DNA of 64,000 nt from Laetiporus sulphureus 93-53 (lineage: Eukaryota; Basidiomycota; Agaricomycetes; Polyporales; Laetiporaceae), in the NCBI RefSeq assembly GCF_001632365.1, contig NW_024468542.1, forward strand, positions 289,051 through 353,050, in the 5' to 3' direction. The translations under genes were made by a program, and so were the position numbers. Below, piece by piece: positions 1-64,000 of the stretch. Position 1 is the first letter of the stretch, and every line of letters begins with the position of its first letter. The notes below the pieces were generated by a model. That model had not been told where the DNA came from and made no database searches. It worked only from the letters and a program-made list of their open reading frames with translations.

Positions 1-19
1 ACGTCTAACAGTCGCAACG

Positions 20-1100
20 ATGAGTAACTCCAGCCACGTTGGTGGTTATTCCATAGTGTACATGCGACATTTGCTCGAGGAAAATGGACGTCGCTATGGT
101 AATACGGATCATCTCCACCGGCGGTTCATGGAGGTCGTCGGTAGTCCCAGGAGACCGCCCCCTCGTATAGTGTTACCGAAAAGGAAGGACAAAAGGTTGC
201 TGGTCCAGTCCGAACGGTCGGTGAGTGCGCTGTCATGGACGTCCATCGTGTCTTCCGTGCTTATGAGTGCCAACTCACCATGTATTAGAAAGATAGCAAT
301 GCGATGAAGTCGAACCATGGCGTGCGGCCGTCACTTGCTGTCGAGACGGAGCCTGAAGGAGGCATGCCAAAACCCAGGAGTGAAGAAGATGTTATGGATG
401 GTAAACGCAGGCACAGTCACATGGTAAGTCACTCAGGTACATGAAAGCTCAATGACGTACTATCTTACATTATGCGACCAATGTAGGAGCAGAACACCGC
501 GTATCCAGGGCCTGCAAAGTCCGGTACAGCTGCTGACCCCGAGGTCGGCTTGGATGCCATCGCGAATGGCACATGGACTGATGAAATGGGCGCCTTGCGC
601 GAGCGCCGTCAAGAGGGACGGTTGACTGACATAGAGGTAAGTGGAAACGCGGAGTACAACATCGAAAGTTGCTCGCTCACCCATGAAATCCGCAGGATGA
701 TGAATCAAACTCGAGCGATGCCGAAACTGACTTGTCAGACACGCTGTCGGAGTCACCCATTGAAGAGGGACTTGAAAGCTCGTCCAAGAGAGAGTTTGCT
801 GATGCATTCGCCGAGGACATTGACATGAATGGTCTAGATGATAATGTGCCAAGGAAGAAAATGAGGGCCGAAGCAGCATTTGGTGGTCATGACGAACAAT
901 CGGCCCTTCCGAACTTCGAAGCCAGCAGATTTTCTGGGTGCGTCTGCTGCGTTCTTATCGAGCGAGCGATATGCCTGACCTTTGATATTAGCCACGTTCC
1001 TGTTGCCCGACGCGAGCACGTCATAGGATCTACCTCTACTTCATCGCCGGTGCGATCTGACCTTGAGCTGCCATCGCGAGATGCAAGCCGTACATTGTAG
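20..1100 (+). CDS. Gene 1: unrecognised five-exon acidic protein
   Basis: Proposed exons are 20-220, 289-423, 487-636, 696-937 and 992-1100, giving about 278 aa. The first three junctions are phase 0. All donors are GTGAGT, GTAAGT or GTGCGT; introns 1 and 3 carry an ACTCACC or GCTCACC motif before the acceptor. Intron 4 is 54 nt and open, so retention would add 18 residues. Exon 4 is rich in Asp, Glu and Ser and is followed by a basic patch (PRKKMRAE), compatible with a nuclear protein. No known domain is recognised. The plan (67-codon exon 1, 45-codon exon 2, CTCACC introns) matches the minus-strand families further right. The ATG at 20 is the first in frame, but the window edge could hide an earlier exon. 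Confidence 0.58.
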
Positions 1101-2785
1101 ACGAATTAGATGCGAGATGAACTCATTTCTTCAACTCCCCGAAACAGATGGTGTGCTGTGGGAGGATTATCACTGGCTCGGACTCAAGAAAATGACGTGT
1201 TGAGCGAAACGGACAGTTGCCTGAGTGAGGAGGCGCAGTTTTGAAGGTCAGGAAGTTGACGGATAGCTGGTGACGTTTTGAAAGGCTGGTTGAATAGGAA
1301 CAAGTTGCTCTTCGTGGTTTGTCTTTGAATATTGACTATAGACTGATGCTCACCTTCGAAGTCGACACGGATATGCTCGTTCAGGTATAGCTGCCAAGAC
1401 CTTGTCTTCACAATCTGGTAACACAGGTCTATAGAAAGGATCCCATTACGGAGAATAGCATCAACCGTCATTGAGCACGCAAGATCATCCAGTTGGCAAA
1501 GTCTGTGCCTCCGTGAGCGTCAATACCTGCAGCGAAGTTGTGAGTCACATATTGTGGCGACCAATCAGATGGCTAGATTCCAGTTGCGGCGTTGACGTGG
1601 TTCATCACTCAGCGGCTGTCGTGAATCGCAGGCCGCACGACTTCCGCTCAAGCAAGCAAAAGGTGCTCTGATGAGCTTGTGAAATCATATTTTCATAAAG
1701 AAAACAAATTCATAGCAGAACCCGCTTGAGGCCACCGGGGCCATCATCTTAGCCGTATACTACTACACCGCCTTCGACAGACGGATCTATTCCAAAATCT
1801 ACGACTGCTCGCGCGTGGCTAGTACCAAGTCCCGACGCAAAGTCAGAATTTTATACTCAAAGATAGAATGAGTGAAAGTACCGTCTTAGGCAAGACAATA
1901 GCCGTTGCCCTCTGAGCGGTCAGAAAGACAAGTTCAGAGAACTATCATCCATAGCCTATAGGAAATATATAAGAGACAATAAAGACCTCCCAGAAGGGAC
2001 CATCAGGCGCATTTCATTTTGCTCCAACACACTGTAAATCAACGGAAGACATCACAGACCATCCGACACATTTGCAGCCGAGGACACCCAACGAGGCTAA
2101 TCAGGCAGCAGCACATAGCTTAGTAGTCTATCTTTCGCAGTGTCCAACACGCAGTAGTAGGGCCGTAACGTTTCTGGGTTACTGAGTTTCGAATCGGTTA
2201 TTTCTGAGCTACAGATAACAAGTCTTTCGTAAATGTGCCTTTTATGCCCATAAGCCGTCATTGCAGATGAAGGAATAGTCTATATTGTCGTTGGTATACA
2301 TTCTCACAGGTTGAAAATAGATCCCGCATTATGCCTTCCAACCATCTGCTAAGCATGCTTGCAGAAGTATGACTGTCATTTTTTCTGATGAACAACAACT
2401 ACTTGTCTGAAAAATATACGAACGCCTTGGGATCACCATTATGAAGATGGACAGTAATGCCCGAAATACCTCATGTGTAGGAACGGATAGAGGCTGCAAC
2501 GGTCGTTGTTCTATTCATAATTTCTCAACGATCATTCAGGATAACCCACGGTCGCATCGACTTGCAGAAGGTGAATACAGGGTATTGCAATATTCTACGG
2601 CGTCACATAATACTTAGCATGAACCTTGATTATGAAGGGTAATAGACGACGTACGACATGCAACGTTGACTGTCTCTATCTGACATAAACAGGGGAAATG
2701 TCTAACAGAAAATCCACAGCTACCACCGCATTATAGATCATCGCTGATGTATCTCAGAAAATCAATGGCTGCCGTTCAAAGCGCA
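1101..2785. other. No confident gene; isolated exon-like frame at 1184-1471 (minus)
   Basis: A 95-codon minus-strand frame at 1471-1184 contains a GTGAGC donor-like site after about 40 codons, but no partner exon could be joined. From 1700 to 2785 the sequence is AT-richer, dense in stops in all frames, and shows no feature I can name. Confidence 0.5.
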
Positions 2786-3395
2786 TCGATCAACTATGTC
2801 TAGGCAATCACTTGGAAAGTTGCACGCGGTTTCCGAGTTGGGAATGACTGAGAAAGAGGTCAGCCGATTGAACTTCTTATTGACGTGATGATTTGAAGAC
2901 TTACGCAACGGAGCACAATACGTACGCATGAAACCAGAAGAAGGCTGTTCAATAACAACGTCTACACGCCTTCTGCTCTTGGAGTCCCACATACGCCATG
3001 GTGCGGCAACGAGGGCCTGGTGGACGACCGAGCTATCGCAGTGATCGAGCACCGATCCACAGCCTACGTGCGCTCGACGATGCTGCTAACGGTCACATTC
3101 TACCAATGCGACCACCGTACCGGAAGTAGAAACCATTGATTCCAACGCAATCAACTGAACGTTGCAAGCGGTGTCCAAATTGAGAATAAATGACAAAGAG
3201 GTCAGTTAATTGAAGTTCTCGTTGACGTGTATTGTGCGAAGACTTACGCCAATGTATGCGCCCGAAACCACAGAATCTATCCAATAGCCATGTCTACGTG
3301 CCTTCTGTCTTTGGAGTCTCACATACGCCGTGGGACGGCAACGAGGGCCTCATAGTCGACCGAGCCATTGCAGCGACCGAGCACCAAGATCCCCA
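2786..3395. repeat. Tandem duplication of a ~260 bp segment
   Basis: 2786-3053 and 3140-3395 are diverged direct copies, sharing stretches such as cacatacgccrtggnrcgg and gcaacgagggcct. On the plus strand both keep a similar peptide (HTPWxGNEGL, then DRAIA), suggesting the ancestor was an exon. No complete gene remains. Confidence 0.6.
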
Positions 3396-3499
3396 GCCTG
3401 ATATCAAGAGACGCACTAGAACGTGTCGTGCTTGTCGATTGGATGGATTATGCAGCATCCGAGCAAGCGGATAGCTCTGTCTTGATGAAGACCCTTTGA

Positions 3500-3960
3500 A
3501 CATAGAGGCTACAGATAGCGTTCAAGACAACGAGTCACACGGAAGCATCTGGGTGAGACATCGTGGCCCATTCGTTTCCAACATGTCTTTGACGACGATG
3601 TAGACCATATTGATGCTACGAGGGAACGCATAGGACGAATAGGACGAGCGGGTAATATCCAGTCAGGGGATAACGCTTCAGATATGTTTTCGACGTTGCA
3701 GCCGTCATCGCGGACACAGATGGTCTCCTTCCGCGTCGAATGCGAGTGCGAAATTTCTGTTTTCCGTCCCAGAACGCATCGCATGCAAGATAATGGCGAT
3801 CCGCGCAGGCTACAAAACTCCAGAAAATGCTGAGAAAATGAGTGGGGGAAATTACTTCGTCGTGGGGACGCGGGAGTGGCACGATTGTGTGGCGGCCAAT
3901 CGCAAGCCTGGACCGCTGTGGCACGCGAAGCAAGTGGCCACAACCAACTTATTCGAATTC
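3500..3960 (-). pseudogene. Inverted relic of the family A/H unit left flank
   Basis: Read on the minus strand, this segment resembles the left flank of the units at 9.9 and 13.7 kb, including the GGCCGCCA element and the downstream stretch containing aagtaatttcc and tcattttct. It is the only copy seen in opposite orientation to the main array. Its frames are not consistent with the other copies, so no product is proposed. Confidence 0.45.
3889..3900 (-). promoter_or_regulatory. ATTGGCCGCCAC element, inverted copy
   Basis: Exact 12-mer on the minus strand (gtggcggccaat on plus). It contains an inverted CCAAT core and lies inside the inverted relic at 3.5-3.96 kb. Confidence 0.4.
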
Positions 3961-4660
3961 ACCTACTAAAGACCAAATTGTTCAGCAAGTCCTTTGATCA
4001 ATCATCCGGTCATCTTTGCTATGGTCGTCTCAATCGCATCTCAAAGCTGGCGTACAACTCAGGTCTGCCCGAACATGATAGAGACGATGAGAACGCCGTG
4101 CATTCAACGCGCCAAGCTCGACGAAGCCCTTCGAAACGTCCCTCCTTGCCAGTTCATCACAAAATCTATCTAATATATCTTGTGGCTCTTTTATAGGCCT
4201 TTCTGGCAATCAACCGGGGATCCCTGGGACTCACAATCTCCAGTAGCTATCCCTGCGAATGCAAGAGCCCTGTATTATCGCAAAGCCAGAAGTTTCTCCA
4301 AAACAGTCTTCTGGACACGACCTCGCACGTAAAATCTCTGATGCAATGTGAGATAGCCATATGTAGACAGCAACAGTGAGTAGGGATTCAAATTTACGCT
4401 TTTTACAGCACTTATTTTCAAAAACAATTGCGAGCAAAAAAAATCCAGCTGTGCAGAATCCCTGAATGCCAAAGGAGGGTGACCATCAATCCGTCGGCCA
4501 TCCATCATGCATCCGTGTATCCATGATGGCCGGTACCAGGTAAGTTTGACGAGGGCAAGTGGCGGGACTCGCGAGGTCACGTGGTCGCGTCTGGGTACGT
4601 GCGCTTAAGGTGGCCAGTCTTGACCTACTATGTTGTGGAAAAAAAACCCCGCACCAAGGG
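3961..4660. other. No gene seen
   Basis: Only short overlapping frames without consistent splice signals. The segment 4485-4590 looks like ordinary intergenic DNA. Confidence 0.5.
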
Positions 4661-4662
4661 AT

Positions 4663-4914
4663 TCACAGTGCGTTGAGAGCGGTGACAGTAATCCCAAAAC
4701 GATGGCCGTGGATGCGGACTGGGACCCCGTAGTTCCTCGCAGTATAATAGTAGATGATGATCGCGGTGCCCCGTCGGGTCAAGGGAACGACGATCATTGG
4801 TAGAATTACCAATAGAGGTGTGTCGCCAGGCGATCTGTACATAACGGAAATGAGAAGGGCCAGCCCCGCCGCACCAGAGACAAGAAAAGGAGCAAGGTAT
4901 ATAGATAACCGCAA
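4663..4914 (-). other. Hydrophobic open frame, possible relic of a membrane-protein exon
   Basis: An 83-codon minus-strand frame encodes two hydrophobic stretches (about residues 4-25 and 34-45) followed by LTRRG and a YYYTAR motif. A hydrophobic hairpin followed by Arg and Tyr faintly recalls ER-shaping Lunapark N-termini. No zinc-finger exon, coiled coil or clear splice partner follows, so this is at best a relic and may be chance. Confidence 0.18.
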
Positions 4915-5177
4915 TTATACGCATATATTACACCCACGTCTCAACTAAAGTCCAACGTAGATTTCAGCACTCCAGTATATGCTGCGCGCGCGTGCCAGCC
5001 GCACGACCTTGCGCCGCGCCCTACACCCAGCCCAGCAAGCAAGCGCTGCGCAAGTCTAGGACGTCGACGCCGCTGCGGTTCTCTCGGTTCTCGGTCATGT
5101 CTGTTTCTGCTTCTGTGCGTTCTGCGGAGCAACGAATGGGTGATGAAGGGATGAGGGGATGAGATGAGCTGCGACGC

Positions 5178-7858
5178 TCATCGGATGCGGCCTGGTACCT
5201 CGCGTGTGACGTAGTGCCAGATGTAGTGCGTCCAGCCTTCGAGCACGCCGGCGCCGGTCATGATATGCAGACAATCGCCTGCGGAATGCTAACAACGAAT
5301 AACACGGTGAGTAATAGCAGAGTAAAGGAAAAGGCAGGACTCACCGCGTCGGGACGGAGAAGTGCCGGTCGGTCTATCGGCAGATAGTGAATATCAGGGA
5401 AAGCAGGCGAGGACAGGGTCTCCTGAATTGCGACGGCCAGTCAACGACAGTTCCTGTACAGATGATGCCCGCACTCACCTCGAATATTCGGTTAAAATCC
5501 TTGATACTTCCCCAATTATACCAGTTCCACCGGAACGACTTCCACTCGGTCCACGGCCTCCTCTCATCATGACAATCCTCATGCCCCGGCAAATACGCCC
5601 TAATCACCACCTGCCGCTCAACCCCACCCCTCCTCCCCAACCCAAACCACCGACCGGACCTCCTCTCCTCCTCCTCCCGATACCCATCCATCATCCCCTG
5701 CACCTCCTCCGCCCACCTCTGCATACTCACCCCAAAGAACCCCAACACACCCGCAATCCCGTCCCCAGGCTGCGCCGGATCCGCAAACCCAGACATGAGC
5801 GTCGTCGTCCAATGGCCCGCCGTGCTGATCACGAGTGTGGAGTATCGCAGGGGCGCGGGCTGCAAAAATATCTCGCGTACGTACTCGCGCGGGGACATGC
5901 TCCAAAACTGCTCGTCGCTGAACAGCGGCTTTGAAGGGAGCCTGAGCGCCTCGCCGTCCGCCTCTGCGCCCGAAGGATAGAGCTCTGCGTAGAGCGCCTC
6001 GAGCTCGGGCCGGTCGAGGAGCAGGTCGACGCGGCGGAAGGTCACGAGCGGCGTCTTTTCGATGTCGAAGCCCGGGGGGAGCGCGAGATGCCGGAGGAGT
6101 GGCGACGTGGGCGAGAGGTAGAGGTTTTGTGGCCATGCGCGGTCGAAGTAGGGGTTCTCGGTGTAGTTGGGCGTCGCGCGGACGTGCGGGAAGAGAACGC
6201 ATGAGAGCGAGAAGAAGTGGTTCTCGGTTACCGAGTCTGGGGAGATATCAATTCAGTAACAGTGTTTGGGAGGTAGAAGTGCCTGAAATTGGGTGACAGC
6301 GCCTCAACCCGCCCTATCAGCCTGCGGCTATCTACATGCGCTTAGCAGTGGAATAGCTGAGCCTGACGTTATAGGTATGGCGAAGTAGACCAGTGCTGAC
6401 GCGCGCTGCGCCTGCCATCACTGCTGCGCGGTCAATAGACACGCCAAATGACGCATTGCGCTATCTGTGAGGCACCCACTAGAGCTGCAGATATGTCTGA
6501 CCGATGCATCGCTGCAGCTCACACCACCACATCGCGCTCTGTTGGCGGGAGGGCGATGGTGATGAGGTCGATAGCCTCAAACACACATCAAAAATAAAGT
6601 CAAAGATATGGCCAAGTAGACCATGGCTGATGCGCGCCGCGCTTGCCATCACTGCTGCGCGGTCAATAGACACGCCACATGATACGTTGCACTATCTGTG
6701 AGGCACCCCCCAGAGCCGCAGACAGGTTTAACCAGTGCATCGCTGCAGCTCAGTTGGCGGGAGGGCGATGGCGACGAGGTCGACGGCCACAAACACATCG
6801 AAAATGATTGTTTGAACGTTAAGGGTATGGCCAAGTAGACCATGGCTGATGTCGCGCCTCAGCCTGCGGCTATCTGCATGCGCTTAGCAGTGGAATAGCC
6901 CAGTCTGACGTTATAGGTATGGCCAAGTAGGCCATGGGTAACGCGCGCTAGGCTTGCCATCGCTGCTGCGGGGTCAATAGACACGCCAAATGACGCGTCG
7001 CGCTATCTGTGAGGCAACGCTGGAGCTGCAGATAGGTCCGACCGATGCATTGCTGCAGCTCAGACCACCACGTCGCGCTCTGTTGGCGGGAGGGCGATGG
7101 TGATGAGGTCGACCACCTCAAACACATCGAAAATGATTATTTGAACAATAGAGGTATGGCGAAGTAGACCAGTGCTGACGCGCGCTGCGCCTGCCATCAC
7201 TGCTGCGCGGTCAATAGACACGCCAAATGACGCATTGCGCTATTTGTGAGGCACCCCTTAGAGCTGCAGACAGGTCTGAACGATGCATTGCTGCAATTCA
7301 GAACATGCCGCGCTCTGTTGGCAGGAGGGCGATGGTGATGAGATCGCCCCCATCAAACACATCGAAAATGATTACTTGGATGCATTACTCACCGCCAATC
7401 AACAGCCAGCCACCCTTCTCGACCATATCCTTGACAAGCGCCTCGCCGTCGAACGGACGGACCTCGCATTCGTCGGGCGGAGTCCACTGCCAGCTATGTG
7501 CGCCGGGGAAGCGACCCCACTGAGCCTCGTTGTCAGCCGCGAGGTGCCACCAGAACTCGCGGTCGCTCGCGCAGCCCTCGAATCCAGCAAAGTCGAGGAT
7601 GTCCTCCTTGCGATGCATGGTCATGTCGGGGTGGTCCGGCAGCGAGAGGTTCTTGGGCGTCCATGCGCCATCGGCGTATGCTTGTGGGGGGCAGGTGCTG
7701 CGGTAGCGCGGCTCGGAGACGTGGATGAGGGAGTCGAGGGCGTGGGAGAGGGGGGAGAGGTAGAGGAAGTAGAGGAGGCCGCCAGCGAGGGCTGCGAGGA
7801 GGAGGGTGCGCGGGACGTGCGTACGGGAGGGCAACCCGCGGAAGATTCCCTTGCTCAT
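5178..7858 (-). CDS. PMR5/Cas1-type GDSL (SGNH-like) acyl-esterase/acyltransferase, membrane-anchored
   Basis: Exons are 7858-7393, 6236-5479, 5422-5345 and 5288-5178, giving about 470 aa. Residues 19-37 form a signal anchor after a basic N-terminus, as in type II Golgi proteins. The catalytic GDS motif (LLIGGDSVTENHF) is created across the first splice junction near residue 156. The C-terminal DxxH motif (GDCLH) lies in exon 4, followed by GAGVLEGW. The middle carries conserved Trp/Tyr-rich segments (KSFRWNWYNWGSIKDFN). This order fits the PC-esterase family containing plant PMR5/TBL and the Cas1p luminal domain, whose known members O-acetylate polysaccharides. A cell-wall or capsule glycan substrate is inference. 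Start: ATG at 7858 opens the anchor. The first intron (7392-6237) is abnormally long and repetitive. Confidence 0.85.
6303..7385. repeat. Tandem repeat array filling intron 1 of the PMR5/Cas1-type gene
   Basis: A unit of roughly 220-240 bp recurs. The anchor ggtatggcnaagtagncca appears near 6375, 6609, 6826, 6917 and 7154, so spacing is about 234, 217, 91 and 237 bp. Each unit also carries ctgctgcgcggtcaatagac and ttggcgggagggcgatgg. The array lies wholly within the intron and adds about 1.1 kb. Confidence 0.85.
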
Positions 7859-9590
7859 CGTAGTGGCTGGTGCGCGGAAATGGCACGGATCCAGGAAAGA
7901 GAGTGGAGTTCTTCAGACAGAAGAACAGAGAAAGGCTCTGGGGGTATGTGAGAGGAAGGAGAGCTACGGAGGAAGGGAAAGGCCCGGCTGCAGATGGTTT
8001 TTGCAGGACGTCTTGGCACATCGGTGTGAATGCGAGCCGGCGGCTGGTGGCTCTGCGCAGTTACGGGGCTCTTCTTCCATACGAGCTGATCGTGCTTCCG
8101 CTGTGGCTGACGTCGAGGGGCGATCCACCTTGGGCGTTCCATCTTTGGGCTCGTCCGCAGCAGGCAGGGCGCTCCCTCTTCATTCTTTCCATCTCGGCAA
8201 GCGCCGGCCGCCACCGGATGTTACTACGCAGGCGCCAAAGGATTCAAACTGTATGCTAGCTCTGACATGTACCTGAATTATCGTTAGGGTGTGGATATGC
8301 CATCAGTAGAACAGACGCGAATAGTCGACTTGAAACGGACGAGGATGGACGGCAACGTCGGAGAATGGTTAGGTAAGGTGGGATCTAGATAGAGGCAAAC
8401 TCGGATCAGCCACAATTCTCTCCCCAGAAAGACTATCGAGCCGACTCGCAATATACCTGTTGCAACGACCAGGACCTGTGGCTTAGAGCTTAGCGTCTCA
8501 GACCATGTCATGCGAGTACATGCGATGTCTGCGCAAGCGATATCATATACTCTGTTCGTCCTACGCAGAGCTCAAACAGGGTACTTACTCCTCGGCTCGG
8601 TTGCCATGCTACCTCTCGTCCATCCGAGAACCATCCAGGAAGCATGTAACTCATCGAGATGCACTCCGATGGCGACGAAGGCGAAGAAGACAAGCGCTTG
8701 CGGCTCGGAGATCGGACTAATTCGAGGAATCGTCGGTTAAGGCCGAGCAGCTGGTTGACACCCGACAGAGGCTTGCTATCACAACCGCCAACTGCAACTG
8801 GTCACTTCGAGATGTCCGACTTCCATCGTGGCGATTGCACCTTTTAAGGCTGCTCCGACGTTGTCACCCATCGCATTTGCGTGGTGAGTCGCTTCCTCTT
8901 GGCGAAGTTCGAAGAATGCGGGAAGCAGGGAGGAGGCAGCTTCAAGGAGAGCAACTTAATGATTTCGTAAGTGAAGTGATCATGTCTTGCTCGAAAATGC
9001 TCGTACTGAGAGCTTGGAAGACGAAAACGTTTGCCGTAGTTTGTAGTTCAAGCACTATTGCAGATGAGGCTCTAGACGAAAATGCTCTCTCAAAGAGGAC
9101 ACATGTCATCATATCCTAGATATATGCAGGCGCAATGACAATTGGGGGCTACAGCGCGCAGCGACTAGCTAACGGAAAACGCATGAACGCCGAGAGTTTC
9201 GCCACTTCGCATCCAGTTGAACCTGTGCTTGCACTCGCACGGCTACTTCGCGTCGGATCTTCCATATGCTACTGCGGTCATATGTTTAGCGTTCGTCATT
9301 GATTCATCTGTCTCCATGTGGTACGGCACATATTCATCTGTCTCCGTGCGGTGCAGCACGCGCTAACCAGGATACAACCCTCGTTGATGCTCCACAGTCA
9401 TCCGTTTCATCGCGAGATATCACCGAGTCGCCATCACTCCTCACGACCAGTCTCACTCGCTAGTCCTTGGAGGAATCAGTACTTGCGCACTCGATGAGGC
9501 TGCGATGGAACAGCTGGGACTTGGCTAGTATCTTTGCTTTGCGACAGGACCGCATTGCCGATGGGAACCGAGCTTTCCGAGTCTGCCACT
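7859..9590. other. Intergenic; weak exon candidates only
   Basis: 8010-8500 shows nothing. Near 8508-8693 (minus) a 35-codon frame ends at a GTAAGT donor and can join a six-codon exon. On the plus strand, 8659-8990 has an acidic-then-basic frame and donor-like GTGAGTCGC and GTAAGTGAAG sites. I could not build a consistent gene from these. Confidence 0.4.
9299..9360. repeat. Two direct copies of a ~30 bp sequence
   Basis: attcatctgtctccrtg is repeated head to tail (about 9301 and 9331) with few differences. It looks like local duplication with no evident role. Confidence 0.6.
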
Positions 9591-9913
9591 GTGACGTCAA
9601 TGGAGACCCGAGTGAATGCTTCGGAGCTGGGCGCGGATCCATGGGAAATGGGTAAAGGTCGGGGGTTTACTGAATGCCGCCGTTCACGACTGTACCTGCA
9701 TGAATGGCGCGTTATGTGCTGGATAAAAAGACATGTCTCCGTCCATCTGTTTGGAAGTCTTCTGTTACATCTCGCTGCGTGGCCGCATCCGAGCGAGCGT
9801 TAGTCATAATACATAAATCATTGGTAGTACCATACCAAATACGAGAGTCGCATTCCAACAACTTCTAGAAATGCGTCGTGTATTCAGCTCGGTGGCCCTG
9901 ATCTAGCCTCACG

Positions 9914-9925
9914 ATTGGCCGCCAC
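9914..9925 (+). promoter_or_regulatory. ATTGGCCGCCAC element
   Basis: Copy in unit A. The following 180 bp align with the 13.7 kb copy. Confidence 0.45.
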
Positions 9926-10304
9926 ATGCCACATGGTGACGTTGCCACTCACCCGGCGCTCGCTACGACGATGTAATTTCCTCCCTCATTTTCTGAGCAT
10001 TTTATGGCGTTCTGTGGTCTACTTGGATCGCCATCCTCTTAGCTGCCATCGTTCTGCTTGTGGTGAACGAGAAATATTTGGCTTGATGTCGATACCGACG
10101 AAAAGTGCTTTGTACTCGAAGACGTGGCGATGACGAACCGCTTCATCATCTTCTGCCTGTCGCAAACTCATTCCTGTGTTCATTCGTAACGTCTATGTTA
10201 GTCTATACGCTCGTCAAGGGTTTCATATTAAACAATAACTCACGATATTCGCTCCCAAACGCTTCCCAGACTTGCCAACTTGCGCATTAACGATAGCCTT
10301 CGGT

Positions 10305-10921
10305 CTATAGAGGCTGCATCCAGACGGAGCTATCTTCAATCCCTCGAGTGCTGTGTAGAGCCTTCCTCTTCACGGCTTCAGCATCTTGGAATGGCCGTGG
10401 TGATGTCAGGCTGAGGAGGTCGGTGTCCATGGCCGTGATAGATCGCCAGAATAGAACGAGGTCCACAATGGCGTCCGATAGCGTTTGTGGTGGGAGTCAA
10501 AGCGTGATGGAAAGGGACGGGGTGTTATGGATGAGGGATGGGTGCGTAAGTGATCAATATTACGATATCATGAAAAAGATGGCTGAACTCACTGCATCGT
10601 CATCACTACCTTTACTTTGATTCGTGTCTTTCTTCACCTGAAAGCGCGTTTCATATGTGCTTCCCACTCACGTTGTCGTCCCTGTGGATCGTCGCTATAG
10701 CAGGAGGTGACCTTCGATGACACTATGCTTCACATATGGTAAGAAGAGCACACGTCCGCAGATACAAGCTGGGTCAGATTACTCACGAAATAACGTACAA
10801 CTGCTGTGACAGGTCATCCACTCGGGGAGGCAGCTCAAGCACACCTGTCGGCCACCAACGGAAGCGTCATGTCCAGAGTGCTGAAGAACGATGCCAGCGG
10901 CCTTTCGAAATGGCATCCCAT
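10305..10921 (-). pseudogene. H1: broken family H gene
   Basis: Same layout as H2 at 14.1-14.7 kb, with three defects. Exon 1 gains a base after VADR and runs into TGA. The acceptor before exon 3 reads CAC instead of CAG. Exon 3 is frameshifted near RPW and terminates early. The short acidic exon 2 (ending GSDDDA before GTGAGT) is still open. Non-functional. Confidence 0.5.
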
Positions 10922-10959
10922 GCGTTCTATTGTCGCAACTAAGCATAGCGGGCTGGCCA

Positions 10960-11708
10960 CTGTCGTGAATCTCGCAACCTGTGGCGCGCCGAACAAGACC
11001 ACTTCAAGAATATATTGTCGAAAACGCCCCATTTGCGATTATCATGTCCAGACCCTGAAGGACGACCACGACCTCAGCGTCAGCGGCGTTCTTGATGCGT
11101 CACCCTGGACGTTCTGTTGTCGCAATGAAGTATAGCGGGCTGGCGTTTACTGTGAAACGCGCGACGTGTGGCGCGCCGAACAAGACCTTTACTAGAATAA
11201 ATCGTCAAAAACACGTCGTTTGCAATTGTTCACGACTTTCCTATAACAAGCTCTTCTCCCCACAGCAAAATCCAGCTGCTTTGTGCTTGCATCCTGGTGA
11301 TCGTGGAAGGCGAGTTGGAGGGAAAGGACAACGACGAGACACGAGTGGATGCTCACGCGCACAGGCGTCTACACGTCTGTGGCGGAAGTGCCACTCGGTG
11401 CTCCAGTCGCTGATTGGCTGCGCAATAGCGCAGAATCTCTCCTGGTCCTAAGGCTATTCTTTGCGCAGAGAGGATACAAGATAAAATATGATGGGTGAGT
11501 GTCTATAGCCTATTGGCACAGGACGTAGTACATAATGATATTCGTAGTTTCGCAGGTCATCGTCTCATCACCGTATATCTTATACACCGTCACGTCGGTT
11601 TGCCCAAGCATATATATACCACAAACATTCCTCCCACGTTCACGCAATCCATCCGTTCAACGCCCTCTCTTCCGCCTTGGGAGTCCGCGACGCCGCATCA
11701 ACGATGGT
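10960..11708. other. Repeat-rich spacer between H1 and A1
   Basis: Holds two diverged copies of a ~190 bp block around ggcgcgccgaacaagacc. The 11,300-11,430 segment (cacgcgcacaggcgtctaca) also recurs at 15,150 and 18,940. Frames on both strands are short and not conserved between units. Confidence 0.55.
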
Positions 11709-12717
11709 CTACTCTTCCGTCGCGCTGCCAGAGAGCACGCAGAACCCGAACGGGGTGCTCGATCCGCGCTTCTTCCTATACGAATAGGAGAGGCAGCGTT
11801 GCATGTCTTCCTCCGAGCAGCATGCTATCTCGACCCAGTCGTTTCGGGGCATCTTGCCATCGTCGGCGGCGTCGTTGTGGAGCTCGGCCTTATCACCGAG
11901 GCTTATGTCCGACGAGGGCCCTGAAGAGCTCGCTCCTGAGCCTGAGCCTCCCCTGTAGTCATCCTCAGAGTTCGCAAGGCCGGCGCTCGGTCCTGCGGAC
12001 GACTTGCAATTTCTCAATGCATCAACTCTAACCCTGTAACGCGGCAAATCGATATGCTCACCAGTCGCGAGGCCAAAGATGCGTCCATCCGCCACTTCTT
12101 AAACATCTCCAGAGCCAAGCCCCTTGCCCACTCGTGTTCGAGAACGCTGTCGTTCTCTTCTTGCAAGAGCGATACTGTCGACTCTGCGGCGGAGGCCGTT
12201 GGCGTGCCTTGCTCCGAGGATTGGAATGCGCGGAGGAGGGGGCCTCCAGTCTGTCAACGACAGATGAGGGACAGCAGAATAGGAAGAAGGTCGTCAACTT
12301 TGCTTACCATCCAATCCTCGTTCACCTCATTCCCATTCTCTCCACTGTCGCCCCTCACTTCAAATGCTTCCTCCAGGACTGTCTCCTGGGGCAGTGGCGG
12401 GAGCTGATTCGTGTGTCATGATCAACGACGGTGGATTTATGGAGACATTAATGTTATATAGTGGTGAGTGAACAGGTTTTGACGGGCGCGATGGGAAGCA
12501 ATTGACTCACCGGTTTGTCCCTTCCGCTCGTCAAACTTTGTTCACTTGCAGTGACCGTGACCTTGTCTGCGACACTCAAGGTCGCCTTGGCTGCGACGGC
12601 CTCCATGTACGTTCAGGCCCATTCTGAAGGATTGTGGTCGACTTGATGGGCTGGCAACATCTGCATGACCTTACTTCTATTCGACACGCGAGGCTTTTTG
12701 AAGAATCCAAGAGCCAT
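11709..12717 (-). pseudogene. A1: family A gene with a nonsense codon in exon 1
   Basis: Exons 12717-12511, 12403-12308, 12250-12062 and 12002-11709 have exactly the lengths of intact A3 (207, 96, 189, 294 nt), with phase 0 joins. In exon 1 the codon after EWA is TGA (plus-strand TCA at 12613-12615) where A3 has CGA. The rest is open, including LPPLP in exon 2, GGPLLRAFQSS in exon 3 and CCSEEDMQRCLSYSYRKK in exon 4. CGA to TGA is a CpG-type transition, so either decay or one wrong base explains it. Confidence 0.65.
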
Positions 12718-12851
12718 GGGAAATTCTGCAGCGACGAAGGGGATGAGTGTTCCGATGCGCCTTGCTAAGGAGAAGCCTCCTTTACCTCTATGCGACTAAG
12801 AAGATGGAAGAAATGTAGCAGGTATCGGCGGAAGGGGCGCAAGTTGTCGTG

Positions 12852-12915
12852 GTCAAGAGGCAAATCGCGCGAGTGGCAAGCCACCATCGATAGCGAGCGC
12901 TTATTGGATTGATCG
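12852..12915 (-). promoter_or_regulatory. Family A upstream element with CCAAT box (A1)
   Basis: Conserved block containing aaatcgcgcgagtggcaagc and, on the minus strand, a CCAAT core at 12903-12907, about 186 nt upstream of the A1 start. The same block lies about 183 nt upstream of A3. Confidence 0.5.
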
Positions 12916-12999
12916 CTGAGGGTGGCGAGTGGCGAGTGGCGACCAATGAATGTGTCCTCTTGAGCATTGGGATGGTAATATGGGTTTCGCTGCACTGTG

Positions 13000-13400
13000 A
13001 GTACAATATATTCTTCGAATGCATTTATCAGGATTTATGTAATTGGATCTACAAGAGACGTTATCCGAAACCAAATCTGGTTGCCGTCAATGGGCACCAG
13101 TTATCGTGTGGATGTGCCATAGCGCAGAGCATCCGCTGATCATGAAATGAAGATATGTGGAAATATATCCCAAAGCGCAATACAATCGGTAAGAACATGC
13201 AACGTATCGACAGAAGATATGGCTGATTGAAAACCACATAGCTCCCCACACCAACGTTGCATCTCCATATAGCTTACATCCTGCCGCGCCGCTTTATCCT
13301 CGTAATTTCTTCTACGGTTTCACCCCAATTCCGCCGTCGAACGTCCCGTCCTTCCTCCCACGAGCCCGCGGACATACAATGACTTGTAAGTCCATAAATG
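13000..13400. other. Right edge of unit A, no gene
   Basis: Contains the A1 upstream region and the junction with the next unit; frames are short and not repeated. Confidence 0.5.
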
Positions 13401-13709
13401 GGGTAGTTCACGCTCGGAGTGAACGCTTCAGGGCTGAGCGCAGATCTATGGGAAGTGGGTAAAGGTCCGGCGTTCACTGAATGCCGCCATCCACGACTAT
13501 ACTTGCATGAGTGGCGCGTTATGTGCTGCATACAAAGACATGTCTCGCTCCATCTGTTCGGAAATCTTCTGTTACATATCACTGCGGTGGCCTCACCCGA
13601 GCGAGCGTTAGTCGTAATACATAGATCATGCGTATCATACCAAGTACGAAAGCCGCATCCCAACAACTTTGAGAGATCGGTCATATATTCAGCTCGGTCT
13701 AGCCTCACA

Positions 13710-13721
13710 ATTGGCCGCCAC
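13710..13721 (+). promoter_or_regulatory. ATTGGCCGCCAC element
   Basis: Best-preserved example in the A/H units: attggccgccac followed by atgccacat, shared with 9914. The element holds an inverted CCAAT core. It marks the left part of every repeat unit in this window, but which gene it drives is unclear. Confidence 0.45.
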
Positions 13722-14110
13722 ATGCCACATGGTGACGTGCCACTCGCCCGGCGCTCGCCACGACAAAGTAATTTCCTCACTCATTTTCTAAGCACTTTCT
13801 GGTGTTCTGTGGCCCGCTCGGCTCGCCGTCATCCTGGCTTTTATTTATCTGCTGGTGTGAAACGAGAATTGTTTGGCTTGATGTCGATACCAATGAAGAC
13901 CGTTATGCGCTCGAACGCGTGGCGATGACGAAGCGCTACATCTTCCCCTGCATGTCGCAAACTCGACCAGTATCATTGCTATGTCCCTGAATGGCATCGG
14001 TGTCAGTCTACAAACTCGTCAACGGCTTCATATAAAAACGATCACTCGCCGTGTCCTGTCCCAAATGCTTCCCGGGCTTGTCACCTTTCGCATTATCGAT
14101 TTCCTCCCGT

Positions 14111-14731
14111 CTATAGAGACTGCATCCAGGCCGAGCTGTCTTCTTTTCCTTGGGTGCTGTGGAGAGCCTTCCTCTTGAAGGCTCCAGCATATTGGAATAT
14201 CCGTCGTGGTGTCGGGTCGAGGACGTCGGTGCCATATGGCCATGATAGACCGCCGGAATAGAACGAGGTCCACATTGGCGTTCGATAGCGTTTCTGGTGG
14301 GAGTCAAAGCTTGGTGGAAAGGGACGGTGGATTATGGATGAGGGACGGTGCGTAAGTGATCAATACTACGATATCATTTATAAAGATGACTGAACTCACT
14401 GCAGCGTCATCACTGCCTTTCCTTTCATTCGTTTCTTTCTTCACCTGAAAGCGCCTTTCATATGTTCTTCCCGCTCACGTTGTCGTCCCTGTGGATCGTC
14501 GCTACAGCAGGACGTGACCTTCGATGACACTCTGCTTCAGATATGGCAAGATGAGCACACGTTCGCAGATACGAGCTGGGCCAGATTACTCACGAAATAA
14601 CCTGCAGCCTTCTGTGACAGGTTCTTCACTCGCGGAGGCAGTTCAAAGAACCTCTCGGCCACCAACGAAAGCATCGTATCCAGAGTGCTGAAAGACGACC
14701 TTGACGCGAGTGGCCTATCTTGATTCGACAT
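14111..14731 (-). CDS. H2: small basic protein, family H, the only intact copy
   Basis: Exons 14731-14594 (46 codons), 14444-14400 (15 codons) and 14293-14111 (60 codons plus stop) join in phase 0 to give 121 aa. Exon 1 holds FSTLDTMLSLVAERFFELPP, possibly amphipathic. Exon 2 is a charged micro-exon (ERKGSDDAA). Exon 3 is rich in Tyr, Trp and Arg. No family is recognised. The intron after exon 1 starts GTGAGTAATCTGGCCC and contains GTGTGCTC, like intron 1 of the other families. A conserved open segment just left of the stop (EEIDNAKGDKPGKHLG, 14,010-14,100) may be a further exon that this model misses. H1 and H3 are broken, so this copy may also be decaying. Confidence 0.4.
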
Positions 14732-15507
14732 TTTGTGTGTTCTATTGTCGCATAAAGCATAGCGGGCTGGCCACTATCGTGAATCTCGCAAGATGCGGCG
14801 TGCCGGACAAGACCACTACACGAAGGTATTGTCAAAAACACGTCATTTGCGATTGTCATATCCAGACACTGAAGGACGACCTTAACGTCAGTGGCCTTCT
14901 CGGTCCGTCATCCTTGGCGTTTCCGTGTCGCAGCAAGGCACGGCGTATTGGCCGTTACTGTGAATTGCGCAACGTGTGGCGCGCAGAACAAGACCTTTAC
15001 TGGAATAAATTGTCAGAAACGCGTCATTTGCGATTGTTCACGACTTTCCTATAACAAGCGCTTCTCCATGCAACAAGATCGAGCTGGTCTGTGCTTGTAT
15101 GCTGGTGGTCGTGGAAGGAGAGTTGGAGGGAAAGGACAAGACACGAGTGGACGCTCACACGCACAGGCGTCTACACGTCTGTGGCGGAAGTGCCACTCAA
15201 TGCTTCAGTTGTTGATTGGCTGCGCTGTTGTGCGGATCCTCTCTTGGTCTCAAGGCTCTTCTTTGCGCAAAGATGGAGAATAGAGTACGATCAGTGAGTG
15301 CGTACAAGCTATCGACACAGGACGTAGTTGAATATGATGCTTATAGCTCCACCGGTCATCGCCTCATCACCATATATCTTACACCTCATCACGCCGGTTT
15401 GCCCAAGCATATACATAGCACAAACATTCCTCACACCTTCACGTAATCCATCCGTTCAATGCCCTCTCTTCCGCCTTGGGAGTCCGCGACGCCGCATTAC
15501 TAACGGT

Positions 15508-16048
15508 CTACTCTTCCACGGCGCCGCCAGCGAGCACGCAGAAGCCGAAGGGTGTGCTTGACCCATGCTTCTTCCGATACGAGGAGGAGAGACAACGTTG
15601 CATGTCTTCCTCCGAGCAGCATGCTATCTCGACCCAGTCGTTTTGGGGCGTCTTGCCATCATCAGCGGCGTCGTTGGGAGTCCACCCTTGCCACCAAGGC
15701 TCACGTCGGACGAGGGCGGTGAAGAACTCGCACCAGAGCCTGTACTTCCCATGTGGTCTCCCACAGAGGTCGCAAGAGGGGTGCTCGATCCTGCGGACGA
15801 CTTGCGATTTCTCAATGCATCAACTCTAATCCTATAACGCGGCAAATCGGTGTGCTCACCATTTGCGAGGCCAAAGATGCGTCCATCGGCCATTTCTTAA
15901 ACATGTCCAGAGCCAAGCCCCTTCCCCACTCGCATTCGAGAACGCTGTCGTTCTCTTCTTGCAAGAATGATACTGTCGACTCTGCGGCGGAGGCGGTCGG
16001 TGTGCCTTGCTCCGACGATTGGAATGCGCGGAGGAGGGCCCCCACACT
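15508..16048 (-). pseudogene. A2: family A gene, frameshifted in exon 4 and cut by the T-depleted block
   Basis: Exon 3 (16048-15860) and exon 4 (from 15800 down to 15508) match A1 and A3. Exon 4 lacks one base near 15,678 relative to A1, which shifts the frame after SLGGKG; the conserved CCSEEDMQRCLS peptide continues in another frame. Exons 1 and 2 should lie at about 16,100-16,440 but are inside the T-depleted block. Position-by-position similarity to A3 exons 1-2 is still visible there. Confidence 0.65.
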
Positions 16049-18075
16049 CCGAAAAAGAGAGAAAAAATCACAGAAGAAAAAGAGGCGCCAAAACGGCGCA
16101 CAACACAAAACCCACACACACCACACTCACACACTCCCCGCCGCTCCCCCCCCCCAAAAACCGCCCCCGACACAACATCCCACAGCACAGGCGCGAGAGC
16201 GGGCACATACCACAAGAAAAAACACGGGAGATATAGAGAGAGAGCGAGAATATAGAGGGGAGAGAAAACAGGTTGACACGCGCAAGAGCACACAAAAGAC
16301 ACACACCGGTGTCCCCCCCCCGCGCGAAAAAACGTTGACATGCACAGACACCGACACGGTCTCCGACATCCAAGGGCCCCCGACCGCCGACAGCCACCAT
16401 AAAGCCCAGGCCCAAGGATGAAGGACGACGGGAGACGCGAGCAACAGCCAAAAGATACAACACCTAACCGAGACGCGAGGCGCGAGGAAGAATCAAAAAG
16501 CCAAGAGAAATACGAAAGCCACCAACGACAAAAGCGATCAGAGGTCCCATGCGGAGGACAAAGCAGAACCCCCATGTAACCAAAAACAACGAAGAAAAAG
16601 GAAAAAAGGCAAAAGCGAGCAGCGGACGGCGCAAGCAAGAGGGAAAAAGAGCCAAAGGCAACGAACCACAAATAACCAGCGATAACGGGAGCCAACGCGA
16701 TGGATCGCGAAGGGCGACAAATGAAGACCAACGAACGGCCAAACAGAGGCAAAGAAAGAGCAACATGCACTGCAAGGAAAGGAGAGCACACGAAACCATG
16801 AAAAAGCATACATGGAAATGAATCGAAAAGACACAGCAGCAGAAACCAAACCAAGTCAAACACAACGCGAACCAATAAGCACCGGGAAGCCCCAGACCAC
16901 AGAACAGCCCCGAACCACGAAAGGAAGAGAAATGAAAATATACCCAAAAACGCAACAAAACACAAAACAACAAGCAACGAAACGACAGAAAACAAGACAA
17001 AACAAAAACCAAAGAAATACCCAAAGCAACACAGCATCAACATACAACCTACACACAGCCGACACCCTGCAGCGCACTGAATCCCACTAAGGTCTCACAC
17101 CAGTCCACCCCAAGAACGCCCCCGAACGCCCCCCACGACCCCCCACCAACACAAGGACATACAAGGACATAGATGACGATACATCACGCTAGACCAAACT
17201 CGACACTAAAAGCCCGAAGAACGAACGGAACACGAAAGCTGACCTTAGCCCGCAGCCCAAGCCGCATGAACATGGTCCCGAACAACAGAGCAGAGAACCC
17301 ACCATGAAGGCAACCCAGAAAGAAACAAAAACCCAAAGAACACCGCAGAGCCAAGCGAAAAACCGATAGAGACAAGCAAAAGCCCAAAGGCAAGTCAAAC
17401 CCAAAAGCGCCACACCAGCACGACACGCGCATGAGGGGCGCGATAAAAGCACGATAGAACAACCCAACCGCAGAACAGCTGTCTGGAACAACTAGGTGAA
17501 ATCCCCCCACCAAAACAACATCAGACCGAACGCAAGAAATAATAAAAAAGACAATAACAACAGACCAAAGAGGCCGAGAGCAACAACCCGAAGAGTTCGA
17601 AAGCAGACGCAGACTCAGCCGCCCTGACCGAGACCCACCATCACCAGCCACAGCCACACGGCCAAATCACCACCGCCCACCAACACGAACTAACCACCAC
17701 CAACAAATTCCCACAATCATCTCCCGAACAGGGGCCCGCGTGCAGCGCCACCATCCGAGCGCCAACATCCTGGCTGCTACAGAACGACAAATGACGAACC
17801 AGAAATGACGGGGCCGAAGAACAACACCGACGAAGACAAGACGGGGCGAGAACAAAGCCCGACGAAGAACCACAACGAAGCCCGACATCTCCAAAACACG
17901 ACCAAAAACATGACCAGGATCATTAAAAACATCATGAAAAACACCGAATTAGCCGACGAATTCGCAAAAACACTAACACAAAAAACAACGCACAAAAGCC
18001 TCCCACAAACGCCACCCACAGCATAATAGCGGGCGCCCCCCCTATAGAGACACCATACACACCGAACCAAAATCC
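16038..18075. other. T-depleted block replacing the expected repeat-unit sequence (probable artefact)
   Basis: The plus strand here is almost only A, C and G. Where it can be aligned to the sister unit, the differences are mainly lost T. Example: 16244-16263 against 20033-20052 is identical at 15 of 20 positions, and all five mismatches are T in the sister. The left end aligns to A3 exons 2 and 1. The right end aligns to the H-unit flank at about 10,190-10,330. Its length (about 2.04 kb) is close to the 1.9 kb missing from units B and C. The long minus-strand frames (to 395 codons) follow from scarce stop codons and are not genes. Confidence 0.85.
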
Positions 18076-18690
18076 TTTTCCCCCTGTGCTATGCAGAGCC
18101 TTTCTATTGGCAGCCCCAGCTTATTGGAATGCCTATCGCGATACCAGGCTGTGGAGGTCGGTGCCATATGGCCATGATAGACCGCCGGTGCAGAATGAGA
18201 TCTACGTTGCCGTGCGGCAGCGTTTCGGGAAGAATCAAAGCTTGATGGAAGGGGACAGAATGGTATGGATGAGGGATGGGGGTGCATACCTACATTGAGC
18301 AACGTAAGTAATTGAAACTAGACATCGTCGATAATTTGACTGAACCGACATGTATCGTCATCACTACCTTTCCTTCCATTCATCTCGTTCTTTACTTGAA
18401 AGTTCATTTCGCGAATTCTTCCGGGCGCTGGCTTACGTTGTCATCCCTGTAGATTATTACTATAGCAGGAGATGGCCTCTAGCGACACCATGTTTCGCAT
18501 ATGGTAAGAACAACAGACATCCACGGATCTGATTTTCGGCAAATCACTCACGAACCAGCATTCACTTGCTGTGACAGGCTTTCTGCTCGCGGAGGCATCT
18601 CAAGCACACCTGTCGGCCCACAACGGAAGCATCATATCCAGAGGGCTGAAGGACAACCTTGACGCCAGTGGCCTTGCTGCATCGGCATCC
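18048..18690 (-). pseudogene. H3: decayed family H gene
   Basis: Aligns to H2 but has no consistent frame. The exon 1 region is frameshifted, the intron 2 donor region reads TGTCGG instead of GTGAGT, and exon 3 hits TAG within eight codons. The acidic GRKGSDDD segment of exon 2 persists. Confidence 0.5.
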
Positions 18691-19290
18691 TATGCGTTCT
18701 ATTGTCGCAACAAGGCATAGTGGGCTGGCCACTATTGTGGATCTCGCAAGGTGTGGCGCGCCGAACAAGACCACTCCACGAAAAGATTGTCAAAAATCGC
18801 GTCAATCGCGACTTTTCACGACTTACCTATGCCGAGCCCTCCTCCATACAACAAGATCGAGTTGGTTTGTGCTTGTATGCTGGTGGTCATGGAAAGCGAG
18901 TTGGAGGAGGGAAGGAGGAAGACACGAGTGGACGCTCACGCGCACAGGCGTCTACACGTCTGTGGCGGAAGTGCCACTCAGTGCTGCAGTCGTTGATTGG
19001 CTGCGCTATTGCGCAGGATCTTTGCTAATCTCAAAGCTATCTTTTGCACAAGATGATACAGAATAAAGTGTGATCAGTGAGTGTTTACGGCCTCTCGACA
19101 AAGGATGTAGTAGAATATGATATTCGTAGTTCCACAGGTCATCGGTCTCATCGCCACGTATCTTACACCTCATCGCATCGGTTTGTTCAAGCATATATAT
19201 TCCACTACATTCCCTACACCTTCACCTGATCCATCCGTTAAACGCTCCCTCGTCCGCCTTGGGAGTCCGCGACGGCGCATCAACGGTGGT
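18691..19290. other. Spacer between H3 and A3, copy of the unit A spacer
   Basis: Repeats the 10,960-11,700 arrangement (ggcgcgccgaacaagacc near 18,757; acgcgcacaggcgtctac near 18,938). No supported gene. Confidence 0.55.
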
Positions 19291-20300
19291 CTACTCGTCC
19301 GTAGCGCCGCCAGCGAGCACGCAGAAAGCGACGGGTATGCTTGATCCGTGCTTCTTCCGGTACGAGTACGAAAGGCAGCGTTGCATGTCTTCCTCCGAAC
19401 AACATGCTATCTCCACCAAGTCGTGTTGGGGCGCCTTGCCGTCATCGGTGGTGTCGTTGCGGAACTCGGCTTCGCCAGCGAGGCTTATGTCGGACGCGGG
19501 CACGGAAGAACTCCCGCTAGAGTCTGTGTTTCTTGTGTGGTCTTCTGTAGAGTCAGCAAGACCGGCACTCGATCCTGCGGCTGACTGTAGATTTGTCAGA
19601 TGCGTCAACTACAACCATCTGATACAAGGGATCGGCATGTTCACCATTTTGGAGGCCGCAGATATCGTCCTCGATTCTTTTTGAAGCAGTTCAGAGGCCA
19701 GAACGCTTGCCCACTCGTATTCGAGGATCCCATTATTTGACTTTCTCACTAGCGACACCATCGATCCTGCTGCGGAAGCTATCGGCGTGCCGTGCCCTGA
19801 CGACTGGAATGCGCGGAGGAGGGGGCCTCCAGTCTGCGAAAGAGGGATGAGGAACGGCAGAGTACGAACAGGGTCGTCAGGTTTGCTTACCATCCAACCC
19901 TCATCCTCCGCATTCTCACACTCTCCACTGCTGCCCTTCCCCTCAAACTGGTCCTCCGACGCCATCTCCCAGGGCAGTGGCGGGAGCTGAATCAGATGCC
20001 ATGATCAATGATGGTGGATTTATGGAGAGATTGCGATTATATAGTGGTGAGTGAACAGGTTTTGACGGACACGATGGCAGGCAACTGACTCACCGGTTTG
20101 TCCCTTCCGCTCGTTAAAATTTGTCCACTCGCAGTGACCGTGACCTTGTCTGCAACACTCCTCGTCGCCTTGGCTGCGATGGCCTCCATGTATATTCGGG
20201 CCCATTCTGGAGGATCGTGATCGACTGGCTGGACAGGCGGCATCTGCTTGCTCGTGTTTTTGGCCGAGATGCGAGGCTTTTTGAAGAATCCAAGAGCCAT
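19291..20300 (-). CDS. A3: intact family A protein, function unknown
   Basis: Exons 20300-20094, 19986-19891, 19833-19645 and 19584-19291 (69, 32, 63 and 97 codons), all phase 0, give 261 aa. Exon 1 begins MALGFFKK, like families B and C, and ends SGRDKP. Exon 2 opens LPPLP and is acidic. Exon 3 has GGPLLRAFQSS and LEYEWASVLASELL, predicted helical. Exon 4 is Ser-rich and ends with a Cys/basic motif, CCSEEDMQRCLSYSYRKK. No signal peptide or membrane segment. Intron 1 starts GTGAGTCAG and has TTCACTCACC. Intron 3 has an unusual GTGAAC donor. The ATG at 20300 is chosen because no ATG lies upstream in frame. This is the best reference copy of the family. Confidence 0.7.
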
Positions 20301-20434
20301 AGGAAATTCTGCAGCGACGAAGGCGATGAGCGTTCCGATGTGGTTTGCTAAGGAGAAGCCTCCTTTACCTCTATGCAACTTAGAAAACGGAAGAGGTGCA
20401 GTAGTCGGCGAAGTCGGAGGCGGTCGTCGTGGTC

Positions 20435-20497
20435 AAGAGGTAAATCGCGCGAGTGGCAAGCGACCATCGATAGCGAGCGCTTATTGGATTGATCGCT
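20435..20497 (-). promoter_or_regulatory. Family A upstream element with CCAAT box (A3)
   Basis: Near-identical to 12,852-12,915. CCAAT core on minus at 20483-20487. Weaker copies lie near 23,930 (before A4), 30,300 (before A5) and 31,530 (no gene attached). Confidence 0.5.
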
Positions 20498-20619
20498 GAG
20501 GGTGACGAGTGGCGACCAATGAATGTGCCCTCTCGGGCATTGGGATGGCAGTACGAAATTTTGCTGCACAGTGAGTACAGTGTACTCTGCAAATGTGTTC
20601 ATTAGTATTTATGGAATCA

Positions 20620-21073
20620 TTCCTACAAGGTATTACACTCGGAGCCAAATCTAGGTACTCCGTGATGGTTTGCGTAATCATTTACAATTTCACGACCCAC
20701 CTCCTTGCGGGAACTATCATTTGCAAGATTCCTTACCACCCCCTTCCGCGAGCAGAATCCTGCCGCCAATCTGTGCGCTGGTTGCAAACGAAAGCACTAT
20801 CTGGCGCGCGATTTGCGGTGCGCCTATAGCCGGTGCTTTTGCGCCTCAGAGCGTATGCCGCAGACAGGCTGGCATATACCTCCCGCTCCTGCTGGCCACT
20901 GGCAGTAGCTTGGAATGTATCCCTTGATAGCCCCGCTGTATCCTGGCCCAACTTGTCGGCATGCATCCTTTCTACGATGGCCCCTCCGCAGACAGCATCA
21001 TAGCCTACCTCATCGACGTCTACGACACGTTTCGCGCTACTGGTGTGCAGGACATCCGCCGAAGTGGGCAATG
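20620..21073. other. No gene seen
   Basis: A plus-strand frame near 20,705-20,908 has several Cys residues but no partner exons and no second copy. Treated as chance. Confidence 0.45.
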
Positions 21074-21893
21074 TCATGATGGGGGATCCATTGTCTGCAC
21101 GGTCTCCGGCAGCAGCGAACAGCTGACCCTAGCAATTTGTGCATTCGTAAACAACATTGCACACGTATGCTTTAGAAAGGATCCGACATTTACCGGTTGG
21201 TCGAGCATCACTGCCCTGATTGGCAGTCTCTGTAGGCTCGAGGTGGTCGTGCTCTTTGGTTCTTCCTTTGTCTTGTCAAGGCCTTCCACCACCAGGAGCG
21301 ACGGAATCGAGCTTGGCCCTGATATCAGCCGGCCTTCGTGTCCTGAGAGGAGCCCTGAAGAAAGATCTCCTTCACACTGCGGCCATGGTGAGCATATACT
21401 GTGTTCACTGATCCTTGAGGTCTGGCTCACTAAGTTGGCCAGGTACACTTCGTGCTCCTGGTCTTCCTGTCTGAAATCGGCTTGTAACGGGCTTTTCAGG
21501 AGCGGTGTGGAGCCCACACGCTGGGACTGTGATATTCGATGGCCGATAGATCAACCATCGACGCGAACAGGGCGCGAATAGAAAAGAAGCGTTGTGATGT
21601 GCCGGTGAGTGCGCAGTCCTTGATGGGTTGCTGGCTGGCTTACGCACCTGTTGGTCTGGTTCTGGCTGTGCACAGGTGTTTTCAGCAGCCCTCGGCTTGC
21701 GGAAAGGCGTTCGTCGACGCTTATAATAGCTCTTTGAAAGCTTAGGGTGTGGCACAATTATCATCACCATGTAAGGAATCTTGCGCCTAACGATTGCGTG
21801 GATTCTCTTGATGAACGACGGCACCACGGTCTTGTGCGCTGTAGTCAGCGACTCCCTTGATAGCTGGGCGATTCCACTATTCGTGCGTACCAT
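21074..21893 (-). CDS. Gene C: family B-like protein, diverged
   Basis: Exons 21893-21648, 21526-21431 and 21376-21074 join in phase 0, giving about 214 aa. Exon 1 contains the family B signature in diverged form: IKR, then a basic stretch, then KIPYMVMIIVPHPKLSK (B1 has KLPYILVIIQPRPELSE). An alternative acceptor would leave exon 2 as EHEVYLANL only, matching the HEV start of B exon 2. Exon 3 opens CEGDL where B has VEGKD and E has IEGEF. Intron 1 is GTGCGTAAGCCAGC and contains TGCGCACTCACC. ATG 21893 adds about 28 residues before the conserved part; a shorter start is possible. Function unknown. Confidence 0.58.
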
Positions 21894-22823
21894 GGTGCGC
21901 TTGTACTGTGTCAAGACAGTTGATCTAGAAGTGGGGAGTGGTTGTTGGTGAGAATCAACAAGACTGGACGCCGCCGCGTCAAGTACTTCGAGTATGGGCG
22001 CTAATGGAGTGGCTCGAAAGCCACTGACTGGGAGCTAGTCAAGAGATGCTTTGCAAAGCCTGGGGTTTCAATATTCGGAAATTTACCTGTCTTGCCCTTG
22101 CCTTACGAAAGTGAAAGTTCGCCCCCAATATGGCGACAAAATCGGCTTATCAGCTCGCGCATACTGTGAGTAGAATTCATGCACAAAGATGAGATTACTA
22201 ACGTTGAACACGTTACATAAGTTGAGCCCGCGAAACTGTTATAAACCTCTCCAACATCATTCATGCCTCAGTCTCATGGGATGATAGTCTTCTGCGCTTG
22301 ACGCCGGTTGGTCTCGATGTCCTCCCGCGTGGCCGGAGGGACCGCACCATCCTCGTCTCTTTTCCTATGACCTGCGCATATCATGGTTAGGAAGCAATTA
22401 CGCTTCTTCTCGGTTTGCGCCTACAGTTGCGGCGACGAGACTCAAGGTGAAGGGGTCGCAGTTGATCTTGGTACTTTGGAAAATGGAAAGAAAGAGAGAA
22501 GGAGCGAGCCGCTGCTTGCGGAGGCAGGCACGTCTATGATAGATAGCACCTTTCAGCGGTCACCAATCGTTGACCAGCTATGCTGTTGTGCAGAATCCCT
22601 GTTGGCCCATTGATGATCCTCTGCATGAAGATTGCTCAAATCGCAAGTATGCCTTACTCGTCAATCAATTCCATAGTCAAGTGAGCCTTCCTTTCGTAGC
22701 TCCAAAAGCCACCATCTGATTGCTTCTATCTCACATGTTTTGTATCACTCTCACCTTGCAGTATAATTAGCAACTCATTCCGCAGCTCAAGCGTTCTCGT
22801 CTGTCTGTCCCACAAATCTGATT
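21894..22823. other. Decayed left part of the A4 unit
   Basis: Scattered similarity to the H region, but no intact frame. 22,100-22,380 and 22,620-22,820 hold nothing I recognise. Confidence 0.45.
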
Positions 22824-23736
22824 CTATGCGTCAACAGCCGCCTGCACGTCTATAATAGCACCGGCCAATATATGGTATCCGAATCGCGTGCCAAAACCAC
22901 CCTTTCGTCGGTACGAATAGGAGAGACAGCGTTGTTTGTCTTCCTTCGCGCAACACATGGTCCTGGTCTCGAGCGGTTCACATATGGGCGCCTTGGAGCC
23001 ATCGTCTGCGTCACTGACGGTATCAACGTTGCAGTGGAGATTCATTTCGGAAACGAATAATGAGGATTCCGCGCTGTGGCCCTCGGTCGTTCTGCGGTCA
23101 TCCGCTGAAACAATAAGGCCCAAACTCTGCACGGAAGATGACTAGAGCCCCTCAACAGTCTCAGCGCCGGCCATCTTGCGCAGGAGATGTATCCTTACCA
23201 TGTGGGAGACCAATGACGCTGTTCTCATCCGTTTGTCGAGCAGTCCCGGCGTCAACGCACTTGCCCATTCATATGCGAGAACAGTCTTGTGCTGTTCAAG
23301 CAAGAGCGATGTGGTTGAACCTGCCGCAGACGCTGTCGGTGTGCCATTTACTGACGATTGAAATGCCCCGAGAAGAGGACCTCCAGTCTTCTAGCAAGTG
23401 ATAAGGAACAGCAGATGCAAGTTCAACAGAGATTTGCTCACTACCCAGTATGCACTCTCTCCATTGTCGAATACTGTACTATCACCCTCCACCTCGATCA
23501 CAACCTCGGGAATCGCCTCTGAGGGCAATGACGGGAGCTGATGGATATGGCAGTCACAAGCGGGGGAACAGATCCATAAGATATCACGATCATATATTGG
23601 TGAGTGCACTGATTATGACGGAAGAATAGATATATGGTTAACTCACCGGCTTGTCCTGCCTTCCCGTCATTTTTTGTGCTCTCACAGAAGCTTTGCCTGC
23701 TTTTGCTTGCTTCTGCTGCTTGTAAAAGCTATCCAT
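22824..23736 (-). CDS. A4: family A protein with short first exon
   Basis: Exons 23736-23647 (30 codons), 23537-23442 (32), 23387-23199 (63) and 23126-22824 (100 plus stop) give 225 aa. All joins are phase 0. Exons 2 and 3 have exactly the A3 lengths; exon 1 is shorter because the upstream frame has a stop and no ATG. It keeps RQDKP at the exon 1 end, LPSLPSEAIPE in exon 2, GAFQSSVNGTPTASAAGS in exon 3 and KEDKQRCLSYSYRRK in exon 4. Intron 1 has GTGAGTTAACC and GTGCACTCACC. This is the more diverged but apparently intact copy. Confidence 0.62.
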
Positions 23737-24605
23737 GACTTGTCGCCCCAGTCGTTTGACGGGGAATTTCTGGACTCCCTTGTCTTTGAGTGAGCCGCGA
23801 GACTTCGTTCACAGCGAGGTGCTAGATTTGATCGACTGTGCTACCCGAGCAATACTCGCGCAGCGGCATTTATACGGACTGAGGAATGGCTGTGTTGCTG
23901 GCGGACGGAGGCGTGTTTTGGTCGTGGTCGAGAAGCAAGCTGCACGAGCGAGAAGCCTGGTGGGCGTTTACTGAGTTATGCCTCATGTCCGGTGAGATTA
24001 GTGGGTCACGGGCAATTAGTGCATTTTCTCAGGGAGATAAGGAATTGTAGCGTAGCTACTGACGCAGTGTGAGTGAAAAGTTGATCACGCATTCGTTGAT
24101 GAAAGTTTATAGATACTGAACGACAATATTAGGCGCATCGATCGAGAAAGAAGCTAATGCATTCTTTCCCATCTCACAAAATGGACGATCTCAAAACAAT
24201 AAGTAATCCGGGTCTTTAGCCACCATGTGATCTCCATTCAACAAATAGCGAATGCTTTGCTGGCGTACCTTCTGCGGATAGAATGACAACTCCGGGTTGC
24301 AGACCTTTGTGCCACATGCGTTGTTAGCGTGAAGTGCGACGTTATGAGCACAATCAGACACCTCGTAGACAGCCCGCTCGTACGTTGTGTTATGAGACTT
24401 GTTCTTGAGGTCCTCCATCGCTAACTCTACTGCACAAAGGATGGTCGACTTGTGATGTCTCGTTCAAGTTGTAACAGATATAGGAACATGCAGTTATGCA
24501 GATGAATCCGTTGTCACATACGGATCTATTCTTTCACGATTCTACCGCATCCGCTCTTTCTCCCTCAGCCGACTTTGATGGCCCCTCTCGGTATCGAGGT
24601 GGACA
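23737..24605. other. A4 upstream region; no further gene
   Basis: 23,890-23,950 carries a weak copy of the family A upstream block (ggtcgtggtcgagaagcaag). 24,000-24,600 holds only short frames. Confidence 0.5.
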
Positions 24606-25490
24606 TTACATCCCAGATGTATGCAAGAAATCCATCCGCGCGGGATCGACTAGCACTACCACTGGCGATGGTACCGCATAAGCCATGGCTCGTACCTCAA
24701 TACGTTCGTGCACTTCACGATGGATGGGGTTCTCTGCATGCGGTACCGGAGTTCTTAGCACGAGGCCTCCATGATTGGAAGCTGGAACCGCTCCGGCATA
24801 CGCAGGAAGAACATGATACAACTCGCGAGGTGGCCAGCGGATCGCGCTCATTGGCTGTATAGAAAAGCGTCAACTTCCGTCAAGCTCTGCAAATTCGGCT
24901 CCGCAAGATACGTACGACTGACATGGCGACCCTAAATCCAGTCCGTATCCCGTCCTCGCTCTCCTGCCACTCCCAATTTCCTGGTGTGTCCTCTGGCAAT
25001 GGCGCTGGTGGTGGAAGTGGACGTCCATTACGCAGCCTTCGCATCCTGTCCACTGACGGCAGGTGCTCCTGAAGAAATTCACCTTCGATCTACAACCCCT
25101 GTAAGTATGAGCTATAGAGCATCCATATCAATGCTCACCGCAAAGTAACTCCCAGTTTCGCTGTGGTCAAGACTTCCTTGTCCGAAGTCAGAAGAATGAT
25201 TACCTCTGGATGCCGCCAGTCGAGCCCGTTGTTCAGATTGAACTCCATTCTTCCCTCCACTGCTCTCAGCGGCCTATTCGAGACATAGTGAGTGCATACA
25301 ATTTGACGAGCGTGCCGATTAGCTGGCTTACTGCATTATCGATGCTGATCGTCTGTTTGTATGTACTTGCAGGGCGGGCAGACTCGTTTTGATCATGTTC
25401 AATTTCTCGGCTGCTGTGCGTCAATGTTGTGGCATCAGTCTGCGTGTAAATGAGCCGCTTGATGGTGGCCATGATCTCTTCGAGAGTCAT
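24606..25490 (-). CDS. E1: proline-rich family E protein, function unknown
   Basis: Exons 25490-25332 (53 codons), 25273-25139 (45), 25089-24916 (58) and 24854-24606 (82 plus stop), all phase 0, give 238 aa. Exon 3 holds the family signature, GRPLPPPAPLPEDTPGNWEW, preceded by IEGEFLQEHLPS, which resembles B exon 3 (IGGEDVKIHLPP). Exon 4 opens PMSAIR and ends VLVDPARMDFLHTS; E2 shares both. Intron 1 is GTAAGCCAGC with TGCACTCACTATG. Introns are 57-61 nt except one of 49. The proline runs suggest an exposed or disordered segment. No known domain. Confidence 0.68.
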
Positions 25491-26039
25491 GGTGTCGTGA
25501 AGGGTGAAGATCCTAGAGTGATGAAGACCTTGGTGTGTATAGCTGCAGCTAGATTACAGCGATTACTCACTGATGTTGTCTAGTGATGATGGGCAGGGGT
25601 TATATGGTGCAGCTCAACGGAAGGGGTGATGCGCGCCACAAGCAGGCGCGGTTGAGCACGCTTTCAAGCCATTTTCCTCCTCGGGCGCCTAATCACCGTG
25701 GCAGGCTCCAAATTTAGTCTCCGCGGCACCAGCCCACGTCCACTGCTTCATCATGTCACAACATCGTACATCCACCGTGAACTGCGTAACCTGTCGGACA
25801 AAATGTATGAGAGTATGCTCAGAACGATACGAGTGAGGTAAGATGATGTGTGTGGTCCTGAGGTGTGTACGTTATAGAGGTCGTTATGCGGCTGCTTGAA
25901 TATCTGGCAGCTAGTCACTTCCTTCATCTCAAAAACGCATTAAGATGCCTTGGCAAAATTTACGGAGCGCGACCAATGCAGTGAGCCCGTTGCTCATTGA
26001 AGTCTAATGACTTCCTGAACTAATGAGTGTTACAAAGGA
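25491..26039. other. No gene seen
   Basis: Upstream of E1. Frames are short; no shared element identified. Confidence 0.5.
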
Positions 26040-26880
26040 CGGGATCGAATCACTCCATCGTGTCGCCGTTTTTGCCACTTGCTTATTAACGAGGCTCACT
26101 TCAGTCTCCCTGTACAATGCACTTCCCACGGAGCGCGATTCTGCTTCAAGTCGACAGCTGCTCTCTGGTTCTCTCAAGACGTCACAGGCGCGTATTGTAT
26201 GTTTGATACAGTGCGAAGATCCAACAAATTCGAAACTGAGTCATCAGCCTAGACTCATCGACTATCATGGCGCACTTCCAACAAAGCCAATGGATCGACC
26301 GGCTATCACGCCTTCAATGTGACCCTGAAAAACCCGTCCGATCACCTGCAAGGACTTCGCTGCAGAGCATCACCATCCGTAATTGAACCGAGGTCGCAGT
26401 TTTTACTCGCTGGCTCCGTGTCTCCGAATTTACAACACGTGAAGCTTGACTTGACGACCAGGATTTCCTCGATGACTTGCACGGATTGTTCCCCTTACTC
26501 GAAGAGGTCTATCTGCGGATGCATTTCATGCTCTTAAGTATGACCGCAGTGCGATAGCAAGAACGTTGCGAACTCTACCCCAAAGTCAGCACCTATAGAT
26601 CCCAGATGTGAAATGTACCTGCGCTGGATACACCACAAGATTCACACAAGCCATCACAATATCCGCCATTTTAAAGTGGTCTTTCGTAGGAAAGCTTACT
26701 CTGGATATCACCGAATACTTGTTGACTGTGTTCTATACCCCACGCTTGACGATATCCGGGATGGGACCTCTATATGGCTTCCTCATACAATAAATGCATG
26801 GTCTGCTCACATCATCGACATCCTGCGCTGTAGGTTCTCGAGCTTACAATGAGGGCCTGCCTCTGGACCATGCACAATTC
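26040..26880 (+). pseudogene. Possible decayed F-box/LRR-type gene fragment
   Basis: Plus-strand fragments in several frames read like leucine-rich-repeat lines: LTRLTSVSLYNALP near 26,085 and LHGLFPLLEEVYLRMHFML near 26,475. Basidiomycete F-box proteins often have such segments. Frameshifts and stops interrupt every 100-200 bp, and no F-box itself is visible. Low confidence. Confidence 0.25.
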
Positions 26881-27800
26881 TTCACAATATTCGTACTCTC
26901 CCAGATCGTGATATTAATGGTCACAATGAGTACTGGCAAGTTTGCTAATATTCACGAATAACGCTGCGACACGGATAGAGCTTCCGATGCTCCCATTCTG
27001 CACGCACTGCGTGCTCTGGTTCTGTAATGGTCCGCGGAGAACCCATATCGTACTACTCCTCGTGCAGCGGGTATCACATTGGCGGAACTCCATATTCGCA
27101 ACTATCTGCCACCGATAGCCTTCAAAACTTGTCTACTAGAGAGCGTTTGGTGCATTTCATGTATCTCTTCTACGATGTATAATCTACGGGTAGGTATAGT
27201 TAGTTATAGTTAGAACTGTGCGTGGCAGAAAACTCAGTGATCGGTTGAATACTGATAACTATTCTGATGAACCGCGATTGAGGTCGTACTACCGTAGTAC
27301 TGAAACACTGCGTCAAACCTATAAGTGCTATATAGTACTCTCCTCAACTTTGCGGTGCCATGCCACCACTCGCCAGCCCACCGTTCACGCGAAAATGCAG
27401 TGCATCTTGGCATAAGTCGTTCGTTCCGCGGATTTCTCAGAAGGCTCCAGTGTTTGCAGAGTATTCATTAGTACACTGAAATCTAAATACGGCATAGAGA
27501 AGTTGCACGAGAAAGTTGAAGCATCTGCTGGTCGCAACCTACGAGTCCCGGCGGTGACAGACGTCGATATAGTAGTACTAGCCGGTGCCTCCGAGTCGGT
27601 GGCGCCGTCAATATCAATCAGTGATCGCAGTAGCTTTGCCACAACTCTTACGTCTGGGCCGAGCTGTGTTCTCGCTCGCGCAAAGAAGTAGTGAATTCTC
27701 TTACACATGATCTTCGTGAATTACCGACTTGTGGGCAGAAAGAAGATTTATCGTAAAACTTGGCGGTGGCTCCGCTGTGGCCCGGCCGGCAACCAGGCTT
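26881..27800. other. No gene seen
   Basis: AT-rich, short frames. A complementary frame pair near 27,385-27,708 lacks splice partners. Confidence 0.5.
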
Positions 27801-27803
27801 GTG

Positions 27804-27815
27804 ATTGGCCGCCGA
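27804..27815 (+). promoter_or_regulatory. ATTGGCCGCCAC-like element (A5 unit)
   Basis: attggccgccga, one base different from the other copies, at the left of the decayed A5 unit. Confidence 0.35.
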
Positions 27816-28114
27816 CACGGCGCGCCGCTCAGCACCAGTATTGATTTTGGTAATTCTTGCCTCATTCTTTGAGCATCTTCTCGCAACGCGTAGCCAGAGC
27901 GGTAAACTTCGTTCTATTTCAATATGTCCCGGGATGCAAGGGCAGAGATGCTGTAGTCCTGATTCACTTTGACGAAAACTCGTTCGTTCCTGATGACTAG
28001 GCTCATAAATCAGCCTTCGTACAGGAAGACAGTCGTTCCTTATACCTGATGATGCGGCAGCGTCAAAACGCTAAGTGATTTCTCATCTGAATGCTGTGAA
28101 CTAGACGAGCTATT

Positions 28115-28900
28115 ACACCCTCTAAGCACCAACAGAGGTTTCGATTGCCGCTGCTGGCTTCATATTAATCCATAGCGATCAATACTCCCAGAAGCGCCTT
28201 CAGGTCGACCATTTTGCTCTCCACCAGCTAAATCTCGCCATAAACAGGCTCAATGGAGACCAAGTCGTCTTGCTCTCGTTTGTGGGTTCCACCATTTGAG
28301 CAAGAATGCCATGAGGTTACAGAGGGTTACAGGGACAAAGGGCTAGGGATGTGTTCTATACGGAATGTGTGAGTGCATACGCCGAAGGACTTCGCATGAA
28401 CTGACCACGTAGTCACCGCTGTGTCTCTGTCATCCTTTTTTTTTTTTTGCCTCGAACCTGCAACGCACGCCCTATATCACTGCTTCTCTTTGATGCGCCG
28501 ATGATCTCTGCTTTCCCTTTCGATCCATGTCTTGCTGCTCGTGGGCTTCGTGGCCTGTATACATCATGGTAAGCACACGTCATGCACAGGGACGACGTTC
28601 ATGAAGGCTGATTTATGGGTCAGCGTCGGCTTGATGTCATCGGTCCGCGCACATGAGGCACATACGTTGAATATCCACCTGTCGCAAATCCACCTTGGTA
28701 AGACACGTAGGAGAGGTTCTACATTATTAACCTTCTTGAGTGGTTTCCATGTTGCACTTCGGTACGGATAGGGATCCACCTGTTGGCAAACCAACGATAT
28801 TGATGCAAGATGTGGTGCGCGGAGTAACGAGACTGTCAATGAACAGATCGTTGGGGGCGCATGAAATCTTTTTTTATTCTTTCATAGGTGGGAATGCCGC
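28115..28900 (-). pseudogene. H4: trace of family H before A5
   Basis: Order and spacing match the H region of unit B: a gtgagtgcatac...aactgaccacg segment near 28,370-28,430 and ggtaagcacacgtc near 28,567. No frame survives. A T homopolymer of more than ten bases lies at about 28,435-28,450. Confidence 0.35.
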
Positions 28901-29343
28901 TTTTATTGGAAAACCTGGAGAGCTAGATGGAACGGAGAGTAGCAGGCATCAGTCGGCGCCACATGGACAGGCCCTGATAGGACTGTGGCTCAAGTGCCAC
29001 GGAATGGCCATCAATCAATCATTGATCGCGGCGATGTGAAGCGAACACAGTGATTCCGAGACAGCGGCATGAGAAAGGACCAAAATACAAGTCGTGAGTA
29101 CATATATTCCGTCGATCGAAACTGCTCTTGAAAAAATCTTCACATGTCTAATGCTACCATCTCATCGTCCCACATCTTACAGCCTTGAGTACTGGCACAT
29201 CCACATTGTCATCCCTCAACCCAATCTTGCTGCGATCTCAGCATTCCACTCTTTCTCAGTCTCCTTTCTCCCGACCTGGTACACTCAACCCGACGTCAAC
29301 TATTACCCGTGTGTCCGCTTTGGCAACCAGCATGTTGGGACCA
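28901..29343. other. Spacer left of A5
   Basis: A minus-strand frame at 29,256-29,340 (FDGPNMLVAKADTRVIVDVG) could be an alternative A5 last exon. Nothing else seen. Confidence 0.35.
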
Positions 29344-30159
29344 TCAAACCCTCCTGGAATTGTGTCTGCCTCTATACGCGGGGGAGATGACGCGGTTCCT
29401 GTCCCAATTTCTATAACCCGAGATCTCGTGTGGTTCACTTGGGAGCGCCTTGGAGGGATTACCGGCATCGCGATGGGCGTCGCATACATCTGCGAGGATG
29501 AACTCGGACTGGGATGATGAAGGTCCCTCAATGGAGCTTTCCATTGCTTTGTGATCTTCCGTTGAGTTTGCTCCGATAATAGGCGGCAGCCAGGCCAGCC
29601 AACGTGCATCAGGCAACCCTGGAGTCGTTGCACTCTCTGGATCGTGCTGCAGTCTCAACAGCGATGCAGTCGATCCTGCCTCAGACGCTGTTGGTGTATC
29701 GTAGAGCGAGGATTGAAATGCGTTATGGAGAAGAGCTTCTGTCTGCGAAGAAGGGATGAGGGCCCACAAGGGAATAATGATCAAATCATACTCGCATCGT
29801 CCTCGTGCTCTCCGCCATCACCTTCGACCTCAGAGGTTTCTTCTGGGATACTCTCCGTGGGCAGTGGCGGTAGCTGATGAATGTGTCGCCAGGTGTCACA
29901 GTGGCGGATCAACGGCGGGATTGTGATGATACGTTGGTAAGTGCACAGGCCATGACGGCATGCAGGCAGGCAGTTGACTCACCGGCTTTTCCCTCCCGGA
30001 CGCCATGGTTTGTGCATTTGCAGTAGTTTTTCTCGCTACTGCCTGTCTTTGCGCTCTAGAACCTCCCGCAAAACTATGCCCTGGTTGGATGAGGGGTACG
30101 TGTGGCATATTTTTACCTTTGGCTGTGGCGTAAGCCCTCTTACTAGATCCGGGCGTCAT
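29344..30159 (-). pseudogene. A5: diverged family A gene, probably defective
   Basis: Exon 1 (30159-29983, 59 codons) ends MASGREKP like A3, followed by a canonical GTGAGTCAAC intron with TGCACTTACC. Exon 2 opens LPPLPTESIPEE. At the expected end of exon 2 no phase-0 GT donor exists; the nearest, GTATGA, would shift the frame. The exon 3 region (TEALLHNAFQSS, then TASEAGSTASLL) is open, but the EYEWA helix and the C-terminal CCSEED motif of the family are not recognisable. It could still encode a truncated or re-spliced product. Confidence 0.45.
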
Positions 30160-31709
30160 ATGAAGATATGAATACTTCCAGCAAAAGGAAGAGGACGTAA
30201 TTCCGACACGGTGTGTAGCGCAGGTTCAAGCAATGGCTATATCGCCGTGCGTAAGTACAAGGCGATACGGGTCCAAGGGTGCTGAGGAGGAGCGATAAAG
30301 GAGCTTACAAGCAAATCACGCGAATGGCAACCCAGTGGCGGGCGAGATAAAGAAGCGAGACAGTCTAGTCGTCAAGACTACAATAGTCGCTTCGTCGATG
30401 CCTCTGCAGTCTCGCAGAGGGTTTGAGAGATGTGTGCTTGGATGGCTTGCGTCCGATATGGATTATGGGGAACGGGGATCGTGTTTGAGAAGGGAGAAGG
30501 TGTGGTGGTCAGGGCTTATATGCTCGGGCTGTTCTTGCGGCTGTGCAAGTGGTGGCCACCGACCGTTGATCTGCCTCTGCTATTGTGCGCGGCCCAAAAC
30601 AACGCCCAAACCATTCATGCAATCCATAAGGAGAAGTATAACGTGAGTTCCTTCTTGTCCACCAGACCATGACTGTAGTTGACGATCCTCGCTCATGCCT
30701 TATGAATCACGTCATAGCGCCACATACTCTACGGCCTGCTGCCTCTGGATCCTTCTACCAAGGTGCCCTAGCAATCAGCCCGACCGTTCAAGCATCTTTG
30801 TTCGTTCTCATGCATGAAGCGGGAATGTGCTCCTGTGCCAACATTCGTCTGAGTACTCATTTGCCACGCGCCAGCTTAGAGGTGGCGAACGTCGCTTTCG
30901 ATACCTCCACAGGAATACGGGAAGATTAATTCATGTGGTCTCTCCTGAAGCAACATCTGGTGCAGCTTGGGTCTACCGTTAGTGGCGTTGCCGGAGATGC
31001 GGTTTTCATTTCTGCTAATGAGGGTACAATATAGCGTAGCGATTCCTGCTCTGGATTGGGTGAATGCTTGGTTAGGCTTCGTGGCGTGAAAGGCCGGAAC
31101 TTGGCGAGACGGAAGATCCGCTGCTCGCATACCCTTCGGTGCGTTTGCATCACATCAAGACACGTTTTCGACGTCTTATCACTAAAGCAAGTCTCCCTCA
31201 AGCAGGTGCTGAACCAACTTTGATGTGTCGCCTGTCAGACTCGGAAGTGTCCTCCACATCGCGTACTGAGAAGCGACATATGGAATAGGCGCATTTCGCA
31301 GACGACATATCGTGTTTAAGAAAATCGAATGCTCCCAGAAGTTGTGCTCCTAGTTGCTAATCTGGAGCGAAGTGCGAATTTTGAGAAGACAGGCCGAACG
31401 CTACACGAAATGATCCGGAGTACTGAAGGGCTGAGTTCGAGCTTTACCGTGCGTAACTGCTCTCCTTGTGCAAGCACAGACATGCAATGGACCTTACGGC
31501 ACACAAGAGAAGTCGTGAGGATGTCGCGGTGATCAAGAGGCAACTTGTGCGACAATGAGCCACCATCAATGACGGGAATTACAGGTTCAATGCTGTCGCA
31601 TGTACGCTTCCGCGGATGGAACGACGAGGTCGCTCGGCAATATATTGCATTCAAACAGAACTCTAGCGAAGAGGAATTACAATTCTGGTGCGACAATCCT
31701 TGCAATGAA
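30160..31709. other. A5 upstream and gene-free region
   Basis: 30,300-30,345 holds the A-type upstream block (aaatcacgcgaatggcaacc). 31,520-31,575 holds another (gatcaagaggcaacttgtgc) without an attached A gene, suggesting a lost copy. Otherwise no conserved frame. Confidence 0.5.
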
Positions 31710-32346
31710 CTATCTCGCCAATTGTTCTGGACGGCACGTGCGCAGGTACTCCATCCGACTTGGATCGAGTAACATATCCAGAGACAGCTGCGCTACCTGC
31801 ATCCCACCCTCTCTCCCAGCACGCCCGTGCATTTGCTGATTGTCGGTGGAAGCCCCCAGGATTACCCCAAACCTCAGCTGGAAGCTATCTTGGCGAGCAG
31901 CCAGGGCTTCCTGACCATGTCGGAACGTCTCTTGGAGTGTTTGGGGTGGCGAGTAGGGACCCCGAGGATTATTGCTGGAGGTAAGACGGACACTGCTCAT
32001 CGGCTGGGTGCAAAAGCGTTAGGCTGTCAATCAAACGACTGGGATATTGCACGAAACTCACGATGGACACGGCAACCCTGAAGCCTATGATTACTCTGTT
32101 ACCTATTTGTTGCCACTCCCACGCCCCGGGAGTATTAGCCGGCAGCGGCCTCGGTGGCGGAAGTGGTCTCCCGTTTTCGAGGTCACGCAGTTCATAGATC
32201 TGTGGCATGGTCCCTCCAACGAGATCTCCTGCTCTCTGAGGACAGTGTAAGTCGATGGTGTGAATATCTGTGTTATTGTCCATGCTCACCGCGAAGTAGA
32301 GATGGTCTCCAGTTTCATCACTGCCTGTCTCTGTCGCCCGACTCAC
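31710..32346 (-). pseudogene. E2: family E gene, 3' exons intact, 5' end unresolved
   Basis: The exon ending ETGDHLYFA at 32290, then the exon opening RAGDLVGG and carrying GRPLPPPRPLPANTPGAWEW, then the exon opening PMSSVRL and ending LLDPSRMEYLRT...EQLAR with stop at 31710, align with E1 and are phase 0. Upstream of ATETGSDETG the frame hits TGA, and no phase-0 acceptor restores it; no counterpart of E1 exon 1 was found. Either the 5' end is lost or the model is wrong there. The last exon is longer than in E1. Confidence 0.5.
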
Positions 32347-32714
32347 TTCGGAATCGTGTCATGAAGTCGATATGATTGGAGTGGTCAGTGGCAACGTGTT
32401 GATCCCCTTCATCTGTCGCTACCGGACGAGTCGTACCATGGAAAGCACAGTGGACAATGGTGGACGCAATTCTGAACACCTTGGGCACCATGGTGAGGTC
32501 GCGAGAGACAATAGGGATGAAGAAGATCCACGGGGGAGAACAAGCTCAATCGGCGTGTGCGGACCAGGAAGAGCGAGGTGACACTCATATACGCCACGAC
32601 GGAGACGAAAACGTATCCTCTGGTGCGTGGAACTCGTGGACGCCAAGGCGGAAGAACGAGGAGTGGCAACGCGTTCAGCCACTCGGTACTAGGGAGCTAA
32701 GCCGCTTCGGGTAG

Positions 32715-33660
32715 CTACGAATCCGGTCCCCGCGGCGTCGAGGGTATTGTCATTCCGGGTGGATATATCGCTCTTGGTGGTACACCTCCACCTCGTCTCA
32801 CTAGTCCTACGGACTGAGGGAACCTAAGGATCGCTCTACCCAGCCACTCGCGCCAGGGATTGGATGTGGTACGTCATGAATCGCAACAAGGAAGCAGTAA
32901 TGGCTGCCTTTGAACAAATTTTCTACGTCGAGGTCGTCGAGATGCACTGGCGACAGTCCCGTCGCTGCGCTCAGGCAGAAACCCGAAAAGAATTAACAGT
33001 TTAGTCAATATGGCGTTCGACGCATCCTCCGCTTTTCCTCAAAGTTGACAATGATTCTCGGATTCATGGTTACCTCACAAGTGCTGTTCGTCGAGCTTGT
33101 CGTCTAATGAGAGTAGTGGAGATTCATATCAATATATTTGATGAACTACAATCAATTCATCCTTGGGTACACCGCTCGCAAATTGGCTCCCAATTCCATA
33201 TCGATTTCTAGCTGAGCTCATGCTCATTTGGCATCCAAATTTACCTTCTCTTCTTCGACATGATCTTGATGCCGAGGTTACATCGTTATCACACGTCTGT
33301 CAAGTGCAGAGAGACAGACAAACCGCAGTAGTGATTTACATACATTTGAATTATAATGTTACTTTGTGATTTTTGATTGTGTGCACATTAGAGAGCTCCC
33401 TGCAAATACTGATGGTCAACGTTTGGTGGCGAAGACGAGGAATCTCACATCCGTACTTCGAGTGAAGTAGTATTCTGTTAACGATTACGAAGAAACTGTG
33501 AGTCTGTGCCGTAAGAGAGTGACAGTGTAACATGTATGATTCCTCACCAATCTCATCTTCATGTTTACTTTCTGGCCTCGCCACGTTCACAACGGATATT
33601 GCACTGAAACTTCATCTTCGAGGTCCGTAGATGAACTAGACAAAGCCACAATTGGAACAT
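32715..33660. other. Left part of unit 1, no gene
   Basis: Aligns to 39,260-40,215. A helical Leu/Arg-rich reading near 33,060-33,260 and its copy at 39,640-39,830 may be an old LRR or F-box remnant, with stops in both. Confidence 0.4.
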
Positions 33661-33669
33661 CACTACCTG

Positions 33670-33681
33670 ATTGGCCGCCAC
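33670..33681 (+). promoter_or_regulatory. ATTGGCCGCCAC element (unit 1)
   Basis: Followed after about 160 bp by gatataag and an ATG (33,844) opening a CSSCNADTDIL peptide; unit 2 has CSICNAGADIL at the same place. The downstream frame is not conserved. Confidence 0.4.
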
Positions 33682-33979
33682 AATTCGCAACTCTGCACGC
33701 AGAACAAGATTGACGCTCACGCTATCGTCGTGGACCTGAGTCTCTCGCTTGCTCGCCGCTTGCTCTGCTGTTGCTGTTGCAATGGACATCCGTCATTCCG
33801 ACATTTTGAGATGACGAAGTTCAAGAAACCACCGATATAAGAATGCCGTCGAAACAGTGCTCCAGCTGCAACGCCGACACGGACATTCTCTCTTGGTAGT
33901 CCTTCCTTGTATGCAAGTTGTGTTCGAAGTTGAACGTAAGCCAACAGCTTTTCTGCATCTTGCGTGTCGCATATATTCA

Positions 33980-34339
33980 TCACGTAGATCTAATTGCCGA
34001 TCGTCTTTCCTTGCTTTCGCTAGCAACCGCTCGGCCCCGCTGGACAAGTCGTCTGATCGAGAGCAATCGCAGCTCATAACGCCTCATCTTCCATTCTCCT
34101 CTGCGGTGGACCAGCAAGACGTATGTATCGCGCGACCATGCATTTAGATCAAGGCATGTGGAGCATTGGGCACGGTTCGACATTGGTGCGTGCGGGCACT
34201 GGTAGAGCTGGAGATGGGGCGTAGTTGGGTTGGAAAGCTGGGAACTTCTTGGTTCTGCGGTTCGTAACATGATGCATTCGCCTTCGAGGAACAGCGCGAG
34301 ACGCATGTTCAAGAACTTCATGGCATAGCCTGTGGACAT
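33980..34339 (-). other. Conserved minus-strand segment J1 (LYQCPxAP), possible gene relic
   Basis: The minus-strand peptide HLQLYQCPHAPMS matches HLHLYQCPDAPIS at 40.8 kb, with several differences at synonymous third positions, so this frame was once coding. Downstream the two frames diverge. No start or splice model is supported. Confidence 0.25.
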
Positions 34340-35424
34340 GAATTAACCAATTGTTCGCGGCATAAGAAAGCATAGTTCGCTCGACTTCGTCTTCCTACAA
34401 ATGTGGTGAATGGGCAGTTTGTCAATCTCCGGTTCAATTCGTCCTTATCTGGGTGGCATCGTACGGCTGCGGATTCTTCAAGGCGATCCGGCCGATTTCT
34501 GTCTGAATTGCATAGTATCCAATACAGGTGCGTGTTATCCCATCGCCGTGCCCAGAGCCGATAGTTCATACATTGGCTGCAGTTCTGCCAATACCATCGG
34601 GCATTAGCGACTCAATGGTTTTGCACGACTCGTCATCCGACCATACGTATGTACCATCCTTCCCCACCTATGTCTGCCTCGTTGTCTCTAACACATTTTC
34701 GTAGGGCTTCTCAGTTGAATTCGAATGGTAGTCACAGGGCTGGTGACATCCATGTACACTGCTATCCCATTCGACATCTAAGTGGCATGGAGAATATCGC
34801 CGCTGTGTTCACGACGGCACACTCACCTGCCATTCGATTTCGACCACCTTGAGTCCACCATCTTGTGTGGATCATATTGTGCCTGAGGATACTACCAGGT
34901 CTTGGCTTCGTCGGTTGTGTGGTAGTTGCAAAGTCAGGGCTTAGATCGGCCATGGCGGCAGACTTTTGGAGCTGTTGGACGCGGAAGAGAAGACCGCATG
35001 GAAACAAGTCAGCGCTCTTCTACACGGTCATAGACAGCCCACTTACTGGACTTAATGTTTCAGGTTGCACGGCACAGAGTGGGTTGAGCTGAAAAGTTGG
35101 AAAGGGGGCGCAGCTCGGGTGAACCAGAATGGCACGCCGCGGTTCGGGCGCTTGCGTCAACGCCCCGCTTGTGCTATTTGCTTACGGAACCCGGCCATCG
35201 CGCGATATGGTCTTATTGTTCGAAAACCTAGAATAAATGAAAATGGTACGCTGTACATTTCTGAGCGAGACTTGAAGCTGAATACTTTCTCTCACACAGG
35301 CTCGCTACCTACTACATCATGTCCTCCTCTGCGTGTGCCCCTTCCCCTGATCTCCTGCTCATTGCAATTCTACGACACGAAAGCCGTTCTTACTTACTCC
35401 ACGCCTTGTATCAACCTCCGTGCA
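34340..35424. other. Spacer of unit 1 with plus-strand relics
   Basis: A plus-strand reading near 34,470-34,530 (ILQGDPADFCLNCIVSN) resembles IAQGDPSVITCLACMVSK at 41,007-41,060, with a Cys-x2-Cys pair in both. Surrounding frames contain stops. Confidence 0.3.
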
Positions 35425-36507
35425 TTAGTCAGCCACCCCGCTGCCCTCAGCTTCGACGACGTCCGCGCAGACATCCTTCGCCTCTCCCTCCGAAGCCTCA
35501 TTCAGAATCTCCTCCAGTCGGACCAATGACTCCATTGCCAACTCCATCAGCTCGAAGTCTATCCTATCTAGATGATTGTTGCGAGGCGGCATCGAGGGTG
35601 ACTGGACCAGCGAGGAGGAGGAGAGCTGAGAGGGAATGGCCAAGTTGCGATGGCCGCCCTCGAATGCAACCTCGTGATAGTTGTGCTGCTCGTTGTTCTG
35701 CCTGTTCCTCGCTCTCATTGGAAACTCCGGCGAACTTGACGAGGCGACTTGAGAGGTGGACGCCCACTGAGAATTGGGCCAGCCGGAGTCACAGAGATGT
35801 CCGCCATAGCCGTGCTCCCATTCGGCGGATGGCGTGTCGGTATCGACAGTACCCCACTCCTACAAGTGTAGGTGAGCCATCATTGTCTGGCTCGCACGAC
35901 AACGCCACTCACCGATTCTGACATGATCCCAGATTCTGCCATGCTCATCTCAGCGACCTCCTCCCATTGAATCACGCCCGTCTTGAGCTTGTACTCAAGA
36001 TCAAGCGCATCCGCCATCGTTTGCTCTTTCTTTAGCTGGCGCAAGATCTCGAAAGGCGGCGGGTGGATCTTGACGTCCTTGCCTTCCACCTGGTGCGATG
36101 TTAGTAGCTCGAAAGTCAATGCTCAGACGTGGTCGAGCTCACCATGCAGTAGAAGCTAGGGCCATTGTCCTCGCGATTTATGTCCATAGTGCAGCCCACT
36201 TCGTGCTGTCTGTGCTGCGAGCGGAAGTTCTGCTGTGTCGGCGACAAAATGGACAACCGAGGCGATTCACGGTGAGTACACAGACTGATACGGGCCTGGC
36301 TAGCTCACTCACCAAGCCAACATTCATTTCCGATACGTCCGTATTTGTTTGTGTACTCTCAAGAGTGACGATGTCATACGACAAAGGAGTCACTTGATGG
36401 CCGCAGATAGCCTCCGACAGCTCCGGACGCGGCTGTATTATGACCAAAATATAAGGCAGTTTCTTCTTAAATGCCTTTCCGATCCTTTTGAAGAATGCGA
36501 ACGCCAT
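35425..36507 (-). CDS. B1: family B protein, function unknown
   Basis: Exons 36507-36313 (65 codons), 36205-36143 (21), 36089-35913 (59) and 35859-35425 (144 plus stop), all phase 0, give 289 aa. Exon 1 is basic then hydrophobic: MAFAFFKRIGKAFKKK, then LPYILVIIQPRPELSE, suggesting peripheral membrane binding or a beta strand after an amphipathic helix. Exon 2 ends GPSFYCM. Exon 3 has VEGKDVKIHPPPFEILRQL and a helix of Lys and Glu. Exon 4 has WEHGYGGHLCDSGWPNSQW and ends in a long acidic helix (DFELMELAMESLVRLEEIL). Conserved wording continues upstream of the ATG (VFCLS, PIDTST), but no ATG lies there. Introns 1 and 3 contain CTCACC. Confidence 0.74.
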
Positions 36508-37418
36508 TGTCGACGTGTCGATGGGGAGTAGCGACAAGCAGAAGACAAACACGAAGGAGTCACAAGGGGACAGTCACGGTGTTAAGAACGCGTAGAGAGA
36601 CGTGGCAATGCGCAGTAAGTAATTCTCTGTGCGTTTATCGAGGCGTTTGGGGATGCTGGGACCCTGGTCGTGGTTGGGGAAGAAGCGTGTAGCGAGTGGC
36701 CAAAGCGACGCGGTTGACTTTAATACAGGCGCCTATGTAGACGCTCGCATGTTTCCGGTCCAAGCCCTCTCGCGGAGTTGTATTCGCGGCATCCTCGTGT
36801 ATCTTTGGCCAACGCCACAGTGGATCTGTGGTAATTCCTCATCAGATTTGATTATTCATGCGGCCGGTGAGTTGCATGCATTCATTTCTTTGCATCTTGT
36901 TGTTATGAAATGGCTTATTGTGGCTGTCCAGACTAGAATATGCTCTATTTTTTTTTCAATGGCCTCATAAACAACGGGTAGCAGTTTACATTTCCAATGC
37001 GTGCCGTGTCAACTGTTCGTGATTCGGTTCATACCTCGAAATCAGGGCTTACAGTGCTTATGACTGCATTGTACATCTTTTACCCCCAACCAGACGATAA
37101 ATGTATGACAAACGGATGTTCGACGGTGTTTACAAATTTGCCGGAATGGGATCATTGGTAGCAAGGATCGCTGCCGTACGTCTGGGGGAAGCGTTCGCGC
37201 CACAAATACTGCCCGTTCTGCATTAATTCAGCTTACGAACAAATTTACTGAAGAGGGCTTTCGGTTTATACATACAATCGTTCATTACGGTACCTCTGGA
37301 AACCAAGGCGTATGAGCTCCATCTGCGTCCTTCAAGCCCAGTCCTATCCTCTTGAAATCCTCCAGCGACTGCGCTTCATACTTCGTTGCACAGTGACGCC
37401 ACCCATAACACTGCTCCA
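36508..37418. other. B1 upstream region and spacer
   Basis: 36,690-36,800 (agtggccaaagcgacgcgg, then ttccggtccaagccctctcg) is almost identical to 43,262-43,370, marking a shared B promoter. 36,840-37,300 shows no gene. Confidence 0.5.
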
Positions 37419-38816
37419 TCAAACTCTCACCTCCTGGGTCAATGGCTTGTCCGCGCTTACTGCCTGGTCTGTTGCTTCAGCAGGTCCGTTGTAGAATGCC
37501 CTCACGGTGGCTTCATGACGCTCATTTTCTGACAGTCTCTTCCATCTTTGAACCGCATGTCGGTGCAGGTGAAGATCCGAGTGAAGATATGCCAGTATTG
37601 GGGACGGCTTGTATTTGCAGGTTGGGAAGACGCTCGCGCGAGTAGTCTCTGAGCCTTTCGTTTGCCCCTCGGCCTTCCTGCCGGCGATCTGTCTCGCGTA
37701 GCTGGCACTTGCACGGACCCGAGAGAACTCAGACCAGTCGATGTCTGCGGCCGATTGGAGCAACCATACGGCTGTATGATGAGCAATGCCGGTGGACTCG
37801 TCGTTATCTGCATGTGTCGCCTTCTTCACGTCTCGAATGAGCATTCTACATGCATTCGATCGCTCTGTCTGATCAGGCACGGAATATGCCGACTATACAT
37901 TGCATAAATAATACCCATTGCGGTGAGTGGGCAATCTGGCAGCTGATCTTTCACTGTGTGCTCACATTCATATTGGCTAAACCTCTCTGTCCAGGAGACT
38001 TCCTCAGGTTGGTAGCTGTCGGGTCAGCGAGAATCTCTGTCACGGAACGAGGTGGAGGATTTCGTTGCATCTGCCTGCGGTCAGTCCGACGTAGACTATT
38101 AATTCTGCATATTCACTTACGACACGTTCGTTCCCATGCAGAGCATCCCCTCTCACCTGCCCAATCGATCTTGGCAATTCGCCTCCACGAATGAGGCACC
38201 TGTTTGCGGCGGGGTGGTGGTGGTGAGCTGTGGTCCTAGATGACGATGCATCCCATCTGCCTGTGATGGCTCCCAATCGAGGAATCTTGACGACACATGG
38301 TGAGCACAGACAACTTTACAACTGAGAGTTGGTTTGCTGACTTACCTGATGACCATTCTTGGCTGTAACGTTGTGTGTGCTCTTGTAGATTTTCTCGGAC
38401 ATGATCTCTCGAGTGGTAGCATTGGAAGGGTGGCCATCGCTTTGCATACTGCGCATCCGGTCTGACATTCCTCCGATCCATTCGGCCTTATAAAGACTGA
38501 GAGCTGCCCAAGGGTGAGATGTTGTGCGATTATATGTAGAGCGAAGGCGCGGAGGCCCGTTGTACGCCACATGTTGGAGTTTAGACAAAAGTCTTATGGA
38601 ATCAGCGTCAGTTCGAAAATATTGGGACGTGTTCGTCCCTCTCCCCGCAGCTTGGGAATCGTGGAGAGGCCTCACGAGAGCATTGGCGGGGCGAGATTGC
38701 GGGGTCATACCGAGCGCCACGATCGAGGGTGTGGACAAAGGCATAAATGTGCCACTGCTACTCTGTTGTCGGTGAGCAAGTGGAGCTTTCGTATATGGAC
38801 GTTGAATGTTTGACAT
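37419..38816 (-). CDS. D1: family D protein, function unknown
   Basis: Exons 38816-38346 (157 codons), 38285-38121 (55), 38070-37966 (35) and 37892-37419 (157 plus stop), all phase 0, give 404 aa. Exon 1 is Ser/Pro/Arg-rich and probably disordered, with HPWAAL near residue 113. Exon 2 opens IPRLGAITG, then has a His run. Exon 3 has PPRSVTEIL. Exon 4 carries the most conserved part: AVWLLQSAADIDWSEFSRVR and YKPSPILAYLHSDLHLHR, then RWKRLSENERHEATVRAF. The last segment resembles the final helix of an HMG box (W..LS..ER....), but the rest of that fold is not evident. Intron 1 is GTAAGTCAGCAAACC with TGTGCTCACC and an AAG acceptor. Confidence 0.73.
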
Positions 38817-38950
38817 GTATTCCACCGTGTCTTGATAGCAGAACTACAGTGTATGAAGGGAGAAGGGAGAGTTGAAGGGAGGGGATGAAGAGAGCGCGAA
38901 CGCGGAGCGCGGTTCGAATGTGAGCGCTTATTTGCCCGTGGCTTGCGTAG

Positions 38951-38990
38951 CCCGGATTGGCTAGCGTGCGCGTGGCGAGTGAGACAGTGG
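38951..38990 (-). promoter_or_regulatory. Family D upstream element with CCAAT box (D1)
   Basis: CCAAT core on minus at 38956-38960, about 140 nt upstream of the D1 ATG, in ggattggctagcgtgcgcgt followed by ggcgagtgag. Confidence 0.5.
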
Positions 38991-39259
38991 AACTCGTGTT
39001 CAAACAAAGGCGAGACTCAGATAAGTCATCCTACCCTATTCTATACCTGAACGTGCCGTGGGGATGTGATCTTGGTCTCCAAGCTCTTCTATCGTTTTTC
39101 CTTTGGGTCGGTGTCACCATGTACGCCACAGCAGAGATAAAAACGTGTTTTCTGGTGCATCTGAACTCTTTACAAATGCCACGCTGCAAGAGCACGGAGT
39201 GGCAGCATGATGTTCAGCCACTCGGTAGTTGGGCACTAAGCTGCTGTGGGTGGCTACGA

Positions 39260-40215
39260 ATTCGGTCTCCGTGACTGCGAGCCACTCGTGAAGGGCACAT
39301 CTCTTGCCATGGTCTACTCGTGCCTCATCTACACGAGCCGTACGAGCTGAGGGAGCGTACAGAGTGCTCTTCCTCGTGACTTGTGCGTCCAGATGGGTAA
39401 ATTATTCTGTCAATCGCGACGAGGAAACAGTAACGGCTGCGTTGAAATAGATTGCCGATGTTTTGTACGTGTAATTCATCTAGAAGACCTAGACAATTTT
39501 CAATTGCTGGTGCCAGGCAGAAATCATGAGAGATGACAGCTCAATCACTATGGCGTCCCATAGATCCATTTCTCTAAGAATTGATGCTAATTCTGATATT
39601 CAGAGTGGTCCGTGATGAGTACCACTCTCGCGCCCTTTTAGTCCATCGAGCTCGTCATCTATTGAGAGTAATCGAGATCTCATATGCACCTTTCGATGGA
39701 TTGTCATCTTTCGCCCTATGCTTCCCGCTTGCGGTTGTCCCGTAGTTTGTTGATTGAGCTCGTGCTCATTCGGTATCCAATTTCACCTTGTTTCCGTTCG
39801 ACTTGATCCTGATGCCGAGGATATCGGCCTCTTCAACCCACCATCATACATCAGTGGACTGAAAAGGTCAGCCGAATGGCGGTAGTGAATTACGTAGATT
39901 GGGTTATAACATGACTCTATGCCCCAATATGCATTCACTGGAGGATTTTATGCGATGATTGAGTATTCATGGTCAGCGCCGAGCAGCGGAGACGATGAAT
40001 AGCGCATTCGTGAGGACAGTACCGCAATGTCTTCGCGCAATCACTGGGGAAACGTAAATCTTTGTTATATAAAACCGATAGAGATAATGATTCATCGAAG
40101 CGCAACCTTCTAGTTTTTTTGTACATTTTCGTTGCAATGTTCATGATGGATACTGTTGCTGTTGACTGAAAGTCATTAGCTGATGAACTAGCCAAACCCA
40201 TAATTGGAATCACAC
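39260..40215. other. Left part of unit 2, no gene
   Basis: Copy of 32,715-33,660. Short frames only. Confidence 0.45.
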
Positions 40216-40221
40216 CATCTC

Positions 40222-40233
40222 ATTGGCCGCCAC
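40222..40233 (+). promoter_or_regulatory. ATTGGCCGCCAC element (unit 2)
   Basis: Followed by a TATA-like gaatatatatc at about 40,338 and an ATG at 40,390 opening CSICNAGADILSRHQ, then a GTAAGT donor. Confidence 0.45.
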
Positions 40234-40550
40234 AATGCGCACCGCGTTGCCTGCACTGTTACGAGATTGACGCTCGCGCGATGTTCGCAAACTTGACTCT
40301 CGCTTTGCTCGATAGCTCTCGTTGCTGGCTGCCTCAGTGAATATATATCATTCTGGCATTCAAGACGAACAATTCGATGGAATGGACATCAGAATGTTGT
40401 CACAGCAGTGCTCCATCTGCAACGCCGGTGCGGACATCCTATCGCGGCATCAAAGGTAAGTTCTCGTCTATGTGCAAGCTGTTGTTGAAGTCTGACATGC
40501 GAGAACACCATCTCCGCATCTTCCGGCTTGCGTTAGTTCATCGCGTTGAC

Positions 40551-40799
40551 TTACTTGTCTCTCGTCCCTTCTTGCTCGCCCCAGCGACTGCTCAAACCCG
40601 CTGGACGGATCGTCTGATCGAGAGCAATCGCGGTCCAGGAGTCCTCATTTTCCATTCTTTCGATGCAAGATGACAAGCCGTATGCATTGTACGAGCACGC
40701 AGTCACATCACGGCATGTGTAGCTTCCGTCACTGCTAGATATTGGCGCATCCGGACACTGGTAGAGGTGGAGGTGTGAGGTGCCTACATTAGGGAGCAA
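40551..40799 (-). other. Conserved minus-strand segment J2 (LYQCPxAP)
   Basis: Partner of J1 at 34.2 kb, open for 82 codons; Cys spacing suggests a former metal-binding or disulphide segment. Unsupported beyond the pairwise match. Confidence 0.25.
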
Positions 40800-41982
40800 A
40801 AAGTCGGCTCGGTTCTATGGTTCGTAAATTTATCTAGTCGCCTTTGACGCTCGTCATGACACCATATGAACCTGCGTCAGCCAGCTCTTCACGTCGCACG
40901 AAAGCGTCGCACGAGTTGGCGCCAACCTCCTGCAGACGTGGCGAGTTAGCATTTTCTTAAGCTCCGATCTATATCGTTCTCACCTGGACGGCACCACACA
41001 GCAGCGGATTGCACAAGGCGATCCATCCGTGATTACATGTCTGGCTTGCATGGTTTCCAAGATAACTGCACGTTAAGCTATCGTCACGTCCAGAGCTGAC
41101 AATACGTGTGCCGGCTGCATCCCTGTCGACGTTATCGGTCATTAGTGACTCATTGTGTGTGCAGAACTCCCGTCTGCCCGTGCGTGCAACCATTCTTTCC
41201 CGCATCCGTCCTGCTCGTTGTCCCTGACATGTCTCAGTAGGGCTTCTCAATCTGACTTCGAGTGCTATGCATGAGAACAAGACTATTCTTGGTCACTGCT
41301 TTTCTTGCGGCAGACGGCTTTCGACGTCTGTTGAGCATGAAGAAGTCGACCGGTGTGTTCACAACGACACACTTACCTGCTGTTCGAGTGCGACCGCCGT
41401 CAGTCCACTCTCTTGTGGGGATCACATCATTGCCTGCAGCTGTTGCGAAATCCTGGCTCGATCGATTGTTGGCGCCATCGCGAAGTCAGAGCTCGAACTG
41501 GCCGTAGTGGCATGCTTTAGGAACTGTCGGATGTGGCAGGCCAGAACGCATGAAAGTAAGTCAGCGCTTTCTCACACGATCATAGGCGACAAACTCATGG
41601 GACTCGATATTCCATATTGCATGACGCAGAGTGGGTTGAGCGGGCAGGTTGGAAAAGGGGGCGTAGTTTGAGGGAGACAGTGACAGATGGGGCCCGGGCG
41701 CTTGTGTCAATTCCCCCCCTTTGGCCGCTTTGTGTTCTTTGCTTACGGAACCCGGCCATCACGCGATACGGTCTTGTTGTTCGAAGAATCTAAAATCAAT
41801 AAAACAGTATGCTTACATTTCCGAGCGAGACGTGTAACTGAACACCTTCTCCCAGACAGGCTCGCTGCTTAGTACGTCATTCCTCAACTCCATGCACCCA
41901 TCCCCTTATATCCTGCTCATCTCGACTCTATGCCAGTCAACCTATCATTGACTATCCAACATGTTCTGCCCACCTCCGTGCA
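40800..41982. other. Spacer of unit 2
   Basis: Contains the plus-strand QGDPSVITCLACMVS relic and an HCFSCGRRLS peptide near 41,285, matching diverged sequence at 34.4-34.9 kb. No complete gene. Confidence 0.35.
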
Positions 41983-43075
41983 TTAGTTGGCCACCCCATT
42001 GCCCTCCGCTCCGAGGACGTCTGCATAGATATCCTTCATCTCTCCCTCCGATGCCTCATCCAGGAGCTCCTGCAATCGCACCAGCGACTCCATTGCCAGC
42101 TCCAGCAGCTCGAAGTCTATTCTGTCCGGTTCATTGTTGCGAGACAGCATTGTGGGGACCTGGACCAGCGAGGACGAGGAGAGCTGGGATGCAATGGCCA
42201 AGTTGCGGCGACCGCCCTCGAGTACATCCTCGTGACAGTCATGTTGCTCGCTGTTACGCCCGTTCATCGTCCTCATTGGAAACTCCGATGAACTCGATGA
42301 GGCGACTCGAGAGGTGGATTCCCACTGAGAATTGGGCCAGCCGGAGTCACAAAGATATCCGCCATAGCCGTGCTCCCATTCGGCGGATGGCGTATCAGTA
42401 TCGATCGTACCCCACTCCTACAAGTGTAGGTGAGCCATCATTCTCTAGCTCGAATGACGACGCCACTGACCGAGTCCGATATGATACCAGGTTCCGCCTC
42501 GCTCATCTCATCTATGTCCTCCTGCTGAACCATGCCAGTTCTCATCTTGTAGTCGAGGATGACCGCGTCGACCAGTGTCTGTTCCTTCTCCAGCTGACGC
42601 AGGATTTCAAAAGGCGGAAGATGGATCTTGACGTCCTCGCCGCCGATCTGGTAGTGATGTCAGTACTTTGAAACACGATCTTCAGACGTCATCGAGCTCA
42701 CCATGCAGTAGAAGCTGGGTCCACTGCGGTCGTGACGCATGTTCCGAGTGTAGTCCATTTCATGCTGTCGGCGTTGCGAGCATGTGCAGACATTCCGATG
42801 TGGCGGCGACAAAATGGACGATCGAGGCAATTTACGGTGAGCACACAGATCGATACGGACGTGGCGGTTAGCTTACTCACTGATCGCACGTACTCGTCTG
42901 ATTCATCCGTATTAATTTGCGTGTTCTCAAGAGTGACGATGTCGTAGTGGAAAGGAGTGGCTTGATGGCCGCAGATCGCTTCCGACAGCTCCGGATGTGG
43001 CTGTACTATAACCAAGATATAAGGTAATTTCTTCTTGAATGCCTTTTTGATTTTTTTGAGGAACCCAAACACCAT
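41983..43075 (-). CDS. B2: family B protein, tandem paralog of B1
   Basis: Exons 43075-42881, 42764-42702, 42647-42471 and 42417-41983 have exactly the B1 lengths and phases; 289 aa. Exon 1 reads MVFGFLKKIKKAFKKK, then LPYILVIVQPHPELSE. Exon 2 ends SGPSFYCM. Exon 3 opens IGGEDVKIHLPPFEILRQL. Exon 4 ends with DFELLELAMESLVRLQELL and an acidic tail. Intron 3 uses GTCAGT where B1 has GTGAGT. The middle of exon 1 (YDIVTLE) and the exon 4 Trp/Gly segment are the most conserved parts. Conservation of exon lengths and open frames across a 6.6 kb duplication argues that both copies are under selection. Confidence 0.74.
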
Positions 43076-43154
43076 TGTTGACGCGTCGATGGGAGGTCGC
43101 GACAAGCAGAAGACGTACACGAAGGAGTCGCAAAGAGACGATGACGCCAACAAG

Positions 43155-44218
43155 AACGCGTGATGAGACGTGGCGACGCCCAGTAAGTGATGCTCCGTGA
43201 GTTGAGCGAGACTTTATAGGTTGTTGGAACACTGGTCGTGGTAGGGGAACAAGCGTGGGGTGAGTGGCCAAAGCGACGCGGTTGCTTTTAATACGGGCGC
43301 CTAGGTAGACGCTCGCATGTTTCCGGTCCAAGCCCTCTCGCGGAGTTGCACTCGCGGCATCCTCGTGTATCTTCCGTCAGCGCTACAAAGTTGGAAAGCA
43401 TAGTTAACAAACGCAACGTTCGTATTGATTTTTTTAGTAGGTCGAATGCGACTTATTAATCGCAATATAGCTGTCTAAGTACTGTTCCGCCAGTCCAAAG
43501 AGAAAGCGTTTTGGACTGTAGGGGCTTGTGCCGCGTATAAGTACGATGTAAGACTTGTCCGGAAGGCGTAGGATGTCAGTAGTCGTTATTTGGCGACTAC
43601 TTTGCCTTGTTGCTGATTGCAACGCACACCATGTCACGCGTGTCCATGCAAGCGTGATATGTTCGTCGCAGAATGGAAAGGTGAGTAGTCTATCTTGCTG
43701 TACACCCTACTCTCATGCACTGATCCGAGATTGGGCTACAGTCTTTACGCCCGTGGAGAGTAGTGCGGCAAGATAACGGCTATCGCGTTTATGTCCACTA
43801 CGATGGCATTTTCACAGTCAACTATTCATAACACTGGTGAGCTCAGTGCAAGCGCTCCTTTGCACCTTGCTGTCTCGAGCTAGCTCACCGCAATTCGCTA
43901 GACTGACGGCAACTTTATTTTTCTCAACGGCCTCCTCAAGAGACATCCGTCGATGCTCCCATTGCATTTTATGTCAGTCATTTGTACCAGCCGCTGTCTC
44001 AAGATCAGGATGTGATGCTCCTCCCTCCGTTGGAAGTCTTGTATCGCTAAAGCAGACGATGAAATGGGTGTTCGACATGTTCATGCAATTATCCAATATC
44101 ATACCTCAGGAAACCAAACTGTACATGCTTTGCCCGAAACCCGACTCTACCGTCTTGAAGCTTCCTGAATCCCTCTTGTCATTTACTACACAATTATGCT
44201 GCCCGCCTCACTCCTCCA
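43155..44218. other. B2 upstream region and spacer
   Basis: 43,262-43,370 is the conserved B upstream block. 43,430-44,200 has short frames only (a 67-codon minus frame at 43,434-43,637 has no partner). Confidence 0.5.
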
Positions 44219-45656
44219 TCAAACTCTCGTCTCGTGGGCCGATAGCTGCTTCGTGCTTATAGCCTGTTTTGTTGCTTCAACAGATCCATTGCTGAATGCC
44301 TTCATGGTCGCTTCGTGACGCTCATCTACCGACATTGTCTTCCATCTTTGTCCCGCCTGTTGGTGCAGATGGAGATCCGAGTGAAGGTACGTCAACGTGC
44401 GGGACGGCTTGTATTTGCACGCTGGGATGACAGTCTGGAAGCCTTTCATTTGGTCTCCAGTCTTCCTGCTGGCAATCTGTCTCGCTTCATTGGTGTTTGC
44501 ACGGACCCGAGAGAACTCGGCCCAGTCTACGTCTGTGGCCGATTGAAGCAACCATATGGCTGTACGGTTAGCAGTGTCGGTCAGCTCATCGCCATCCGCA
44601 GATGCCTGCTTCCTGTTGTTTTGAACGAGCAGTCCAGGTGTGTTCGGTCGCTGTATCCAATCAGATTTGGAATACACCATCTACATGATGCCCATCACGG
44701 TGAGTAGATCATATGGGAGCTGATCGTTCACTGTGTGCTCACAATCGTGGAGGCTGAACCTCTCTGTCCAGAAGACGTCCTCCAGTTGGTAAGTCTCGGG
44801 TCAGGCAGAATGTCGGTCATGGGACGAGGTGGCATCCGTTTACGTCTAGACGACGTTGCATTCAGCGCGGAATTTTGTACAGGCCGAGCCTTATGACCAC
44901 CACGAATGTTTCGTTGCATCTGCCTGCGGTCAGTTTGACATGGACTATGCATTCCGTACATTGACTTACCATGCGTCCATTTCCATCCAGAGCATTCCGT
45001 CCAACCGTTCTGATCGACCTTGGCAGTTTGTCTCCGGAAGGAAGACTCTTCTTCGTGCCACGGCGGTGGTGAGCGGCAGCCCGAGATGGCACTGCACCCC
45101 GTATGCCGCTGACGGCTCCCAATTGAGGAACCTTCGTGACACATAGTGAGCGCAGGAAACAGTACAACCGAGACTTGGATTGCTGACTTACTTGACGACC
45201 AATCTTGTCTGTACTTTTTACTACGCTTGCATAGGTTCTTTCGGGCAAGACCTCTCGAGTGGTAACATTTGAAGAGCGGCCGCCATCTTGCATACCGCGT
45301 ATAAGACCTGCCATTTCTGCGACTCCTTCGGCTTTGTTGGGACTGAGAGTTGCCAAACGGTGAGGTGTCATAGGACCATGTATAGAGCGCAGCCGTGGAG
45401 GGTGCGCCCTACGTTTGAGTGTGGACAATGGCGTAATGGATCCAGTGTCAACGCGAGGATGTTGGGGCCTGTCGATCTTCTTCGCCGCATTTCTCATGCT
45501 GGGCAAGGGCCTCTTGGGAGTATTGGCTGGTCGATTATGCGCGGCCGCACTGACCACCACGACCGAGGGTCGGGACAAAGGCATGGATGTGCCACTGCTC
45601 CTCTGTCCTCGGTGAGCCGGTGGAACGTTTTTATGTGGGCGTTGAAGGTTTGACAT
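44219..45656 (-). CDS. D2: family D protein, tandem paralog of D1
   Basis: Exons 45656-45192 (155 codons), 45131-44970 (54), 44919-44743 (59) and 44680-44219 (153 plus stop), phase 0, give 421 aa. Exon 3 is longer than in D1 by a Lys/Arg-rich insert before MPPRPMTDILPDP. Exon 4 keeps AIWLLQSATDVDWAEFSRVR, LTYLHSDLHLHQQ and RWKTMSVDERHEATMKAFSN. Exon 2 opens VPQLGAVSG. The N-terminal Ser/Pro/Arg-rich exon shares RLRSIH and TTREVLPER-like segments with D1. No known family. Confidence 0.73.
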
Positions 45657-45790
45657 GTATTGCACGATATCCTAGTAGCAGGACGACCGTATATGAAGTG
45701 AGAGTTGAAGGGAGGGGATGAGGAGAGCGCGAGCGCGAACGCGAAATATGGTTCGAACTTTTGGCGTCTAATTCCCCGTGGCTTACATCC

Positions 45791-45835
45791 CCGGGATTGG
45801 TTAGCATGCGCGTGCCGAGTGCCACTCGAACTCGT
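45791..45835 (-). promoter_or_regulatory. Family D upstream element with CCAAT box (D2)
   Basis: CCAAT core on minus at 45796-45800, 140 nt upstream of D2; followed by gccactcgaactcgtgttca. Confidence 0.5.
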
Positions 45836-46102
45836 GTTCAAAAAAAATCAGTTTCATCATCTTCTATGGCCTAAACGTGTCGTAGAAATGTGACCTTGAT
45901 CGAGTCCAATCTTATGGTTCTTATCTATCATTTTTTCTGCAGCTGGGTGTTCCCCTGCTCTACAATGAGTTGTCATGTTCTTGAAAGACAAATCGATACG
46001 GTACACCTCCTCCCCATGTGTTGATATGATGAGAAGCTTTGGGAGAAACGATACCGCGTGGAGAGACCCAGAACCGGCTACAAGGTGGAATGTGGCCAGC
46101 TG

Positions 46103-46114
46103 ATCGGCCGCCAC
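46103..46114 (+). promoter_or_regulatory. ATTGGCCGCCAC-like element (D3 unit)
   Basis: atcggccgccac, one substitution in the CCAAT core. The next 280 bp match the 49.3 kb copy and hold a plus-strand frame (DCRRWHTIVRV, DKVKV) that needs a 1-nt indel to align between copies. Confidence 0.35.
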
Positions 46115-46393
46115 CGGCCACCTTGCAGTGTGCGACGCTGGCGCCACTGACCGGCGCGTTCCTTCAGCGCTTTCACAGTATCACGTCGCTCCTCGCTGTG
46201 TTTTTCGTTTGCTTTATGATATCTCGATGCTCAGCTATGGAACGCACTATGCTACAACTACTGTAAATATCAACGCACGGGCAACTAGGTCAAACGGAGA
46301 AGACTGTCGACGTTGGCACACCATTGTCCGAGTTGATACTTTTGTTGACAAAGTCAAAGTGATATGCCTAATCCTAGCCCTTCCGCGCTGTCT

Positions 46394-46945
46394 CTATGTT
46401 CTCTTAATTTCTGAGAACTCCTCTTGATGCTCATCATATGACGATGCTGTCCACCTCACCGCGCCGTCAGACGCCGCTTCAAGGATCGGCCGCTTCGCGA
46501 TCATCGTCTGTTCTGCGCCCTTGGCGGACGTGTTACTGAACGCTCGCGTAGCTGCTTCATGGCGAGCTTCATCTGACATCTCTCTCCATTTGCTTCGTAC
46601 AGTTTGCTCCTGTCGTTGCAGGTGGAGATCGGAGTGCAGATAAGCCAACACAGAGGACGGCTTGTATCTTCCTGTTGGAATCGGAGTCGCGTGAGCATCC
46701 CCAGAGCTCTTCATATTCTTTACAGTCTTTGGGATGGTGGTCTGTCTGGCTTGACTGGCATTTGCATGATTGCGAGCCAACTCTGACCAATCGACGTCTT
46801 CCGCGGACTGAAGTAACCACACAGCTGTATGATAAGCGGTATCAACCAGCTCATCATTCTCCACAGGTTTTACTTGTTGCTTGTTGCGCACCAGCGGCTC
46901 GGGTGCCTTTGGTCTCTCGATCGGGTCAGACATAGGATGCACCGT
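46394..46945 (-). CDS. D3, exon 4 (conserved C-terminal domain)
   Basis: Last exon of the D3 gene, listed apart because it holds the conserved domain: AVWLLQSAEDVDWSELARNH, YKPSSVLAYLHSDLHLQR and KWREMSDEARHEAATRAFSN. It runs about 18 codons past the point where D4 stops (after SDGAVR). Confidence 0.68.
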   Translation of the reverse strand, partial: TVHPMSDPIERPKAPEPLVRNKQQVKPVENDELVDTAYHTAVWLLQSAEDVDWSELARNHANASQARQTTIPKTVKNMKSSGDAHATPIPTGRYKPSSVLAYLHSDLHLQRQEQTVRSKWREMSDEARHEAATRAFSNTSAKGAEQTMIAKRPILEAASDGAVRWTASSYDEHQEEFSEIKRT

Positions 46946-47944
46946 CTAGAGTCGCGTTAATGGTGCCCATTGTGGTAAGTGGCAATCCGGGAATTGTTCT
47001 TCCACGTTGCACTCACATTCATACCCACTATGGTCCTATACTTGGAAACCTCCTTCGGCGTTGTACCTTCCACCCGAGCCCATATTTTAGTCACGGAGCG
47101 AGGGGGTAGCCATGGTACTGCAGTCAATGGCGAGCTCTGCACGGGATTCGGTGTAATCCAAGCTCTCGGGCATTCATGAGTAGCCTATTGCACCTGCCTG
47201 CGAATCAGTCCAACATAACATCACCAGTGTCAGCAGTCAACACACCATGTGTCCTTTGCCGTTCCGAGTGATCCGGTCAGTCGTATTTAATGATCTCGAT
47301 GATCCACCTTCAGGAGGGAGGCTGAGGTTTGCGCTTAATAGGTGCAGCGGCAGCCCCCTCGGTCTCGGTCTACCTTGCATGTCATTAACGACTCTCGGGT
47401 GGGGAGCCTTCTCGGTACACGGTGAGCACAGAGAATGTTGCGATCAAGTGCTGGTTTGCTGACTTACCGACTGACCAACCTTGGCTGTAATATTCTGTGC
47501 TGTGCTTACATAGATTATCTCAGGCAAAGCTTCTCGATCACCGATGTCCGAAGGGCGATCAAGGCTTTGCATGCCGCGCATTAGATGTGACACATTTTTT
47601 ATATCTTCGGCTTTGTGACAATTGAGAGCGGCCCAAGGGTGAGATACTGTGGGATTGTGGGTAGAGCGCAGGCGTGGCGGCGCATTGGACGCCACACGCG
47701 GGAGCCTGGTCGAATATTTGGTGGAACCAGTGTCAATGTGAAAACGCCGAGGCATGTCAATTCCCTTCGCCGTAGCTTGCATACTGGGCACGAGTCTCGT
47801 GGGAGTTCCGGCTGGTCGAATATGTGGGGCAACACTGAGCGCCACACTCGAGGGCGGGGACAAAGTCATGAATGCGCCACTGCTTCTTTGTCCTCGGTGA
47901 GCACGTGGATATACTTCTGTATCTGGGCTTCTCGTGTTTGGCAT
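46394..47944 (-). CDS. D3: family D protein
   Basis: Exons 47944-47468 (159 codons), 47407-47246 (54), 47184-47017 (56) and 46945-46394 (183 plus stop), phase 0, give about 452 aa. The acceptor used by D4 for exon 3 would place a TAG three codons in. A TAG acceptor six bases further (CAATAG) removes that stop and keeps phase 0, so the gene is probably intact with a shifted acceptor. The intron 2 donor is GTGTGT rather than GTAAGT. Exon 1 has HRGQRSSGAFMTLSP and VASNAPPRLRSTHN. Function unknown. Confidence 0.62.
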
Positions 47945-48074
47945 TTAACTGAACTGTATGATATTGTCATAGAGCAAGCAGGGTGTGTGAAATGAAAGAT
48001 GAGGGGAGGGGACGAGAAAGGCACGAATACGAGACGCGGTTCTAACGCGGGCGCCTGATCCACCGTGGCTTGCA

Positions 48075-48118
48075 CGCCCGGGATTGGATAGCATGCGGGT
48101 GGCGGGTGAGCCACTCGG
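48075..48118 (-). promoter_or_regulatory. Family D upstream element with CCAAT box (D3)
   Basis: CCAAT core on minus at 48083-48087, 139 nt upstream of D3; ggtggcgggtgagccactcg forms an imperfect inverted repeat. Confidence 0.5.
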
Positions 48119-48264
48119 ACGCATGTCCAAACAAGCTGCGAGAAGGTATGGCACTCTTTCCCCTTCCCCGGTTAGGTACGTGGCAGCGGCGTGGGTCCGC
48201 AGTTTTCTCAATCACGGATCCCGTCTTGTTTGGCCGCCACTCCTTTGACCGGGGTTCCCCTGTA

Positions 48265-48456
48265 TCAGCGGTAAATCGTAGAGTGCATGAAAGTCGCGAC
48301 GGAAGCAGTAACCCTGAAGCCTATGATTACCGTATTTCCAATTTCTGACCACTTTTGAACTGTTGGAGTATCCGCAGGCAGTGGCGATGGTGCCGGAGTG
48401 ATTTCCCGTTCGCGTCGACGACATGAACGTCTATCTGCACCACCGTTTACGCCCAC
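48265..48456 (-). pseudogene. E3: family E fragment
   Basis: Keeps only the signature exon: ITPAPSPLPADTPTVQKW, then GNTVIIGFRV. At the exon end, where E2 has GTGAGT, this copy reads GCGACT, and no PMS exon follows. The D3 promoter lies directly to its left, so the fragment was probably truncated by rearrangement. Confidence 0.55.
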
Positions 48457-49290
48457 CGCGGAATAGGGCTCATTCGGTATGCATCAATACCGTTGTCCTC
48501 TGCTGTTCAATCCACTTGGAAATCGTGATGCACCATAGAGCCGGAAGATTGGTGCTCTTCCACCGCCTGTAGGTCATGAGTAAACATTCAGTGGCGAGCT
48601 TACTTATGATCAGCTGGCTGACGTGGTCGACCACCTGTGACTGTACTGGCTGGTGCATTTACAAATCGATGTCACACGGGGGGGCGTATTCTCTACGTTA
48701 ATATTCTTTCCTAGATGAGTCTATTTCGTCTGCTTCTCATTCCTAGTGGTGTTTGTGCGCAGCACAGGCGCGTCCATCTGGTCGGCTGCCATCGGCAAGA
48801 CCAGGCCGCGCCTTCTCATGCCTCTTCACAAATGTTAGGGTGTTCGCTTGTTGACTGACTGCGTCATACATCTTGAACGGACAGGGCAGGAGTGGAGAAG
48901 GTGCAGAAAGACTCTTGATGCCCTGATAATCGCGAACTCCAATGGTTTCAGATTGACGCTAACACGTTGAAGGTGTCAAGGAGAAAGCGCTGCTTTGGGC
49001 CTTTCGCAGCGACCAAACCGACCAACGTATGGTTCCTTCTTTTGCGCTTTCTTGGACCTAAACCGCACTGTGACGATGTATGCAAGTTACAACTGAACTG
49101 GCCCGTCCTTGAACATAGCGATGAGTTGAGGTACTCGATCATTGGGCCAACCTCTGCTCTACACGAATTACTGTTTTCCTATAGAAAGACACCGTACATG
49201 ACCTGTCCGTTTATGAATATAATCAGAAGCTTTGAGCGAAAGAAACTGCTGAGAGGGGAGGAGAGCGGGCCACAAGATGGAATGTGGCCA
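48457..49290. other. No gene seen
   Basis: Spacer between D3 and the last unit; isolated short frames only. Confidence 0.5.
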
Positions 49291-49294
49291 GCTG

Positions 49295-49306
49295 ATTGGC
49301 CGCCAC
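49295..49306 (+). promoter_or_regulatory. ATTGGCCGCCAC element (D4 unit)
   Basis: Exact copy. Next to it, gtggccagctgattggccgc contains ggccagctgattggcc, an imperfect dyad also seen at 46.1 kb. Confidence 0.45.
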
Positions 49307-49619
49307 CGCCCATCTCGATGCCACTTACCAGCGCGTTCCTTCAGCGGACTTTGGATCCTGTCGTTCCTTTCCACTTGCTTTGTGATATCTCGATGCTTTG
49401 CTATGGAACGTACTACGCTACAATTACAGCAAATATTGACCCACAGGCAACTGGGTCAAACGGAAGAAGACTGTCGACGTTGGCACACGATTGTCCGAGT
49501 TGATGATACCTTTGTTGACAAAGTCAAAGTTGAGATGCCTAATGCTAGCCTTTCCGCGCTGTCTCTATACTCTGAGCTGCTAAGAACTCCTCTTGATGCA
49601 CATTGCACAACGATGCTAT

Positions 49620-51146
49620 CTACCTCACCGCGCCGTCAGACGCCACTTCAAGAACCGGCCGCTTCGCGATCATCGTCTGTTCTGCGCCCTTTTCGAACGT
49701 GTTACCGAACGCTCGCATGGTTGCATCATGACGAGCCTTATTCGACATCTCTCTCCATTCGCGATTTTGTGTAGCTTGCGTTCGCTGTTGCAGATGGAGG
49801 TCTGAGTGTAGATAAGCCAACACGGAGGACGGCTTGTATCTTCCTGTTGGAATAGGAGTCTCGTGAGCATCCCCAGAGTTCTTTATCTTCTTTACAGTGT
49901 TTTGGACGGCGGTCTGTCTGGCTCGACTGGCATTTGCATGGTTGCGAGCCAACTCTGACCAATCGACGTCTTCCGCTGACTGGAGTAACCACGCAATCGT
50001 ATGATAAGCGGTGTCAACGAGCTCATCATCCTCCGCAGGCTTCACTTGATGCGTATCGCGTACCAGCGGTTTGGGTGCCTTTGGTCTCACGATTGGATCA
50101 CACAGAGGATACACCATCTAGTTGCATTGATGGCGCCAGTTATGGTAAGCGGCAGATCTGGGAGATGTCCTCCAACGTTGTACTCACATTCACACTGACT
50201 AAAGCACTATGCTCGAAGCCCTCCTTCAAGATTGTGCCTTTCACGCCGAACAAATTTTCAGTGATGGAATGTGGCGGTACGCCTGGTTCTGTGGTCAATG
50301 CCGAGCGGTGCGTGGGGCTCGATGTAATCCAAGCCCTCGGGCGTTCGTGAGTAGCTGTTTGTATCTGCTTGAGAATCAGTCCAAATAATCTTCACAGTGC
50401 TGCAAGTTTACACACCATGTGTTCATTGTGAGCGATTCCATCAATCGCACTCGACGATTTCGATCGTACTCGACAATTTCGATCGTACTCGACGATTTCG
50501 ATGGCCCATCTCCGGGAAGGAGGCTGAGGTTTGCGCTGGACAGGTGTAGCGACTGTACCCTTGGTCTCAGTCCACCTTGCGTGCCAGTGATGACTCTCGG
50601 GTTGGGAGCCTTCTCGGTATGCGGTGAGCACAGGGAATGTTGCGATCAAGTGCTGGTTTGCTGACTTACCAACCGACCAACCTTGGCCGTTACATTCTGT
50701 TCTGTGCTTACATAGATTATCTCAGGTGAAACCTCCCGGTCACCGATGTCCGAAGGGCGATCACGGCTTTGCGTGTAGCGCGTTAGATCTGACACTTTTC
50801 TGGTATCTTCGGCTTTGTTAGGATTGAGAGCTGCCCAAGGACGCGATATTGTGGGATCGTGTGTAGAGCGCAGGCAGGGAGGCGCATTGGACGCCACACG
50901 TGGGGGCCTGGTCGGATGTCCGTTGGAACCAGTGTTAATGTGAAAACACTGAGGCATGTCAATTCCCTTTGCCGTAGCTTGGATATTGGGCACGAGTCTC
51001 ATGGGGATGCTGGCTGGTCGAATATGTGGAGCAACACTGAGTGCCACACTCGAGGGCGGAGACAAAGTCATGAATACGCCACTGCTTCTTTGTCCTCGGT
51101 GAGCATGTGGATATACTTCTGTATCTGGACTTCTCGTGTTTGACAT
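49620..51146 (-). pseudogene. D4: family D gene with a repeat-induced frameshift in exon 2
   Basis: Exons 51146-50670 (159 codons), 50609-50416 (194 nt), 50364-50188 (59 codons) and 50117-49620 (165 plus stop). Exon 2 is 32 nt longer than in D3 because a 19-bp sequence is present three times (about 50,452-50,508), so it no longer ends in phase 0 and exon 3 would be read out of frame. Exons 1, 3 and 4 are open and close to D3 (HRGQRSSGVFMTLSP; YKPSSVLAYLHSDLHLQQ). It is either a recent pseudogene or uses an alternative donor. Confidence 0.6.
50452..50508. repeat. 19-bp minisatellite, three copies, inside D4 exon 2
   Basis: Plus-strand unit cgtactcgacgatttcgat in near-perfect tandem. D3 has a single diverged copy at the same place (near 47,287). 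Confidence 0.8.
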
Positions 51147-51269
51147 GTAACCGAACTGCATGATATTGTGACAGAGCGATAAGGGTGTATGGAGTGGAGG
51201 AAGAAGGGAGGGGACGAGAAAGGCTCGAACGCGAGATGCGGTTCCAATTCCAGCGCCTATTCCACTGTG

Positions 51270-51315
51270 CCGGGATTGGCTAGGGTGCGCGTGGCGGGTG
51301 AGCCACTCGAACTCA
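51270..51315 (-). promoter_or_regulatory. Family D upstream element with CCAAT box (D4)
   Basis: CCAAT core on minus at 51275-51279, 129 nt upstream of D4; ggcgggtgagccactcgaac follows. Confidence 0.5.
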
Positions 51316-51330
51316 TGTGCAAGCAAGGTG

Positions 51331-52914
51331 CGAGAGGTGAGCCACTCTTCCCTCTTTCCCGGCTAGTTGTGCCACAGCAGCGTGGGTGAGCAATTTCTTT
51401 CAATGACGGATCTCATTTTGTTCGGCTGTCCCTCATCCGATTTGAACTCCTTTTTTTTATCAATGGTATCTCCTGGAGGAAATCCTTTGTCTATCTATCG
51501 TACTCTGCCTGATGCGAACCGATACGTCCACTGGGTCGATCAGGCATCGGCAAGATCAGGCCCCGCGCCTTGAACATTCCTTTTGTAAGTTTCGAGTGGA
51601 TTGTTCTCCTACTGATTTTCACCGTCCATCCCCTTAACTAGCTTGGTTCTCATTTCCTTGTTCCACTTGTTCGAGGGACATCGCTAGAAATCACGAACTC
51701 TGCGTAGTGGATTGCGGCACAGAGTCTGGGGATCTGGTGGCTAGAGTCTCGTGTTCCAACACGATGGCTAAAGTTTTAGATATATAAACTGCGGTTCAGT
51801 AATCGAGCTTGCTTGCTGCTATTGTCCGTAACTGACCTCTATGCGACTCTCGTCGGCCTGATCTCGGCTTGGTGCTTCAGCATCCGTCCATTCCTATGTC
51901 ACAGTTCTCGTTGACGCACTCGATCACTTCCAGGGTGGCCAGGTTTTTAGAAAACTTGATCATAATTCTGCTACTGATGTGAAAGTAGGCTGGAGTGTCT
52001 CTGAATCCGTGTTGCGGCTTCAGTAGTGTGTTTATCAGATATCCTTTCCATACCACCCTACCGCAAATTTTCTTTATGAATCCACGGAATCTCGGTTATG
52101 GAGTTGTAACTCATCAATAGACAACTGCGTATCACCTCACATTGCTGACGAGTTGGCGAAGATTTGACTTCGTCCTAAGTGGAGACCGGTAGCGCTCAGC
52201 CACAAGCGCGTCGCGTCTGAGAAGGTCTGCACGTCATGTGAGCGTGTGGGTAGTACTGACTAGATTTGTCTGGCGCAAGGTCTTCAACGTATTCAACTTC
52301 CAAAATACCTTGCTACATGGCATGTTCAACGGTTTCTAATGAAGGTAAAGATACCATGTTCATGTTACCGTAAGCTGCGGTCTTGCATGTGGCCAAAGAC
52401 CGGGACAATCCTTTGCATTAACTTTAAGAGCCTTTCCGGCGATGTCGATGAAAAGTGTACACCGATTTCTCGAACGAGACAACATCTGTGGACCGATGAT
52501 GCATGGATTGTGAATCATCATTGCAGAGATTATAGAGGAAGAGACAAAGCGTCTATCGATCATTCTGTCTAATCTGGAAGCCATCAATTGATCTGCGGAT
52601 TTGCTTCCGACGACGATCCAGCTGATCAACATTTGACAACCGACTCTCACCACCGTCTTGTTTCCTGCCCTTCACAACGAAGGGACCAATTTCTTCTTGT
52701 ATTCCCTCGCAACTCGTTCACGGGATGAACCGTGTGAATGCCGGAGCTTAAAGGGCACTAATCCGCGTTCGTACGCTTTCTGATGGGGTCTCGACTTCGC
52801 ATGGGGCCCCAAGCAGGCCCTACACGCCGCCGAACGTCACGTCCGTATAGCTAATACATAGATGCTATTTGCCACGGTGTCAAACGTTCCCGTCTCTTCT
52901 TCTTCACTGCCACC
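51331..52914. other. Gene-free end of the array
   Basis: Divergent intergenic DNA between D4 and the SDR gene. No shared element or supported frame, apart from a minus-strand 97-codon frame at 52,360-52,653 with no splice partner. Confidence 0.5.
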
Positions 52915-54351
52915 ATGGGATCGCTCTTTTCCAAAGGCTTCACTCCGGATGACCTCCCCGATCTGACCGGCAAAGTTATCGTTGTCACTGGAGGAAAGCA
53001 AGTCGTCGTCCAGATGTATCGTCTTTCACAGCTACTGATTGTTATGACAGTGCAGGAATAGGCTTCGCGACCATACAGCATCTTGTTAGACGAGGAGCGA
53101 AGATTTACATGGCGGCACGCAACAAGGAACGCGCCGATCGCGCCCTTGAGAGGCTGCATGCTTCTGGGATCGGCTCCGGGGAAGTAGTATGGCTATATAC
53201 CGACTTCAGCAATCCCGAGCTCGCGAAGAAAGCAGCGGAGTCGCTCAAGGAGAAAGAGGAGAGACTCGACGCCGTGGGTACAGGCATTCTATTTGCAGTA
53301 CCGTGTTCTTCGCTAACCCGTTAAAATGATAATCCGTCAGTGAATTGTGCTGCCTTGTGAGCATATTTAGACACAAGAGACGCAATTTGCTTAATTCTAT
53401 ACTCGTGACAGATTGCTTGTACCCTATGCCAAGACGTCGGACGGTAGGTTTTGCTAGTACGTGGCGCAATCCGATCCATACCTGATGGTGGTGAAACAGG
53501 GATCCAAGATGTTGTGATGGTTAAGTGAGCGTCACATGTGGGCGCTGGCGAAACGGCCAAGGCTCTTACGATGCGTCGCAGTTATTTGAGCCCTTTTGTC
53601 TTCATACGAACCCTGCTTCCGATACTCAAGCGGACGGCGGAAGAGCCGAACAGCGATGTTCGCATTGTTCATGTAGGTGGCATGAACATATTGCTAAATG
53701 ATCGCTAACATTATCTGCAGCTCTCCTCTAAGGAGCACTTCAATGCTCCGAATGACGTGCACTTCCGCAACGTCGAGGACTTCAACGTTGAATACAGTGA
53801 TTACTCGCTTCCTCAGTACCAGCGATACTGTGCGTTGAGAAGTGTACGAATTCAGGTGTCTGTACTGACCAAGATGCCGTAGCGTTGAGTAAACTGATGG
53901 GAATCCTGTTCGTAAAGGAGTTGCAGAGACGACTCGATGCAGAGAGCAGTCCAATCATCGTGATGGCCGTCCACCCAGGCGTCGTCAATACAGGTGAGTA
54001 TGTCTTCTTCTCCTTTCCTAGTCGCATTCCCGCACCCACATTCGGGCCTTACAACCGTCCTCAGAAGGAGTGCAGAAGTACGCTCACTCGGTCGGGCCCA
54101 TCCTCTCCCCCATCTACAGTGTCATAGCCAGTACCTTCTTCGAGCGTCCGGAAGTAGGCGGCTATGCCCCGGCATTCGCTGCTGTAGCGCCAGTGGTACG
54201 TGCCGAACCAAGGACCTATCGCGGTGCTTACATTGTTCCTCCGGGAATGGTGGGCAAACCAAGCCGGTTGGCTGAGAGCCCCGAGTTGGCGAAGGAGCTG
54301 TGGGAGACGACGGAGGGTATACTGCGGGACCTTGGGATAGATCTTCCGTAG
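52915..54351 (+). CDS. Short-chain dehydrogenase/reductase (SDR family)
   Basis: Nine exons: 52915-52997, 53051-53277, 53341-53356, 53412-53443, 53500-53524, 53582-53672, 53721-53829, 53883-53993 and 54065-54351. The frame closes at 326 aa. The cofactor motif TGGNAGIG is made by joining exons 1 and 2 through a GC-AG intron (donor GCAAGT). VNCAA corresponds to the NNAG motif, LSS to the catalytic Ser strand, and YSLSK to the YxxxK active site, completed across exons 7 and 8. HPGVVNT follows, as in SDRs. The arrangement resembles retinol dehydrogenase or WWOX-like fungal SDRs that reduce or oxidise small alcohols and ketones with NAD(P); the substrate cannot be told. No signal peptide. Exon 3 is only 16 nt. 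Confidence 0.9.
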
Positions 54352-55158
54352 GAGGTGCGTACCCGTAATGCGATGCAGATTGCAATGTAACAACAGCCAT
54401 CTACGCTTTATCCAATACATGGGCATCAAGTTTAGGACTTTGATCCGCTCTGCGTTTCTCATAACTGGATGCTGTGGAAGCCAGTGGCGATGCGAGAAGA
54501 CTGAGAAGCGGGGGTGCATACGTAGCGCGCGAAAGCCCTTTCCTTACGTTTCAAGAGATTCGTTGGTGCTCCATAACACCAGTCTGAGACTTCCAGACTT
54601 TGATGAAGCGGAAGACCGTGCGCCGACGTTCTGATGTATGATGATAATGATAGCGCGCGGTTGCAATGTACATCAGGACATCTCCCTTCCGCTGGGTACC
54701 TGAGCATATGGTGCAGTAAGTCAATTGTGGATCCTGCTCGCCCAACGCCCGCTGATGCAGGCTAAACCCTGCCTGTATCTCGCTTAGGAATTAGACCATG
54801 TCTCATAATGGAAAACGTTCAAGTCATCGGCGCGGAAGCAAATTCTGCATCACCGGATCAACGGTTGATGATCAAGCGAGGTCTTGGCGTGGTCGTACGC
54901 GTTTGAGACACGAACGCTCGTGCCTAAAGATCAACTCGTGCATTGATCTTCGGTGATACTGCCGGGCTGTTCGCTCAGTTTCTGTTAAGTTGTTCTGATG
55001 CTCGCCTGGGCGTGCGGCTGCAGAGCCACCGATGCTGTGATGATCAACTACGAAGCGCGTATCGGGTATGCCGTCGGAAAGATTGAATTGTTCGGATGCT
55101 CATATGAGAAGAGACGGTGCTGATGCGTGTGGTTCTGTCCCTGATCTCTCTCGCTGCC
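54352..55158. other. Intergenic
   Basis: Between SDR and the DUF6534 gene. No supported frame or repeat. Confidence 0.6.
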
Positions 55159-57220
55159 ATGGCTCTCATTGACCTCAATCCCACGATGGGCGCTACGTTT
55201 GTTGGTCTCCTGTTGGGCGCGGTGTAAGCTTTTGTTTTTTTTCCAGAAGAACTTCGCACAGATTCACTGACATGTCAACGTGCTAGGTTTCATGGAATAA
55301 CGACGTTGCAGTCGATTTTCTATGTATGGTCTTTGACTACGTGCGCCTTAAGACTTTGGCGTGCTGATGTAGCCATTCCATGACGTGAAGTATACGACCT
55401 ATCCAAATGACAAGATTGTCCTGAAACTCATGGTATGTCGAGATTTATCGCGATATGTTCGAATCTAAGCGATTTTTGATCCCTCGCAGGTGGCCTTGCT
55501 ATGGTATGTTTACAAGTATAGCAACCGATAGCCCGACGAATCATGACCTTTCGATTCAGGCTTCTCGACTCGCTCTCATTAGCCATGATTGCGTACGGCC
55601 TATACAAGTACTTGATCACGGACTTCCTGGATCCGCTTGCCCTGATGTACATGGACTGGTGAGTGTACGCGGCATCGCTTGATCTAATTGTGTCGTCTCA
55701 TGAACTGGATCACAGGGGCCTTGCTGTACGTCTCCTTTGCGTTGGCAGCCGACGGTTACTGATGTCACCGTCAGACCGAGCCTATCGTCTCTGTATGTCT
55801 ACCGGGAACACGTTACGAGTAGCCAATGCTCACATTTTCGCAGGGTATCATAGCCTTCATTGTCTACGAGTGAGTTAGTCATCAGATTGAGCATGTCATA
55901 GTGTTGAGATCCCTGCGCAGGTTCCTAATCTACCGCATATGGATGCGTAAGCTATGGTGCCTCTCGACTGTGGCATGGACTCATTGCGTTACAGTGAACA
56001 GACGTTTGGTGATCTGCGTAGTCTTCCTCGTAAGTATTGGAGGAGTAGTGGTGCACTTGTTGCTTGACGCTGATGGCCTTGCTAGGCTGCGTTTTCGCTG
56101 TTACCTCTCGGTGAGTGCTTAAAATTGATCTATGGCCTGCGACAAGGCTGAATAAAAACTTTTCTTAGCGCTGGCTTTCGGTGGGTGAGACCTCTGGAAT
56201 GTCCTGTTCTGCTGCTGATTGTCCGGAATCCAGTTGCATCCCTAAAATCGTGAGTTGACTGCATGCAAAACTGACATGCCATAGTTGACTGATACCGGTC
56301 GTAGAGTTATCGGAGGAGAGCGCCTGTGGACGAGTATAACTGGCCTGAGGGTACGTGGTAAAAGGGCGCATTCTCGAGTAACAGCTTACACAAGCCTCCC
56401 TGAAGTGGGTCGCGACCACCGCGGACACCACGACAGCAGCCCTTGATCTTATAATCGCCTGCACGATTTGCTGGCAACTGTACAAGAGTCGTACTGGCTT
56501 CATTCAGTAAGCGCATGATATACAAGAGCGTGAAGCAGGGATCCTGAACGCTCCTCTTGCAGGACCGACAAGATCATCCAGAGGCTGACCGTGTATACCA
56601 TCAACACTGGCCTGCTCCCTACGTGAGCACAGCGCATATTCGTGCTGACGCGTTGGGCTGACTGTACATTTCTCCAGTATCGTCAGCATTGGAGGACTAA
56701 TTGCTGTGAGCAATGTTGCCGACATTAGTCAACTACGCCGGTTTGACGTGCAACTTTGATAGTACCTGGTCGCGCCTGATACGCTCGCATTCGAGGTCTT
56801 CAACATCATTGTATCAAAAGGTGCGTTTCTCATGTTTTCAAAGAACGTGAACCTCATAGCTCATCCTCGTAGCCTACACAAATACTCTCCTTGCGACGTG
56901 AGTGCTGCCAGAGGAGATCCTATATGCTGTTTGCTAAGACTTTGGTACTCAGGTTGAACAGCCGACAGTCCGTGAAAGGATATGCAACGAATTCTAGCGA
57001 AGGATTTTCAGCTCCCAATATGGCTCCTGTCGAGTTCAAAGTGGGCAGGCCAACGTTACCGACTGCTAGATCTGGCGACTCCTCGATCGACGACCAATCG
57101 GAGGAAATGCACTTTGCATCTGTGAGCATGTGGCCTCGAACTCCTGATGATGTATCCGCTGATGAGGCATGTAGGCGAAGGTTGCCGGGCCTGACTCGGA
57201 TGCTCGCCCGTACGGTATAA
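55159..57220 (+). CDS. DUF6534-type multi-pass membrane protein
   Basis: Many tiny exons. Resolved ones: 55159-55223, 55287-55323, 55373-55432, 55490-55503, 55560-55658, 55716-55725, 55775-55792, 55844-55869, 55921-55946, 55995-56029 and 56086-56110. Exons between about 56,160 and 56,900 are visible but not fully fixed. The last exon starts near 56,952 and ends at 57220. It starts MALIDLNPTMGATFVGLLLG, typical of the family, followed by transmembrane segments such as LLDSLSLAMIAYGLYKYL and FLIYRIWM. The conserved SRTGF, then DKIIQRLTVYTINTGLL, and YLVAPDTLAFEVFNI with YTNTLLATLN mark the C-terminal membrane part. A hydrophilic Ser/Asp tail ends the protein. Agaricomycete genomes carry many such genes; the function is unknown. 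Confidence 0.82.
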
Positions 57221-57922
57221 CAAGGCAATTCATACCCTAGACGTTCCGCCAAACAGGCTGTCTAGCACCTCGCGTTCACCTGCGCTATGCGCGTGCATCC
57301 CCCCGCGACCATCATCACGACAGTGTCACGATATTCATTTCGGTTCACGCCTAACTAAAGCCGCGAGTCATTGTGCGGCTTGTGACGGTGTTGGTAGCGA
57401 TCGATGACTTGTTCCAAGTACTAAGTCCTAGCAAGTTCTTTATTGAAATTTCGTGCCTGTATTATGTCTCGTTATTTATTTGTGTCGTTAGCTTGTTGAC
57501 GAAATCAGAATGAGCGAGTCTTGTCTCAGAAGAAAGCACCAGGGTGCCGCCCGGTGGCACAAGCTTGCGTGAGTCCGGCGCTTGTCCGAGTCGCTTGTTC
57601 TTGCCCATCCCGGGCCAGCCAGTCATTCCAATCACTTCAGCTTTTGTACGCTAGCTCTGCTTGCTGTGATAGCGCGAATGCCATACCGGGCTACGGAAGG
57701 TCCTTGTCGACTAGCAAGACTAGGCAAGGCTGGATTCTCATCGTTCTTTATCCGTTGTTTCTGCGGTGATTGACCTGAAACATATCAAAATTCGACAAGG
57801 TTGCGGCTACCGCCCGAAGATGACACTCGGATATGGAAAATTCCCGCAGGAATCCTATATGAAGGCTGCCTTCTTTCTCAGTGACGTTTCCAGGACGACC
57901 CTACAAGCTCTGCTGCCTGCCG
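57221..57922. other. Intergenic / GMC 5' region
   Basis: No other gene supported. Confidence 0.6.
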
Positions 57923-60042
57923 ATGTGGCCATTCTCGTCGTACCCGGAACGCTCCGTGCAAGAGCTCGAGGATGTCTACGACTATATCGTAGTTGGTCGG
58001 TCAATCGTATGTCACTTTGGTTTGGAGAGTTGTTGACTGGACAGTAGGAGGTGGCACTGCTGGATGCGTGCTCGCTAGCAGGCTCAGCGAAGATGAATCT
58101 GCAACGGTGCTGCTAGTAGAGCGCGGAGGCGTTCAGGATTCTTGGATCGCACGCGTACCATTGCTTTCCTCTCACTTCGCATCAGATGGCTCGCGCTCTC
58201 GTGTTTGGAAGTCCATTCCGCAGGAACGCGTCAACGGGCGCGCGTTCGAGTTGGCTGGAGGTAACTCGTTGGGTGGCTCATCCAAGATCAACGCCATGCT
58301 GTACACGCGCGGCCTTCCCGCGGAGTACAATTCGTGGAGCCAGGCGGGGCATAAAGGGTGGAGCTACGATGAGATTCAGCCGTACTTCGTCAAGTCTGAG
58401 ACGGATCTCGATCAGAACCCAGAAAGTGCCGACGCGTTTCATGGCGTATCTGGTTAGTCTGGTTTCGTCCGTTATACATTGCTTTTACAGGAACTGAAAG
58501 CGTGTATACTCATACAGGCCCGTGGCAAAACAGATCGTACAAGCAAAATGTTTGGGGTCATACTACTCCGTGAGTGCTAACATATCGACCTGGCGACCCC
58601 AATTGAGCGTTGATTGTGTCTTAGAATCATCGAAGGCGCGAAGGCATTAGGAGTTCCATACGTAGACGATCTCAACTCCCCTCTCCATCCCTCACACGGC
58701 TGCGCGAAGATGCACTTCAATATTGACCAGCGTGGCTACCGCAGTTCCACCCTCACGGCATTCCTGCCCCAGTCGGTTGCATCACAGCGTGCGCAGCGCT
58801 TGCACATCTGCACACGCACTTCCGTGCTTCGCATTGACGTGCAAAAGGGCGAGAAGGATGTTTCAGAGGCAAGGGGTATCCATATCCAGGCTCTGAACGG
58901 GCGCTCGTCATCAAGGTTCATTGGGGCGCGAAGGGAAGTCATCTTGTCGGCCGGTCCTGTGGTATCTCCTCAGATCCTGATGCTCAGCTAATGGCTCCAT
59001 TCCAATAGAAGCTACTGTCTCTGATATTCTCGAGAACACCTTCAGTGGGATTGGCCCGCAAGGACATTTAGAGAAGCATGGCATTCCGGTCATGAAGCAT
59101 CTGGCTGGGGTAGGATCTCACCTGGTGAGTTCCTGTGCTCCGCTTATACTCATCGGTTGCATTAATTCTGTGCATTGTTTCTAGCAAGACCATCTGGGCG
59201 TCCCTGTGCAGTATCGGGTGCCATTACGCGACTCTGTGGTGCAGCTGCAAGTTCGACCTTGGTTAATCATCAAGGAACTCTTCTTATACCTTTTCTTTGG
59301 GCTTGGGATCCTGCTCGCTCCGGTGCTGGAGCTATCCATTTTCCTCCAGTCGCGGCTCTTCGATGCAGACTTTCGTACTATCACACCTACTAAGGCAGAC
59401 GAGGATGCCTCGTTGCCCGTGAATATACCCGATATTGAAGTCATGCCCGTACGTGAGGCTTTCAATCAAACTCTTTCCGCTGGCTAGATACATATTTTGC
59501 AGATCGCTTGGAGCGACATAGCGGCATCAAAAGTCAAAGGCGATGGCGGCCTCGGATTTCTCGTGATACCGCTGAGGCCAAACTCGAAAGGAACGATTCG
59601 ATTGGCTTCGAGCGACCCTCGCGATGATCCCGTTGTTGATTTGAACTATCTTGCCACCGACTACGACTGGACGATCATGCGCCAGGGTATCCGTTTCACA
59701 ATGCGCCTCAAGGAGCAAATTTCTGCTAGAGGCTACCCAATCCGTGACTATCTCGTGCCGCCCAGCGAATCCGACTCCGACGTCAACGAATTCATTCGCC
59801 GCTATGCGCAGACGTCGTATCATTATTCGTCTACGTGTAGGATGGCGCCGGAAGACGGCGGAGTTCATGCAGGCGGGGTGGTCGATGACAGGCTGCAAGT
59901 GCATGGCGTGCGGGGACTGCGGATTGCTGACTCTAGCGTGTTTCCACATATCTTGAGCACTCATCTTGCTGCAGCTACTGTCGCCGTCGCCGAGAAGTGC
60001 GCTGACATGATAAAGGAAGAACATGTCAGCAAGGTCTGCTAG
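57923..60042 (+). CDS. GMC (glucose-methanol-choline) FAD oxidoreductase, with one damaged splice donor
   Basis: Exons 57923-57995, 58048-58452, 58518-58569, 58625-58987, 59046-59124, 59185-59448 and 59503-60042 give 591 aa. The FAD motif VVGGGTAGCVLASRLSE forms across exons 1 and 2. The second GMC signature region (AGGNSLGGSSKINAM) and the ADP-binding strand (VLLVERGG) are present. The C-terminal active site reads YHYSSTCRMAP, then VHGVRGLRIADSSVFP and ILSTHLAAATVA, typical of basidiomycete GMC alcohol oxidase or dehydrogenase-like proteins. No secretion signal; the start is MWPFSS. After MLS at the end of exon 4 the expected GT donor reads CT (58988-58989), leaving an in-frame TAA; the exon 5 join (SGIGPQGHLEKHG) is otherwise perfect. 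It is a real mutation, a rare splice form or a base error. Confidence 0.85.
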
Positions 60043-60179
60043 AACCCGTTCAGCCTGTGCGATCCCTGGTGGAACAGCGACGTCGTGTTTTGGTCATTTG
60101 TGAGTCTATGTCCTTCCTAAGTCATGCTCAATACCCACTGAAACGTAAAACCACAGTCATGCAATCGTTTTCTTGCTGG

Positions 60180-60425
60180 CGTTCATTCGTGGCGATGGCG
60201 TACCAAACGACGAGACGTTCACTTACGCGACTCATTGTGGACCGTTGGACGCATCATCCACTTATATCAGAACAGGAGGTTGTCTACGTGGTGGCAGCTT
60301 TAGGCAGCCCCAGAATGAAAACTCTCGAAGAGAAACGTTACCCAAGGTTAATCCAGACATTAACAAAACTTAGCCTAAATATCCTAGATTGCAATTGTCG
60401 TAGAACTTATCATATTGACACATGG
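60180..60425. repeat. ~250 bp direct repeat, left copy
   Basis: Shares ggcgatggcgtaccaaac, ggaacaggaggttgtctay-like and tagattgcaattgtc-like segments with 63,755-64,000. The pair brackets genes F and G. Confidence 0.75.
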
Positions 60426-60970
60426 AACTTATCTACACAAGCGTAACTAACAGGAATACTTACGGTTAAAGGGCCACATCGGTGCCACAGGCACCATAAT
60501 TGGCTATCGTAATGCTCAGCTCAGCGCGCTCGACTCACTGCTCCTGTCAAAGTCCGTCCACGACGACTGAGATGTCTTGCTCGCCTTGCTATGCTATCGT
60601 TGCAGTCTTCTCGTCTCAAGCCCCTCAAAATCGAGTTCGGGAAGGAGGGTACTAGCTCACGATGAGGATGGTTCGGTGCAGGCACCTGGTTGACCATGCA
60701 ATTGACAACGAAGCGGATCTCGCATTATTCAAAGCGTCGGATTGCATCACAACATATAAAGATGATTGAGTCCGAAGTCCTCACTGGCACTATTCAATCT
60801 TTCCGAACCCCTCTCTTCCATTCGTCATGCTGCGCTCTACGCCCTCCCATTCGCCTGTTTCAATCGTGGTCGCTTGTTACTCGAAAGATAGTGCTGTATG
60901 GATGGAGAGATTGAGGGGGAGGGAGTAAAGCTGTGATTAAGACACGACGAAAGACACTCGGACCCTTGAT
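60426..60970. other. Spacer, no gene
   Basis: Short frames only. On plus, 60,690-60,914 is open but has no partner exon. Confidence 0.5.
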
Positions 60971-61722
60971 TCAGGAAAACGGCTTCGCGATTGCTCCAGC
61001 GCGGGGCACGCCTGGCACGTCTGCCCGCACGCCGATCATAGCAATGTCTTTGCACTGAATGCCCATTAGCAGACAAGGCGACAACGAGGTGTGAATCGAA
61101 CTCACATTAGCAGCCGTCGAGGTTGCCTCTTGAGACCGCCTTTCTAACTCGGTGGCTTCTCCCAGCGATTGTTCATTGACATGAACATGGGCCATAGTCT
61201 GCGGCTTCGAACTCGCAAATAGCTTGGTCTCTTGCCCCGAGGAAGTCGCATCCTCGATGCCATGTTTGTTGGGCAATTCCATCTGCACGTACGTTAATAT
61301 ATTGTCCGCTCATGTATGTTGATAAAGAACTCACCATGCCTCTAAGAAGCCTTTTGCTAAACTCTGCATTAATGTGCTGCTCTCTCTCCTTCAATAAGTC
61401 CAGAAGGCCTACTTGCAGCTCGGGGGATTGTCGCCTTTGCAGTGGCCGGTCGATCACACCAGGACCGGCTTCATCGTGAAATGTCTTGATGACCACGGTA
61501 AGCACACAGGATAATACGGACGTGTCATGGCTGGTGAACTTACTTGTTTACCCTCATGGGCCGTATATCTCTGTGTGTTTGCATAGCCAGTGTTGCTGTA
61601 ATCGTATACAGTCGTGAACCGAAGACGGGGTGGAGCGATCGGTTGCTTGTCGTGCGACAGATGCTCTTTACGTTCAATGGCGGTAGTGTTGTCGATACCG
61701 AGTCCTTTGAGGGAGTATCCAT
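60971..61722 (-). CDS. Gene F: unrecognised four-exon protein
   Basis: Exon 1 61722-61552 (57 codons, if the GTAAAC donor is used), exon 2 61484-61335 (50), exon 3 61282-61106 (59) and exon 4 61054-60971 (27 plus stop); about 193 aa, phase 0. A better-looking GTAAGT eight bases downstream would break the frame, so the first junction is uncertain. Exon 2 holds a Leu/Glu/Arg helix (GLLDLLKEREQHINAEFSKR). Exon 3 is polar and rich in Glu and Ser. Intron 1 contains TGTGTGCTTACCG, the motif shared with families A-E; intron and exon order resemble D with shorter exons. No known domain. Confidence 0.52.
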
Positions 61723-62218
61723 TTGTATGGTCGAGATACGGCTGAGAATGTGGCGCGTTATCGAAGCTGGATGATGAGCAGAAGGCGTGTCAAATAGGTA
61801 TTGTCAGTATGTCGCGTATCCCCATCCAGCTTGTATACCAACTAACATTAATTATCCTCTGCAGGTGCTGAGTGGAAGTTATGATGAAGGAGGACGCGAC
61901 GCAAGAGAGCGAGGAAGACACGTTGGCGTTGGGCGCCAAATCCGCCTTGTCCGACTTAGGCTATCGAGTGGCAACCACTCATGGAGGGGCCCTCAATTTT
62001 CGCGCAATATGGTATCATTATGAAATAACATGTACTGGGATACGATGGTATGTTCTACTTATGACATTGGAACGCCGGACTAATATGTTTTGCAACTCTT
62101 TTGCGAACATCAAATGTTTACCGACATTTCATTGCAGCCTTCCTTCCCGTCTGTAACTAGTCATCATGCGATCGTTCTCCTTCCGTATATACGTCGCCTC
62201 TCGAATCTTGGCGGCGTA
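61723..62218. other. Spacer between F and G
   Basis: No supported gene; upstream region of F. Confidence 0.5.
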
Positions 62219-62984
62219 CTATGCTGTCTCTCGGCTGTTCTCTGATCCGGAGACCTTGTCCTCGATATCCTGCAGGCAATGAGACATTTTGTACAACTTC
62301 AAGCGTTCGATATCACTAACCATGGTACGAATCCTTTTCGTGGGCCTGAGACGTACGGGGCCTTGCTCCGACCATTTTCCATGGCGCATCGTCTCCGGTT
62401 GCGAGGTCGTCCAAAGGGAGTCATCACCAGCTCTATTCATGAAGGCTTGTGCGTCCTCCTGCTTCAGGACCACGACTTTCCCGTCCATATCTCGGTATCC
62501 CCACTTGCCATGTAGGATACTATCATATGACTGTCGGGCAGGATTCGGCTGGGGCATCATCATCAAGATGGGATGCAGTCGTAGTTCGCCATGTTCATCA
62601 TTGGCGGTTTGCTCGCCATCCCCGTCAACTGATTCGGCCCATTTCCAATATTGTTCCCCGGCTTGCAAGGACTTGTCTTCGGCAAGCGTGATCCAAGATG
62701 AGCAGGTGCGGTGTGTCCAACCGCCGAAGTCCTGATCCATTCGACGGTGAGCGCACAGAATGACGCGGACATTGAATGCTGACCTGATTAACGGGAACGC
62801 CGTCTATGTTCGTGTGATTTTGTGTATTCATAAAGGCTTGTGTGTCGGGACTCTGTTGATCATCGACCTCCGGATCCCCGTCGTCGCCCCAGTCGATCCA
62901 TCGACTGAATGATGGCATAGGCGCGTCTCCCTCATAATCCACTGACAAGGTGCTCAACGTGCTCTCCATTCGAGGAGTGGCCAT
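62219..62984 (-). CDS. Gene G: unrecognised three-exon acidic protein
   Basis: Exons 62984-62784 (67 codons), 62731-62321 (137) and 62269-62219 (16 plus stop), phase 0, give 220 aa. Exon 1 is acidic with FSRWIDWGDDGDPEVDD. A QAFMN pentapeptide occurs in both exon 1 and exon 2 (DTQAFMNTQN and DAQAFMNRAG), suggesting an internal duplication. Exon 2 is rich in Trp, Asp and Glu (GEQYWKWAESVDGDGE) and ends with a basic stretch (RLRPTKRIRTM). Intron 1 starts GTCAGC and contains GTGCGCTCACC, the shared motif. Exon 1 has the same length (67 codons) as in gene 1. No known family or signal peptide. Confidence 0.62.
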
Positions 62985-63754
62985 AGCGAACTTCAAGGCC
63001 TGATCGACTAGATGACGAGTGGCAACGCGACCGAGGTGAACAACGTGAGCAACAGACAGATGTCACGCCCGGGCCTACTGTCTAGCGTGTCGCAGAAGGC
63101 AAGCGAAGATGATCGACAAGCAGACGTCGAATGCGTGGCTTTTATGCTTGTGGTGAGTGGGCAAGTGGAACGAGTCAAATCGGACATGTTGATGGCCACT
63201 AACGCGTCTGTGGCGGCCATCATGCTCGCTTAGGGATACATCAAATTTGGAGTCTTGGATTGAGAAAAGCTAGCGAAATGTATATATATTGTGAGTGCCT
63301 TAAAAACTATGTGACCGAGACGATGTAGTAGACAAAATCTGTTCAGATGTCTCGCGAACATATTGAAAGGCCCGCTCTTCCTTCCACCCTTAAACAGCCG
63401 CTCGCAAACGGTTGATTATCCTTTCATGGCGGCACACATTCTCCCCCCCCTCGTTGTCGTCGTCCAGCATCATCTCCGAAAGTGGTGGCAACTCAGTGGC
63501 TGAGCCCACAAGTCCGCCCAACAAGGCCACTTCGCGTTCATGCGCTCCTTCCAGTTCATCCAGTCGATAGCCAAGGTGGCACTATGGTGCTCATTATCGG
63601 TTTCCCAGGAGATGCCCTTTCCGTTTCAGACCGTGCCAGCTACACGAAAATGGCCGCACAGCGAGCACGGACTTCAATACACGATCTCGTAGCGATCCTT
63701 CTGCTTCGTTCTGACATGGTTTGACAGCTTGTCTCGCTGGCTGAGATTTACCTT
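62985..63754. other. G upstream region, no gene
   Basis: A plus-strand frame (63,012-63,233) opens opposite the G promoter but has no partner exon. A C homopolymer lies near 63,445. Confidence 0.5.
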
Positions 63755-64000
63755 GTCGGTCGTTTGTGGCGATGGCGTACCAAACAATGACGCTCACTTA
63801 CGTGACTCGTTATGGACCATTGGAGGTATCATCCACTCATTCCGGAACAGGAGGTTGTCTATGTGTCGGTGATGGCAGCTGTTAGACGGCTCCGTAATGA
63901 AGAGTCTCCGTGAGAAATGCTACAGCAAGGGTTTATCCAGATACTGGCGAACTCAGCGTAGATACCCCAGATTGTAGTTGTCTTAGTACTTGTCATGTTG
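63755..64000. repeat. ~250 bp direct repeat, right copy (runs to the window edge)
   Basis: Second copy of 60,180-60,425, with several substitutions and small indels. Confidence 0.75.

What the first reader, a model, noticed from the sequence alone, without database searches (positions are those of the whole stretch)
20..63000. A superfamily of diverged genes recognisable by its introns rather than its exons
Gene 1 and families A, B, C, D, E, F and G have largely unalignable exons, yet share phase-0 joins, similar exon counts, and a first intron of similar wording: GTRAGTNAGCNNACC at the 5' end and CTGTGTGCTCACCG or ACTCACC before the acceptor. Examples: 42,880 (B2), 38,345 (D1), 25,331 (E1), 20,093 (A3), 62,783 (G). 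Exon 1 of B and C still match (K-PY---I-P-P-LS), and exon 3 of B, C and E opens xEG/xGG. Introns conserved better than exons suggest a common ancestor plus fast, possibly diversifying, change of the protein. Introns of this kind may also be constrained for regulated splicing. I do not recognise any described family with this plan.
Basis: partly seen in the sequence, partly recalled or inferred. Interest (0 to 1): 0.87.

Follow-up and report, generated by a model that had tools for sequence, protein, structure and literature searches.

The report
Shared exon-intron hairpin in orphan genes
In a wood-decay fungus, ten families of fast-changing genes with no detectable protein similarity between them start with the same kind of intron, which is complementary to the end of exon 1 and can fold with it into a hairpin at the splicing branch point, a possible shared control switch.

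Summary
The window lies in an array of small, mostly phase-0 orphan genes; protein matches point to Laetiporus sulphureus 93-53. All five first introns named exist. A first-intron profile finds 57 sites in 304 kb and none in the control loci; gene 1 is not among them. With each family left out in turn, it still finds members of all ten protein-unlinked families (33 of 50 genes).

New finding: the intron motif is the 3' arm of a helix of about 20 bp. Its 5' arm is the end of exon 1, the 5' splice site lies in the loop, and the helix abuts the putative branch-point A. RNAalifold finds it unaided. 15 of 21 pairs show two-sided changes. Own arms pair better than those of paralogs in 38 of 44 genes. 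Few other introns score as high; eight loci not used in training have it.

Most likely it gates splicing of intron 1, but there is no RNA evidence; an antisense-RNA or DNA role is not excluded. Median dN/dS is 0.41, so diversifying selection is not supported.

The parts
12465..12548 (-). hairpin, family A: 5' arm 12528-12548 in exon 1, 3' arm 12465-12485 in intron 1, donor 12510
   Evidence: 15 of 21 WC pairs; CM 62.0 bits
   Evidence: 15 WC + 1 GU of 21; CM 71.0 bits; MFE z only -1.70
21606..21647 (-). family C first intron, donor to putative branch point; intron wording only, no helix found
   Evidence: profile E=4.5; helix score 18 of 42, below the shuffled mean of 20
23601..23684 (-). hairpin, A/F-type gene: 5' arm 23664-23684, 3' arm 23601-23621, donor 23646
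   Evidence: 16 of 21 WC pairs; CM 63.9 bits
25289..25369 (-). hairpin, family E (E1): 5' arm 25349-25369, 3' arm 25289-25309, donor 25331
   Evidence: 15 of 21 WC pairs; CM 66.0 bits; MFE z -2.99
29938..30020 (-). hairpin, family F: 5' arm 30000-30020, 3' arm 29938-29958, donor 29982
   Evidence: 15 WC + 1 GU of 21; CM 65.8 bits; MFE z only -1.58
36273..36359 (-). hairpin, family B (B1): 5' arm 36339-36359, 3' arm 36273-36293, donor 36312
   Evidence: 17 of 21 WC pairs; CM 68.5 bits; MFE z -5.30
35425..36507 (-). B1 gene model: exons 36313-36507, 36143-36232, 35913-36089, and a last exon from 35859 down to about 35425 (the finder breaks it at 35473, which is doubtful; the frame stays open to 35425), phase-0 joins
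   Evidence: home-made gene finder and open frame; no transcript evidence
38301..38383 (-). hairpin, family D (D1): 5' arm 38363-38383, 3' arm 38301-38321, donor 38345
   Evidence: 17 WC + 1 GU of 21; CM 80.2 bits; MFE z -4.45
42838..42927 (-). hairpin, family B (B2): 5' arm 42907-42927, 3' arm 42838-42858, donor 42880
   Evidence: 15 WC + 2 GU of 21; CM 66.8 bits; MFE z -2.31
41983..43075 (-). B2 gene: exon 1 42881-43075 (65 codons, read by eye), an exon 2 whose start is uncertain and which ends at 42702, then 42471-42647 and 41983-42417; the annotated protein P0001 has the same start and C-terminal exons but another join at intron 1
45147..45229 (-). hairpin, family D: 5' arm 45209-45229, 3' arm 45147-45167, donor 45191
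   Evidence: 15 WC + 2 GU of 21; CM 66.8 bits
47423..47510 (-). hairpin, family D copy, donor 47467; ungapped pairing is weak (11 WC of 21), arms probably with an internal loop
   Evidence: dropped from pair counts; CM 60.1 bits
50625..50712 (-). hairpin, family D copy, donor 50669; asymmetric internal loop, weak in the ungapped register (12 WC of 21)
   Evidence: RNAfold; (dropped from pair counts); CM 52.3 bits
61499..61581 (-). hairpin, a further family (relatives begin MDTPSK): 5' arm 61561-61581, 3' arm 61499-61519, donor 61543
   Evidence: 15 WC + 1 GU of 21; CM 77.6 bits; MFE z -4.32
62748..62830 (-). hairpin, family G: 5' arm 62810-62830, 3' arm 62748-62768, donor 62783
   Evidence: 14 WC + 1 GU of 21; CM 67.7 bits; MFE z only -1.41

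Best explanation
The families are one superfamily of orphan genes held together by a cis element at the exon 1/intron 1 boundary. Shown by computation: about 20 nt near the end of exon 1 are complementary, in one ungapped register, to the intron-1 stretch that abuts the putative branch-point A; the 5' splice site lies in the 35-48 nt loop; the two arms co-vary gene by gene. Inferred: in the pre-mRNA this helix masks the branch site while leaving the 5' splice site open to U1, so intron 1 is spliced poorly unless a helicase or a binding protein opens or reads the helix. One trans factor could then switch on splicing of the whole array, and selection on the helix keeps intron 1 and the exon-1 tail recognisable while the rest of the protein changes.
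For: Helix predicted without being imposed: 15 pairs, 12 with two-sided changes. Imposed on 29 non-redundant sites (21 pairs): 79.3% of cells paired against 66.0+-1.0 in shuffles, covariation 0.394 against 0.179+-0.014 (0 of 500 reach it), slid controls 24-44%. Best-helix score: median 32 of 42 in 49 family first introns (80% at 30 or more), 23 in 108 other introns of the same genes (3%), 23 in 178 introns of other genes (1%). Own arms 15.5 WC pairs of 21, same-family introns 13.6, other families 11.5; own better in 38 of 44 and 46 of 46. Along within-family trees 24 of 43 two-sided changes go from WC to WC. At arm index 4, a third codon base where C/T is synonymous (frame checked in 40 of 41 arms), exon and intron co-vary (Fisher p 0.021, relatedness ignored). 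All 8 C33/C34 loci found by intron pattern alone and not used in training score 52-76 bits. A far member on C13 keeps a helix with a different sequence (27 bits), and its annotated protein uses the predicted junction. A stem at the branch point should hinder the spliceosome: a yeast study modelled that stems within 20 nt of it cannot pair in the A complex (PMC12350175, passages).
Against: No RNA data: neither splicing nor retention has been seen. The branch-point A itself pairs in only 20 of 53 sites. The wobble pattern does not favour sense RNA: A.C mismatches 152, G.U 39 of 1113 cells; one-sided changes WC-A.C 78, WC-G.U 32; the sense strand folds more stably than the antisense in only 9 of 53, though composition explains part of this. 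Index 10 keeps an A.C mismatch in 31 of 53. The count of further pair types, 33, does not exceed shuffles (33.2). Two of the 8 untrained loci are not significant one by one (p 0.084, 0.126), and one of 5 off-cluster pattern hits without a CM match reaches p 0.042. Three of 8 window hairpins fold with z between -1.4 and -1.7. Four of 57 sites were dropped from pair counts for weak ungapped pairing, and family C has no helix. The annotated proteins of two B genes do not use the intron-1 junction.
Confidence: 0.5

Rival explanations
1. The helix serves RNA silencing rather than splicing control: the imperfect duplex of 20-odd bp is cut into a small RNA, or the slowly spliced intron stalls the spliceosome and draws RNAi. 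The intron arm would then be a guide against exon 1 of its own gene and its paralogs.
For: Duplex of small-RNA size with a mostly kept central mismatch (the 21-nt length of the scan was my choice, and pairing continues weakly to index 22); the intron arm changes much less than the exon arm (38 against 130 one-sided changes); arms of other families still pair 11.5 of 21 on average; spliceosome-coupled RNAi on poorly spliced introns is reported for a basidiomycete (Dumesic et al. 2013, as described in PMC5851062, passages).
Against: No small-RNA data; the anchoring at the branch point is not needed for a small-RNA precursor; the A.C excess is not expected for a sense hairpin of this kind either.
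Confidence: 0.2
2. The structure acts on the other strand or as DNA: an antisense transcript or single-stranded DNA forms the hairpin, or template switching between the arms of a quasi-palindrome copies changes from one arm to the other and gives covariation with little selection.
For: A.C (U.G on the antisense strand) is much commoner than G.U; the sense strand is the more stable one in only 9 of 53.
Against: In composition-only shuffles the sense strand is also the more stable one in only 24%; some columns show more G.U than A.C (index 4: 7 against 3; index 12: 9 against 2); the one register at the branch point and the kept mismatches do not fit free correction towards a perfect palindrome.
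Confidence: 0.17
3. Nothing special: the shared wording is the general 5' splice site and branch-site consensus of this genome, and the complementarity follows from GTRAG and CTYAC being complementary.
For: GTRAGT and CTYAC occur in other introns too.
Against: No profile match at E<0.01 and no CM match at E<=1 in the control loci; few other introns reach the helix score; the helix involves exon 1, not the 5' splice site; donor base +3 and branch-site pyrimidine fit as the complement would predict in only 26 of 44 scored sites.
Confidence: 0.02

Closest known systems
Zipper stems and other intron structures of Saccharomyces cerevisiae, including introns such as RPS14B (PMC12350175, passages)
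   [quoted passage not shown] Here one arm is exonic, the helix abuts the branch-point A, and it recurs in dozens of genes of ten protein-unlinked families.
wtf meiotic driver genes of Schizosaccharomyces (PMC9562144, passages)
   Same: Multi-exon gene family in which intron 1 holds a control element.
   Different: The wtf element is a transcription-factor site (FLEX) and promoter in intron 1 (passages). FLEX is not enriched here (1 one-mismatch match, 0.72 expected). Protein similarity to wtf was not tested and no drive is known.
Spliceosome-coupled nuclear RNAi (SCANR) of Cryptococcus (described in PMC5851062, passages)
   Same: Would use poorly spliced introns as a signal in a basidiomycete.
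   Different: Acts on transposon-like transcripts with poorly spliced introns; no hairpin is described in the passages seen.
Introner-like elements (recalled, no call)
   Same: Many introns of similar sequence in one genome.
   Different: Those spread into unrelated genes and positions. Here the intron sits at one place of one gene plan, and 28 of 33 pattern matches lie on two contigs.

Membership tests
one superfamily defined by the exon1-intron1 helix | helix of about 20 bp in one register against the branch-point A | tested here: met
   58 CM hits at E<3e-6 in 304 kb, 13 of them in the window (the model was built from 29 of these sites); 53 clean sites; gene 1 and family C fail
one superfamily defined by the exon1-intron1 helix | detectable protein homology between families | tested here: not met
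   10 groups unlinked at BLASTP E<1e-4; hhalign of B-like against G-like alignment E=0.92; the other family pairs were not compared by profile
[quoted passage not shown]
   one arm in exon 1, the other abuts the branch-point A; definition from passages
wtf meiotic drivers | FLEX motif in intron 1 | tested here: not met
   1 match with one mismatch in 64 kb, 0.72 expected by chance, and it lies in the exon arm of B1
wtf meiotic drivers | poison and antidote transcripts, spore killing | not testable with these tools
   no RNA data, no crosses
introner-like elements | similar introns in unrelated genes across the genome | tested here: not met
   28 of 33 pattern matches on C33/C34; of the 5 others one has a CM match and the common gene plan; the patterns cover only GTRAGT donors
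Rfam families | match at gathering score | tested here: not met
   0 matches in the window; at E<=1 only one snoRNA model, outside the hairpins, in the stretch 38200-43000
Pfam protein families | match at the curated cut-off | tested here: not met
   none of 12 orphan proteins scanned, one of them a gene-1 relative; the neighbouring 7TM gene is DUF6534
SCANR targets | inefficient splicing and intron-derived siRNA | not testable with these tools
   no RNA data

The most novel reading that the evidence does not exclude
A branch-point lock: a gene-specific, co-evolving exon-intron helix that marks a hypervariable orphan gene array as one regulon. A single factor reads or opens the helix and so decides, gene by gene or all together, whether intron 1 is removed. 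The helix is the part of these genes that evolution has kept recognisable across families, so families can be assigned by RNA structure where protein comparison fails.
Probability: 0.35. Interest if true: 0.92.

Novelty: new variant of a known kind. Interest (0 to 1): 0.78.

Why it matters
Structures that control splicing are known mostly from single genes (recalled). Here one covarying helix recurs at the same place in about 60 genes of ten families with no detectable protein similarity, in one register against the branch point. It offers a clean, testable system for branch-point masking in a mushroom-forming fungus, a way to trace homology where protein sequence has lost it, and an entry to what a large orphan array does. 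It also suggests that slow intron evolution in fast gene families can have a structural cause.

Tried and rejected
Diversifying selection: not supported. Gene 1 as a member: no helix, no profile match. A switch between 5' splice site:branch site pairing and exon:branch site pairing: donor base +3 and branch pyrimidine fit in only 26 of 44 scored sites. Protein identity: Pfam, PADLOC and PDB sequences gave nothing usable. Own-genome protein searches with an E and a G-like protein found relatives on C33 and C34; below E=0.05 there was nothing on other contigs. AlphaFold on two B proteins gave pLDDT 32.6, so no fold search was made. Early gene-finder runs were unsatisfactory and were replaced. 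Sense against antisense was left open because the A.C minus G.U difference follows from the base make-up of the two arms. Papers: three searches for a described equivalent (2, 0 and 2 papers listed) and two for orphan or lineage-specific families in this group (1 and 2) showed none in the listings; this is not proof that none is in print.

Weak points: gene models are home-made; covariation counts pool related paralogs; the 21-nt arm length was set by me (Watson-Crick pairs per index 0-23 in 53 sites run from 16 to 53); the CM was trained on 29 sites that it then finds again, so only the 8 loci are untrained, and several of them look like paralogs of training sites. The leave-family-out test found only 1 of 7 A/F genes at E<0.01. 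In the own-versus-paralog test one of 44 was a tie.
Full report
Setting. The window is contig C33, bases 289,051-353,050, of a 38.6 Mb genome. A B-family protein search returned P0001, which agrees with the B2 gene read from the window (MVFGFLKKIKKAFKKKLPYIL...) except at the intron-1 join, and P0002, which agrees with a copy in the flank; both are named Laetiporus sulphureus 93-53. A protein of contig C13 has a 100% match in the same strain on a contig of the same length, 690,557. I take the genome to be that strain. The window was read together with 130 kb of C33 flank, 50 kb of C34 and 60 kb of C1-C3 as controls; about 8 kb of the controls and 8 kb of the flank read N.

Genes. A home-made gene finder (earlier versions) shows an array of small multi-exon genes over at least C33:209-403 kb and parts of C34. 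In 50 family genes 168 of 220 predicted introns are phase 0, against 124 of 268 in 37 other genes. BLASTP at E<1e-4 splits the 50 genes into 10 groups of 9, 9, 7, 7, 6, 4, 3, 2, 2 and 1. Relations are visible inside groups, such as the B-like N-terminus xFLKRxxxAxKKKLPYILxIIQPHPELSEA (A2) and the G-like exons (A3), but A2 and A3 do not match each other (E=0.92). None of twelve orphan proteins reaches a Pfam cut-off. Protein searches of the genome with an E and a G-like protein find relatives on C33 and C34.

First introns. The five coordinates in the finding are correct. A profile from 18 first introns, iterated three times, matches 57 sites at E<0.01, 13 of them in the window and none in the controls. 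With each family left out of training, at least one member of every left-out family is still found at E<0.01, 33 of 50 genes in all; the A/F family is weakest with 1 of 7. Two patterns searched over the genome match 33 places, 28 on C33/C34. So the wording is shared across families and is not the general intron consensus of the genome.

The helix. Weak profile matches on the opposite strand about 20 nt upstream of many of these introns led to the main result. The last part of exon 1 resembles the reverse complement of the 3' half of the intron motif. In 53 sites (57 profile sites plus family C, less five dropped: four with weak ungapped pairing and C itself) a 21-nt exon arm pairs without gaps with the 21 nt of intron that end on the A of YTYAC, the putative branch point; the loop of 35-48 nt holds the 5' splice site. 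The 21-nt length was set by me. Pairing is strong from index 1 to 20, the branch-point A (index 0) pairs in 20 of 53, index 10 in 20 of 53, index 21 in 17 and index 22 in 36. RNAalifold on 29 non-redundant sites predicts this helix unaided, with 15 pairs. Counted as given, 79.3% of cells pair (shuffles 66.0+-1.0), 15 of 21 pairs have two-sided changes (shuffles 11.8+-1.2, reached in 4 of 500), covariation is 0.394 (shuffles 0.179+-0.014, reached in none), and sliding the partner by 1-3 columns gives 24-44%. The number of further pair types, 33, does not exceed shuffles (33.2).

Controls. The same best-helix score is 32 of 42 (median) for 49 family first introns that coincide with predicted introns, 23 for 108 other introns of those genes and 23 for 178 introns of other genes; scores of 30 or more are reached by 80%, 3% and 1%. 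Own arms form 15.5 Watson-Crick pairs on average, 13.6 with introns of the same family and 11.5 with those of other families; own is better in 38 of 44 genes (one tie) and 46 of 46. The arm lies in one reading frame in 40 of 41 arms that could be placed in a predicted coding sequence. Index 4 is then a third codon base, mostly AGC/AGT or AAC/AAT, and still co-varies with the intron (Fisher p 0.021, relatedness ignored), which a protein-level cause would not give. Index 1 co-varies more strongly (p 3e-5) but its changes are not all synonymous. Eight C33/C34 loci that were found by the intron pattern alone and not used in training all match the covariance model (52-76 bits) in the same register; two of them are not significant one by one (p 0.084, 0.126). 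Of five pattern matches elsewhere one, on C13, has a helix with a different sequence (27 bits, p 0.018); another reaches p 0.042 without a model match. The C13 site lies in intron 1 of a predicted gene with five exons joined in phase 0, and its annotated protein LAESUDRAFT_724412 uses exactly this junction. The 58 strong model hits in 304 kb include the 29 training sites.

Rates. Within families median dN/dS is 0.41 over 69 pairs with dS<1.2; the intron-1 core evolves at 0.37 of the synonymous rate and is closer than introns 2/3 in 63 of 75 pairs, a set pre-filtered on small intron-1 distance. Along within-family trees the exon arm has 130 one-sided changes and the intron arm 38, and 24 of 43 two-sided changes keep a Watson-Crick pair. 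The intron arm is therefore the steadier partner.

What it does. The most economical reading is a structure in the pre-mRNA that masks the branch site and leaves the 5' splice site in an open loop. A stem at the branch point should block U2 binding: a yeast study modelled that stems closer than 20 nt to it cannot pair in the A complex (PMC12350175, passages). Intron 1 would then need help to be removed, which allows one factor to govern the array. This step is inference. Two things argue for caution. First, the wobble pattern: A.C mismatches (152) outnumber G.U (39) among 1113 cells, and the sense strand folds more stably than the antisense in only 9 of 53, partly through composition (24% in shuffles). 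Some columns show the sense pattern (index 4: G.U 7, A.C 3; index 12: 9, 2). Second, the two annotated B proteins do not use the intron-1 junction: P0002 reads through it and P0001 joins elsewhere. In B2 the position of the acceptor predicted in its flank copy (CGGTAG) reads CGATCG. This may mean mis-annotation, decay or real retention.

Known kinds. No Rfam family matches. Yeast zipper stems differ in place and constraint. wtf drivers share the idea of a control element in intron 1 (PMC9562144, passages), but their FLEX motif is not enriched here. Spliceosome-coupled RNAi (PMC5851062, passages) is a possible consequence. I saw no described equivalent in the listings of the searches made.

Verdict. 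The reason for the constraint is most likely a co-evolving exon-intron helix, which no catalogue searched here describes.

Noticed in passing
window 5178-7858 (-): A gene with a GGWLLIG...DSVTENHFF coding signature (recalled as PC-esterase-like, not searched) is split by about 1.1 kb that holds about four diverged direct copies of a unit of roughly 230 bp; Tandem Repeats Finder does not report them.
   Followed up: partly
window 15858-17900: A low-complexity block with a 412-codon minus-strand open frame interrupts a copy of family A; no first intron of the family was found there.
   Followed up: partly
   Followed up: partly
C13:365456-366834 (L045): A distant member of the same plan (LAESUDRAFT_724412) with its own stem sequence lies on a contig outside the array; the protein search found no relative beyond this strain.
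   Followed up: partly
helix index 10 across families: The centre of the helix keeps an A.C mismatch in 31 of 53 sites although the exon base there is often the third base of a CAA/CAG codon (CAA 20, CAG 7 of 41), so a G that would pair is available.
   Followed up: partly
window 42758-42880: Gene B2 lacks the acceptor predicted for intron 1 in its flank copy (CGATCG instead of CGGTAG); the annotated protein joins elsewhere.
   Followed up: partly
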